Shown: piece by piece, positions 1-64,000 of the stretch
Position numbering within the stretch: position 1 is the stretch's first letter
Layout of the letters: every line of letters begins with the position of its first letter
Origin: Eucommia ulmoides
Lineage: Eukaryota; Streptophyta; Magnoliopsida; Garryales; Eucommiaceae
DNA: 64,000 nt
Direction: 5' to 3'
Assembly: GCA_016647705.1 (NCBI GenBank)
Contig: CM028340.1
Location: 11,485,001 to 11,549,000 of the forward strand
The notes under the pieces: model-generated
Databases searched by the model: none
What the model was told of the DNA's origin: nothing
What the model saw: only the letters and a program-made list of their open reading frames with translations
Translations under genes and position numbers: made by a program

Positions 1-813
1 GTCACCATCGTATGAGGATTTGATTAATCTACTATTTTGCTAATTGATCTCTGCTCTCAATCTTCTTCAAGTATCGCTTGAACTTACATACTTGGTGAAC
101 CCTTCCAACACCTCAAAATTCATAATTTGAGATTCTTGAATCTCTTATGGAAATTTATGAGAATATGTTTCATACAAAAACATTGGTATGCCACCGGTTC
201 ATTCCATTCTCAAAGTCACAATACTACAAATTTGATTCCTTGATATATATCTGACAATAGGCATTATCACATTCTTTCCGCTGACAACGTAAGTGTTTAG
301 TATGGGTCGTAACCATTTCTAACTATCTGTTGTCTTCTTGTCCACCATTGCATAAGCGAATGGGAACAATTGGTTATTTCTATTGTTGACGCTAATGGTG
401 ACCAACAATTTTGCCTTATATTTTGAGACTAGGAATGTGCCATCAATGTTAACTATCGGACGACAGTGTACAAGGTCATCAATAAAGAGTTTGAACGCCC
501 TACATATATACTTGTACACATTAAAATTGTGTTCCCTTCGACTACTGTCGTAAATATATTGAATAACAATATCTTTGTTATAGTGTTGAATTGCATACAA
601 AAACTCCACCTATTGTATTGATAGGTTTTCAACTTTTGAGGGTTGTATATTCCTTAAATTAGAAGACCAGTGTACTTCCCTCTGTGACAACATTCTGCGT
701 AGTTTGATTGCTATCGACATCATTTTGTTCTTTAGTAATAATGTACATCTCAACGAAATTGACATCATTAATGGTTGATAAAATTTGCTGCATTGTGTCA
801 ATAATTTCGCCAC
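1..813 (-). pseudogene. Mutator-like (MULE) transposase remnant
   Basis: A decayed MURA-type DDE transposase of a Mutator-like element. The frame at 319-609 has the hallmark order FKLFIDDLVHCRP, then VNIDGTFL, then KYKAKLLVTISV, then LFPFAYAMVD. This matches the conserved MULE block around the first catalytic aspartate (the SIDGTHL motif). It stops at 319, but the same frame continues leftwards with KWLRPILNTYV and VIMPIVRYI, where functional proteins have the second aspartate region; further stops follow towards base 1. The part at 610-813 is the poorly conserved N-terminal side and is frameshifted relative to 319-609. The gene is truncated by the window edge and cannot encode an active transposase. 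Class is confident; clade within MULEs is not assigned. Confidence 0.8.
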
Positions 814-1079
814 CGGTCATGCACAATTGTGAATACCACAGTACACTTCCTATAACGATTAGTAGAAAGTCGATAGTATAATTTTATATCATATTGTTAA
901 TTATCTATACCCATCTTCTCTGAAACGTTTGCTATCATTTGACGTTATGTTCTCCCAATATTTATCCTTATAATAACCGCCATCGATCTTTCATATCCTA
1001 CACCATCTTGTGTGCTGATAATTTGTTAGCTGTAGTAGCAACAAGTAACATTAATTCTCCTTGCAAGTTTGAAGAAAAA

Positions 1080-2225
1080 AGTGATTACTCACTTAACCTA
1101 GCAAAAAACAAGTTGTTTGCCAAGTTTGTAATTTTTTTCAGAAAAAATCGCTCAATCATTTTATAATTTCAAACATAATTAATTAGAAACAAATATAATT
1201 ACCACACGAAAAAAATTGGGTAGCATTTGGTAACATATCAGATGTCGTTGGAAGGTTCGAAGTTGGTTCAAAAATAATTTTGGTTTAGAAAAATAGGTTG
1301 TTTAGCCAAGTTTGAATGTTTAAAAAAAAATAAAAATTCGCTCACTTATTTTCATTATTTAATAATTTATTTATTATAAATACAAATAATTAACATGCCA
1401 AAAAATTGGGAATCTTTAGGTAACATGTCACATGCCATCAGAGGGTCCAAAATTTTGTAGAAAATCATGTTACAAAAACAATTTGTTTGGCTAAATTGAC
1501 CTTTTTAAACAAAATTTTAATCTTATTTTCATTTTTTAAAACTGCAATGATTATAAATCTAAACACTTATAATGCGAATAAAATTGGAATCTTTCGATAA
1601 CATATTAGGTACCTTTGGAGGGTCCGAAATTGGCTCAGGAATCACGTTTTTATTAAAAATAAGGTGGTTTGGCTAAGTTTGGAATTTTTAAAAATACATA
1701 CTCAGTTATTTTTATTATTTAAAATATTATTTAATATAAATAAAATCAATTAGCATACCAAACAAATAGGAAAGACTTTGGTGACACATTAGGTGCCATC
1801 ATATCATAGGTCTGAAGTCGGTTAAAAAATCATGTCTTTGCAAAAATAAGTTGTTTGGCCAACTTTGAATGTTTGGAAAAAACAAATATTCTCACTCAAT
1901 TTTATTATTTAAAAATTAATTGATCAAATTCAATCAATTACCATACCAAAAAATTGGGAAGGTTTTGGTAACATATCATGTTTTGTTGAAGGGTTTGAAG
2001 TTGGCTCGAAAAGCACGTTTCTTAGTGAAAGGTGGACATTTGATCAATTTTGGACCTTTTTTGAAAAATTAATATCTGCTCACTCATTTTTATTATTTAA
2101 GACCTTATTGATTATAAATACAAACAATTAGCAAGCCAAAAATATAGGATTCTTTGAGTTATATATCAAGTGTCATTGAAAAGTCTGAAGGTGGATCGAT
2201 AATCACTAGAAATTGAACATTTACA
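1080..2225. repeat. Degenerate tandem repeat, ~187 bp unit, about six copies
   Basis: Recurring blocks contain a CCAAAAAATTGGGAA-like core, then TTTGGTAACATATCA, a GGAGGGTCCGAAGTTGG-like segment, then GGTTGTTTGGCTAAGTTT and CTCACTCATTTTTATTATTTAA. Cores lie near 1208, 1400, 1572, 1758, 1945 and 2135, giving spacings of about 172-192 bp, with a partial unit before 1208. The copies are heavily diverged. No coding potential is visible. The array lies just upstream of the minus-strand MULE transposase remnant, so it may be subterminal repeat DNA of that element or an independent satellite-like array. Confidence 0.8.
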
Positions 2226-2955
2226 CGTGTATTAAAATGAACTTTTTTGAAAGTAGTTATATCAAAATTAGATGATCGTTGTTTCTTCTTCAAAGTTCAC
2301 AACTATAGATAGAATTGCGCTAGTGGAAGTTTTACATGAAATTGGTTGAGTAAAATTTGAGATGAGAGATGAGAGTTTGCCTATTATTTATAGACTAACT
2401 CGAAGAGTGCCATGTAAATAATTTAAATAATTGAAGTTATCATTTATAGTATGGTGAAACACTGCAAGATCCAAAAAACACATATTCACTTGAGGAGTTT
2501 GTTCATTGAGCAAAAAGTGCCTCTATCTCGTTTAAAAAATATTCTTGCTCCTATCCAAGTCCAACACGATACTTTTTTTTTTTTTTATATTGTTGTAGTC
2601 ACTCCAACAATCATCATAATATGATTCGATCTAATGCCGCAATTAATTCCAAGGTTTGAGCCAACCCCAAACTCGATATGGATTTTTCTTACTTGAACTA
2701 TTAGTGAAGATATTTCAAAATAATGTGAAAATAAACCTTGGACTAGAAGTTGTATAAATAATTGAGCATGTCATTTCACAACAAGGGACAAAGTTAAGGC
2801 ATGATTGATAAGTCATATCATACTTTATAAGTCATGGAACACTTAAAATAATTATGTAAGTATCATTGATAAGTCATAATATACTTTCTTCGTTCCACAG
2901 TGGCCATCAAAACCCTTTTATTGACCACAAATCTGTTGTTTTCGTTCTACCGCAC
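2226..2955. other. AT-rich sequence without a recognisable gene
   Basis: No coding frame, RNA gene or repeat family could be recognised here. It contains a T-rich run near 2573-2586. It ends at the LTR of the Athila-like element. Confidence 0.6.
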
Positions 2956-4534
2956 TGATCGCTAAAAAATAATGTCCTTTTAATGGTACCGCGATATTAA
3001 TGTAGTACGAGTTCAAATAGTGTCGAACCACAAGGACCAATCTTGTAACTATTAATTTCAATTGTTTTTCTTTCTTCGATAAAATTAAGTTTTTTTTTTA
3101 TTTATTTATTTTTTTTTACTTTGAGTTTTACAAGGAAATAAATATTAGCTCTAAACAATGAGAATAGGGAAGTGGGTTAGAAATTGTGGATTTCATGTTT
3201 TAGAATTATGTCGTTTTCATATTTTCATTTTAATTTGAATTCATGTAAACGAGTGTTCCAATTACAAGTCGGAACTATTCAGAAAGATTAGATTTATTAT
3301 TTTTTGTCATGGTTTATCTTCAGTATGTAATTCTTATGTTACTCTAATTTAGGGTAAATTACAATTTAGGTATAAACTATCCAAATCAATAATCAAATCC
3401 TAAGAATATATTTATATGATTGTTTGTTCTAGATCACAGGTACTAAATCTAACGTTCTAGCAATAATTGAATATAAAATAAAATCTCTACAAAAACATTT
3501 CGAGATTAAATTCAATCGTGATTAAACTATATTTTAAGAAAAATATTCATCATCATATAATTGTTTACACATAAATTAGAATTAATTAAAAATACAGTAT
3601 TACATTAAACCAAATACATATCACAATTCTAATCCGGTAATAGAAAAAGTAGTCATTCATGATTATTTTTTGCTCTTAAAAAATGTTAGTTCCGTATAAA
3701 TTCCATCAAAAAATTATCAACAAAAATCCGAAAGAAGAGGAATCTCACTTCCAGTGGAGATTGGAAAAGAAAATGAAAAAAGAAAAAGAAAAAATAAAAG
3801 TAAAAATAAGAATCGCCTCCTTATTGCCGGCAAAAAGAAAAAAATATATAAGACCCTCCTTTCCTCCAACTCACTCCCCAAGCCAAGAAAAGAAACAAAA
3901 AACATAAAAAATGAATAAAAATCGAAACCCCAATAGAGTGTAACGGTTTTGAAACCGTTTCACCTAGCAAAATTGAGATGGGCCTTGGTTGAAGAAACAA
4001 GAAACATAAAAAAAGAAAAGCAAGCTGGGCTTTGGCCGAACAAATAGCCTAAGGAATAAAAAAAAAATATTACAAATGGTGTTGGGCATTGGCCCAGCGC
4101 ATGGGCCTAGGCCTGGACCTGGAGATATTTAAAGGTAGGCCCGCAAACTCGTTCCACATTTGACAGACCAACACGATTAACTTCGGACGTCTGTATCTTT
4201 TTCATATAAACTCCGATTTTGCCATATGACCAATCATTGAAAAGTTTAGAGAGTCTAGTTTCATATGCAATTTGTTTCATACCAAAATTCCAAATGTGAA
4301 ATTAATTATGACCAAAAGACTGGACATATGTTTTCATTTGAGTGTCGTATACCGCGACTTTTATCTGCTTGATATTTTTCTTGCGCATTTTGCTTCCAAA
4401 AAATGTGCTCTTTATCAAATTCTTCAAATCTACAAAAATAAATAAAATAAATCAATTATACTAATTTAATTTACTCAAAAGGATAACAAAACTTAGATTA
4501 ACAGTATTAGATCGCCTAAATTGTGGCGCGATCA
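2956..4534 (-). repeat. 3' LTR of the Athila-like element
   Basis: On the minus strand the LTR begins TGATCGCGCCACAATTTAGG at 4534 and ends GCGATCA at 2956, giving 7 bp terminal inverted repeats (TGATCGC/GCGATCA). The first ~80 bp recur at 11,683-11,764. Near the 3' end it contains TTGTGGTTCGACACT, a phrase typical of this LTR class. The 75-codon lysine-rich open frame inside it is not a gene. The left boundary rests on the inverted termini only. Confidence 0.75.
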
Positions 4535-5817
4535 CACTCCCAAATCTAAATTTTGCTAATCCTCAAGCAAAAATCATATATATTAATTAAATGAAAAATT
4601 CACTTTCGTAGGGAGCACTGTTGCATTTACTGTATGCAACAAGTCTTTAAACTCCTAGATCACCCCTAGTGGATGAATATAGTCTCGCGGGGGTTTATAG
4701 TAATGCTATCCACAAACATTCCAAGTTCCTTATTATGAATTATATTCCTTATAAAAGATTTATCAATCCTATTCAATGCTAATACATCAAGTTGAGATCA
4801 TACAAGAGTTATTGAAATGGTCATTGGTATCGTAGCACGTGATTACTAGCAATATTTATTTTTCCACCCACAACACACATGCAACTTTCATTTATAATGA
4901 ATTTAGCATGAGTAGCTATCCAACTGGTTTAAACAAACAAATAATTTTTTCCTTGAAACAAAAATATATTTGTATATATATAAAACAAACAATTTTCTTT
5001 AAATAAGTGACATATGTAATGCTAATCTCACTAGGCTTTATTAGGTGTCCGTGTAGCGAGTATTCGGCCAATGATCCCAATTTAGTTAGCTCGGGGCATT
5101 AGGTGTTCAGGCACCCTTCAGGCTTAATAACTCGAACTTCTTCGGTTTTGAGGTTAACGAGTCACTTATTGTCTTAAAAAATTGTTTTCCCATTTTAACG
5201 CGAACACTCAAAATTTACTGAGACAAGAGTCCTTGATTCAACGAAAGTTCATTATTAAGACAAAAAATTATTATTATTAACAAAAATTTATTTATTTATT
5301 TATTTTAAATTCTTGGTTTAAGTTATTCTTATGTCAAAATTTAACAAATCAGCTCATGTATTAAATTTAGAATAAAAGAAAGTTAACATGCATATAAGGT
5401 TCGAAAAATGAAAAAAAATCAGTGCTATGCTCCAATAACTATTCAGTAAACTTGAGTTTGTACCCAACAAACATGTTATCAAGAAATAGATTGACGAAAT
5501 TGATTGTGAAATAAAATATCAGAAGGATTACAAATATCGGAAGGTATACAAGCATTTACCCCCCCAAACTTAAATCCAGCATTATCCTCAATGATAAAAA
5601 CACGAAAAAGTTTTGACAAGAAAAGATATTACCTGGCGTATCCATAGGTATAGCATGAATGAATAGGTGCAGAATGCTTGTAAACCTGTCTACCAATACA
5701 CTTAAGGAGAATCATTACAATAAATTACAATAACAGTAAAACTTTAATAAATAAAATAAAATACTCTAAAACGACAATGGGTTGCCTCCCACTTGGCGCT
5801 AAGTTTAACGTCTTAAT
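4535..5817 (-). other. 3' noncoding region of the Athila-like element with two polypurine-like tracts
   Basis: A purine-rich stretch (TTTGGGAG on the minus strand, about 4537-4545) abuts the 3' LTR where the polypurine tract is expected. A second run, AAGTTTGGGGGGGTAAA on the minus strand (about 5559-5576), lies just beyond the integrase. GGGTTGCCTCCCACTTGGCG at about 5779 is the phrase commonly seen downstream of Athila pol. No env-like frame was found in this ~1.3 kb. Confidence 0.55.
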
Positions 5818-6976
5818 CTAGACGTAATGGAGGCATCGTGAATAAATCCGGTCAACTAAGTTGATTATCTCGATGACGCCCCGCTCCTCAAAGCCTACCA
5901 TATGCTTTAATTTTTGGCCACTAACCTTAAGTTTTCGGCCGTCCCTTAAGTCGATTATCTCCACTACCCCACAGGGGTGCACTCTTTTGACCATAAATGG
6001 GTCATCCCACTTAGATCGAAGTTTTTCTGGAAAAAGTCTCAACTTTGAGTTGAACAACTACATTTTTTGATTAGGATGGAAGGACTTCCTATTAATGATG
6101 TTATCATGAAATGCTCTCGTCCTCTCTTTATAAATTCTCGAATTCTCGAAGGCTTCATTCCACAACTTGGAAAACTCTGAGAGTCGAAGCTTGAATTCAT
6201 CCCCTGCTCGTTTAATCTCAAAATTCAAAGCTCTCATAGCCCGATAAGCATGATGCTCTAGCTCGACAAGTAAATGATACGCTTTTCCATATACCAATCG
6301 GTAAGGTGACATACCAATAGGAGTTTTGTAGGCTGTACCATATGCCCATAAAGCATCAACCAAACGTTTTGACCAATCTTTACAGTCCAAACGTATCGTT
6401 TTCTCTAAGATTTGCTTTACCTCTTTATTGGACATCTCTACTTGACCATTAGTTTGAGGGTGATAAGGTGTAGCCACATTGTGAGTCACAGAATACTTGC
6501 GTACCAATGCCTTAAATGGACTATTAAAAAAATACAATCCTTCATCACTAATAATCTCCTAGGGTATCCCGAACCTGCTGAAAAAATTTGCTCCCTCAAA
6601 AAGCGGAGCACCATCTTACGGTCAGTGGTTCTAGTAGCTATGGGCTCAACCCATTTCGACACATAGTCTACAGCTAGAAAGATATACTCGTGACCAAAGG
6701 ATGTTGGGAATGGTCCCATAAAATCTATGGCCCACATATCAAAGATCTCAATTACTAGGATAGGTTGAAAGGGCATCATATCTCGGTGGGATATTGATTC
6801 CATGGGCTGACACCTGCCACAAGCCTGACAAAATCGGTACACATCATTGAGTAAGGACAGCCAATAAAATCTATATTAAAGCACTTTTGTTGCCATCCTC
6901 TTTCCCCTAAAGTGTCCTCCGCGTGCCTGTGAATGACAAAAATTAAGGATACTGTTAAACTTTCACTCTGGCACAC
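5818..6976 (-). pseudogene. Ty3/gypsy integrase, decayed
   Basis: Integrase region of the Athila-like pol gene, which inserts element DNA into chromosomes. Reading leftwards: an H-H-C-C type zinc-binding region with GGHFRGKRMATKVL and CQACGRC (about 6780-6940); the core with the first catalytic aspartate in WAIDFMGPF (about 6723-6725); the second aspartate in IISDEG (about 6545-6560); the glutamate in HPQTNGQVEMSNKEV (about 6420-6470); and the C-terminal region LFNSKLRLFPEKLRSKWDDPF (about 6000-6057). Defects include a stop in the zinc-binding region, a frameshift plus stop just before IISDEG near 6560-6590, and a stop between NQKM and LFNSK at 6058. Inactive. Confidence 0.9.
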
Positions 6977-7062
6977 ATTTCCTTATCACTTGATCCGCAC
7001 AATGCTTGAATAAGTGCGCATCCTCCCAGTAAAAATGTTTGACCTGTGAGAAGAAATTGTAT

Positions 7063-8908
7063 CTATCTAGTTTTGTCCACTAGGCAAAAATCTCGCCCGG
7101 TAGAAATCTCACCTGTAGCGAGGTAGTTCGCGAAGTGCGCAAACCAAGGTGGGGACACTTCGGCTACTGAAAAAAGTTGTTCATCGGGAAATGAATTCCC
7201 AATGGCCTTTTCTTTCTTGTTATCATTGATAAAAACTCGATATAGGTGGTCGGCCATGAAATTCTCTACTCATTTTTTATCTTTGATCTTAACATCAAAT
7301 TCTTGGAGTAAGAGAACCCACCTAATCAGTTGAGTTTTTTTTTTTTTAATACAATAGGTACCTCAAAGTTGCATGATCGGTGAATATGATATTTTTTGAC
7401 CCTAGAATATAAGATCGAAATTTATCCAATGCAAAAATAATGGCTGACAGCTCTTTCTCGGTAGTAGTGTAATTTACTTGTGCTTCCACAAGTATCTTAC
7501 TTGCATATTATATCACGTGAGATACCTTATCCACACTCTCTCCTAAAACAGTGCCTCAACATATTCGAAAGCATCACACATAATCTCGAAGGGTCGAGAG
7601 TAATCTGGGGGTTGGATGATAGGGGCAGAGACTAGTATGGCCTTAAGCGTCTCAAATGCCTTTCAACATGACTCATAAAAAATGAATGGCACATCTATAG
7701 CGAGCAAATTGCAGAGGGGATGTGCAATCTTCCTAAATTACTTGACGAAGCATTGGAAGAACCCTGCGTGCCCCATGAAGGGTCGAATTTGCTTCACCGT
7801 TGTGGGCGGTGGTAAATTTGCGATGACATCAACTTTAGCACAATCCACCTCAATTCCTTTCTTTGAGATAACATATTCCAACATAATGTTTTGCGGAACC
7901 ATAAAATGGCTTTTCTCCCAGCTCAACACCAAATTAGTTTTCTCATACCTCTCTAGAACCTTCTCTAGATTGTTAAGACATCCTTTGAATGATGTCCCAA
8001 AAACTAAAAAGTCATCCATGAAGACTTCTAGGAAGTTTTCGATCATATCAGAGAAAATTACTAACATGTACCTTTGAAAATTTGTCGGTGAATTGCACAG
8101 TCCAAAGGGCATCATTCGGTTTGCAAAGGTACCAAAGGGGCACGTGAATGTGGTTTTCTATTGATCTTCGGAAAACATCAGGACTTGGTTATATCCCTAG
8201 TATCCATCAAGAAAACGATAGTAAGAAAATCCTGCTAACTTCTACACAATTTGATCAATATATGGTTGCACGAAGTAATCATTTCTCATCATGGCGTTGA
8301 GTTTTCGATAATAAATACAAACTCGCCATCTTGTTGTTTCTCTGGTAAGGACCTACTTTTGCCCAAATTTTTTTTCCACTGTGATCCTCGACCTTTTCGG
8401 CACCACCTGTATGGGACTCATATACTTGCTATCAGAAATTGTGTAAATCCAATAGCTTCAGAACTTCCTTCTTCATCACCTTTCTCATGTTGAGGTTCAA
8501 CTTTTGTTGAAACTCTCTCATCGGTTTTGCATCATCTTCGAGGTGAATTTTCGGCATACACACCGAATGTTTAATCTCCTTCAGATTTGCCACTCCCCAT
8601 CCTATATCCCTTTTATATTGTTTAAGGACCTTAACCAACATTTATTCTTGCTCACTTGTGAGTTCAGCTGAAATAATCACAGGTAGCATATCATCATGCC
8701 CAATGAAGGCAAACTTGAGTGAATCTAGAAGAGGTTTTAGTTCAAGTATTGGTGGGGATTCGATTGATGGTTTCAGTGGCTCACTTGCTAGTGGCGGTAA
8801 CGGTTCAAGTTTCCTAAACTATGGGGTTTCATCATGGTGTATCCTTAACAAGTCATGGACTTTCTCACATAACTCCTCAGATCCCAACCTCTTATCCTCC
8901 ATGTACAC
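7063..8908 (-). pseudogene. Ty3/gypsy reverse transcriptase and RNase H, decayed
   Basis: Central pol region of the Athila-like element, copying element RNA into DNA. 8658-8908 holds the linker (KPLLDSLKFAFIGHDD, then LPVIISAELT). 8432-8641 is the N-terminal part of RT (LKQYKRDIGWG, MREFQQKLNLNMRKV). 7738-8115 is the RT core: MMPFGLCNSPTNFQRYM, then FMDDFLVFG with the catalytic aspartate pair at about 8011-8016. RNase H follows at about 7258-7740, with APIIQPPDYSRPFEIMCDAF and TLLPRKS in place of TTTEKE, then QLIRWVLLLQEFDVKIKDKK. 7063-7257 is the spacer to integrase (MADHLYRV, SFPDEQLFSV). Several stops and frameshifts break the frame, notably 8116-8431 and 7258-7737. Confidence 0.9.
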
Positions 8909-11315
8909 TGTTGATCCTAAGATCTTGATGAATAATTAAATGTTGATATTTTTTGTAGAATTAATGTGTTTATTGAGTGTTTCAGTTTAAAGAGTTTCAG
9001 ACAGTATCATGAAGTAATTGTAAAAGATACAGAGACAATAACATCTTGAAGAAATTGTGAAGGATGCAGAAATTGATACTAAGAGATTGAAGATTCTAAA
9101 GAATCTAAGTGAAAACAACTCTAATCTAATTTTACTCTTAATGTATCTCGATTAGGATCACACACGACACACAATGTTTTTATAATTATTTGTGTTTTTG
9201 ATAAAATCCTAATTAGCTAACATATTTGCTCCTATGTATAATTGAAGAAGAAATATTAATTTAAGAAAGATAATTAATTAAAATTGAATTTAAGTGATAG
9301 TTGAGTTAACCGAGAAAATAAATCTGTTAAAGGGGCAAAAACGTCGAAGAAAATAAATTAAAATTGAATTGAGGAAGGATTACAACAGGGACCGATAGAC
9401 TCATGGTGTTGGAGCGGTCGACTTATGAAAATTAGCTAAAGTCCTTGAATCTTCCGGTCGACAAGTAAGTTGACCTATGGCCAAAAGATGAACTCTCTGA
9501 ATCGTTAGGTCGACAGAGAGGTCGACCTGTGAATGTCTCTGAATCGTCCGATCGATAGATAGATAAGTGGCGATCGACTTATGGGCGAGAAGTTTTGTCT
9601 TGGCTAGTATCTTGCATCGATCGGTCAATCGATGGGCAGAGACTGGTTAACCGACCATGCTGTTTCAGGTTTTGTGGAATTTCAGGATTTATTAAAAAAC
9701 TCGCTGTTAACTAGCCGTTATTTGTTTACTTGATTGAGAAATCTTAGGGATATGTATATATTTAAGATATGATACTTATATTTGAATATCTATATAGATT
9801 TGGTACATGAAATTAAAGTGTTTCTCAAATCGATCCTTCTAATACTTCTTATCTTATCGATTTGTGTTTGAAAATTCTTTGAGAGACTAAATTAAATGTT
9901 TTGAAAGATATAATTAAGTCAAATATACTAGGATTGAAAGGAATCAATATATGGGGTCTATAGGTGATTTTAAATGACATATCTTGTGGAAACTAGCCGT
10001 TATAGGGCTTGTTTCAAGTGGCTTTATATAGACATGCGGATTTCATATAATAGAGAGATAAGATATCAAGAACTAAGTGTTCGTGAGCCATTCTGAGAGT
10101 TATCATTCTATCAAGAATCTTGAGTTCATGAGCTTTCTGAGAGTCATCCTTCTGAAACTATATTGAGTAATTAATTGTGAGATTTTTTCTTGTGAAAAAG
10201 TGTTGTGAATTTTGGCGTCACCGATCTAAGCTTTGTCACGATTCAATCTTCATTCTTTCGGTGATATTCTGGTGAGATTGTTCCAAGCTTTAATTATTTG
10301 TTGTGACTAAATATTATTTTGTTTGTTTGAATTTTTAGATATTGTGAAATCATTTTCTGAACTTTAAAAGTATAAAAAATCTTTTAAAATGATTTGTGTA
10401 ATAATCTAATTACGTGCTCAATTTTGTGTTACCCGTATTATTTTTATAATCGGATTTTTGTTTCCTCACTCAATTCTATCACTAGAAATTATAGGGACAT
10501 TAATTGAGTTTAAATTGATTTGAGATGGTAGAAATTTCAAGTGGGAAGAACTTATCAATTTTATTGTAATTGGTGAGTTGTGTATCAGATTAGATACTAT
10601 TGGAAGTGTCTAATCAGTGGTAGCTTTGAGTTTCAATTTCTTCCGGTAATGAGATTGAGGTTTGATCTTTACCTAGAGTATAAAACGATTAGGTTACTCT
10701 TTTCCTGTGAAAAGATATAGGGGTAATTCTTCCTGAATAGAATTAGATTGTGTGAATTGTAACAATTCAATCCTTACCGGTGAAAAGGATACTTGAAGTG
10801 ATTGTGAGGTTTAATTCTTGAGCCTAAGGTATAAAAAAAAAAAAGGTTAATCCTTAACCTGTGAAAGGATTAGGTTAGTCTTGAGTCTGGGAAAAAGATA
10901 AGGTTATTCTTGAACCTGGGAAAAAGAAAAGGTTATTCCTGAGCCTTGGAAAAGGAAGTTGTAAAGGTTGATTCTGAGTCTGTGAAATGAATAATTGTGT
11001 AAGGGTTTGGTTCCTACCTGTTTAAAGGAATCTTAGTGATTAGTGGGTTCGACTCTCTGCAGAGCTCGGGGGACTGGATTAACCAAGAATAGCTTGATAA
11101 ATCAGTATAAATTTCTAGTGTGCTGCATTCTTTTATTTATTTATTTATTTTTGTGTTGTTTAGTGTGCACTTAGTTGATACTTAATTTCTGCTGCTATAT
11201 AGATAATAATTAATTTAAAATAAAAATCAATTATTTGATTTTTGAAGTATTTTATTTGAATTAATTTTTATCTATCCAATTAACCTCTCTTCTTGGGTAG
11301 TTCACTAGGCCAACA
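8909..11315 (+). mobile_element. Solo LTR, copia (SIRE/Maximus-like) family, copy A
   Basis: Starts TGTTGATCCTAAG and ends GGCCAACA. Flanks are TACAC (8904-8908) and TACAT (11,316-11,320), a 5 bp target duplication with one change. Removing it rejoins the protease-RT linker of the Athila-like element. The 2407 bp lack internal retrotransposon coding sequence. About 9390-9660 carries a cluster of GGTCGAC/GGTCAAC-type motifs, shared with the other LTRs of this family. Orientation follows from the LTRs of the complete copia element at 25-49 kb, whose 5' LTR ends next to a primer-binding site. Confidence 0.88.
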
Positions 11316-11682
11316 TACATGATGGTTACTTCAAGGGGATCCTGAGACAACATAGAAAGTAAAGACTCTTCCACTAATTCATCGATTTGGTTAACCCTAA
11401 CCTACTTCGATGAGTTCTCATCCGGGGGTTGGTTAATAGCCTTATAAAAGTTGAGTCGCACCTTCATGTTTTTGAATGACACATCCATGACTCCTAACCT
11501 GTAGTCAATACAAGCATTGTCTGTGGCTAGGAATAGACGTCTCAATATAACCGGGATTTGATGGCTAGGGTTGGGGATTGGTTCCATGTCTAGGACTATG
11601 AAATCCACGGGGTAGAAAAACTTTTCTACTCTTATGAGCACATCATCAATTATACCCCTCGGTCTTCTGACTGACCTATCAT
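11316..11682 (-). pseudogene. Ty3/gypsy protease C-terminal part
   Basis: The frame at 11,402-11,641 reads LIRVEKFFYPVDFIVLDMEP, then IPVILRRLFLATDNACIDYR, then LGVMDVSFKNMKVRLNF. This is the retroviral-type aspartic protease region of Athila-like pol proteins (usually ILGRPFLATANA; here the glycine is replaced). Upstream DRSVRRPRGIIDDV fits the same family. The active-site DTG half and all of gag are missing because the sequence joins LTR DNA at about 11,680. After 11,402 it runs on into DELVEESLLSMLSQDPLEV before the solo LTR. Non-functional. Confidence 0.85.
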
Positions 11683-11764
11683 CAATTATACTAATTTAAT
11701 TTATTTAAAAGGATAATGAAACTTAGATTAACGGTATTTGATTACGTAAATTGTGGCGCGATCA
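11683..11764 (-). repeat. Fragment of the Athila-like 5' LTR
   Basis: Matches 4451-4534 with few differences and ends with the LTR start TGATCGCGCC (minus strand) at 11,764. It is fused to protease. A 14 bp string, ATCATCAATTATAC, occurs at the join (11,678-11,691) and again 36 bp further left (11,642-11,655). Confidence 0.85.
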
Positions 11765-12095
11765 CGTGCGACCGACATGAACCAATGCACCGTGAAGCCA
11801 CGAAAACCCTTACATCAGTTAGCAATTGAGTGGAGTGTAGCAACTATCGCAGAATCTAGTGAATAATTGCGATCAAAACTCTTGTAGCTGCTATTGCAAA
11901 ATCAGATTTGTTTTCTAAATTTCGGTTTATGTTCTCTAAATTATCGCTTCATCCTTTTTTTTTTTTTTTTTGCTTTTCTATTTTCTAAATTATATTTATT
12001 GTGTTTTTTTTCTAATTCATTTCTTCAAATCGGATTCTCCAAATCTAATTCGTTTCTAATTTGATTTTGGTTCTTAAATTTTATATTATTGTTTT
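11765..12095. other. T-rich noncoding sequence
   Basis: No gene or recognised repeat. It continues after the solo LTR at 14,277; together they form the pre-insertion locus of copy B. Confidence 0.5.
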
Positions 12096-14276
12096 TGTTG
12101 GCTCAGTGGAATACTCAAGAGGGGGGGGTGAATTGGGTAATTAAAAAATATCAGAGAAAAAATAACATTTCAAAAATCAAATAATTAATTTTATCCTAAA
12201 ATTAATTATTATATTTATAGCAGCAGATAAGTGTAATAAGCTCTAGGTGCACAACCAAACAACACAAAATAAAATCAAGGAAATAAGTAATGCAATATAC
12301 ACCGATATATTCTGGTTCACCAAGTTATTTTTGACTAATCCAGTCCTTCGAGCCCTACAGAGATTTGCACCCACTAAACTCAAGATTACTTTACAGGTAG
12401 GAATCAAACCCTTACAATGATTCTTTTCGCATATTCAGAATCAACCTTTACAAATTCCTTTTCATAAGCTAAGGAAGAACCTCTACTTTTTACAAGCTAA
12501 AGAATAACCTAATTCAATTACGGGGAGAATCACAACTTAATTCTTTTTATACCTTAGGCTCAAGAATTAAAACCTCACAAAAACACTCCAACTATCATTT
12601 TCCCAAGTAAGGATGAAATCTTTACAAAATTCACTCAAAATCAATTCTATCTAGGAAGAATTACTACATCAATCTCTTTACAGGAAGAGACTGAAAACCG
12701 GCTACCTTTTGATTAAATACCCCCAACAGTATTTATTCCGTCACACTATTCACCAATACAAATTGACAAGTAGATTATCTCAGTCAGAGCTTCTACCACG
12801 CCAGATATATTAAAACTCGATTAATATCCCAAATTTAGTGATAGAAAAGTGTGAGATTGAAAAATTGACTTTAAACAAAAGATGGGTAGCAAATAATTGA
12901 GCACGCAATCAGATTCAAGAAATTGTTTATAAAATATTTTCTTCAATAAAAATTAGAAACAATTTCTAAAGATCAATTTTCAAAAATTAAACAAGCAATG
13001 CACAATATAAAGTAATTGGAAAGATCTTACCCGGAATCTACAGAAAAAATAAATAGAGCGATGATACTTCAGATCCGGTAGCAGCAAAGATTACTAGCAA
13101 TGATTCTCAAGATCGTCTCTTAGAATAGCTCTCACAAAATCTCAGAAAGATAATTCTTAGAACAACACAATATGATCTTATATCTTTAAGCTCACTTAAT
13201 CTATGTTAATCATCTATAAAAAACACAGGTCTATATATATGGAAAATAAATAAGTTCTCTAACGGCTAATTCCCATGTGTCATGACATTTAAATGCTCTC
13301 TTAGACCCCGTATATCATTAAGACTTCATTTTGGTTCAATTCACTTAATAAATGACTTTTAAATCTTTCAATTAAGTCCCCCCAAATATTTCTTAATCTT
13401 AATTAAATAGAATAGAAACAATTTTATGTACCAAATTGAGAAATATTAAAATTTAATGAACCAACTTAATAGGATTTAAATAATAGGTGAAACATATCTT
13501 AAATATCATAAGATCCCTTAAATCTCTCACAAATCCCAACAAAAAACGGCTACTTTTCGATATGAATTCGGAATCCTCATTATACTGAAACAGCGTCTTC
13601 AGTCGACCAGTCAGTCGATTGCTAGATTCAAGATGTAGCCAAGCCAAAGCTGCTGCGTTCATCAGTCGACCTATCTGTCGACTTGGAGATTCAGAGAGTT
13701 TGATTTACCTTCACTGGTTGACCTACCTGTCGACTTAGAAATACAGAGAGTTCATCTTTTCTTCACCAGTTGACTTACCTGTCAACTTAGAGATACAGAG
13801 AGTTTCACCTGTTTGGTCCAGTCAACTTACCAATCGACTTATACATGCTGGATCGTTTTTCTGAACTCGTTTGTAACTCATTCTTATTTACATTTTCGCT
13901 CCTTTAATTATTTTCTTTTCTAAATAAGCTCAACTAACTTCTTAAATTCTATTTTAGTCAATTATAAATATTTCTTTCCAAATACACATAGGAGCAAATA
14001 ATTTCATCTTATCAAAACACACATAAACAATACAAACGTTTTGTGCCATGTGTGTTTCTAATTGGGATATTAAGAGTTGAAATTCATCTAAGTTGTTTTT
14101 CCTAATTTTTTCAAACTCTTAATTCTTCATCATCTTTGACATTATCATTTAACATCCATTCATAATTTGTCATCACATCTTCATCACTGAAACTTAATTA
14201 ACTGAAACACTTAACAAACCATTAGTTCCACCAAAATATCAATACTTAATTGTTTATCAAAATCTTAGGATCAATA
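12096..14276 (-). mobile_element. Solo LTR, copia (SIRE/Maximus-like) family, copy B
   Basis: Plus-strand ends are TGTTGGCTCAGTGG at 12,096 and GGATCAATA at 14,276 (expected CAACA, one change), so it lies on the minus strand. Flanks are GTTTT (12,091-12,095) and ATTTT (14,277-14,281). It shares with copy A the CAGAGAGTTCATCTTTT region and the paired GTCGAC/GTCAAC motifs (13,600-13,850). On the minus strand ATATATAGACC near 13,230 could be the LTR TATA box. No coding sequence. Confidence 0.85.
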
Positions 14277-14738
14277 ATTTTTGTTTGTTGTTCGTTGAAC
14301 TGAATTGTTTTTGTTTTTATTTATTGTCTATTAAATGTTTTTTTTTAATTGATTTTGATTCTTAAATTTTGAAAAAAGGATGCTCATGTGGTTGGTGATT
14401 GTATGAACATAGTCTTTGGTATCTAATGTGCATTTCCTAAGCCAAACAAACATTTACTAAGCCAAACAAACATTTATCTGATTGCCTAAAGGCAATCTTT
14501 CGATTTGCAGAGACATGCAAAAAATCATTTTTCCTTGTTTCTTTGTTTTTTATATATTTATTTTTTGTTCCACAAAATGATGCTGGTTTGCAATTGACAA
14601 AATATATTAAATTTTTGTCAACAACAACAATAATAATAATAATAACAATAACAAATCAACAAATACAAAATAGTTTATCTTGGCTAAGTAGGGGTGGTAT
14701 TTGGGAGTTAATTAATAACATGGAATCTTGTCAATTTT
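14277..14738. other. AT-rich noncoding sequence with a short direct repeat
   Basis: Contains a 20 bp unit (CTAAGCCAAACAAACATTTA) repeated near 14,438 and 14,458, and an AATAAT microsatellite near 14,630. No gene recognised. Confidence 0.5.
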
Positions 14739-15200
14739 CTAGTTCAATTTGCCTCGTTGTTTCCTCAGTCGAGATTTCAAGAAGGCCTCTGTGGAAGGCA
14801 ATGGAACATTTTGAGACACGTCGTAAGTTTTTCCCGCGTTCTGAGCAGGACATGTCTTATTTCTTGGCACAAGCACTCCACTTTTCCCATTGTCCATCTG
14901 TGTTGAGATGTCTGGGGCCCCAATCATGATTGCACACTAGGGTTTCTTTCAGAGGGAGGGGCCTCAAGGCCTCGGTAGTTGTTTTGACTTGCCCAACGTA
15001 GCTCATCTTTCTTATTTTGGATTCTCTCCAGTTCTCGGCAAATGTCATGTTTCTCTTTGCAACGTTCTTTATCTTGGCATTGTTTACGGCGCACTCTTCA
15101 CCCCTCGTCTGCAATGGCTTGCGCCTCACTACATGGTGGCAAGGGCCCTTGAGGAAGAAGTGGCAACTGAGGAATTGATTCTCACTAGCCTGCCAGGTTA
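14739..15200 (-). pseudogene. Unidentified coding-like block, possible gag or coiled-coil fragment
   Basis: This stretch has more G and C than its surroundings and stays open over long parts of several frames on both strands. The most protein-like minus-strand frame has a charged, coil-like run (DKERCKEKHDICRELERIQ, then NKKDELRWASQNNYRG), ending in stops further left. Charged coiled-coil segments are common in retrotransposon gag proteins, but no diagnostic motif (zinc knuckle, protease, RT) is visible, so the identity is open. It could be a gag remnant of an unlisted gypsy element or a captured host exon. No start, splice site or promoter could be assigned. Confidence 0.3.
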
Positions 15201-15344
15201 ACTATTGAACAATCTAAGAGAGGTCACGAATCTTTCTCATCAACTGCATTAAGATTGGACTATTCTCCCAAAGGGTCAACTTCATGATCAGTCATGCCAA
15301 TAAGCCGTTTTTCATTCTTGTGCTTGTTTGTCATTATTTTGAAT

Positions 15345-16625
15345 TGCAGAGTGACCACAAGTAAAATTCATTTCCCAAGATTTTCAATATATTCTAAATT
15401 GAAAATGATTTTTCACATAAAATACTACAAGATCAATTTAAGAATATAGCCCAGTTAATGCTTTGTGCAAGTAATAAAGAACAATATCACCGAGATTTCT
15501 TTTAGAAGATCGTAGGAAACACTCAAACCTGAAAATAGTAAGATAAATGATTTTTGAAAGCAAAACGTTTATCTTGAAAATTCTCACAACAAAATAATAC
15601 TCTGTTTATGAATATGACCAATTAAAACTCTTGCTCTTGATTCATTTTAATTGAAAAATACAAGTCTTATTATATAGATTTCAAATTATGCCTATAACAA
15701 CTATTTTTCATAACATAAGATCATTCAAGTCACATATGGACCCATATAAGATACTTCTTCGAATCACATATATTTGATTTAAAAATACTCTTTGAAAAGC
15801 TCAATTTAGTCCCAAAAACTTCTTTGATTCAAAATCCTTAAATATAAAAAGTAGTTTTACCAATTAAACTCATAATATCAATTAATATAAGGACTATTTA
15901 ATAGGATCTTCAAAATATATGATAGATATATGAAGTATACTTAAATTCCCTTAAAATAAGATTTTTTAACGTTCAAAATCATAGGATGGGTTGAAGATCT
16001 CAAAAAATGAATCAATCAACTCAAATTGATTTTTTGTGCATCGGTCGATCGAGACCCTATCGGTCAACCTCCTTCTCAATGGCTATAATTCTAACCATTT
16101 TCCCCCTTGACCAGTCGACTGTCCATAATAGCGGTCAACCGTTCAGGCCAAAAGCACATCCTCCAAAGTTACTGATCATACCAGTCAACCCACTTGTCCC
16201 GGTTAACCATTTGGCCCTAAACTTTTCCTCTTTTGATATTTCAAAATATTTTCTTGAATTAACAATTTATGAAAAATATTTAGGATCTTAAATTTATCAC
16301 TTCTTACCATGATACGCATAAGAACAATAAATTTTACGTGTCATACATGATCTTAATTGGGTTGCATTAAAATTATAAAGGTATTGAGTTGTTTTACCTA
16401 GAAAAAAAACTTTTTTCCCCAAAATTTCTTCAACGTCTTCACTTGCAACCATCTTGAATCATTTGTAAACCATCATCTTTGTTAATCTTCAACAATCATT
16501 ATCTGTACGATTCAATCTTTTCCTTATTTTCTTAAACGGAACTCTAATATGAAATTACTTAATAAACACATTAGTTACGTAAAATATCAACGTTAAATTG
16601 CCCATCAAAACATCTATGGTAAACA
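15345..16625 (-). repeat. Truncated, diverged LTR of the copia solo-LTR family
   Basis: The right end (ACACATTAGTTACGTAAAATA, then TCAACGTTAAATTGCCCATC) resembles the end of copy B. The block carries GGTCAAC/GGTCGATC motifs near 16,030-16,210 and an internal order like copy B, with a TATATAG region then GACCC and AGTCCC. The left boundary is lost. It is much more diverged than copies A and B. Confidence 0.55.
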
Positions 16626-17316
16626 AATAGTAAGAAAGACAACCAGTCATTTTTCACTGATGGCGCCAATCTGATGAAGACTAAAATTGGTTCATCAGAT
16701 AAGTCACTTTGGGACTTGGAATGTTGAATATCTCCAAGCTTGATTCAATTTCTTAGCACAAGTTCCTACAAAATAATGCACCATGAGTGGGTCTACTGAT
16801 ATTATACCTCTGGTGTAAGAATCAGTCGAGAGTTCTTAGTAAGATTTGGTAGAGTACTAGCTATGGAAAAGTGTGTGTCCCTAGTTAGATCACCCTTTTG
16901 GTATTTATAAATGGGATGAAGCCTTGTTTCGGAAGTCTTCCTTGAATTTTATCTTGTCGCCATTAAGGTGGCACCGATCATGGAGACGTGAGTCAAGGAG
17001 CCATTAATTATGGAAGATAACAACTATTTTCTTAATAAACAGAAGGCGACCTGACTGCTCCTGAGTAGAAGTAGCACCGACATCCCTGTCCCAGGGCATA
17101 ACCCATGTCAAGGTGTAATAAGGAGCCTTTCTTTGTTGGTCGAGTTAGTGTTGTAGTGAACCTATTTGGGGTAGGACGCTTCTTGGTGCAGTGCCCATGC
17201 TAGGACGATCATGTAGATAAACTGGGAGCCCATCGTAACTTCTCGTTCCTAACACATTCCCATGGATACATGGCTTTGATCCTAAGTCTGGTCGGATTTT
17301 CCCTCATCAATCATCA
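16626..17316 (-). repeat. Ty3/gypsy LTR with adjoining primer-binding site
   Basis: On the minus strand the LTR runs from TGATGATTGATGAGGG (17,316) to AGTCTTCATCA (16,672), 645 bp. It is followed at about 16,655-16,669 by TTGGCGCCATCAGTG, the form of primer-binding region seen in many plant gypsy elements. Only about 46 bp of internal sequence remain before the older LTR fragment. TATTTATAAATG near 16,900 could contain the TATA box. The rest of the element is missing. Confidence 0.6.
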
Positions 17317-18500
17317 AAATGGGGAGATTATTGATCTTAAGATTTTAAATCCCTATGAATGAGATTTTGATTATAACAACATATTTGTGATTTTGAGTAT
17401 TTAACATGTGGGATGTGTGATTGAGAACATGTTAAGACGATATGAATAACAACACCAAGTAAAAAAACAAAAGATGAAGAACCATGAAGAAAAAAACATT
17501 GAAAAACTAAAGATAAGAAGAATAGGTCAATGCGAAAAGTGGAAGAAATGATTGAATCCAAACGAATAAACAAGCCAAGCATGACCGTGATAAAGACTTA
17601 AGAAGATCAACTAACTTGGGGGTAAAATCAACTTGGTGTATATCAAACTTAAGGGCAAATTGTCCCCTATATTCTCATAGACACAAATTGACTCAAGTTG
17701 GAAAAACACACATGCACTTATTTTTGAATTATATGGACTATTTATCTTACTATATATGTGTTCTCCATATGCTTAACAGTTTAAAATAGAGTCAATTTCA
17801 ACAAAGATAAAAAATGAATTAGTTTCGTTTAGGAAATAGGCTTAAAATATTAAAAATATAGAAACCAGTTGATTGAAATCCTATTCTTGTCAATCGATTA
17901 AATACGTAGGATTATTATAATGCAACTCAGAAAAATTCAGTTGACCGATCCCAATATCCGGTCAACCAATTTCTTTAAGAGGTTCAATTTAATAGCTGAA
18001 ATTAATAATCGGTCAATCAAAATTGACAACCGAAGAATTGATTGGATCATAGACTTAATTCTCTCTTCGTTTAGTTAACCATTAGTCGATCGGGTGGGAC
18101 ATAACCCAATTTACTTTTATTTAGTATGGAATTCGGCTAACCGATTGTCGCTTGATCCAAAAATCAAATTTGATAATGAATTGAATTCAAAAGTGATTCA
18201 AGTTTGTTTCTAACATTAGTTAAACATATTGTCTATTGTTTGAATCAGTAATTACTAATTATTGACAAGATCAAAGAATCAATCGGATGCTTAAAAGTTC
18301 ATATATTTTAAACTCCAAAGTTGTTGCCTTGTTTGTGCATCTTGTCTCTCAATGAATTCTTTCTTAAATTGGACAAATTAGAACATTGTAACTATCTGAT
18401 AACAATCAAATTATTTATTACGTGTCTCTACTGTTCAAATCATAAATTATAATGGGTTTGTAACAAAATCATGTGCAATAGCTAGTTTCAAGCATATATA
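17317..18500 (+). repeat. Polypurine tract and diverged copia-type LTR fragment
   Basis: AAATGGGGAGAT (17,317-17,328) resembles the polypurine tract that precedes 3' LTRs of SIRE/Maximus copia elements. It is followed by TATTGATCTTAAGATTTTAAA, like the LTR start TGTTGATCCTAAGATTTTG. Paired GGTCAACC/GTTGACCG motifs occur at 17,870-18,150, as in the other LTRs of the family. The right end is not definable. Confidence 0.5.
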
Positions 18501-18559
18501 TATATAATTTTCAAAACAAGAGAAAATAATAGAAAATACCTAAAATTAACGAACCATAC

Positions 18560-19330
18560 TCCTACTTAGATATACCAATTAGTGTGTAAACACTCCAAGT
18601 GGTTACATTGAGTGATATAGTGTAAAATCAACTTGCTTAAATCGATGAATATAACAAAATATTTGTATCCTTGTTTTGTGGAAAAAGGTCAAGGTTTCCA
18701 AATATCAGAGCGGACTAGGTTAGAAAATGTAATAGATACTAAGTCACCAGTAGAAAAGGTAAGCATGTTGTTTAGATTGCTAAAATAGAAGACAATTAAC
18801 ATACTCGGTAGATATAGATCCTAATATCGCACTAGAGGCTAAATAATGTATAGGGACGATGGATTGATGACTGAACTGAAAGTACAAAAGATGGAGAGAA
18901 GATGGATAACGTAATGATGATGTTCGTGGTGGTGGGGTTGCATAAGTTGATAAAGGGGCAGATGGTGGTAGTGGTGAGAATTAATTTGGAACGTATATAC
19001 TACAGAGTTCAAATAAACATCCAAATTTATGACTAGTCTCAAGAGTTTTTCTTGGCTTAGGATCAATTCACATAGTTGACCAACATATAAAATATATAAA
19101 GTAAGTTTTGGTATCAAATACGTATCATAAATAAATAGATGTAAAGTAGAAATCTAATAAATGGAACTTAAAATCATATGACAATCATTGGCAGTATAAA
19201 TGGTGGGAGCATGCACAGTAGATAGATTTGACAATAATTTTTGGATCATAGGTCTTATGTTTAAACATGCAAAATAAAAAATCAAAAACGAATTACCTAT
19301 ATTAGGTAAAAGAGCTATAGAAAAGTTTGT
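18560..19330 (-). pseudogene. Ty1/copia pol fragment: pre-integrase and integrase
   Basis: Decayed copia polyprotein on the minus strand. Reading leftwards from about 19,115: LIPKLTLYILYVGQLCELIL (copia pre-integrase wording LIPKLTxNLLSVGQLC), then RLFELCSIYVP in another frame. Further left, LVRSDIWKP and PFSTKQGYKYFVIFIDLSKL (18,610-18,720) match the start of the copia integrase core (HSDIWGP...GYKYFVxFIDxxSR), with a stop between them. The stretch from 19,140 to 19,330 probably holds the preceding tether region but is too decayed to read. The histidine-rich frame at 18,839-19,117 is part of this remnant, not a gene. Heavily frameshifted; no LTR could be linked to it. Confidence 0.75.
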
Positions 19331-20330
19331 ATAGGAACTGATTTTTTTTTTTGAAAAGTGAAGCTAAATCCCAAATAGAAATGTAAACAATGGTTGAGTC
19401 AAGATCAAAACCCTTATTGGTAGTAGGAACTGTAAGTAAAGAACAAGCCTCGGACATTATATTCTAACTGGATCAACAATATAAAAGAAAATGTATTATC
19501 TGATACAAATCTAAAAAAAGTGAAGCTACAGATGCAATGTAGAGGTAAAAATTATCGAATAACAAGTCTAAGACCGTGTGGCAATTTCAGCAGTGAAGGG
19601 CGTGGTGCCGTTCATGGAAGGGGAGATTCAAATAACTCTTTAATTCTGACAAGCGAAGGTACCCTTCTTTACTTTCTCTCCATTGAGGATGAGCTCCTTA
19701 TTGGGGACTCATTCCTCAACAAATATAATAGAAAAGATCACATCTTAAACAATTGAAAGTTACTAAAAAGGAATCTGAAAAATCTGGTTGCCTCCAACCA
19801 TCCCAAAAATGAAGAAAAGAAAAACTAAGCTAAAAAATTGAATTTGGGAATAATCATGGTGCCAAACGAAGTACTGGAAAATTTAATCTCAGACAGTAGA
19901 ATAGCAAATTGTAATAGCTTATTTTTAAGAGGGTTGGATAAAGTTCTTGAAGTAGGAAAATCAATAGGGACTCAAAGATAATAAGGCTGAAATTATTAAA
20001 AAAAAAAAAAGTCTTGTAAATGATTAACAGAGATTGGGATATCTTTGAAAGAGATTCCCAGGGTGTAAGATCTTAAAGTTCAAAAATATTATTAATAACA
20101 GTATTAATAGAAAATAGAGTAATCAAAATAACTTTTAAAAAATAGGTAGTAATCAATCATAACTAAAAAAATAGGGGGGTTTAATTTTTTTAGAAGCAAA
20201 TTATAAGAAATCTTGGCATCAAGAAGTTTTTTTTTTAATAAATTATTTATTATAATGTAATAATATTTCGTTGGAATCTATAACCTTTTGAGGGTCCTTA
20301 CAATTGGTGTTATTGGCCTTTGTACTACTT
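19331..20330. other. No recognisable gene
   Basis: AT-rich sequence with A and T runs. A 78-codon open frame (19,520-19,756) has no recognised motif. It may be remnant copia gag or LINE 5' sequence, but nothing supports a specific call. Confidence 0.4.
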
Positions 20331-20379
20331 CAGTTGGTTGAATGACCTTCAAGAGTTGGTTGTTGTTGGTGCTAATGTC

Positions 20380-21360
20380 TAATTTTCTAAGTGGGAATAA
20401 TAGGGGCCTTAGCAATAGATTAAAGGGTAAAAAAAAATTAGAATGTTAAACAAAGAAAAGAGGGTGGTAGTGTCAATTTTGCAAGAAACAAAGTTGCCTA
20501 ATGTGCTTGGCCTCACCATCAAGGCTATTTAGGGGGAAGAAAGCTCGAAATTTGATTTCATTGGCTCAGATGGATTATTTAGAAGAATTTTGAACCTCTA
20601 GGATGAAAATGTCTTCTCTAAAAACCTTTGTTGAAAAATAAAAAATATGGATTTTGGTCCTATGCACTCTCATCCAAAAATGGGTGCTAGTGCATACTGG
20701 TAAACTTTCATGCCCCCAACGGGCCTTGTGAGAGGAGAGAGATGTGGAAGGAATTGGAAGCATTAGGGCATAATTTTTCTAATTTTTTGGGTTTTAGGAG
20801 GGGACTTAAATGAAGTTCAAAGGATAGAGGAGAGAAAGTTCTGTGAGACTTTAGATAGAGGGATGAAGGAGTTCAAGTCTTTTGTTGATGCATTGGGTCT
20901 TATTGATTTGCCTCTTATAGGAAGTATGTTTATGTAGGTCAATAGGAAGAATGCGAGCTGGTTGGATAGGTTTTTTGTGCACCCCTTACTGACTTAAAAA
21001 AATTAGAGACCTCGCTCAATTATGTTTGCCAAAAGACCTATTGGACCATTCTCCGATAGGTCTTTAGGGGATGGGGGATTAAATTGGGGTCCCTAACCGT
21101 TTAGGACCCTAGATTGTTGGTAGGATTTGTTGACTTTTGCTAAGTTGGTGGAAAACCAATGGAGGGCGTTATCAAATAGAAACCTGAGAAATGGGGTGTC
21201 AATGTTCTCGAAACTAAGAAATTTGAGGAGTCGACTTAAGGAGTGGAATAAAAAGGAGTTCGGGGATATGGATTAGATAGTTAGAACCTTAAGGAATAAA
21301 AAAGGCAGACCTAGATAAGATTCAGGAGGATAAGGATCTTAGTAATTAGGAGCAAGAGAT
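20380..21360 (+). pseudogene. LINE endonuclease domain, decayed
   Basis: Apurinic-type endonuclease that nicks target DNA for LINE insertion. Recognisable pieces, in shifting frames: NRGLSNRLKGKK and SILQETKLPNVLG (the N-VRGLG...QETK motif, 20,390-20,510), VNFHAPNGP (20,690-20,730), GGDLNEVQRIEERK (the GDFNEV motif, about 20,800-20,845), MKEFKSFVDALGLIDLPLIG (about 20,860-20,925), SWLDRFFVHPL (about 20,955-20,990) and LLDHSPI (about 21,040). After it comes a basic helix region, NLRSRLKEWNKKEFGDMD (about 21,215-21,270). At least six stops or frameshifts; inactive. Confidence 0.85.
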
Positions 21361-21399
21361 AAGAGTAGGTCTTATACGTGATTTTTAAGTTGGACCCAA

Positions 21400-21960
21400 A
21401 TGGGAATCCCAAAAGATATGTTCCCTTGTATCTACGCCCTTGCCTCTTCCAAAGAAGCCATGATTTCTTATTTGGGAGTTTGGGAAAGGGGAGCTTGGAA
21501 GCGATAAATCCTACTAAGAAGACCTTGTTTTGATTGGGAGAAGAGCGAGTAGGTTAGCCTGAGAGTTTTGTTACAAAATGTCCATCTTACGGAGGAGATG
21601 GAAGATGTGTTGATTTGGAAAAATAGTCCAAATTGGTTGTTTTCTATTAAATCTTGCTATGTTTCCCTTAAGTAAAATTCGATGCTCCAGCGCGTTTGAG
21701 TGGATATGGTGGGTACCTTCCATTATGGAAGCCTTTACTTGGATTCTAGTGGGAGTTAAAGTACTCACAAAAAGTTGAGTTTGGGAGGAGGGGGCTAGTA
21801 GGTATGTTGGAAACCTTGTGCCCTATGTGCGAGGATGATATAGAAGAGAACAAACATTTGTTCATTCATTGTGAGTTGTATTGGATGGTTTGGGGTCACA
21901 TTTGGGATTTGGGGGGAGGGGTGATCTTTGTAATCCCTTAATCTCTCAGTCAATCCGGGA
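21400..21960 (+). pseudogene. LINE zf-RVT region
   Basis: C-terminal part of LINE ORF2, downstream of the missing RT. FPCIYALASSKEAMISYLGV (about 21,420-21,480) and EMEDVLIWKNSPNWLFSIKS (about 21,596-21,655) match the conserved stretch before the zinc-binding domain. Further on, WWVPSIMEAFTWILV (about 21,698-21,745) and a CALC-like pair (about 21,818) correspond to zf-RVT. Frameshifts separate the blocks. Confidence 0.75.
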
Positions 21961-22239
21961 GCAATGGAGGGTGGCTAAAGGTTAGTAGCTGAATAAGATA
22001 ATATGGGAGACCTTGATTTTTATGGGAGTATAATCAATTTGGCTATCCAGAAATGAGAAAGTGTTCAGGTGGGCTTTTCCCAATTCGAATGAGGTGGCTT
22101 GGCTAATAAAAGTGAAACTAGCCTTGTGGCTATTAGCAAAAAAACTAAATCTTGGGTATAATGTGAAGGATTTTCTCATGGCTATTGAGAGAGTTAGGTC
22201 ATTTAAAGGTAGGTTGAAAAGTCGAATAATCATGTCGTG

Positions 22240-22618
22240 GTCCCTACCCCCTCCCGTTGGGGTACCTCAAGTTTAATGTAGATAGGTCCATTTTGGGAAA
22301 GCTAGAGCCTACAAGTATTCGAAGAGTTGTAAGGGACTCAGGAGAGAACATACATGGGTTTTTCTCTGAAGCAATTAGGGCGTCCAATTCTAATACTGCG
22401 AAATTCAGAGCAATAATTAGGGGCTTGGAATTTTTTTCAAAAATTCCAGTGGAAGAGCATGATTAAGTTGGTAGTGGAAAGTAATTCTAAGATTGCGGTG
22501 GGTTAGTTGGGAGATTTAAGTTTGGGTCCTTGGCAATCAAATTTTGGGCTAAATAAATGTACAAAATCTCCTCAAATTTTTGGGGGAGGTTAGGTTCAAT
22601 AATATTCTTAGTAAAACA
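22240..22618 (+). pseudogene. LINE RNase H domain (RVT_3 type), truncated
   Basis: The frame at 22,257-22,466 reads YLKFNVDRSILGKLEPTSIR, then VVRDSGENIHGFFSEAI, then NSNTAKFRAIIRGLEF. This is the plant LINE RNase H-like domain (consensus LKFNVDGSSxGNPGxAGxGGVxRD...A.......AE..AI..GL). The glycine of DGS is R here, and the glutamate of the AE motif is K in AKFRAI. A second frame continues with LVVESNSKIAVG (about 22,468-22,505). The copia LTR at 22,619 cuts it off. Confidence 0.8.
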
Positions 22619-23765
22619 TGTTAAGATGATTGAAACGTGGGAGAATGAATCATGTATTGATATTATGAGAAAGATACATAGACTACAACGCTATACACAG
22701 GTATATATAGGGGAAGTAGAGGTTAGGGTTTTGACTTAATGGGCCACGTGGGCCAAGCCCATTATTACATTAACATCCCTCCTCAAACTCAAGTCAGTAA
22801 GTGGGAAGTGAACTTGAGTTTGGAAACCAAAGAGTGAAAACGTCAAGGTGGATGAGCCTTAGTGAAAATGTGTGCAGTTTGATCGGCTAAATTGACGGAT
22901 TGTAGGCAAACTGTATTCTGGTGAATGTGATGGCGGATGAAGTGACAATCAATCTCGATGTGTTTTGTATGCTCGTGGAAGACGTCATTGTAAGCGATCT
23001 AAATAGCACTCCTATTGTCACAGTGTAGGGTAGTGGCAGTAGGAGAGGAGATACCTATATCGGCTAGTAACCATTAAAGCCAGAGAAGTTCTTGAGTTGT
23101 ATCATCCATGGCACGATATTCAGCTTCAATGCTGGAGCAAGCAACCACAATTTGTTTCTTAGTACACTAGGAAATTAGAGAGTTGTCCCAAGAAAAAACA
23201 GTAACCAGTGGTTGAACGTCTGTCGGTGGGGTCACCAGCCCAATCGGCATCAGAATAAGCTTGTAAAATGAGAGTAGACTGAGCTGAGAAATGAAGTCCA
23301 TGAAACATAGTACCCTTGACATATCAAAGAATGCGAAGAACAGACAAGTAATGAGTGGTCCGAGGAGCGGACAAGAACTGACTGACTTGGTGAACAGCAT
23401 AGGCAATGTTGGGGCTAGTGATAGTGAGATATACAAGACTTCCAACCAATTAGAGATATAAAGTGACCTCCTAAAGAGGTGAACCATCGAGTGGAATAAG
23501 TCTGATGTTTGGCTCGAGAAGAGTAGTGATAGTGGTGGAGTCAGTGATCTCAGCCTTCGAAAGAAGATCAGAGGCATATTTAGCCTGAGAGAGAAAATAT
23601 CCATCTGAACCGGATGAGATTTCGAGACCAAGAAAATAGGTGAGTTCGCCAAGATCTTTCATCTCGAATTGGTCACTGAGAAACTGTTTGAGTTGAAAAA
23701 TACCACGTAAATCATCTTCAGTAATAACTATATCATCCACGTATAGTAAAAGAAGGAATCATGAT
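22619..23765 (-). mobile_element. 5'-truncated Ty1/copia element
   Basis: Minus-strand copia remnant. Its 3' LTR (22,619-22,775, 157 bp) begins TGTTAATG and ends TTAACA on the minus strand, and contains CTATATATACC, a likely TATA box. Before it, the C-terminal RNase H reads ADADWAGDPTDRRSTTGY-like (SDADWAGDPTDRRSTTGYCF), then HIFTKAHPP and FHSLVSKLKFT. The RT piece begins at the catalytic motif YVDDIVIT (about 23,736) and continues DLGELTYFLGLEISSGSDGY. Everything 5' of YVDD is missing, and the right edge (about 23,765) has no LTR. Several stops lie between 22,800 and 23,160. Confidence 0.85.
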
Positions 23766-25215
23766 CAATTAGATATCTGCCGTGATTTTTGGTGTGTGTA
23801 GGTTAAAGGAGCCCAATGATTGGGGGCAGGTTCAGGGCACTAAATGGGGGTAGTGGAGGCTCTCATTTATCATGAAAGGGCTGCTAAACAAGGCAATAAA
23901 TCCTGAAATAAGGGGCAACGGATCATTGTGGAGTTTGGGTTGACGGAATTTCTTTCGGTTGGTGCCCAAAGAAAAGCTAAAGGTAAAAGTCAAATCTGCT
24001 TAAAATTATTCTGAATTGCCGGGAGTTAAGAGTTGTGGGTGTGTGTTTTTTTTTAAAACAAAAATTGGTCTTTTGATTTGTGCTGGGAATTTGCTTGAAT
24101 TTTTGAATGCTATCAAATGGTTTTTAATGGGTAAGCCTAAACTTTTTAAGAGGATGGACTGGTTGTGGGTGAGTGGATTGTGAGGTGCAATAAGTTAATT
24201 GGGAACTCTCTACTTTGCCTTATTAATCCGTTGACCAAGGGGTGAGGTGAGTGTGGATTGAGTTCCTTTCTCCCCCACTGGTAGTTGTCAAATTAGAAAC
24301 CGATGCATTCCTTATCTCCCCATTCCGGCGGAGGTGGTGTGGTTGTGTTGCAAGAGATAAGTATCCCTTTCCCTATGGTTTGTGCAAGGGGGAAGAATGT
24401 GTTAGGTGGGTCCAATTTCTTGTGAGCGAAGGTGGGAGATTGTGGGGTGAGGTGAGTGTGAGATTGGAGCCCTTCTATGGGGTACGTCCATCTCCTTCTT
24501 CCCGTTAGAAGTTGTAAGATTGAGGGTCCTAATGTGGTGGTTTCGGAATGGGTTGGGGTGAAGGTGTTTTATTGGGAGGGGATCGATCATTGGTTGCCCT
24601 AGCTTGTAGAGGGCCCCCGGTCTGTTAAGGATTATTAGATATTAGTAGTAGTTGGGAAAAAAAAATTGAACTGAAAAATCTGTTTCAGAAAATCTGAATT
24701 GTTTGGAAAAAACAAAACTAAAGAAAAAAAAATATGAAAAAAAAGAAAAGAAAAAAGAAGTGTTTTTTTTTTTGTACAGTAGGTTAAAGTTGAGCAAGGG
24801 TGAGTTCAAAGTAGACCAGTGGTGCTTGAGCGGGTGAATCAAGGACTGATTTCAAGAGCATCTTTAGTTCTCGGGTAAGTGTTATAACACTGGCGTGGGA
24901 AAAGTGTTGACCTAGAGCGGTCTGATAGAGTGGAACAATCTCTTTCGAAGTTTGGCAGCAGCAAATGGTTTTGAATTGCCTACAGAAATAGTCTGATGCC
25001 CGGACTGGTTTTGGTAGAGTTTTGCCTTGGTTGTTGGAGTGCATGCCGTACGTCGATCAAGGGACTTAATCCTAAAGGAGTTTGCTACTGTTTTTGTTAG
25101 GCAAAGAAAGTAGTTTGCTGCCCTACCAAATATTGTATCTTTGGCGGAGTTGGACTGTTGCAAAAATAGAGTAGCAATTCGATTGCGCAATAAGGCAGAG
25201 GTATTTTGACATGCT
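23766..25215. other. Relatively GC-rich, unassigned sequence
   Basis: No recognised protein domain on either strand. A partial duplication is visible: GGGGTGAGGTGAGTGTG recurs near 24,239 and 24,445. The 86- and 92-codon minus-strand frames around 24,784-25,190 have no familiar motif. This is the left flank of the composite copia element, continuous with 48,884 before insertion. It could be LINE-derived. Confidence 0.4.
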
Positions 25216-26394
25216 TGTTGAACGTTAATATTTTATGGAATTAATGGTTTTATTGAGTGATTTCATATTAAAAATTTCATAGGTTGAAATGAAAAAAAGA
25301 ATGGATCAAAAAGATTAATCATTGAAGAATTCATTGAGCAGTTATTAAAGAATCAAAGGAATTCAAGATGGGTACAAGATGAAGATAACGAAGATTTTCA
25401 GAGTATTGAAGATATTGAAGACGTTTAGGTAAAAACAACTCATTACTTTTATATTTTCAATGCAACCCAAATTAGGATCACGCACGATACTTTAAAATGA
25501 ATAATCTTATATGTGTTATGGTAAGAAGTGATAAGTTCAAGGTCTTAAATTGATTCTTATAAAGTGTTCAATAAAAAAAAATGATTTTGGTAAAGTGTTT
25601 AAGTGAAAAAATAGTTTTAACACATAAAATAATGTGTTTTCTTATCAATTTGGTCAATTTACGAAAAGGGTAGGTCGACTAATGAAAACAATAGCTTAAT
25701 GGAGTTAAATGGGTGAACCTATTGGTCAATTTGATTAATTGACGATTTAGGTCGGTCGATCAATGAATGTAGTCAAAATAAAGAAATAAGGGTAAACACA
25801 TTGGGCAAATCAGTCAACTGACGGGGAGGCCAGTCAACCAAACGTAAGCGTTGCAATGGTTGCAGGGGCAGTCGAACGACAAGGGGTCGGTCAACTAATT
25901 GGGTTAGATAGTCAAGTGTTGATTGTTTGGGTTTTTGGGCCAAATCACCTTATTTTAAACGATTTTCAAAGAGATTTTAAAGGGATTTGGATATTTTACT
26001 TTTATATATATCATATATTACTAATATAGGTTTATAACATTTATCTCCTCTGTCATTTTGTCCCAAAAAATTCCAAACTTTTCTTGTTATTCGACAAATA
26101 CCAATCAACACATTGGACCATTTTTTTTTGTAAAAAGGCATAAATGCCCTTTATTTTTAATTCTATTATATATATTTTATTTTTATTTTTTTTAAATTCA
26201 CTAAAATTATTAATTTTAAAAATATACTTTTGACCCTTATTTTTTAAATAATGTCATTATTATATTCCTACCCCCCACCTCTACCCTCCTTTTCCAGCAC
26301 CATTGCACCCCACTCCATCCACCGCTACCGCCAGAATCCACCAACACTGCCATCGTCGCCAGAATCCTCACCTTTTAAACATCAAGAAATGCTA

Positions 26395-26750
26395 TTTTTT
26401 TAGCTAGATTAACCCATGTAAATTTCTCATTCACTTCCCATTCCACTTTCCTCCTTTTCTCTTATAGGAAACACTTATTCTTGAGTGCCAACGCAAGGTG
26501 AATTCTTAGAACAACTCCTTGTAGTTCTGTTACTATCCCCATTGGCAACACCACCGTGTGATCTACAATAGGGAACCCATTGTGTGTTGTGTTTCTGAGG
26601 ACATGTACAATATGACCCACATTATCAATTCTAGCCAGCAGCATCGGTATGTTCACCAACCGTTATATTTCTCATCCATGGCTCAGAATTCGCGTCCAAG
26701 AAAGGTAGCTCTTTTAGATCGAGTATAATCTCGTAGATGCCACACCAAGA
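26395..26750 (-). pseudogene. Captured CLC chloride/nitrate transporter fragment (5' LTR copy)
   Basis: Fragment of a plant CLC-type anion channel/antiporter gene (CLC-a/b-like), from the cytosolic C-terminal region around the first CBS domain; full proteins move chloride or nitrate across endomembranes. Minus-strand reading: IYEIILDLKELPFLDANSEP (about 26,680-26,740), WMRNITVGEH, frameshift, LLARIDNVGHIVHVLRNTTH, then NGFPIVDHTVVLPMGIVTEL, QGVVLRIHLALALKNKCFL, a stop, and VEWEVNEKFTWVNLAK (about 26,397-26,445). Family proteins read NTTHNGFPVVDE, HGLVLRAHL and EWEVREKFTWVDLAE at these places. No membrane domain is present, so no transporter can be made. It lies antisense to the retrotransposon. 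Confidence 0.9.
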
Positions 26751-26971
26751 ACAACGTCGTCTCTTTCTCATTTTTCCTTTTTTTTCTCTCCCTTCCTCTT
26801 CTATATCTTTCTATCTCGTTGATCCGTCAACGGTGACGGAACTGAGAGAGAGAGAGAGAAGGAGGAGGAGGAAGAGGAAGAAGAAACAACACTTTTGAAG
26901 GAGAAGAAGTTTTAATTAGGTTAGATTTTAGGGATAGTAACAATAGGGGTGCTATTGTAAAATATTAAAGA

Positions 26972-26973
<2 letters not shown>

Positions 26974-27051
<78 letters not shown>
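26974..27051. repeat. (TA)n microsatellite
   Basis: About 78 bp of nearly pure TA inside the Pack-MULE of the 5' LTR. The corresponding place in the 3' LTR copy (about 47,322-47,368) is instead a short TA/CA repeat. Confidence 0.95.
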
Positions 27052-27055
<4 letters not shown>

Positions 27056-27833
27056 CAAATTTAGAGGATAATATATGTATTTTAATTTTGATTTATTTAA
27101 TCATTTTTAAATAGTTGAGGGTAAAATTGTCATTACAATAATTTTTTTATTATTAATTTTTCATCTATAAGAAAGGTAAGTAGTCTTTGACCAAAATGAT
27201 AAGAAGGTAGACTGATACTTGTAAAATAATAGGGGATGTATCTGATTTAGGCAAAAATTACAAAGGAAGTAAGTGGTATAAACTCTTAAAGAATAACCTA
27301 ATTCTTTTTTCTTCTTTTTTTTTAAAAAAAAAAAAAAAATTGGTATAAACCCTTACTAATATTCTATTTATTTAGTCTATATTTTAGATTATTAATTTAA
27401 TTGAATTGGTAAAACCACTTCTTATCTTTAAGAGTTTTGAATCTAAAAGGTTTTAGGGATCAAATTGAGTTTTTCTAAAAGTATTTTTAAACAAAACATA
27501 TCTATTTTGATAGTATATGTATGTGGGGGATTAAAGTGTAATATTTTATATTGTAAATTGGAAACTAGCCGTTGGAAGTCTAGTTAGAAGTCAACATATA
27601 GAGACCTGTATTTTTCAAATGAATTAATCAAGAACATTCAGCCTTTGCTATTATAAGAGAGTAAACTTACGTTGAGAAATTTATAAGAGAGTATTATCGA
27701 AAGAGTTCTTGATCGAAGTGTGAAAAAGTTTTAGTCACCGATTTTTGTTCTTCACTGAGTTAACGTAATCATTTTAATGAAATCCCTGTGAGATCTTTTC
27801 AAGTCAATTAAAGTGTTTTTTTAAATTATTTCT

Positions 27834-29929
27834 AACGCGCCCCATTTTTCCAAAAAGGAAAAAATATTAAATAATAAATAGGCTTAAGGAGAGAGGGGGT
27901 TTTTAAAGCGTCGGTTTTCTAAAAAAATATATTTAGGCCATTTTTAAAAAATAAGTAGTCGACACCTAATATTGGGTTTAAATAGTGTGCTAGGTCACCG
28001 AATTTTTAGAAAACAATTTAAAATTCCAAAGTAAAAAATTGACTCCAAAAACTACGGTCAAACCAGATATTCATTTAAAGGTTCGGGAGTCGGTTACGCT
28101 CGGAGAAGGTGTAAGGCACCCCGAAGGTGTCCATTCGAAAATAGTACCTTATGTCCAATTAAGTACAATTAGTTTAGTCCAAGTGTTTTGTTTTATTTTG
28201 AAATCATTCCCTTCTTATAAAATCTTTTTGATATTTTCACAAATAAGGTGAGACAAGTTTTTGGATTTTTTGAAATGTTCCTCCGGTATAACCTCTTATC
28301 GAATATTAAAAATTCGATAAGGATAGTTCCCAAGGTGGTATTTATATATGTTTCCTAAAGACTTCTTTATTTTAAATGAGCAAACTCAAATAAGTGAATA
28401 AACATGAAAACATAAATGCAAAAACTAAAATTATATAAGTTTATTTTATATGCAAAAATGACCAAAAAAGAACAAAATGGTTTAATTTAAATATGTCGAT
28501 GTAAACTGATATGAATACTATGTGAATTAACTTGATTATATGTGATAATGATTTAATTATAATAAAAAACGTAAGTGGTGCAAGTGTCGTGACTAGGTAT
28601 GAAAAAGTAACATGGATTTATGAAATTAAAAAAGAAAACTATGTGTAGAAAAAAAAATATGTAAATGATGAAAGTGTACTAAATATGTCGTCTAAATAAT
28701 GCAAGCAAAGAAAAGTCTACTTTGAGTTTGCCCGATTAATTTAAAGAAGCCCCGATTTGAAATCCCCTCAAATTCTATGGATATGAGAATCGAGAGGGGT
28801 TTGCGGAAACAATTTAGTTGAAATTAATCTTTCCGAAACTTAAACGAAATCCCACGAAAAATCTACCGAGGGAAGAGATTTCCTAAAACCATTCGTTTCT
28901 AAATTCCACTCGGGTTGGGGAATGAAAACGAGGCCACAGAAAACTTTCTCATGATTTATCGAATCATCGGATTCAATTTAAGGTTTGTAATGATTAATTC
29001 CGACCAATAAAATATTTTATTATTATTATTTTTTTATTTTTTAGGGTTTTGATAAGAAGAATAAAATAAAAATAAAAATGCAGAAAAATACAAAATAAAA
29101 AAAAATACAGTAAAATAAATAATAAAACATCTTTCACCTAACACTCGGAGTTAGGTTTAAGTATGAGAAACTCACTCCGGCGTTTTCATCGGATCATAGG
29201 ACGACTTGTTTTTTTAGTTTTTCCTCTTTATTATAATAAAATAAAAAAAGATGCAGAAAATAAAAAATAAAAAATAAAAATAGTGAGATACAGATGTCCT
29301 CGTTTAAATGCTTAAAGATTCAGATCGAGAATGAGAAACCTTATCCTGACGTTTTTCATCGAGTCATCAGACAATAAAAAAAAAAAAAAAAACTTGCAGG
29401 AATTTAAGTTGCGAAGAGAATAAAGTAAACTGAAAAAAAAAAAAAGAATTAAAAATAAAAAAGCGTACCTGTTCTTAGGCCAATAATCTCAATGCTCGAG
29501 CTTTTCTCTCGCGCAGACGGCTTCCCAAAAGGTTTTACGATGATAATCACTTTCTAAGGATTTTTTCTCTCAATTTTTGAATCTCCCCGAAGGATTTCTC
29601 TCTAAATTTTTGTTGTGTCTAAATTATGATGAGGAAGGTCTTATTTATAGAAAGGATGTGGAGTAAAAAATCCTAGAAACTCTAGGAAACCATAGTCCCA
29701 ATTCGATGAGGAAAATGAAACAAAACCTAAAAGGAAAGGGAAAAGAAAACGTAATCCCATTTTGACAAGGAAACCTTTTCTTTTCTTTTCTTTTTTCTTT
29801 TTTTCTTTTATCTCTGTTTTCTTTTTTTCATTTTTTCTTTTCTTTTGTCTCTATTTTTTTTTAATTATTTTTATAAAATAAAAATAAAGTATAATTTTTT
29901 TGCGGGACGGTCAAAATGTTATGTCTAGA
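27834..29929 (-). repeat. 3' LTR of the Tat-type element
   Basis: 2096 bp, aligned with 35,075-37,963 once the 797 bp insertion there is removed. The plus-strand left end is TAACGCGCCCC (TGACGCGCCCC in the other LTR) and the right end is TGTCTAGA (TGTCTATA in the other), both decayed from TG...CA termini. The characteristic AGGTGTAAGGCACCCC occurs at about 28,107. Confidence 0.9.
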
Positions 29930-32650
29930 GCTGCCCTTCTTTGTCATGCGAGTTCCACTTGCTTGACAAAGACAAAAGACCAAGTCATTTTGATCGTCTC
30001 ATTTTCTAAATTTTTCAAAGTATTTTTTTTATAACAAAAGACAAAATTAGACAAAAACGATTATTTTCAGGGTGTGATGGAAAAAGATGGGAATGAAATA
30101 TGGATGAATTGCGACAAAACCCTACGAGGGCTGCCTACGTATCTCGACAGTGCCAAGAATCAAGTCACACGTAATTCAACATATGCCTCAAGTAAGGCGA
30201 TAAAAGAATGCAAATATAAAGTGGCTCTTACGGAGAGGTAATGCAGAATATAGAAAATAGTCATCATGGAAAGACCAAATACAAATGGAAAAGCCATCAC
30301 GGAGAGGCAAAAATGCAAAAAAATGAAAAGTCACCACGGAAGGGTATAATTCAAAAAAATGACAAGCCACCATGAAGGGGCATAATGCAAAATGAAAGGC
30401 CGTCACGGAGAGGCACAAATGCAAAATGAAAAGTCATCACGGAGAGGCCGAATGCAAAAATGAAAAAACCATCACGGAGAGGCAAAATGCAAAATGAAAA
30501 GGTCATCACGGAGAGGAAAAAATGTAAAAATGAAAAGCCACCACGGAGGGACAAAATGCAAATGGAAAAAGCCACAACGGAAGGGCGTAATGCAGAATGA
30601 AAAGCCACTGTGAAAGGGGCATAATGCAAAAATGAAAGGCCATCACGGAAAGGCAAAATGCAAAAATGGAAAGGCCATCACGGAGAGGCCAAATGCAAAA
30701 ATAAAAAGGCTATCACGGAGAGGCCAAATGCAAAATTGAAAAAGCCACCACGGAGGGGCGTAATGCAGAATGAAAAGCCACTGTGAAAGGAGCATAATGC
30801 AAAAATAAAAGGCCATCACGGAGAGGCAAAATGCAAAAATGGAAAGGCCATCACGAAGAGGCCAAATGCAAAAATAAAAAGGCCATCACGGAGAAGCCAA
30901 ATGCAAAATTGAAAAAGCCACCACAGAAGGGCATACGTGAACTAAGGGTAGGATATAAAATATACCCCAACTAGTGGCTGGGGCTGCCCAGTTCAAAAAA
31001 TCTCTAAATACAAAATAGACAAATTCCATATAATAAAATTGACACTTTGATGACCGAACCTTTACAGGTTGCCTACGTACCTTAGCATTAAGCTGAGGAT
31101 CAGGTTTAGCGTAGTTCATTGAACGCCCCTTTTAGAGCAAAACGCATACTTGGATGCTCATTTAGAGCTTCTGAATTTTTAGTAATTAGAGTCTCCAATT
31201 TGAGTCTGCCAGAAAGTGAGAGGTCCTAGTGTCCATGTTTCTAGTCCTTTTCGAGATCCCTGTAAGTGGATAAGAAAACACATGGAAAATAAAATTTTAG
31301 TCTGAAAGCTTGTCACCTTTGATGACTCGCAATTCCGTTCCCCCCTTTCGGTCGTAATCGCTTCGGCTGATGGCGCTTAGATCGGAGCAATATCGAGAGA
31401 TTCCTTCATATGAATTTAGAAGCTTTGCTTTCCAACTCAGGGCCTGACATGCCTTGGGGTGATCCGATATGTTTTATCAAGGTCTCCTTAGCTTGCTCGA
31501 CTAGATTCTTGTCTTTTTAAATTTCTAGGTGATTCGATACTTGGGGTTCTAATACTCCTGCATGCTCTGTGTTTTCTCAAGTCCTGCAAAACTGATTTAA
31601 TCTAAAAAAATGGGCAAATGTCGAAAATTACTAAGACAAGTACCTTCAAAGCCCGATATGATTTTATATGAGATCTTGAGTCGGATTGCAGAGGAATACG
31701 GTTTCAATACATTTTCAGACCATGACCAATGTTTCTTTTCACAAATTCTGATTCCATTCAAATCTATCAAGTTCTGATCTCGAAAAATGTCGTTTGCCCG
31801 CCAATTTAGACCGAGGTGAAAAACTTGAACAAATCAATCTATATTTTTTCTTCTCTTAAAATATTTTTCACATTTGCAACAACGCTTCTTGCTCGGTTAT
31901 TTCACTTTTCATTTTTCCTTTTTTTTTTTTTCCTTTTTATTTTTTATTTTTTTAATGGATGATTGAACTTACAATGGTTCAGAGGCAACCGAGCTTATCA
32001 ATGAACTTGATCATCTTTGCGAATTGAGACCTTCTTGCAATATTTGAGAGTTTCTTCATTGGGATCATTGGCTTGGGATGATTGTGTTCCATTTTTTCCA
32101 TTGGGTAACTTGGACAGTAGGCGAACCAGGATATTTATACTCAGTTTTATCAATCACTAAAGGACCACCAGAGATAGCTCGATCAACTTGCAACAATATA
32201 TCAAAACATCGTTAGGACAATGGATACCAATCTTGTTTTCAAATCCTCCAGTACTCTGGAATTGCTTTCGGATTTGGTTAGGGGTCTTTTGGATCTTACC
32301 GTCATTTAGCTAAACATAGTCTTCCTTTGTTTCTAGTCCAATTAGATCGTGGTTTAGCTTTGTATTGAAATTATATATATGCATCCTCGCCCAGTCATAC
32401 CACATACAACATATGCAGGCGATTTTGGGTACCTAAAATAGTAAAATTCAAACATTAGACCACAGTTTTGGATAAACAATATTTCATTATTGAAATTTAA
32501 AAAGCCATTACAGAGCAAATTCTTTTCCATCCAAAAGACCAACGGGATGGAGAGATGAGTATATGAAAACGTTCCAATTTTATCAAAACTTCTAGCGAAT
32601 TGAAAGTAAACAAGAAAATCCAATTTTGCAGCCTTTAGATTTTTCAAATC
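29930..32650 (-). other. Internal noncoding region of the Tat-type element
   Basis: Begins with the polypurine-like AAAGAAGGGCAG next to the 3' LTR (minus strand). GCTGCCTACGTATCTC (about 30,130) and GTTGCCTACGTACCTTAG (about 31,070) are a repeated phrase flanking the minisatellite. No pol domain was recognised; the 103-codon frame at 32,354-32,665 lacks known motifs. Confidence 0.7.
30180..30930. repeat. Minisatellite with a 173 bp higher-order unit
   Basis: About two dozen variants of a 25-36 bp unit of the form AATGCAAAATGAAAAGGCCA followed by TCACGGAGAGGC. The right-hand part has a second level of order: the block starting GCCACAACGGAAGGGCGTAA at 30,571 recurs at 30,744 and again begins at 30,917, exactly 173 bp apart. 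Long open frames across it (such as 30,351-30,656 minus) come from the repeat and are not genes. Confidence 0.95.
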
Positions 32651-32659
32651 GAGCCTCAG

Positions 32660-34504
32660 GCACATGACTCGCTCCTATCTCCACCAACATTTTGGTAAAA
32701 ATTGACTTCACCACTCCTTGAAGGTGCATGCTCAGGTAACGGATTCTGCTGACAGTTTGGCGAACCAGTCTCAGGTTATTTAGGAAACGTGATGGCTCCT
32801 ATCCGTATGAACTCTTAAATTTTGTCTTTTAGCTGAAAGCACTGCTTGGTCACATATCTTCTGGTTCCTGAGTGGTATTCATAGAAAGCATTTGAAGAAG
32901 CTGCTTTACTCTCAGGTTTAACTTCATAGAATAGAAGGGGTGTCAGCATCCCCTACTTCAAACAACTCCGGTACAACTCGGTGATTGAGACCGAAAGGTC
33001 TAGTGGTTCCTTGTCATCGTTCCGGAAGTTTCCCCTAGTAGTACGAGGCAGATAGCCTTGATGGTATTGGGTTCTTGGCTTGAAGGTGTGGTTAGGAATT
33101 TGAGGCGGTAGATTTTGGTTTGGCTGATATGAGGGTGTTTGGTAGGCTTAGGGATAATATTGGGGAGTATGGTTTTGGTAAGGTGGAGGTGCGTTTTTGT
33201 AGTAGCAGGGATAGCTTTGGGAATAGGGTTGGTTCTCGGGGTAATATTGGTTTTGGTGATGTTGAGGAAAATAGTTGTGATATTGGTTGTTCTGGTTCGG
33301 GTAATTTTGGGGATAGGAAGCTTGGGGATTGTTTTGGTGGAGGGTTTGTTGGAGGAAAACGATAATAGCTACCTCATCTTCTCTTTTCTTTGGTGGGGCT
33401 AACCTCTTTGTCGGGTCAGGCAAGACCTCTTCAATCTTTTTGTTCCTTATTCTTTCTTCTGTCACCTCGGCTTGCTTGATCTCATCACCAAAGGAAGTCA
33501 CTACTATGCTCGATAGATCTCGATAAAACGACGGCGTCTGGATTTACTTGAATATCTCTAATTGAGCCTCCTCGCTCAGCCTAAGGACAACTTTGGCAGC
33601 TTCCTCCTTCCAGTAGACAGTGTACTTTCGGAAGCTTTTATCTTTTCTCTTCGTATCTGGTAGAGGGTATTACGGTTCAGCGCCGCATCTTTATTGTACA
33701 CATACTGTTCACAGAAGGCCTCTACCAGATCCTCAAACGTCTTAATCTATGCTAGGTCTAAGGTCATGTACCAGTTGAGAGTCGGTCCTTTCAATGATCG
33801 TCGGAACATCTTCAAGCAAAGGTCTTCGTTCCGAGCATGAACTCTCAACTTCTCCTCGTAGATACTGACATGCCATTCTGGGGGGCCAGTACTGTCATGC
33901 TTCGTGAACTCTGGAACTATAAATTTTTTGGATACACCACCTAGGGTGGTACTGACAGCTCCTTATATGCCGTTTTTCTTGATGGTTTCTAATTTTTTAG
34001 TTATTCTATGGTTTTCTCTAATTCCTCAATTTTCAAAACCCAGGCTTGGGAAGGTCCATCTTCGTTTCTGTTTGCGGTTTCAATGGCCTGGGCTGGTCGA
34101 TTAGCATTCAGATCATTTAGCGGAGCAACGACCCTCTCTGGGTGGATGAAGATCTGGGCTGCGGGAAGGGCCAAACCTTCGGGTGGAGCCTGATAGATAT
34201 ACCCTTGGCTTGGGTATACTGGTGCTCCATAGGCGAAAGGATGAGAGCTCATCTGGGGTCCATAGTAGACCGATCCAGCGAAGTTCGGGCTGGCATGGTT
34301 TGGATTCGGCACTGAGTTCTCCATCCCGGCTCTTGGAGGGTTTCCATTTGGTGATTCAATCACAAGAGTTCCACTGGATTGGGGAACAGGCACCTCTTGA
34401 GGCCGACTAAATTCGTTAATCCTTTCCCTCAGCATGTCAATGGTTTCTTGCATACGAACCATATGGGCTGCACGTGGAGATTCGGGATTGCCTTCTAATG
34501 TCAT
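32660..34504 (-). pseudogene. Tat/Ogre-type gag polyprotein, decayed
   Basis: Gag of the nested gypsy element, the structural protein that packages element RNA. It starts at the ATG at 34,504: MRERINEF-like coil region, then a proline/asparagine-rich stretch (34,001-34,504). The retrotrans_gag domain follows at about 33,590-33,930: KFIVPEFTKHDSTGPPEWHV, MFRRSLKGPTLNWYMTLDLA, stop, IKTFEDLVEAFCEQYVYNKD. Next comes a Q/N/Y/P-rich section (33,148-33,501). The C-terminal part (about 32,690-33,050) has ITELYRSCLK, FYEYHSGTRRYVTKQCFQLK and QNPLPEHAP, matching the YHSGxxGHxTExCxxLK and NPLPxH blocks of Tat gags. Stops and frameshifts throughout; the zinc-knuckle-like C and H positions are partly lost. 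Confidence 0.88.
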
Positions 34505-35074
34505 CTTGGAATGAGTTTGGGCCCGGCTGCAAGAAAAGACCGGACTTCAGATGAAGGGAACTGGAATTGCTTTTCTGGGACCAATTTTTCTGTTTCGTCC
34601 TGTTCTACGCCAAGCCCATTTATTAGTCCACGTGGGTATTAAGTAGCCTTAAAATCCATTCGAGTTCGAAGTTTTCAATTCCGATAATGACCGATCAAAA
34701 TAGATAAAGATTTGTGAAAATTCTTTCGTTACTTAGTCGGTATTAGAAACTTTGAACGCGTTTGGTTTTTAAGACTTTCTAAGATATCATCAATCCATCA
34801 AGTATCAAACCCCATTCCATATCTTGTATTCATAAAATCCTGTAGGGATAATATGGATACAAGACCACCGTACTTGTATTGGAGGGTTTACAATAATATA
34901 AGAGCCCGAGAGAAAATAACGAAAAGAAGAAAGGAAACTAACATCACAACTCATTTACAAAAATTGAAGGAAAAGATAACAAAAATAAAATATAACATTC
35001 GGATATGGAATACTTGGACTTATTTGGACATATTAGGCTCGATCCTCTAAACATTCCCCAGTGGAGTCGCCAGC
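34505..35074 (-). other. Leader and primer-binding site of the Tat-type element
   Basis: Minus strand: the 5' LTR ends GGGGCGCGTCA at 35,075. Two bases on lies TGGCGACTCCACTGGGGA (about 35,055-35,072), complementary in form to a tRNA-Arg 3' end as described for Ogre elements. About 550 bp of leader precede the gag ATG. No other gene is seen. Confidence 0.8.
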
Positions 35075-37963
35075 TGACGCGCCCCAATTTTTCAAAAAGA
35101 AAAAAATAATAAATAATAAATAGGCTTAAGGAGAGGGGGGGTTTTAAAGCATCGATTTTCTCAAAAAAATATATTTAGGTTGTTTTTAAAAAATAAGGAG
35201 TTACCACCTAACATTGGGTTTAAATGGTGTACTAGGTTACCGAATTTTTAGAAAATAATTTAAAATGCCTAAGTAAAAAAATTGACTCCAAAAACTACGG
35301 TCAAACCAAATATTCATTTAAAGGCTTGGGGGACAGTTATGCTCCGAGAAGGTGTAAGGCACCCCAAGATACCCGTCCGAAAATGGTACCTTATGTCCAA
35401 TTAGTTTAGTCTGAGTGTTTTACTTTATTTTGAAATCATTCCCTTCTTATAAAATCTTTTTGATATTTTCACAAATTAGGTGGGACAAGTTTTTGAATTT
35501 TTTGGAATGTTCTTCCGGTATAACCTCTTATCGAATATTAAAAATTCGATAAGGATAGTCCCCGGGAGGTATTTATATATGTTTCCTAAAGATTTCTTTA
35601 CTTTAAATGAGTAAACTCAAATAAGTAAATAAACATTAAAATATGAATGAAAAAACTAAAATTATATAAGTTTATTTTATATGCAAAAATCACCAAAAAA
35701 GAACAAAATGATTTAATTTAAATATATTAATGCAAACTGATATGAATACTACGTGAATTAACCTGATTATATGTGATAATGATTTAATTATAACAAACAA
35801 TGTAAGTGGTACACATGTCGTGACTAGGTATGAAAAAGTAACATGGATTTATGAAATTAAAAAAAAAAAAACTATGTGTAGAAAAAAAATATGTGAGTGA
35901 TGAAAGTGTACTAAACATGTCATCTAAATAATGCAAGCAAAGAAAAGTTTACTTTGAGTTTGCCCGATTAATTTAAAGAAGCCCCGATTTGAAATCCCCT
36001 CAAATTCTATGGATATGAGAATCGAGAGGGGTTCGCGAAAACGATTTAGTTGAAATTAATCTTTCGGAAACTTAAATGAAATCCCACGAAAAATCTACCG
36101 AGGGAAGAGATTTCCTAAAATCATTCATTTCTAAATTTCATTCGGGTCAAGGAATGGAAACGAGGTCACATAAAACTCTCCCACGATTTAACGAATCGTC
36201 GGATTCAATTTAAGGTTCGTAAGGATTAATTCCTACCAATAAAAAATTTTATTATTTTTTTATTTTTTTATTTTTTAGGGTTTTGATAAGAAGAATAAAA
36301 TTAAAATTAAAATTAAAAAAATACAGAAAAATACAAAATAAAAAAAATACAGCAAAATAAATAATAAAACATCCTCCACCTAACACTCAGAGTTAGGTTT
36401 AAGCATGAGAAACTCACTCTGGCGTTTTCATCGGATCATCGGACGACTTGTTTTTTCAGTTTTTCCTCTTTATTATAATTGTTGGTGCATAAAACTGGTA
36501 CACACCTCGAGTATGATCCAGTCGGATGACGGGTAGGTTCTCTTGCTGAGGTGGAGTCGTCGGTTGAAAAGTCCTTGCGTGAGCTGTGCTAGGTCCTGGG
36601 AGGACTGACTTGCTGTACCCAGAGTCCTGCTCCTCAGGGAGTGTACTTGCAGAAGGCTCAGACCGAAGTTTATCCCAATGAAGCCCCTCCGGCGTAGTAA
36701 TCAACGCTCAGAGAGAAAATGTATAGAATATAGCAAGTAAACAAATGAACTCGCGCATAATGTAAGTCATTAAAGCGTCCCTCGGGCTTACATAGCCCCC
36801 GATATATATAGGCGTTGGAGATGATTAGTCTGGTCTAAACACGATTAATTAGTCAAAACCCTGTGTTTAGCCGATAATCCAAGGCGTTTAGGAGATAATC
36901 GTTGGACTTGGTCTTTTGGGCCCATTTGGTGAAGCCCGCAGGCCTTTGTTAGGCTTGCGGCAGTGAGCTAGTAGAGGAAATAAGAGATCCGTGGAGTCCT
37001 CGAGAAGAAACAAGGTGAAAATGGGAGTCAATCGAGGTGAACGGCGGAATCCCTAAAATTGATCGCCGATGGCACGGTGCAGAGTTCAAAGCGGCACGTC
37101 CCTGCGGGGCTCTTCGCTCCTCCTTGGGTGAAAATGAGATTCTAGGGATGAGTCGTAGTTGGTGTATGCTCCAGCGTAGCGTTGTGAATTCCGGAATGCG
37201 TCCATGTTACTGCGAGGGTTGACACGTGGCTGAGTTCTAAGTGCTAATTCAGAGGTGCCCAAAAATACCCTCATCAATAATAAAATAAAAAAAGATGCAG
37301 AAAATAAAAAAAATAAAAAAACAACGAGATACGAGTGACCTCGCCTAAACGCTCAAAGATTCAGATCGAGAATGGGAACCTTATCCTGACGTTTTTCATC
37401 GAGTCATTGAACAATAAAAAAAGAAAGCTTGCAGGAATTTAAATTGCGAAGAGAATAAAGTAAACTGAAAAAAAAAAAAGAATTAAAAATAAAAAAATAT
37501 ACTTATTCTCAGGCCAAGGCCAAGAATCTCGATGCTCGGACTTTTCTCTCGCACAGACGGCTTCCCGAAAGGTTTTACGATGAGAATCACTTTCTAAGGA
37601 TTTTTTCTCTCAATTTTTGAATCTCCCCGAAAGATTTCTCTTTGAATTTTTGTTGTGTAAACTATGATGAGGAGGGTCTTATTTATAGAAAGAATGTGAA
37701 GTGAAAAATTCTAGAAACCCTAGGAAACCCTTGTCCCAATTCGATGAGGAAAATGAAACAAAACCTAGAAGGAAAGGGAAAAGAAAACCTAATCCCATTT
37801 TGACAAGGAAATATTTTCTTTTCTATTTTTTTTTCTTTTTTTCTTTTATCTCTGTTTTCTTTTTTTCTTTATTTTTTTTTCTTATTTTTTTAAAATAAAA
37901 ATAAAATAAATTTTAAAATAAAGTATAATTTTTTTGCGGGACGGTTAAAATGTCGTGTCTATA
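35075..37963 (-). repeat. 5' LTR of the Tat-type element, interrupted
   Basis: 2092 bp without the 36,480-37,276 insertion. It matches 27,834-29,929 with moderate divergence, clearly less than between the two copia LTRs, as expected for a younger insertion. Confidence 0.9.
36480..37276 (-). mobile_element. Gypsy-type solo LTR inside the Tat 5' LTR
   Basis: 797 bp with plus-strand ends TGTTGGTGCAT and ACCCTCATCA, and a perfect target duplication ATAAT (36,475-36,479 and 37,277-37,281). On the minus strand it begins TGATGAGGG, like the LTR at 16,672-17,316, and contains CCTATATATATCGGGGGC (about 36,800) as a likely TATA box, so it is oriented on the minus strand. GC content is higher than its host. 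The short open frames on both strands are not genes. Confidence 0.88.
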
Positions 37964-37968
37964 ATTTC

Positions 37969-38766
37969 TTTAATCACTTGGATTAAGGATTTTAGAAAAA
38001 TGGTTTTCAAATCCAATATCGTGAAAATCTTTTAAAACATTCTTTTGTGAAATATGATTATTTATTGTTTGTGCTTTAAATTGATTCAATCAGATTTGTG
38101 CCTCACATAAATTTATCACATAGTTTTCGGGACATTAATTGAGTATAATTATTTTGAGGTGAAAGAAGCTCCTGTGGGAAGAAACTTGTGATTTTTTTTT
38201 TTTTTTGTGTTTGCGAGTTTGAGTAAATTAAACATATTTGGAACGGTGTCTAATCAAGGTAGTTAAGTTTAATATTTAGCCTGAGAAAAAGTTTAGGGTT
38301 TTATCTTTAGCCTTTGAAAAAGATTTGGTTCATGTATAGCATTTTAAAAGATTAGGTTTTGATTTTTCTTGTAATAGAATTAGTGTAAGATAAGTTTTTT
38401 TCTAAGTTTGTGAAAAGAATAAGTGTAATAGTGTAAGAGTATAAATGTTGATTCTCAGCCTACGAAAAGAATTGGGATTGTAATTGTTTGGTTTCTACAT
38501 TAGAAAAGAGTCAAGGGTTAATGGATTGCGAAATCCCTGTAGAGCTCGGGGGACTGAACGCAGGTAAGAGTAGCTTGCCGAACCAAGATAAATCTTTGTG
38601 TACTGCATTGTTAAATTTTTGTTGTTTGGTTTTGTACTTAGTTAAACACATTTCCATTACTTGACAAGATAATAATCAATTAGGAAAAATGATAACTTGT
38701 ATTTGAATTAATTGTTTAAAGTTTTGTCACTACCCAATTCACCTCCCTATTATCTTTTTGCCAACA
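37969..38766 (+). repeat. 5' LTR of the copia element, right part
   Basis: Continues the 5' LTR after the gypsy insertion and aligns with about 48,090-48,883. It ends CTATTATCTTTTTGCCAACA at 38,766, immediately before the primer-binding site. Confidence 0.92.
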
Positions 38767-38768
38767 AT

Positions 38769-38780
38769 TGGTATTAGAGC
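38769..38780 (+). other. Primer-binding site (initiator tRNA-Met)
   Basis: TGGTATTAGAGC two bases after the 5' LTR. It differs by one base from TGGTATCAGAGC, the standard copia primer site. It fixes the element's orientation as plus. Confidence 0.93.
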
Positions 38781-38823
38781 TAGTTTAACGCAATAAGCTT
38801 AAAATCCTAGCTAAAAAGATCAC

Positions 38824-41750
38824 ATGGCACACCACATAAACACTCCAACTGAAAGACAACCTATGCATCGTCCTCCTTTGTTTACAGGTGATAATTATGT
38901 ATTCAAGAAAGACAAAATGATTGTCTTCTTACAAGCCACCAACTATGAGTCTTGGTTGGTCATTGAGGATGGTCCTTGATCGCACCTCATTTTGTGCGAT
39001 TTTATACCTCTAAATTTAGGTTTGTTAATCGTTCGAATAATATAAATTATCATAAATACAATTATTTTAGTTATTCATGTATGTTTATGAAAATGGACCA
39101 AAACAGCGTTAAAATGGGGCAAATTAGATTAAAAACGAATAAACCACAACGATCTTAACAAAAGCTGAATAAAAACCAATTAAACTAGAATGAATTGTTC
39201 GATCCCTTAATAATATAAAAAATTGATTTATTTTATATGGTTTTGTAGGTTTTTGAAAAATGAATGAAATGATATTGAGTTGGAGTAAATCGGATAAAAA
39301 ACGAGCAAACCACGATGAGCCGAACGAAAAGCCGAAAGAAACCAAGTGCAGACGGCTCAGCGAGTAGCGCATTGCGCGACTCGGTTCGCCAAACAAAGAG
39401 AGAATCCGAGCTCGGCTCGACTTGCGTGGAGCCCGAGCTCGGCTTCCGCTACAACAGACAGCCTCGTAATGCGCGTGACTGTCGCTAGTGGCCAAGTGGG
39501 TTTCCCACTTGGCCACTTGCCCCCCTCCAATTTTTTTTCCTTTTACATTTTTGACCCTCAACTTTTGACAGCCTGTTTCTAGGTCAGTTTTACCTCACTT
39601 ATATCATAATTTTGGATCATTTTACCCTCCAAGACTCCTTGTTGGTGCCTATAAATATAACTTGAGGGTTCATATTAAGGAGCACACATTTTCTATAAGC
39701 ATTTAAAGACTTAATTTGGAGGAACTATCAAGAAGTCTTGAAGCCAATCTTCATTAAGGTTTTGCTTTATTTTATTATATATTTCAAATTTTTCTTATAT
39801 TAAAATTAAGGATGGAACCTTCTTTAATTAATTAAGTTGTTATATTGTGTTAATTCCAATCAATTTGCAATTTAATGCTTAGGGTTATTGTTTCAATTAA
39901 ATAAATTATTTCATCTTTAATATTATGTATTATTAATTTTTATAAATTATTTAATATTTGGATTTGTATTGTAAAACAAGTAATATCTTTTGATTATATG
40001 TTTTCCATTAAATTGTATACATATAATACTTAAGAACTACGATTTTAAAAGCGAAGAAAAACCAATTTGAAATTTACATCGGGCTTAATTTCTAATATCT
40101 TAAGAGGATAGTAAGATTTATTTTCAAAACTATCGCTAAAAATTTAGAGTCAACACAATAATAAGAACTAAATTAATTATACATCGGTGGATTCTGAAAT
40201 CTTAGTATCTCTCCATCTTCATTCAAGTTAAATTAGTTATTTCACTGTTTATTTAGTTTTCTGTTCACAATATCAACATCATCTTGAACTATATTATAAT
40301 TAAATTAAATTGGACTGATTAAGTTTTTCTATAAATAATCCTCGTCAGATCGACCTCGCTTCCGTTAATCTTTGGTACAATTGATTCGTGCGCTTGCGAG
40401 TATAATTTAAAACAAGACATAACCAATTTTTGTCACAACAGTCCTTATGTTCCTAAAGAAAATGGAGTGGTTAAAAAGAAAGAACAGTTAGATTCGACTA
40501 CCAAACAAAAGTTATCTAATAATGCTCAAGCTATAAATCTTTCTTTCTTTTTTGTTCCTTAGATGCAAATGAGTATAACAGGGTTTTAGGTTGCAAATCG
40601 GAAAAAGAAATATGGGATTCATTACATATTACACAAGAGCGAACAAATCAAGTGAAACAGTCTAAAATCAATGCCTTGGTCCATCAATTTGAACTGTTCA
40701 AAATGAGTGATCCAGAAATAATTCTGGATATGTACACTCGATTCACCAATATTTGCAACAGTCATGGAGCATTTAGAAAGCCATATTCCATGCAGGATAC
40801 GAAAGATTTTGAGATCATTAGCTAAAGTATGGGAGCTAAAAGTAACAGTGATGAAGGAAGTTAAGGATCTCACCAAATATACACTCGATGAACTCATTGG
40901 TGACATAATGACCTATGATTCAACTATTTGTGGATACGAGGATGGATCAGGAAGCAGCAAAAAGAAATATTTGTCACTGAAGGCTTAAAAGAATAAAAAG
41001 AACGATGACAATGATGATGTAAGTCTTGGTAGTGAACAACAAAAGGATTTGGCACTTCTCACCAACAATTTCATAAAGATGACCCGACAAATATTTCGAG
41101 GAAAGAAAAATTTCAATATGAATAATATTGAATGCTACAACAGTCATAAAACTAGTCACTTCCAATATGATTGTCCCTAGCCGAAGAAGGATAAAAAGAA
41201 GAAAAGAAAAGAAAAGAAAATTTTCAAAAAAGGGCAAGAAAAAGTCTACAAAAGCCACTTGGTATGACTCGGAATCAAACAGTTTTGAAAAATATAGTAG
41301 CGACAATTCATCCATGCTTGCTCTAATGACCATTGGAGATAAGATAACTAAATATTCTAGTTCTTGTCCTTCAAACTTTGAGTAATTATTTGATGTCTAT
41401 CAAGAACTAATGCATGATCATAAAATCAGTGTTCATAAATAAATGATTTACAAAGTACAATTAACACACTTTACAAACAAGTGGTTAAATTTGAATCTGA
41501 AAACAATGACTTAAAATCCAACATTTCGGATCTAAGTTCTATTGTTTTCAAATTCACGGGTGGTGAAAATAATTCAAAAATACTTTTGGGAACTTCAAGA
41601 GGAATATTTGATAAAACTGCAATTGGTTTTCAGAAAAATATTAAACAAAAGAGATTTTATAAATTCTTTTCTGAAACTAAAAATCTTGTTAGATGTTTTA
41701 ACTTTAATGTTGTGGGGAATACTATAAAGATGTATTTTCAAAGATGATCT
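38824..41750 (+). pseudogene. Ty1/copia gag, interrupted by a solo LTR
   Basis: Gag of the SIRE/Maximus-like element. It starts at the ATG at 38,824 with RPPLFTGDNYVFKKDKMIVF (family consensus PPLFxGENYxxWKxxM), then YESWLVIEDGP, cut at 38,976 by a solo LTR. It resumes at 40,441: LDSTTKQKLSNNAQAINLSF, then a UBN2-type region (SEKEIWDSLHITQERTNQVK, ALVHQFELFKMSD, KYTLDELIGDIMTYD). A CCHC zinc knuckle follows at about 41,132-41,178 (CYNSHKTSHFQYDC), with the second cysteine replaced by serine. Next is a lysine-rich tail (41,185-41,260). Stops occur at 40,986 and elsewhere. RNA packaging function is lost. Confidence 0.9.
38977..40440 (+). mobile_element. Athila-type solo LTR inside copia gag
   Basis: 1464 bp, TGATCGCACCTCATTTTGTG... 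to ...CACAACA, with a perfect target duplication GTCCT (38,972-38,976 and 40,441-40,445). The start resembles the Athila-like LTR at 4534 (TGATCGCGCC). CCTATAAATATAACTTG at about 39,648 is a likely TATA box, and TTCGTGCGCTTGCGAG near the end resembles other Athila LTR ends. The open frames at 39,124-39,582 are not genes. Removing the insertion restores the gag reading order. Confidence 0.9.
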
Positions 41751-41989
41751 AAATATAAATAGATATGAGTTCCTAAAAGAACAAAAATTGTCCCGCTAAC
41801 AAGATCAGACCTACTTAAACTGGGTATCACTTAGGAACTATTTGAGATGTTCCTTACGGGTTATTCTAAAAACATCATTAGGTAAGAAAAAAATGGTCCC
41901 TATATAGTGGTTGTTCTTGGCACATAACGGGCAAAAAATCTAAATTTACGTCTTTAACACTTAAAGACGGAGGTCATATGACTTTTGGA

Positions 41990-43330
41990 GACAATACCAA
42001 GGGTAAGATTAGCGATATAGGTAATATCGGTAATGGCTCTACTACTATTGAGGATGTATTATTAGTAGATGGTCTTTAAACATAATTTTCTTAGTATAAG
42101 TCAATTATGTGACAAGAGGTATAATGTTATATTTAATAATAATAAATAAATTATTAAAAATGGGCATGATAGTAGTGTTTTACTTGTAACATCACGTGTT
42201 AAAAATGTTTAAACTTGTTCGTTTGGAGATTTTTCGACACAAAATTTATCATGTTTAAATGTTTTATATTAAATAAATGCATTATTAAATATAATGCTTT
42301 ATCATATTTAAATATAATGTTATATTTACTAATAATAAATGCATTATTAAAATTGGGCATAATAGTAGTATTTTACTTGCAGCATCACGTGTTGAAAATG
42401 TTTAAACTTGTTTGTTTGAGGATTTTTCGACACAAAATTTATCATATTTAAATGTTTTATCTAAAAATAGTTAGTTATGGAATAGAGGTCTTAGGCATGC
42501 TTGTATGAAGTTAATTTTTAATCTGTCTAAGAAAAGTCTAGTACGTGGATTACCCGCTCTGAAATATGTTAAAGATAAAGTATGTGATGCATGTTAATTA
42601 GATAAGCAATCTAGATCATCATTTAAAAATAAATTTCATACATCCACATCAAAATGTCTTGAATTATTGCATCTATATTTATTTGGTCCTAATGCGATTG
42701 CTAGTTTAGGAGAGAAGTTTTATGCATTTGTGATTGTTGATGACTATTCTATACTTACGTGGGTATATTTCTTATCTTAGAAAAGTGAGGTGACATCTAT
42801 ATTTTCTAAGTTTTATAAGCTTGAGCAAAATGAGAAACAAACAATTATACATAATTAACATTAGTAGTGATAGAGACAAAGTTTAAAAATGATAAAATTA
42901 TTAGCTGTTGTGATGAATATGGATATTCTCACAATTTCTCTGTACCAAGAACACCACAACAAAATGGTATTGTGGAAAGCAAAAATAGGACACTTTAGGA
43001 AATGACTAAAAATATGATAAATGAGAAAAATTTTCCTAAATACTTCTGGGCCGAAGCGGTAAGCACTGCATGTCATGTTATTAATAGAATATCTATCCGA
43101 AGAAGTTTTAATAAAAGCCTTATTGAGTTTTGGAATGAAAAACCCCAAATGACTTATTTTAAAGTTTTTGCATGTAAATGCTTTATTTTAAATAATAAGG
43201 ATAATTTGAGAAAAAATTATGCTAAATTAGATTATAGTATTTTTCTTCGATAAGCTTCGGATAGTAAAACATATAAAGTTTATAATAAGCGATCATTAGT
43301 TGTGGGATAATTTATGCATGTAGTATTTGA
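41990..43330 (+). pseudogene. Ty1/copia integrase, decayed
   Basis: Pre-integrase and integrase of the copia element. VLLVDGL then LCDKRYNVIFNN (42,050-42,145) is the pre-integrase LSISQLCDxGYxVxF motif. After a duplicated segment comes LRHACMKLIFNLSKKSLVRG, ALKYVKDKVCDAC (zinc-binding HHCC region, about 42,480-42,600), LLHLYLFGPNAIASLG (first catalytic position; the usual D of MDLFGP is Y here), and VIVDDYSILTWVYFLS (about 42,730-42,780). Then VPRTPQQNGIVESKNRTL carries the catalytic glutamate (about 42,940-43,000), followed by FPKYFWAEAVSTACHVINR and LNNKDNLRKNYAKLDYSIFL. Multiple stops; the second catalytic aspartate region (about 42,840-42,900) is scrambled. Confidence 0.88.
42121..42465 (+). 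repeat. Tandem duplication, 193 bp offset, inside copia integrase
   Basis: ATAATGTTATATTTA...GGGCAT...TCACGTGTT...TTTTTCGACACAAAATTTATCAT occurs at 42,121-42,250 and again from 42,314, a period of 193 bp. The copies are slightly diverged. Confidence 0.85.
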
Positions 43331-43449
43331 AGAATCTAATCCATTTATGTCGATAAAAGATTTGGATGATGATCATGTAAGTATAATGACAAAGCAAAAT
43401 AACTAAGAAGCTAAAACAAGAAAAAAAAAAAAAAAAAACATCAAATCCT

Positions 43450-45148
43450 AAGGATAAGGAGCCACAAAATAAAGGGACGACTTTACCACGAGTTATAAAG
43501 ACAATTCTGGGACATTCGGTAAAAGAAATTATTGATAATTTCAAAAAATGTGTAAGTACTAGGTCTTCCCTTAGAGATATCATTAATCTTGCATTTCTAT
43601 CTCAAATTGAACCTAAAATTGTTAATGAAGCTTTAACTGGTGAATCTTGGATCTCTGTGATGTAAGAAAAATTACTTTAATTTAAGAGAAATAAAGTTTG
43701 ATCTCTAGTTCCTAGACCTGACTTTCATCATATTATTGGTACTAAATGCATTTATCATAATAAAAAGGATGAAACATGTATGGTAATTAGAAGCAATGTA
43801 AGATTAGTAGTACAAAGCTATAATCAATAAGAAAGAATTGGTTATAACGTAATATATGCATCTATGGCCAGATTAGAAACTATTAGAATGCTATTAGCGT
43901 TTGCATGTTCACATAATTTAAATTATTTCAGATGGATGTCAAGAGTACCTTCGTAAATGGTTTTTTAACTAAAGAAGTTTATGTGGAACAACCACCGGGT
44001 TTTGAAAATGATAACTTACTTGATCATGTTTTTAAACTACGAAAAGCTCTATACGGACTCAAACAAACTCCTTGGGCTTGGTATGGGAGACTTAGCTGGT
44101 ACTTAATTCAAAATAGTTTTCGACGTGGTCTAAGTGATACAACTATGTTTGTTAAGCAAAATGAATCTGACATCCTATTGGTACAAATATATGTGAATGG
44201 TATCATTTTGGTTCTACTAATGAAAATTTTTGCCAAAAGTTTGCCAAGATGATGTAGTTAGAACTTGAAATAAGTATGATGAGAGACTTAACTTTCTTTC
44301 TTGGGCAACAAATCAAACAAACTAAAGAACAAATATTTATCAATTAAGCCAAGTATACCAAGGGGTTTCTAAAGAAATATGGTATTGGTGGTGCTAAACA
44401 ATATAAAACTCCCATGGTAACAATTATAAAAATTGAAAAAGATGATACGGGCAAAAATGTCAATAAAAAGATGTATCGAGGTATGATCCATAGCTTGTTG
44501 TATCTAACTGCTAGTAGACCTGATACTATGTTTAGTGTTTGCTTGTGTGTGATATTTCAATCTTGCTTGAAAGAATTGCATCTAACCTCGGTCAAGCGAT
44601 TCTTTCGATATTTAAAGGGAACTTATGATCTAGGATTATGGTATCCTAAAAGGAATGATTTTACATTGACTAGTTACTCCGGTACTGATTTTGGTGGATG
44701 TAAAGTTGAGCGTAAAACCACAAACGGTTCATGTCATTTCTTGGGACATACTTTAGTTTCTTAGTCAAGCAAAAAACATAATTCTATTGCCTTATCTACG
44801 ACTGAGGAAGAATATATGGCAACTGGTAATTTTCGTGCACAAATTCTATATATTAAATAACAATTATATGATTTTAGAATTTGCATGGAGGAAGTACTTG
44901 TTTACTGTGATAATAAAAGTGTTATATGCTTAAATAAGAATCCAACACGGCACTCACAAACTAAACACATAGAGCTACGTCATCATTTTATCCGTGATCA
45001 CATTCAGAAAAGAGATGTTACTATTGAATATGTTGATACTTCTAACCAACTTGTTGATATTTTTATTAAACCCCTAGCTGAAGATCAATTTATGAAAATT
45101 GTTCAAGTTTTAGGCGTGGCTAAACATAATGATTTATGCTTAGAATAA
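43450..45148 (+). pseudogene. Ty1/copia reverse transcriptase and RNase H, decayed
   Basis: VSTRSSLRDIINLAFLSQIE, then EALTGESWISVM (about 43,555-43,665) begin the RT region. ARLETIRMLLAFACSHNLN and MDVKSTFVNGFLTKEVYVEQ (43,870-44,000), then LRKALYGLKQTPWAWY, are RT core. The catalytic YVDD reads YVNG at about 44,191-44,202 (QIYVNGIILV), so both aspartates are gone. MRDLTFFLGQQIKQTKEQIF follows; MYRGMIHSLLYLTASRPDTM and RYLKGTYDLGLWYPK lie at 44,470-44,655. RNase H has VYCDNKSVICLNKNPTRHSQ, TKHIELRHHFIRDH and IFIKPLAEDQF (44,885-45,148). Frames are broken at about 43,665, 43,830, 44,252, 44,346, 44,764 and 44,860. Confidence 0.93.
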
Positions 45149-45435
45149 TATTTTGATCTTTCATCTCTGCTTTTTGAGATGACAAAGGTGGAGAAGTTGT
45201 ATGTTATTTAATAGTTGTTCTCCTAAGCATTGCAATCATATAGGAGGATAAAAAATTTAAGGGGAGCAATGTATTATGCTATGTTGAAAATCTTTCTGAT
45301 AAATGTTTGTATTTCTCATTAACGGTGCTTAAACGAGTTGAAAAAAATAAATCGTTATCAGATTTAGGGAGAGCGTGGTTATATTATTTTTTAGAAAACA
45401 TTAAAGTTAATTATCATCATCAACAACTGGAAGAT
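45149..45435 (+). other. 3' noncoding region of the copia element
   Basis: Between the RNase H end and the 3' LTR. The bases before the LTR (AACTGGAAGAT) are a decayed polypurine tract; related elements have AAAAGGGGGAGAT here. No extra (env-like) frame is seen. Confidence 0.7.
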
Positions 45436-46639
45436 TGTTGAACCAAATATTTTGATGGACAATTAAATGTTGATGTTTTATGAAATTAATAGTTTTATTG
45501 AGTTATTTCATATTAAAAGTTCTATAAATTGAAATGAGAAAAAGAATGGATAAAAAAGATTAATCAATGAAGAATTCATGGAGCAATTATTGAAGAATCA
45601 AGAAAATTCAAAACAAGTGCAAGATGAAAATAATGAAGATTTTCAGAGCATTGAAGACGTTTAGGTAAAAACAACTCATTATATTTATAATTTTAATACA
45701 ATCCAAATTAGGATTGCACACGGCACTTTAAAATGGATAATCTTATATGCATTACGATAAGAAGTAATAAGTTTAAGGTCTTAAAATGGTTTATAAAGGT
45801 TTAAATCATTAAAAAAAAATTAATAAAGTGTTTGGGTGAAAAAAAATGATTTTAACACATAAAATAATGTGTTTTCTGGTCAATTCAGTCAACAGATGAA
45901 AAAGGTAAGTCACTAATGAAAACATTAGCTTAAGAGAGTTAAATGTGTGAATCTACTAGCCAATTCGATCAACCGACAATTTAGGCCGGTCAAATAACGA
46001 ATCTAGTAGCCGAAACGAAGAAATATGGGAAAACACACTAGGCTAATCAGCCAAACGACGGGGAGGTCGATCAACCAGCCGCAAGAAGTGCAACTATAAA
46101 AAAGTTAATTATTGTTGGGGCAGTCGACCAACAGGTGGTAGGTCAACCGATCGGGTTAGACAGTCAAATGTTGATTGTTTTGGTTTTTGAGCCAAATCAC
46201 CTTGTTTTGAACGATTTTCAAAGATGTTTTAAGGGATTTGGGTATTTTAATTTTATATATCATATATTACTAATATGGGTTTATACCATTTACCTCTCCT
46301 GTCATTTTTCTCATAACCACAAACTTCTCTTATCATTTGACAAATAACAGTCAACCTTTTTTACCACTTTTTATTTTGTAAAAAAGACATAAATGCCTTT
46401 TTTTTAATTCTATTATTATTTTTTTTAAATTCACAAAAATTATTATTTTCAAAAATATACTTTTGACCCCTATTTTCTAAATAATTTCATTATTCCATCC
46501 CCACTCACCCTCTCCTTTCACCACCACTGCACCCCACTCCATCCGCTGCCGTCACTAGAATCCACTATCGCCGTCACTGCTATCGCCAAAATTTTCACTT
46601 TTTGAACATTAAGAAATGCTATGGAGGTACAATGAAAAG

Positions 46640-47075
46640 GCCCAAAATTGTCTTCAATCTATGATAACTATCTCCTCAATATTCCTTGGTCTTTCAGCCA
46701 TATCAGCCCATTTCTCTCTCACTTCCAATTCCTATGTCCTTTTCTTCTCTTGTAGGAAACACTTTTTCTTGAGTGCCAACACAAGATGAGCTCTTAGAAT
46801 AACTCCATGCAGTTATGTCGCCAGTTTCATTAGCAGCACCACCTCGCGATCTACCATAGGGAACCCATTGTGTGTTGCGATTATGATGACATCCATAATT
46901 CGACCCACCTTGTCAATTACATCCAGTGTGATAACAGGAGGCTTAGCATCAGCCAATTCATGAATCGTTATATTCATCATCAATGGTTCATGATTCCCGT
47001 CCAAGAAAGGTAGCCATTTTAGATCAAGTATAATCTCGTAGATGTTGCACCAAGAGCAGAACCATCTTCTCCTCA
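46640..47075 (-). pseudogene. Captured CLC chloride/nitrate transporter fragment (3' LTR copy)
   Basis: Better preserved copy of the CLC fragment. Minus-strand reading: IYEIILDLKWLPFLDGNHEP (about 46,985-47,043), LMMNITIHELADAKPPVITL, DVIDKVGRIMDVI, THNGFPMVDREVVLLMKLAT (about 46,815-46,875), stop in place of E, LHGVILRAHLVLALKKKCFL, QEKKRT, stop, LEVREKWADMAERP, NIEEIVI. This follows the order of plant CLC-a/b-like proteins through the start of the CBS region. The remainder of the C-terminus and the whole membrane part are absent. A frame runs continuously from about 47,361 to 46,813 because the upstream CT/CA repeats happen to be open; it is not a gene. Exon boundaries were not determined. 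Confidence 0.92.

Positions 47076-47082
<7 letters not shown>

Positions 47083-47125
<43 letters not shown>
47083..47125. repeat. (CT)n microsatellite
   Basis: Nearly pure CT run beside the CLC fragment; GA-rich sequence follows at 47,163-47,210. The 5' copy has only a short GA run (about 26,844-26,862) here. Confidence 0.95.
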
Positions 47126-47127
<2 letters not shown>

Positions 47128-47322
47128 CTTTCTCTCTATCAAATCCGTCGTCTGCGACGGATCTGAGAGAGAGAGAAAGAGAAATAGAGAGGGAAAGAGA
47201 GAGAGAAAATGAATGAGCAAAAGAGGAGGAGGTAACACTTGTGAATGAGAAGAAGTTTCAATTAGGTCAAATTTTAGGGATAACAATAATAAGGGTGTTA
47301 TTGAAAAAAATAAAAGAAGATA

Positions 47323-47370
<48 letters not shown>

Positions 47371-48883
47371 ACAAATTTAGAGGGTTATTTATGTATTTTA
47401 ATTTTTAATTATTTAACCATTTTTAAATAGTTGATGGTAAAATTGTCATTATAATAAAAACATTTATTAATTTTTCATCTATAAGGGATGTAAGTGGTCT
47501 TTGACCAAAATGATAAGGAAGTTGACTGGTATTTGTAAAATAACTAGGGAGATATTTGGTTTATGCTAAAATAACAAGGGATGTAAGTAGTATAAACCCT
47601 TACTAATATTCTATCTATTTGGTTCATATACTAAAATATTATTTTAATTGAATTGGTAAAACTACTTCCTATCTTTAGAACTTTTGAATCTAAAAGGTTT
47701 TAGGAACCAAACTGAGCTTTTCTAAAAGTATTTTTAAATGAAACGTATCTATTTTGATAATATATGATATATGGGGTATTAAAGAGACATTTTTGGTCTC
47801 ATAAATAGGAAACTAGTCATTGAAGGTCTAGTTAGAAGTCTATATATAGATACCTGCGTTTTTCAAATTAATTAATCAAGAACATTCAGTCTTTGCTATT
47901 ATAAGAGAGTAAATTTACGCTGAGAAATTTATAAGAGAGTACCATTGAACGAGTTCTTGATCGAAGCACGAAAACGTTTTGGTCCATCAGTCTTTGTTCT
48001 TCACTGAGTTATCGTAATCGTTTTAAAAAAAAAATCAAGGTGAAATCTTTCCAAGTTAAATAAAGTGCTTTCTTAAATTATTTGTTTAATTATTTGGATT
48101 AAATGTTTTAGAAAAGTCATTTTCAAATCTAATATCGTGAAAATCTTTTAAAACGATTTTTTTTGTGAAATTTGATTATTTATTGTTCGTGCTTTAAATT
48201 GGTTAAATCAGATTTGTGTCTCACATGTATTCTATCACATAGTTTTCAAGACATTAATTGTGCATAATTATTTTGAGGTGGTAGAAGCTCCTGTGGGAAG
48301 AAACTTGCGAATTTTTTGTATTTGAGAGTTTGAGTGGATTAGACATATTTGGGATGGTGTCTAATTAGGATAGTTAGGGTTAATATTTAACCTAAAAAAA
48401 TATTAAGGTTTGATATTTAGCCTGTGAAAAAAATTAGGATAATCTTTAGTCTTTAAAAGATTAGATTTTGATTTTTCCTGTAATAGAATTAGTATGAGAT
48501 AAGTTTTTTCCTAAGCATGTGAAAAGGATAAGTGTAATAGTGTAAAAGTGTAAATATTGATTTTGAGCCTGCGAAAAGAACAAGATTGTAAGGGTTTGGT
48601 TCCTACCTAGGAAAAAAAATCAAGAGTTAATGGATTGCGAAATCTCTTTGGAGCTCGGGGGACTAGACATAGGTAAGGGTAATTTGTCGAACCTGGATAA
48701 ATCGTTGTGTGTTGTATTTTTTTAAATTTATGTTGTTTGAGTGTGCACTTAGTTAAACACATTTCCCCTTCTTAACAAGACAATTATCAATTAGGAAAAT
48801 TGATAACTTGTGTTTGAATTAATCGTTTTAATTTTTGTCACAGCCCAATTTACCTCCCTTTTGGGTAAATCTTTGGGCCAACA

Positions 48884-49300
48884 ATGCCAATTTGAAGATG
48901 GTTTTGGTAGAGAGGTGGGAGGGAGTAGAGCACAACTGCATCGACTGCTTATTTCCCAAGTGCAGCGTCGACAAGTCTTTTGAAGATGAGAGGTGTTGCC
49001 TAGCTTGAGCCTTGAACTTCATGTTTTGCTTTTGCCCGAAGTCTTGTACAGAGTGTAGGTATATCCGTGTTATGTTTGTGGATCTAAGCCTCGATGGGTT
49101 TTTTTCCAGGTCGCCAGTTGTGTAGGTGTGGCTCGATCCAATTGTTTTGTAATAGGTTAACTGTGTGTTGTTCTAGGTGTATGTGGGGTCTTGCATACTA
49201 CATTTCTCCCAATTCCTTGTCTTTCTCAAAATTTCTTCCTTCTCTATTAAAGTTTTCTGCTAGCGATAGAGTTGATTAAGTTTACTTAGTGCTTCCAAAA
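48884..49300. other. Right flank of the copia composite, unassigned
   Basis: Originally continuous with 25,215. Moderately GC-rich, no recognised domain. CTATTAAAGTTTTCTGC then GCTTCCAAAAAAG near 49,245-49,300 could be a LINE 3' end, but no target duplication was found. Confidence 0.35.
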
Positions 49301-49433
49301 AAGTAGAATAATACTAGGCCGCGTGGGTTCTTGGGAAAACTTTTAGCCCGTGACATTAGGCCTCTTTTATTTAGTGAAGTACTCTCAATTTCTTATTCCT
49401 ATTACAATATTTTTAAAATTTAAGGACAAAACA

Positions 49434-50010
49434 TGTTTGGTTAACATGTTTCTGTTCCCAATTTTTTACAAAAATTTGTGAGTAATTCCAAAATTCTTGA
49501 AATTTTGAAAAAACAAATGTTCCCTTCCTTCTCAAAAAAACATTCTTAACTTATTCTAACTTAAAAAGATAATGTCAATATTTTTATATTATGAATGAGT
49601 TCCTCCATTCAAATTTTGTTTGTCTCAAATTAATATAGGACAATTATATTTTTTTTTCCTATTATTTCTCAATTTCGTATAAGAGAAACACACTAAAGTA
49701 TTTTGCTATAATTACTTTATTTAAATGTAAATCTTTTAGATGCATTTTTAGTTTGCTAAAAATTTTGCAAATTTGATTTTCTAAATGAAATATATTATAA
49801 AAGTATTTCACTTAGGTTAAAGTAAAATTTAAAAAATATATATGAGAAATAAAATTGTAATAAAATTTGTTTTTGTGATTTTGTTCTTATAAATTATAAA
49901 ACAATTTAAAACTAATTATTGTTACCCGCATTTCTATTTCTAAAATTATTGAGAATAAAAACATATTTATGCTCGTTTTAGGGAGAAGAAACGGAAATGT
50001 TAACCAAAAG
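49434..50010. mobile_element. MITE-like element with inverted ends
   Basis: TGTTTGGTTAACATGTTTCTG at the left is mirrored by GAAACGGAAATGTTAACCAAAA at the right. AT-rich, no coding capacity, about 575 bp. Such ends are typical of MITEs in plant genomes. The exact termini and target duplication could not be fixed. Confidence 0.55.
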
Positions 50011-51403
50011 CCACATTAGTTATGTAATTGAAACAAATTGAAACTTAAATGGCCTAAGTAATACAATTAAAACATAGATTGATCTAATGGAAATATTGAA
50101 ATCACTAGACTTTAGGTTCTCATGGGTATCACGAGGCCAAAAAACAATAACAATAGAAGAAAAAGGTCGCTTACTAAGCAATCCCAAAAATGTATCATAA
50201 CTACCAACTAAATCCGTAACTTTTTCTGTGAAGCGAACAATTCTTATTGCATTTTCATAACTAAAATGCCCTTATTTAATGCGCTGCTTCATAACAACTA
50301 TTAATTAACTCCTCCTAATTCCTAATACATAACTAAATTAGGTAGTATATGATCATAAAAGGTGGAATAAAAATATTTATTTTGGTCTCAATCCGAACGT
50401 GAAACAACAAAATTTTTATGTATCAATTATGTGCGAATAATTCTTTTTAAAATGAGACATCAATCACATTTTTTAGACGTATTTATCATAATGAGTACGA
50501 ATGTTACATATAATATTTTTAATTTAGACCATATTACACGTAACATGTACTTACAATCATCTCTTTTTAAAAATGTTAGTGTGTTGAATTTAACATCTTA
50601 ATAACCTACTACTACTAGTTTCTTAATAGATGCGAATTGTTAATGTAAATATTAAATGTAATATCTTATAGTTCGTGTGGCACCAATGTTGAATGTAACA
50701 TTCGTTTATTGATATTAATCTTTTTTTTAGAGTTCTAAATTGAGATGCATGTGGATGTTATATATAACATTAAGTGTGATATTAATGTTATATATAACAC
50801 CACTACATTCTATATACCTCGTAATTGTTGAATATAATATCCAATATAATAGAAATTAAAAATTATGGAAGTATCATGTTGAATGTAACATGAATGCGAA
50901 AACTGAAACTAATGAAATTGTTTTTAGTGAATTTGATATCGTTTTGAAAATTTTATTTAGACAAATCTTAATGTATATATAGTTATATTATGAAAACAAA
51001 TGTGTACAACAATAATTATTTTGATTTTAATAAAATAATTTTATTGAATATGAAAACTTACAATTCCTATTATCTTACAAAGAAATCAAATAAAATTATT
51101 TTCTTGAATATGAAAACTCTCAATCCCCACAAATCTAGTGAGGGCAAATCTGTCAATGAAAAATATATGAATTTGAATTTCAAAACAGCGTTTTGCATGT
51201 AATTTGTATTCTAGAAGTTATTGATTTATTACTTAATCTGTAGAATTAACCGGTAGTTTTATGTGTAATTTGGGTCCTCTTGATAATTTTCCCAAAAAAA
51301 CACTAAATATCAAGATTTTTAGCAAAATAGCCAATATTTATTGAGTTGAACAAATATTTTGAAAACAATTTCTAAAATAAAGAATAAATAGATAAATAAT
51401 TGT
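50011..51403. other. AT-rich sequence with dispersed TGTTGAATGTAACAT-like motifs
   Basis: From about 50,500 to 50,900 variants of ATGTTGAATGTAACAT and ATGTTATATATAACAT recur many times, several of them self-complementary. No gene recognised. 50,990-51,202 has an open frame with a repeated NMKT(Y/L)N motif that comes from a local duplication. Confidence 0.45.
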
Positions 51404-51412
51404 CTACAAATC

Positions 51413-53836
51413 TTGTAAATGAACCAAGCCGTTCGTGAACTACTCGAGCTTGATTCGATAATAGCTCGTTCATATAATTAATGAACCAAACTCAAGATTT
51501 TTATTAAGTTCATTTATTAAATAAATAAACATCATATGTTCAAGCGCAGTTTGTTAATGTTCGTGAACAACTCGAACAATATAAAATTAAAATATTTTAT
51601 TATATTTTTAGTATGAAAAAAATAGTAAAATAGACTTTTAAATTTATTTAATAATACAATTCTACATGTCCAATCATTCTAGTTCTAGAGGTTAATTCAA
51701 TTAAATTTTAATTTTATAAATACCTATTTAACCTATTTAATTACTATAATAAACTAATTATTTGTAAATTTACATTTATTCTTTATAATTCTTATATTTT
51801 GATTCGCTCGTAAATTAAATATTTTTAATTGTGTATATGTATTTTCAAAAAACAATTATAAATAACCAATTAATAAAAATATATATTATTGGGTTTTTTA
51901 TTGTTAGCCCTAATTTTGGATTATCTTTACTCAATGAGTTTTTTAAATAAAAAGGTTATGGTTTAATCTTTTGTTGATTATTTAATCCTTTGGCAGTTAA
52001 AAAAAAAAAAAAAAAGAGAAATTTGTTGAGAGGTCCCAAATTTTAAAAAATAACTTTCTAAGGATTAGTAAAAATAAATTTTTTCATTCCAAAAATTACA
52101 TCTTTTTTATATTTGCACAAAATTAATTTCTACTTAAATTTGTCATTAAAAAATATTAATAGGAGTTGGTACAATTTTTTAATTTTTTTTTAAGTAAGAC
52201 TTGTGAACAATGTTTCATTTGAGTGAGTCTTAAAAAGTTGTTTGGTATTAAAATAGGACTTATGTAAGAAAACTCCTAAAATAAATGGCAAACGGACAAT
52301 GTACCCATGTATAAATATAACAAACCCTAATCCTAATTCTTTATCACTCATAGCCCCTCTTTCTCTAGCCATTGTTCAAAACATCTTCAGATTTAGGATT
52401 CAGAACGGTAATGGCATCGACAAGATCCCACCGCCGTTCAAAACGGAAACATATTCAATGCGATGGCCATGCCTCCATCGACGAGATCCACCGCCGTTTG
52501 CCTTCGGCTCCCATCAAAGAAGAATGTGCAAACGACCGTCTCTCTTATGCGAACAACCTTCTTCAGACATGCTCTCTTTCTATCTCCAAATCTGACGGCC
52601 ATCACCAACGTCTCTCATTTATGAAAGTTTGTGAACGGCCTTCTTTCGATGCCTCTCCTTCTCTCTCTCACCATTTCAAATATGGTGCAACTCTACATTG
52701 ACAATGCGTTGCCAAGGTGGTTCGCCATTGCGGCAGTGAGAGGGCAGGGGTGGTCCGTACTACCACGATGGCATGGTGGTAGTTTATCTATGTTCGTCGT
52801 GCTCTCTCTCTCTCTCTCTCTGAAAATTTTCAGATCTAGATTTTTCAAATCTGAAAAATTCCAAATCTGCTCGTCACGTTGCATGTTCATGTGATTGGGA
52901 ATGTTTCAAATATGTGAATTTTGAGTTGATTTTTTTCCATGTGAATGATCAAATCGTCGTGAATGTTCATATGAATTTTTGTTGATTAATTTTAAGTTCA
53001 CATTCAAATTATAAGTGAATGTTCATGTGATTTTTTTGTTGATTTTTGTGGAGTTTTTATTTATTAACGTGAATGTTTTTTTGTTGATTATGTTTTTGTT
53101 CCTGATGAATGTTCATTTCAAGGTGTTCTTTGTGAATATTCATATCGGTGTGTTTTGGTATTTTTGTGAAAATACACAAGTGTGTTTTAGTGAAAGTACA
53201 TATCAATGTGTTTTTATGAAAATTGTGAGCATTTATAGCAGTACAATCAACTCATGAATATGTATTAAATATTTAAATAAAATAAAATAAAAACATGAAT
53301 AATCACGTCTTACTATATTTTAAAGGAATGACAATTTATGTAAATTATGAAAAAATGATGGAAAAAAAACTGAGGATTATCTTCTAAAAAATCTTTGGGG
53401 ACTAAAAACATTATTATAGTAGTTGGGGGTTAATTTTTTTATTTCTATATCTTTTGAGGACCAAATAATAAATTGCACTATATTAAGAAAAATTCTCCCA
53501 AAAGTCCCATATCATAAAAACACCACTTTATAAAGTCTTATAATAGTAATTTTTTTACACATAAAATAGTCCTTATAAAGTTATTTTTAGAATCTTGGGA
53601 CTTCTAAAAAAATCTCCCCTATATTAATTATATAGTTCTTAATATTAAAATGTAATTAATAAATAATTATTTTTAAATTAAAAAAAAAAAAAAAAAGTTC
53701 GCGAACAGTTCGATTATCAAACGAATCAACCTTGAACATACGGTTTTAGACTTGGCTCGAACTCGGTTCAAACTCGAATAGTAAAAAATTTAACAAACCA
53801 AACTTGAACACTCGGATCGATTCGACTCGTTTACAA
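51413..53836. mobile_element. TIR DNA element with exon-like cargo, probable Mutator type
   Basis: Ends TTGTAAATGAACCAAGCCG (left) and, as reverse complement, TTGTAAACGAGTCGAATCG (right), with further inverted similarity rich in TCGAGC/TTCGAAC over about 150 bp. Adjacent 9-mers CTACAAATC (51,404-51,412) and CCCTAAATC (53,837-53,845) match at 6 of 9 positions, compatible with an old Mutator-type target duplication. No transposase is visible. The interior has a GC-rich exon-like stretch (52,372-52,900) and a region of repeated GTGAATGTTCAT motifs (52,930-53,160). Confidence 0.6.
52372..52900 (+). pseudogene. Unidentified exon-like block inside the TIR element
   Basis: Clearly more GC-rich than its surroundings, with two overlapping open frames on the plus strand. 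One begins at an ATG at 52,372 and has a second ATG at 52,411 (MASTRSHRRSKRKHIQ, then DEIHRRLPSAPIKEE). CCACCGCCGTTCAAAACGGA-type wording looks like plant coding sequence. A (CT)n run and AGATCT-centred inverted repeats (52,800-52,870) follow. I recognise no domain; DEIHRRLPS faintly recalls an F-box start but is too short to rely on. It may be a captured host gene fragment. Confidence 0.3.
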
Positions 53837-53845
53837 CCCTAAATC

Positions 53846-53985
53846 ATGGCATGCAAAGAAGAGAGCCAAATGTAGCCAAGAACAACTTGCCAGAAAAGTT
53901 TCAGTTTCGTCACATTTTCAGGCGAGAACAGCCGGCCGGCAACTCATCCTTGGCTGCAATCCACTCTCTACCTCTTCATGCTATA
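53846..53985 (-). ncRNA. MIR169: MIR169 precursor hairpin
   Basis: A foldback on the minus strand with a miR169-type 21-mer on the 5' arm (53,956 down to 53,936; starts CAGCCAAGGATGA, ends TTGCCGG) and a star strand on the 3' arm (53,891 down to 53,871; GGCAAGTTGTTCTTGGCTAC-). The 5' arm differs from the common family sequence at position 14 (G instead of C). The stem extends outward: GCATGCAAAGAAGAGAG (53,849-53,865) pairs imperfectly with CTCTCTACCTCTTCATGC (53,964-53,981). miR169 represses NF-YA (HAP2-type) transcription factor mRNAs. The strand choice rests on the star-like 3' arm and on a TATA box at 54,081-54,092. Expression is not shown by sequence. Confidence 0.85.
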
Positions 53986-54080
53986 ACTCTTGGACAACAA
54001 CCATAGGAATAGAGAAGATGTAATTTTCCATGATTTTGATTTAGAAAATTCTTGCTTGCCATTTCTCCACTTGAGTTAAA

Positions 54081-54092
54081 CTTATTTATAGG
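54081..54092 (-). promoter_or_regulatory. TATA box of the minus-strand MIR169
   Basis: CCTATAAATAAG on the minus strand, about 100 bp upstream of the hairpin base. It is similar in sequence and spacing to the box before the other MIR169. Confidence 0.65.
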
Positions 54093-54160
54093 TTAAGGGA
54101 TAGACATGAATACATTCTTATTGAAATATTATACAATTGCCTTTAAAATTTGAGAATATG

Positions 54161-54691
54161 TGCAAGTTAGTCCCTATAGTTTTTAGATTTTCCTGATTTA
54201 GTCGTTAAACTTCGAACATTAGATAAATCAATCCCTTTACCCAAGAAGTGTTAGTTCAGTTGGCAAGAAAAAATATTTCTTTTCATTGTCAACTTAGGAT
54301 GCACTCCATGAATTAAATCTTAAATTCAATTTTGAATGTCAAGCCGATGTGAGATAATGTGTCCTTAAGATTGTCTGGTGAGATGATTAAATCAAGGTAA
54401 TCGTAAGCTGGCTTTAACATATCTTAACATAAAAAAATAAAATAAAAAAAGCCCTTTTACATTTATACCCTCAGAAATTATTTATTATCCTGATTTTATA
54501 CTTCATTCCACTGCCTCTCCATCCCTATCTTTTTTATTTTGTTACTCCCATATTCCACTAACTAGTAGCCATCCTAAAGTTCATAGATGTAGTAAACAAA
54601 AGGATAAAAATTGACATTAAGTAACTATATCATATGATGCTCAAAGTTCAGAGATAATTTGAAAAATTAAAACTTAAGAGACCAATTTGAC
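54161..54691. mobile_element. MULE-type MITE candidate
   Basis: The left end GCAAGTTAGTCCCTATAGTT is mirrored by the right end, which as reverse complement reads GTCAAATTGGTCTCTTAAGT. The mirrored similarity continues for about 60 bp (TTTAGTCGTTAAACTTCGA against TTATCTCTGAACTTTGA). About 530 bp with no coding capacity. Target duplication not resolved. It sits within the upstream region of the minus-strand MIR169. Confidence 0.5.
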
Positions 54692-55029
54692 AAGAATTTT
54701 CCCTTTATGGAAAATTTATCAAGTCTTGACCTACTTTTCTGAAGATGGAAAAGGAACTTCGACCCACTAAGGAGAGGCCGTGTGGCTTTTTCAGAAAGCA
54801 TTTCAACATTCGGATGCCATTTTTGAAAGTAACCATTTGATGCGAATAGTCGTATCTTGAAGTTTATAATGTGAAGTGTTTTTATTTTTAGAATTTAAAT
54901 AAGAGATAATAACAAATTTAATTTTAATTTTTTTTTGCTTAAAACATAAGTTTTAATTTAATTCCTTAAGTCAAATTTTGCTTGAATTTTAATCCCGCAT
55001 GTACAGACATTGCAGAGATTATAGAGAAA

Positions 55030-55233
55030 ATTTTAATAAGTAAATTTGTATTATAGTGAATATTAGTTTTATGTAACGAATATTAGTTACAATTTAATAA
55101 GGAACATATATTTACATATATTTATCTAATTTGGGTTACATGTAATACTAGTTATACATTACAAATTACATATATTTGTGTAATATTTGTAACATTTAAC
55201 AAATATTACACACAGAAATTAATTTAATATTAG
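55030..55233. repeat. AT-rich minisatellite, left part
   Basis: Degenerate repeats of TTACATATATTTGTGTAATA-like units with AACATTTAACAAATATTACA. It continues at 57,558-57,730 on the other side of the solo LTR, which landed within the array. Confidence 0.6.
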
Positions 55234-57557
55234 TGTTGGCCCAGTGAACTACCCAAGAGGGGGGTGAATTGGATAATTATAAAAATTTTAAACAAATAAA
55301 TCTTTCAACACTCAATTATCAAATAACCATTTTTTTCTAAGTCAATTGTTATTTTTGGTACGCAACGGATAAGTGTTTAATTCTAGGTGCACACCCAAAC
55401 AAAATATAAATAAAGTAAATAATGCAACACACCAAAATTTATCCTGGTTTAGTAAGCTAGCTTTACCTAATTCAGTCCCCCGAGCTCCACGGAGATTCGC
55501 AACCTCTAAACCCCTAATTCTTTTAACAGTAGGAACTAAATCCTTATAACGATTCTTTTCTTACGCTTAGAATCAACTTTTATAATTTTCCTTTTCCCAA
55601 GTTAAGGAAGAACCTTATATTTTTACCATGTTAAAAACTAACTTAATTCTATTACAAGAAGAATCACAACTCTCACAAGTATTTTTTTTCTAGGTAAGGA
55701 TTGAACCTTTACAATTCACTCAAAATTAATTCAATTCAGAAAGAATCAAAATCTAATTTTTTTCAAGGAAAAGAATAACCTAATTTTTTTTATACTTTAG
55801 GATTAAAATCAAACATCAACCTTTTTCACCGGAAAAGATTGAAACCTAACTACCATGACTAGACACCAACCCAATCGTGTCTAACTTGTTCAAACTCACA
55901 AATACAAAAAATAATGAGTTTCTTTCTACAAAGAGTTTCTACCACTTCAATACATATATACTAGATTAACGTCCTGAAATTTACTATGTGATAGATTCAA
56001 TGTGAGACAAATTAATATATGATTAATAACAAGTGTGAGTAACACAAATTAAAGCACGTAATCATATAATCATACAAAATCATTTTAAAAAGATTTTTAT
56101 GCTCGTAAATTTGAAAACAATTTTCTAACGATCTTAAATCCCAGTAATCAATAATAATATGAAATCTAAATTAAAAACAATAAATTGGAAAGATCTCACT
56201 AGAAAAACACTGAAGAATGAAAACAAGATTGTAAGACAGCACAAATCTGTGACGTCAATTTAACAGCACTTTAGCTAAAGAACTTTAACACAAAATCTTT
56301 CTCGAATAATCTCAGCAGAATGATAACTCTTAGAAAAGCGTAGGATCTGATAGTTCTTGATATTTTTTATCCAATTTTTGCAAGTCTATATATATAGATT
56401 GCTATCAAGCCCTCTGTCGATTACTTTTCAAAAGATATGTCTTTAAAAGACACCCTTAGACCCCATATAATCATTCAATTCTGGTGTAATTCACTTAAAA
56501 ATAACTTTTAAAACTCTCAAATAAGTTCATAAAATATTTCTCAATTATCAATCATAAAAATGGGAAGTATTTAGTTGCTAAAATTGAGAGAATCTTTAAT
56601 TATATGGACCAAATAAATAGGAATATCAAAATACATGTACCATATCTTCAGTAGGTTCAAATCCCTCGAAATTCTCCCTTGGAATCATAAAAAACGGTTA
56701 GTTTTTTACCGAAATCCCAAATTCCTCGAAATCTCAACCGAAACAGTCGGTTGACCGAACCTTGACTTGTCGGTTGACCGATTAATCGAGCGTGCAAACC
56801 AAACAAATCAAAATAGTCAGTCGGTTGACCAATCCCTCTTTGATCAGTTGAATAATTAGTTTAGTGAGTTTTCCCTGCCAAACTCCAGCTTAGTCGGTTG
56901 ACCGATTGAGTCACAGTCGGTTAACCAATTGGTTCAGAGACTTCCACTTTTTCACCCTTAAGCCTATCAGTTGACTGATCGCCTTGGTCGATTAACAAAT
57001 TACTTCAAGAACTTCAAATTTTGTTTCGAAAAATCTCATTATTTCAAACGGTTGACCGATCCTTTTTGATCAGTTGATCGATTGATGCTGGTTGGTTAAG
57101 TTCTTCACCAATTTTTGCTCCACAATCCACTGTTTTGACTCAGTTAACCGATTGTCTTTCTCGGTTAACTGATTTGACCCTAAACTTCAATTTTTTTATA
57201 CTTTAATCATGATTTTCAATTATTTCACATAAGAAGCACATAATTAATCAATAATTATGATCCTAAACTCTAATATTTAAACATAGAAAAACATAATTCA
57301 TTTAATAGTGTCGTGTGTGATCCTAATTCAGGTTGCAATAAGAGTATTAGAGTATTAAGTTATTTTCACTTAATTTCTTCAACATCTTCAACACTTTTCA
57401 TTTCTTCACTTTGTCCATCTTTGTACCCTTAACATCTTTTTCATGAAATCTTCAACACAATCAATAAATGGAACTCTTTTTCTGAAACACTCAACAAATA
57501 CACTAGTTTTACCAAAATATCAATACTTAATTATACATCAAAATCTAGGGATCAACA
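55234..57557 (-). mobile_element. Solo LTR, copia (SIRE/Maximus-like) family, copy E
   Basis: Plus-strand ends are TGTTGGCCCAGTGAACTACC and CTAGGGATCAACA; a perfect 5 bp target duplication ATTAG lies at 55,229-55,233 and 57,558-57,562. 2324 bp. It carries the clearest version of the motif cluster: at least six copies of CGGTTGACCGA-like palindromes between 56,740 and 57,175. The Pack-MULE found in the LTRs of the 25-49 kb element is absent. No coding sequence; the TψC-like GGTTCAAATCC near 56,653 is not part of a tRNA. Confidence 0.92.
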
Positions 57558-57730
57558 ATTAGTTATATGTATTTGTGTAAATTTAATTACATATTACAAA
57601 TTACATGTATTTTATATAATATTTGTTACATCTTATAATTTTTTACACGCAAAATTAATTACATGTTATAAAATACAGTAATATTTGTTACATCTAACAA
57701 AAATTTACACACAAATTAGTTACGAGCAGC
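57558..57730. repeat. AT-rich minisatellite, right part
   Basis: Continuation of 55,030-55,233 with AATATTTGTTACATCT and TTTACACACAAATTAGTTAC units. Confidence 0.6.
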
Positions 57731-57930
57731 TGCACGAGTGCAAACGCGTGTATTGGGCTTCCGTCTTTTTTTAATAGGTGAGATTAAAATACAAGTTGCT
57801 TCTGCCTCTGAGATTTTTTTAAAATTAAGAGCAAATTAAGGAATTTGTCACCAAATGTCCCTTTAAATAATTTATTTAAGAAAATTAACAATGTATAGTA
57901 AAATAGAGTCTTGATGTTCTATAGATTAAT

Positions 57931-58726
57931 TATTGAAATGGAGAAGAGGAAAATAGGTCAAATATGAGATTTCAATCATTTCATTTCTATATTTCTTCAT
58001 GATACAAAATAAGGAGATCCAAATATTTATATAGAATATGGTTAGGTTTGATATGCATTTTGCATTTCAGATCTAACAAAATATTATTATGTTATGTGAT
58101 GTGGATTTCTAGAAGCATCTTGAATCGATTGTGAATTTGTTGGTGAGTTTGTTATCGTCCTTTCGTAAGCTAGCCATGGGAGACTGAATGGCGAACTTGG
58201 ACTTTGGAGATTGAAAATGAGCAACAGGAAGACCATTGGTAAGAATATCATTCAACTGATTATAGGACGGAACATGAGCAAGTTGAATTACCTTGTTTTG
58301 AACTTTTTCTCTGATGAATTGATAGTCAACCTCGATGTGCTTTGTTCAGGCATGAAATACAGGATTAGTAGCCAAAGCTAAAGCTGATTGATTGTCGCAC
58401 CACAAAGTAGGAATGGAAGGGCTTTGGACTTGTAGATCCTTAAGGAGATAAGTCAACCAAGTAAGTTCAAATGTAGCTTGTGCTATCTCCCTATACTTAG
58501 CTTTTGTGAAAGATCTCGAAATACTAGGTTATTTTTTGGATAAACGGGAGATTAGATTTGCATCAAGTAATATACGATACCCTCCATCATCTCTTCTAAC
58601 AGTGTGATCTGCAGCCCAATCAGAGTCTAAAAAATCTTAAGTTCAAGGGTACTCATACTTTTGGTCAGCTCTGATACCATATTGAAGTAGAGAAGATGAA
58701 AATAGGCAAAGTCTAAGATTTCATTC

Positions 58727-58757
<31 letters not shown>

Positions 58758-58923
58758 CCACAATACAAAATAAGGCTAGATCCAAATATTTACACAAAAT
58801 TTGTTAGATTTGAAATGCATTTTGTATTTCAGATTTAACATATATAATCATATTCTGTTATATGAAGTGAATTTCTATAAGCATCTTGAATCAATTGTGA
58901 ATTTGTTGGTGAGTTTGTTATCA
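57931..58923 (-). mobile_element. Miniature Ty1/copia element with LTRs and RNase H only
   Basis: 993 bp element on the minus strand with a perfect target duplication TTAAT (57,926-57,930 and 58,924-58,928). 5' LTR 58,680-58,923, primer site TGGTATCAGAGC (58,668-58,679, perfect tRNA-Met form), internal region, 3' LTR 57,931-58,157. The LTRs start TGATAACAAACTC on the minus strand and align along their length; a TA microsatellite sits in the 5' LTR (58,734-58,757). Gag, protease, integrase and RT are absent. Confidence 0.92.
58160..58650 (-). pseudogene. Ty1/copia RNase H fragment of the miniature element
   Basis: The only coding remnant between the LTRs. Minus-strand reading: DSDWAADHTVRRDDGGYRIL (consensus DSDWAGxxxxRRSTxGY), NLISRLSKK, stop, AKYREIAQATFELTWLTYLL, PTLWCDNQSALALATNPVFH, stop, TKHIEVDYQFIREKV, QLAHVPSYNQLNDILTNGLP. 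This is the C-terminal RNase H domain that removes the RNA strand during reverse transcription. Two in-frame stops remain in an otherwise continuous frame, so the deletion left an intact RNase H module that later decayed. Confidence 0.9.
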
Positions 58924-59682
58924 TTAATTTGCACATTATATACTTAAATTTAATTTTCTCTTTGATTATAGAGAGGAGTAGTTGAATTCTTCTCTCCTGA
59001 TAAATGGTCCAACTCACTTGACAATAAGTTGTTGGACTTCAATCCAACATGCATAGTCTAATATGCCTATCTTGGGCATCATTGGACACCAAATGCATTA
59101 TTTTTCTTTTTAACTTACACTTTGGACCCCCTAAAGTTTTAGTTGCACTTTATACTATAATTTTCTTTTTCATTAAAACACATTATACCCCAAAATTATA
59201 AATTGTGTCATTATAAGTACAACCTTATGTAGAGAAAGAGAATTTTGAAAGCTTAAGGGCGCCATATATGCTGTAATTGAATTCAAGTGTGGAGTGAATG
59301 AGACATTGAATGTAAACTTGAGGTGTATAAAGTGAAAAAAAAAAAAAAGGAAATTTTTCCCACAATATTCCATATATATATATTCTTGCAAATAATGGAT
59401 ATGTCAAAACAAACGTCCACCATTCCAAATCCGAATTTGCATGGGTCCACAGTCCACAAGTGCATGCATGAAGATCAAATTCAACTTCTTCCCATGATAA
59501 GAGAATGTTATGGTGACCCATTTTGCCCTTTCCATGGCAATGGAGTCACATGCTTTTCTGACAATTTTTTTAAAAGAACTCCAAAATAACATACACACAC
59601 ATACACATATACGGGATATGTACAGATATACATGTACGCATATACATACATATATATATTCTATTCTCTCAACTTTTTAAAT
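58924..59682. other. Intergenic sequence upstream of the plus-strand MIR169
   Basis: No protein domain recognised. The open frames around 59,173-59,600 on both strands overlap each other and lack motifs. Near 59,590-59,660 there is a CA/TA microsatellite. Confidence 0.5.
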
Positions 59683-59692
59683 CTATAAATAG
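59683..59692 (+). promoter_or_regulatory. TATA box of the plus-strand MIR169
   Basis: CTATAAATAG about 85 bp before the hairpin base. Transcription would be expected to start about 30 bp downstream. Confidence 0.7.
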
Positions 59693-59776
59693 CTAAATGT
59701 CAAGCATTCTCATTGGGAAAAGCAAGAGACAAGAAAGAATGATATATGCTGAAGACAGTTTCTATATTGCGGGCAT

Positions 59777-59958
59777 TGCATGTACTGGAAGAGAGTGCAA
59801 CGAAGCCAAGGATGAATTGCCGGCAGCCATATATCAATATATATTATACATATATATACGTATAATGTATCTATATAGAGAGAGAGAGAGACTGATATAT
59901 GTGTATCGCTTGTCGGCAATTTATCCTTGGCTACGTTGGGCTCTTTTCTTTTCATGCA
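59777..59958 (+). ncRNA. MIR169: MIR169 precursor hairpin
   Basis: Long foldback with a miR169-type 21-mer on the 5' arm (59,803-59,823; AAGCCAAGGATGAATTGCCG-) and a near-perfect complement on the 3' arm (59,915-59,935; GGCAATTTATCCTTGGCTAC-), differing only by a G:U pair in the core. The lower stem pairs TGCATGTACTGGAAGAGAG (from 59,777) with CTCTTTTCTTTTCATGCA (to 59,958). ATATATCA and TGATATAT extend the stem towards a TA/GA-rich loop. miR169 targets NF-YA mRNAs and acts in nitrogen, drought and flowering responses in other plants. The 156-codon frame (59,697-60,167) across it is coincidental. Strand fits the TATA box at 59,683. Confidence 0.92.
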
Positions 59959-61329
59959 AAGCCACGCATATGAAAATCAACTCAACATCAAGGTTTGCGT
60001 TTGTAAAATTAGTTTTTGATCGATCTATATATATTTGTGTGTCTATATATATATATATATTGCTCTATATCTATATAAGTAAATATAGTGGAATGTTATT
60101 GTCACTCCAAGGACTTATTTATTTATTTTCATCCAAGGATGATAGGCACTTCAATTATAGGGGTTAGTCTTCTATCTTTGATTTTTTTTTTTTTATATAT
60201 ATTTGTTTATCCTATTTTCAGAGATTTATTTTTTAATCTTTGATAAAGTATATTTTAATTTTTGCTTGTACTTTAGTTGATTTTAACTAGATATATATCA
60301 AATATATACAAATTTAACATCTATCTAGTTGATATTATCTAGAATAGTAAACCGAGATAAAAAATTATAAATGAATTATTTTAAATATAATATAGTAATT
60401 GTGGGCTTGTAATAATTGTAAGCCATTCTCTCTTTTTTATGTGCTACTTTGTAGCTTGATTCTTATTATTATTATAAGAAATAAAAAATAAAATAAAAAT
60501 TGGTCGGTAGAATTTCAATAGTTTCATCGGTTATTTGAAAAATCTACAAAAACATCTTTTATTTTCAAAATATCACAAATACTCCCCGTAGACAGTTTTG
60601 AAATTAAAATTACAATTTTAACGTTATCATTATATTGTTAGAAATTAAATTTTCATTTATAATTATCTAATAATAAAAGTTGATTTTATCCTATTATCTA
60701 AACATTGTTACATGTTAAGGTCTTAGAATTTCTTATTTCCAGTGTATTTGTTTTCCTTTTTTAAAAAAAAAAAAAAAAGAACACCAAATTAAGTAAGAAA
60801 AATTTTAAATAAATTTTTTGAATGTTCCAACGTCCAACATTGTATCCCCAAAAACTTCTTGATTTGTTTTTTTTTTTCAATTTGATATTTTATTTTAAAA
60901 TTTGTGTTCATCGCTGACAGTCAATATTGTTTCTGAAGTATTTTTTTGTTTCTTTTCTTCATTTCTTTCAAGTATCTTTTTTCATAAATATATATATATA
61001 TATATATAGACCACATTTTAAGTGCTTGAGTTTAGTGTAAAAAAAATATTTTATAAGCATAAAAATATTTTATTTTTTTAATTTTGATGAAGAAAAAAAA
61101 TTATTTTTCTATTAAATAGGTGAAATTTTTTTAATTTTATACCCATGAATTGATTTTTTATTTTTATAGTTTTAAATGTCATAAAAAAGGAAGGGTAAAT
61201 AGGTCAAATAAAAATTAAATTATTAATTCGCCTAAGTTATGACATGCTTTTGGGATGTCGTTGTTGGGTTTCCAAAATGACAAGGGATATCAGTACTAGA
61301 TTTAAAATAAGAGGGATCTCATTAATTAT
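59959..61329. other. AT-rich sequence, no gene recognised
   Basis: The first few hundred bases are probably the rest of the MIR169 primary transcript. TA microsatellites lie near 60,043-60,060 and 60,988-61,009. No coding or RNA gene signal. Confidence 0.5.
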
Positions 61330-61890
61330 TGTGTTTAGGTAGGGAATTTGATAAATCCATAAAATTTGTAAATTATGGGAATTTAAAATTCTAAATTTTG
61401 AAATCTCATTATTTACTAATTTCTTGTTTAGATAATTTTTTAGATAAAGAATTTGATTATGTAATTTCATAATTCGTTTGTTTAGATAGACAAACATTTA
61501 TACACAGAATTTTAAAATCTATTAAATTTTAATAATAAAAAACTCATAATATAATTTTTATTTAGTAATTTAATAATATAATTTTTATACCTCTTTAGTA
61601 ATATAATTTTAATAATATAAATTTAATTATACATAACTATTTTAATATTTTGATTTTTATACCTATTTTACACTTAATAAAAATATAGAGAGAAGAGAGG
61701 GTTTTAAAATTCATACAATTACCAAAAAAATAAGATTGAAGTGAAATGGATGAGAAAATAAAAAAACTATCAAATTCTCTTATGGAAGAATTTAGAAATA
61801 ACATTATTTCTAAGGAATTTGCAAATCCCTTTTATTTCTCTATTTTACAAATGATGGATTTAAATTTCTACCCAAACGAAGAATTTAAAA
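61330..61890. mobile_element. Possible MITE
   Basis: GTGTTTAGGTAGGGAATTTG at the left resembles, inverted, TTTCTACCCAAACGAAG at the right. Interior copies of GTTTAGATA-like sequence suggest a self-complementary AT-rich element. No clear target duplication. Confidence 0.35.
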
Positions 61891-64000
61891 TTTTAAAATC
61901 TCTCCTTAAATTTTCTTACTTTCTTACCCACACATAAGAGGAGGCGTCACTAAAATTCAACCAATTGGGATTTTCCTAAATAAATACCATTTTAGAGGGA
62001 AAAATATATGGGCTTTAGCCCAAATGGGTGAAGAAGAGTCACTGGGTGTTTCCTTCTCATGTCGTGGGCCTTTGAGTTGGGCCCAAGTTTTATTAGCTTA
62101 ATTTGTTTATCTTTTGGGGGTTAATGAAATGCATTGAAAGGGCTTTAATTGATGCGTACAATGGGTGCTTCTAAATGTAGAATTGTGCATCCCTTCTAGC
62201 TAAAACAATCAAGGGAACATTGATGCCACTAAAAAATGTCTATTGTTACCCAATTATATTTTTGTAAGATGTAAAACATGAAATAAGAGTGCAAGTGAAT
62301 GATTGAGCACTGCCATTCATGCCTTTCTCTTTTTTTATGGTAAGGAGTTGAACTCTAAATCTTTTATAAGAGAGACTGGTTATATATCCATTAAATTACA
62401 AGTCTTGGAATGATACTTTCCTTTTTTTAATATATATACACACGCAAAAGATTTAATAACTTTGACATAAATTTTAATTTTTTAAGGTAATATGTTTAAT
62501 TAAAAAATTTAAAATTACAAAAGACGAAATTATCGATTCTTTAAGGTGCAAAATATAATGTTTCTCCTGGGTTTAAAAACATAGAGAGAGGAGAGAGAGA
62601 AAAAAAACATGAAATTGGCAGAGAACTAGTGGCGGAGTTACATAAGAAAAAAGGAAATTCCCCTCTTCCCTTTGAAAACTGACACTTAAAATTTAAATAA
62701 ATTAATTAATTAAAAAGTCTTCGTTGATTTATATAAATATCTAATAAAATTATTCCCCGATCCATTTTTTGGATTCATCGTTATAGAGAACATAAAAATT
62801 TTCTAGGTTTTTTAACATAAAATCTAAAAAAGAAAAAAAGTTCGAAACTCTAGGAAATTAGGATTTATGGAGGAAGTCTTCTTATGCCTCTTACATTCAA
62901 TTAATAATATAGACATATATACACACTGACTAATTAACTAGATTTGCAATTGAATTAAGTCATTCTTTTACTTATTTATTAATTGAAATTTATATTAAAA
63001 ATAATTATAAATACAAAAATTAGTAATCTATTTGTACAATTAGGTTTGAGGAAGAGGGAGATCAATAGTCACAAAGAAAGAAAAATAACGAAAAAATATG
63101 AGAAAAAAGTTATCAATTAAACCGTAGTCTTTATCTTAAAAAGTGTTTCAAAGTATTTGACAATTAAAATTTTATAAATTCAACATGTTGAAGTGAGACA
63201 AAAAGCAATTTGCCAATAATAATAAATTTTAATTTATTAAACTAATTTAGTTTCATTCAAAAAAATGTTTGGCCATGTAAAATTAGACAAACGCTTATTT
63301 CAGCCGTCTCTCTAATTAAGTACTTGTTTGAATATTCAAAAAGATTGAAAATTTGTATGAAGTCGGGAAAAGTCTCCCCTTGCAGCTTCCAAGAAACTCG
63401 AAATGTCAAGTTTGAAATATCTAATCACATTTGTTCCTTGTTGTCCCCATATTGGAAAAGAAAGGGCTAGAAGCTTATTGACTTGGTCTTTTTATTGACC
63501 ACTTGAATTCTAAAGTCAACGAACCACCAAGACAAAAAAAAAAAAAAAAAAAAATTGAACACGATAGTAGATATAAGTTGATTCACATTCCCCCTTAGAA
63601 TTTTTTGCTTGATGTATCCAGTGGAATTGCATTAATTCTGATTTTTGAATGTGGTGCGTGTTTGAATATTTTATGGGCTACTATTAATTGAATTAATTAT
63701 TTTATAAAAATAAATTAATGGATAGTTTATTACTTAAGCAGTTCAAATAATTAGTAATCATACTTTGATTTGAACTGTGGCGTCTTTTATGTAAAAATCT
63801 AGTTAAGTGGCAAGTGTAGATTTAGGATTTCGTTGAAACTCGTTATGAGATGGCCCAATGAGAAACCCTAATATATATAACTAAGTCTCCTCTCTAATCT
63901 AGATTAAAGAGTTTCTTCCTATTAAAAGCTGTCACCACAATAATTTAGATCATAGGGAGGAAGACCTAGTTAGTAATCCACTGCAACAGATTCAATCTCC
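61891..64000. other. AT-rich sequence, no gene recognised
   Basis: No coding frame of note. AACCCTAATATATATAACTAAG near 63,863 could be a promoter TATA region of something beginning beyond the window. A run of A bases lies at 63,534-63,554. Confidence 0.4.

What the first reader, a model, noticed from the sequence alone, without database searches (positions are those of the whole stretch)
26028..47599. A gene-capturing Pack-MULE rides inside both LTRs of a copia retrotransposon
Seen: each LTR holds a ~1.3 kb block with long inverted ends and the identical 10 bp target duplication TTACTAATAT, and each block contains the same antisense fragment of a CLC-type chloride/nitrate transporter gene. 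Known: Pack-MULEs capture host exons; reverse transcription regenerates both LTRs from one template. Inference: a MULE carrying CLC sequence landed in an LTR of an ancestral copia element, which then copied it to both LTRs here and possibly to many loci. A DNA transposon's captured exon thereby gained a copy-and-paste route, and the copia promoter region acquired antisense CLC sequence that could seed siRNAs against the host transporter.
Basis: partly seen in the sequence, partly recalled or inferred. Interest (0 to 1): 0.88.

Follow-up and report, generated by a model that had tools for sequence, protein, structure and literature searches.

The report
Gene-carrying DNA transposon inside copia LTRs
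In a plant genome, a small cut-and-paste transposon that had picked up a piece of a chloride/nitrate transporter gene landed in the terminal repeat of a copia retrotransposon and was copied into both ends of that element: a clear nested-transposon fossil seen once, with no sign that it is widespread or active.

Summary
Both LTRs of one old copia element (25216-48883) carry the same TIR transposon at the same site (26028-27352, 46277-47599), each flanked by TTACTAATAT. Related LTRs show the insertion: at 43 of 48 scorable other sites the 10-bp sequence is single with nothing between the flanks; none of the 48 carries the insert. The transposon fits a 10-bp-TSD, Mutator-like family whose TIR 20-mer has 1,180 matches against 5 for a reversed control. 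Its middle holds ~390 bp of one exon of a CLC-a-type gene, antisense to the copia genes; the probable donor is C15:548135-548527, 84% identical. The transposon copies differ no less than the LTRs around them (K 0.230 against 0.191), so the insert was probably there when the copia integrated, soon after capture. "Possibly many loci" is not supported: the CLC piece was found only in these two LTRs and the donor. Both CLC copies look unconstrained. siRNA action on the donor is untested; 16 and 8 21-mers still match it. A composite of two known kinds.

The parts
25211..25215 (.). Left target duplication of the copia element (ATGCT)
   Evidence: partner ATGCC at 48884-48888, 4 of 5 identical
25216..27832 (+). 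Copia LTR1, left part (TGTTG...), with the Mutator-like block inside
26018..26027 (.). TSD TTACTAATAT, left of block 1
26028..27352 (+). Block 1: Mutator-like element in LTR1, with decayed TIRs and a 67-bp tail at 27286-27352
26392..26740 (-). CLC exon fragment in block 1 (82% to donor, internal 17-bp gap)
27353..27362 (.). TSD TTACTAATAT, right of block 1
27833..37963 (-). Younger nested LTR element splitting LTR1 (own LTR K2P 0.095-0.111; TSD ATTTC at 27828-27832 and 37964-37968); minus strand and Tat/Ogre-like judged from a PBS-like motif, recalled
37969..38766 (+). Copia LTR1, right part (...CAACA)
38769..38780 (+). PBS-like TGGTATTAGAGC (likeness to initiator-Met tRNA recalled)
40523..40822 (+). 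Copia gag piece (Retrotran_gag_2)
   Evidence: E 1.5e-9
43917..44249 (+). Copia reverse transcriptase piece (RVT_2)
   Evidence: E 4.7e-26
45436..48883 (+). Copia LTR2 (TGTTG...CAACA), with block 2 inside
46267..46276 (.). TSD TTACTAATAT, left of block 2
46277..47599 (+). Block 2: Mutator-like element in LTR2; TIRs ~80-94 bp, GGGTTTATACCATTTACCTC...
46658..47044 (-). CLC exon fragment in block 2 (84% to donor C15:548135-548527); the frame stops inside the fragment
47600..47609 (.). TSD TTACTAATAT, right of block 2
48884..48888 (.). Right target duplication of the copia element (ATGCC)

Best explanation
A non-autonomous Mutator-like transposon took up ~390 bp of one exon of a CLC-a-type gene, becoming a Pack-MULE. 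It then inserted, with a 10-bp duplication, into an LTR of a copia element. That element was transcribed and reverse-transcribed. Both LTRs of a new copy are built from one template, so the daughter integrated here (outer TSD ATGCT/ATGCC) carried the Pack-MULE twice, at the same site. Shown: both blocks, shared TSD, related empty sites, probable donor exon, divergence order. Inferred: the reverse-transcription step itself (general LTR biology) and, if the site lies in U3, that the founding insertion was in the 3' LTR, because a U3 insertion in a 5' LTR is not inherited. After integration both copies drifted, and a younger LTR element landed in LTR1. No present function is indicated.
For: Four TSD copies at the right places. 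Empty sites: of 49 distinct scorable LTR sites, one is the window's LTR2; of the other 48, 43 have the two flanks overlapping by exactly the 10-bp TSD, 5 differ by small indels, none has the insert. Family: TIR 20-mer (up to 2 mismatches) at 566+614 places against 2+3 for the reversed pattern; of 11 relatives, 5 have 10/10 TSDs (one of them inside a TA repeat) and 4 have 9/10, 2 fail, with end shifts up to 6 bp allowed; random pairs tested alike 0.15% and 1.5%. Capture: none of these 11 has a match to the CLC stretch, and the four aligned with the blocks share the arms. Timing: MULE K 0.230 (0.196-0.269) against LTR K 0.191 (0.170-0.213); MULE below LTR in 3.2% of bootstraps. Of 366 three-way CLC sites, 12 are shared by both copies against the donor, 10 of these at third codon positions, while 35 and 47 are private.
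Against: No autonomous element with these TIRs was identified, so the link to a Mutator transposase is by TIR, TSD and capture only. Block 2 TIR identity is 62/82 at 80 bp, just above the 75% of PMC3903597, and 72/97 at 94 bp, just below; block 1 fails. The alignments are ~80% and AT-rich, so divergence figures carry alignment error. The sister LTRs are the best 30 of 40 scored out of 2512 and 5194 candidates.
Confidence: 0.92

Rival explanations
1. The MULE entered one LTR after the copia had integrated, and gene conversion or recombination between the LTRs copied it to the other.
For: LTR-LTR conversion is known in general (recalled); only one carrier element was found.
Against: Conversion would make the block pair more alike than the flanks. 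It is not more alike: K 0.230 against 0.191, and 0.266 against 0.176-0.215 in the first measurement. Conversion very soon after integration escapes this test.
Confidence: 0.04
2. Two independent insertions into the same site of the two LTRs.
For: None beyond the identical site; the family has over a thousand TIR matches.
Against: Same CLC fragment with the same right end and orientation, and no other CLC-carrying member found in the genome.
Confidence: 0.005
3. The copia itself picked up the CLC exon (retrotransposon transduction) and the inverted ends are incidental.
For: LTR elements with gene fragments are common: 425 intact maize elements (PMC2774510, passages).
Against: The block ends are family TIRs with 10-bp TSDs, found alone at other sites; sister LTRs have a single TSD-site copy.
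Confidence: 0.01
4. The composite has regulatory effect: antisense CLC RNA made from the LTR gives siRNAs against the donor transporter gene.
For: CLC lies antisense to the copia genes; 16 (block 1) and 8 (block 2) exact 21-mers still match the donor locus.
Against: Old, decayed, the only carrier found; one LTR broken by a nested element; private changes in the CLC copies show no third-position excess (12/17/6 and 16/14/17); no RNA data.
Confidence: 0.03

Closest known systems
Pack-MULEs (non-autonomous Mutator-like elements with host gene fragments)
   Same: TIR family with 10-bp TSDs, short (0.7-1.6 kb in the 11 relatives read), shared arms, host exon fragment in the middle of one member
   Different: This copy sits in an LTR and was doubled with it; only one CLC-carrying lineage was found; no transposase-bearing partner identified
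Ty1/copia LTR retrotransposons carrying gene fragments
   Same: A host gene fragment is inside an LTR element and was copied with it
   Different: The fragment came in as cargo of a DNA transposon and lies in the LTRs, so two copies are made per integration
MULEs nested in other transposable elements (maize, rice; PMC3903597)
   Same: Mutator-like element inserted in another transposable element; that paper reports 9% of maize and 7% of rice candidate coding MULEs in other TEs (passages)
   Different: There transposase-coding MULEs were counted; here a gene-carrying element without transposase was then transposed with its host

Membership tests
Mutator-like element (MULE) | TSD of 8-11 bp (criterion in PMC3903597, passage) | tested here: met
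   10/10 in both blocks; 9 of 11 relatives with at most 1 mismatch in 10, control 1.5%
Mutator-like element (MULE) | TIRs over 75% identical (PMC3903597) | tested here: inconclusive
   Block 2: 62/82 at 80 bp, 72/97 at 94 bp; block 1: 54/86; 9 of 11 relatives 78-88% at 80 bp, L005 and L078 below
Mutator-like element (MULE) | Same ends on an element coding for a Mutator-type transposase | tested here: inconclusive
   MULE transposase domains are plentiful (150 scored of 2936 candidates) but their loci could not be cut out; the one long TIR pair read (L081, 3.7 kb) has no frame over 92 aa
Pack-MULE | Internal fragment from a non-transposon host gene | tested here: met
   CLC-a-type exon, donor C15:548135-548527, Voltage_CLC in the same exon
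Pack-MULE | No transposase in the element | tested here: met
   Only one ATG/GTG/TTG frame of 150 aa or more inside the blocks, CLC-derived plus simple repeats; shorter frames were not scanned
Ty1/copia retrotransposon | Copia gag and reverse transcriptase between LTRs with TG...CA ends, PBS and a 5-bp TSD | tested here: met
   Retrotran_gag_2, Pol_BBD, RVT_2; TGTTG/CAACA; TSD ATGCT/ATGCC, 4 of 5. The pieces I took for integrase and RNase H gave no Pfam match above a curated cut-off

The most novel reading that the evidence does not exclude
The copia/Pack-MULE composite works, or worked, in trans: antisense CLC sequence transcribed from the LTR, helped by the inverted GA/CT stretch inside the block, gave siRNAs that silenced or methylated the donor CLC gene.
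Probability: 0.03. Interest if true: 0.7.

Novelty: new variant of a known kind. Interest (0 to 1): 0.36.

Why it matters
It is a clean natural case in which a gene fragment captured by a cut-and-paste element changed vehicle to a copy-and-paste one, with the order of events readable from one locus: capture, insertion into an LTR, retrotransposition soon after, later nesting. It shows that LTRs can carry DNA-transposon cargo, delivering two copies per integration, and gives a test (insert divergence against LTR divergence) that can be run genome-wide to count such events. That no second carrier was found suggests that the route was weak here.

Tried and rejected
First empty-site count ignored loci lying on the minus strand; redone on both strands, and only that count is used. 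In one search two loci (L012, L041) also pair with a neighbouring LTR copy 859 and 1324 bases on; both have the plain empty site and no MULE match, so they are counted as empty. Seven of 60 loci could not be scored for both flanks (L014, L017, L025, L031, L036, L054, L067); of these only L036 has a MULE match, and it is simple repeat.

Possible further carriers were chased and rejected: two places that seemed to run across the left junction (L082, L083) and the seven that ran 20 or more bases past the right junction (L084-L088; L089 and L090) match the MULE but show no LTR flank; they lie at unrelated AT-rich sites.

A long pair of TIRs (L081) was read in the hope of an autonomous element; no frame over 92 aa. 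TIR places (100 listed of 1,180) and transposase places (150) were not compared systematically.

A first attempt at Pfam with a whole locus failed. Pfam gave nothing for four other frames of the window.

Literature: Pack-MULE with chloride channel, 0 papers; Mutator-like with 'in both LTRs', 0; MITE with 'inserted into the LTR', 0. Six other searches showed no described case of a Pack-MULE doubled in LTRs in the listings or in the passages I read of seven papers. They cover open-licence papers only and phrase matching is narrow.

Full report
WHAT IS THERE. The window lies in a 947-Mb genome (391 contigs, C16:11485001-11549000). The CLC-a and copia matches fit a plant; no call names the species. 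One Ty1/copia element on the + strand runs from 25216 to 48883. LTR1 starts TGTTG and ends CAACA; it is 25216-27832 plus 37969-38766, because a second, younger LTR element (27833-37963, TSD ATTTC) is inserted in it. LTR2 is 45436-48883. The outer target duplication is ATGCT/ATGCC. Gag and reverse transcriptase pieces match copia Pfam families; the frames are broken.

THE BLOCKS. At the same point in both LTRs lies a ~1.3-kb block, 26028-27352 and 46277-47599, each flanked by TTACTAATAT, which occurs nowhere else in the window. Block 2 has inverted ends of about 80-94 bp (62/82 and 72/97 identical); those of block 1 are more worn (54/86 and 61/101), and block 1 has a 67-bp tail ending in a second TATAAACCC.

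EVIDENCE OF INSERTION. With the LTR flanks as queries, 60 loci were fetched (30 of 40 scored in each; 2512 and 5194 first-look candidates). 53 of 60 could be scored for both flanks; they are 49 distinct sites, one of them the window's own LTR2. Of the other 48, 43 have the two flanks overlapping by exactly the ten bases of the TSD, 5 show small indels there, and none carries the block. Of the 58 loci other than the window's own, 55 have no MULE match and 3 (L033, L036, L065) match only in simple repeat. A diverged copy inside this window (15356-16613, minus strand) is also unoccupied: its flanks meet at 15906-15915, where 6 of the 10 TSD bases remain. Junction searches: on the left only the two LTRs of this element span the joint in full (40 of 753 candidates scored), and two partial spanners are lone MULEs. 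On the right block 2 alone spans it in full, LTR1 matching in two pieces because of its tail (40 of 1492 scored); the seven places running 20 or more bases past the MULE end show no LTR flank.

WHAT KIND OF TRANSPOSON. The terminal 20-mer with up to 2 mismatches has 566 + 614 matches in the genome; the reversed control has 2 + 3. Of 11 relatives read in full, 5 have a 10/10 TSD (one in a TA repeat, so uninformative), 4 have 9/10, and 2 (L005, L008) fail; random position pairs, with the same freedom of +-6 bp at each end, reach 10/10 in 0.15% and 9/10 or better in 1.5% of 3300. Published MULE criteria ask for TIRs over 75% and TSDs of 8-11 bp (PMC3903597, passages). The TSD is met; TIR identity is met by 9 of 11 relatives at 80 bp, is borderline for block 2 and is not met by block 1. 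A transposase-coding partner was not identified, so Mutator membership rests on structure.

THE CAPTURED EXON. Block 2 positions 46658-47044 and block 1 positions 26392-26740 match one stretch of a single open frame at C15:548135-548527, 84% and 82%. That frame is in a CLC gene: Voltage_CLC E 8.2e-25 and a sub-threshold CBS match. The peptide from block 2 matches CLC-a structures, though no Pfam family by itself. The stretch lies within one exon, so it cannot tell DNA from RNA as the source. None of the 11 relatives has a match to the CLC stretch; the four aligned with the blocks share the arms and have other or no sequence where CLC sits. Genome-wide the CLC part has three matches out of three candidates: block 2, the donor and block 1.

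ORDER AND AGE. LTR pair divergence is K2P 0.191 (0.170-0.213, 1991 sites); the block pair is 0.230 (0.196-0.269, 986 sites), lower than the LTRs in only 3.2% of bootstraps. A later transfer from one LTR to the other would have made the blocks more alike than the flanks. Among 366 three-way CLC sites, 12 separate both copies from the donor, 35 are private to block 2 and 47 to block 1, and 6 differ in all. Ten of the 12 shared ones are at third codon positions (8 of 10 when the badly aligned first 34 columns are left out), as expected if most arose on the donor's constrained side. So capture, insertion into the LTR and retrotransposition probably followed each other closely, compared with the time since. 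With recalled rates of 1.3e-8, 7e-9 and 4e-9 per site and year, integration would be 7.4, 13.7 or 23.9 million years old. The nested element is younger (0.095-0.111), as it must be.

WHAT IT DOES NOW. Probably nothing. In block 2 the CLC frame stops inside the fragment, and block 1 has a 17-bp gap. Private changes fall on codon positions 12/17/6 (block 2) and 16/14/17 (block 1), with no sign of protein constraint. The CLC piece is antisense to the copia genes, and 16 and 8 exact 21-mers still match the donor locus; that leaves room for siRNAs but is no evidence of them.

KNOWN OR NEW. Pack-MULEs (PMC4858842, passages), gene fragments in LTR elements (425 maize elements, PMC2774510, passages; rice and sorghum, PMC3726574, passages) and MULEs nested in other elements (PMC3903597, passages) are all known. 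I saw no described case of a Pack-MULE doubled in both LTRs in nine searches, which cover open-licence papers only. The behaviour follows from known biology; the combination is a well-documented variant.

Noticed in passing
window 27833-37963: A younger LTR element nested in copia LTR1 (TSD ATTTC); its right LTR is itself interrupted by a ~0.8-kb insert at 36480-37276; a PBS-like TGGCGACTCCACT on the minus strand suggests Tat/Ogre gypsy (recalled motif).
   Followed up: partly
window 8909-11315 (+), 12096-14274 (-), 15356-16613 (-), 55234-57557 (-): Four more LTR-like stretches of the same or a related family in this window, 59-68% alike in their pieces, without the block.
   Followed up: partly
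window 61155-61316: Weak match (62%) to the right arm of the Mutator-like family; possible further, old copy.
   Followed up: no
window 27286-27352: Block 1 has a 67-bp tail ending in a second TATAAACCC directly before the TSD: partial duplication of the terminus or a small insertion.
   Followed up: no
window 30206-30935 and 1104-2206: Two tandem repeat arrays seen in the self comparison.
   Followed up: no
own genome, many contigs (e.g. C2:2609864, C5:551321, C14:55390305): A MULE-transposase family with an open frame of 757 aa and the same score (67.5 bits) at many places: possibly a recently active Mutator-like family.
   Followed up: no
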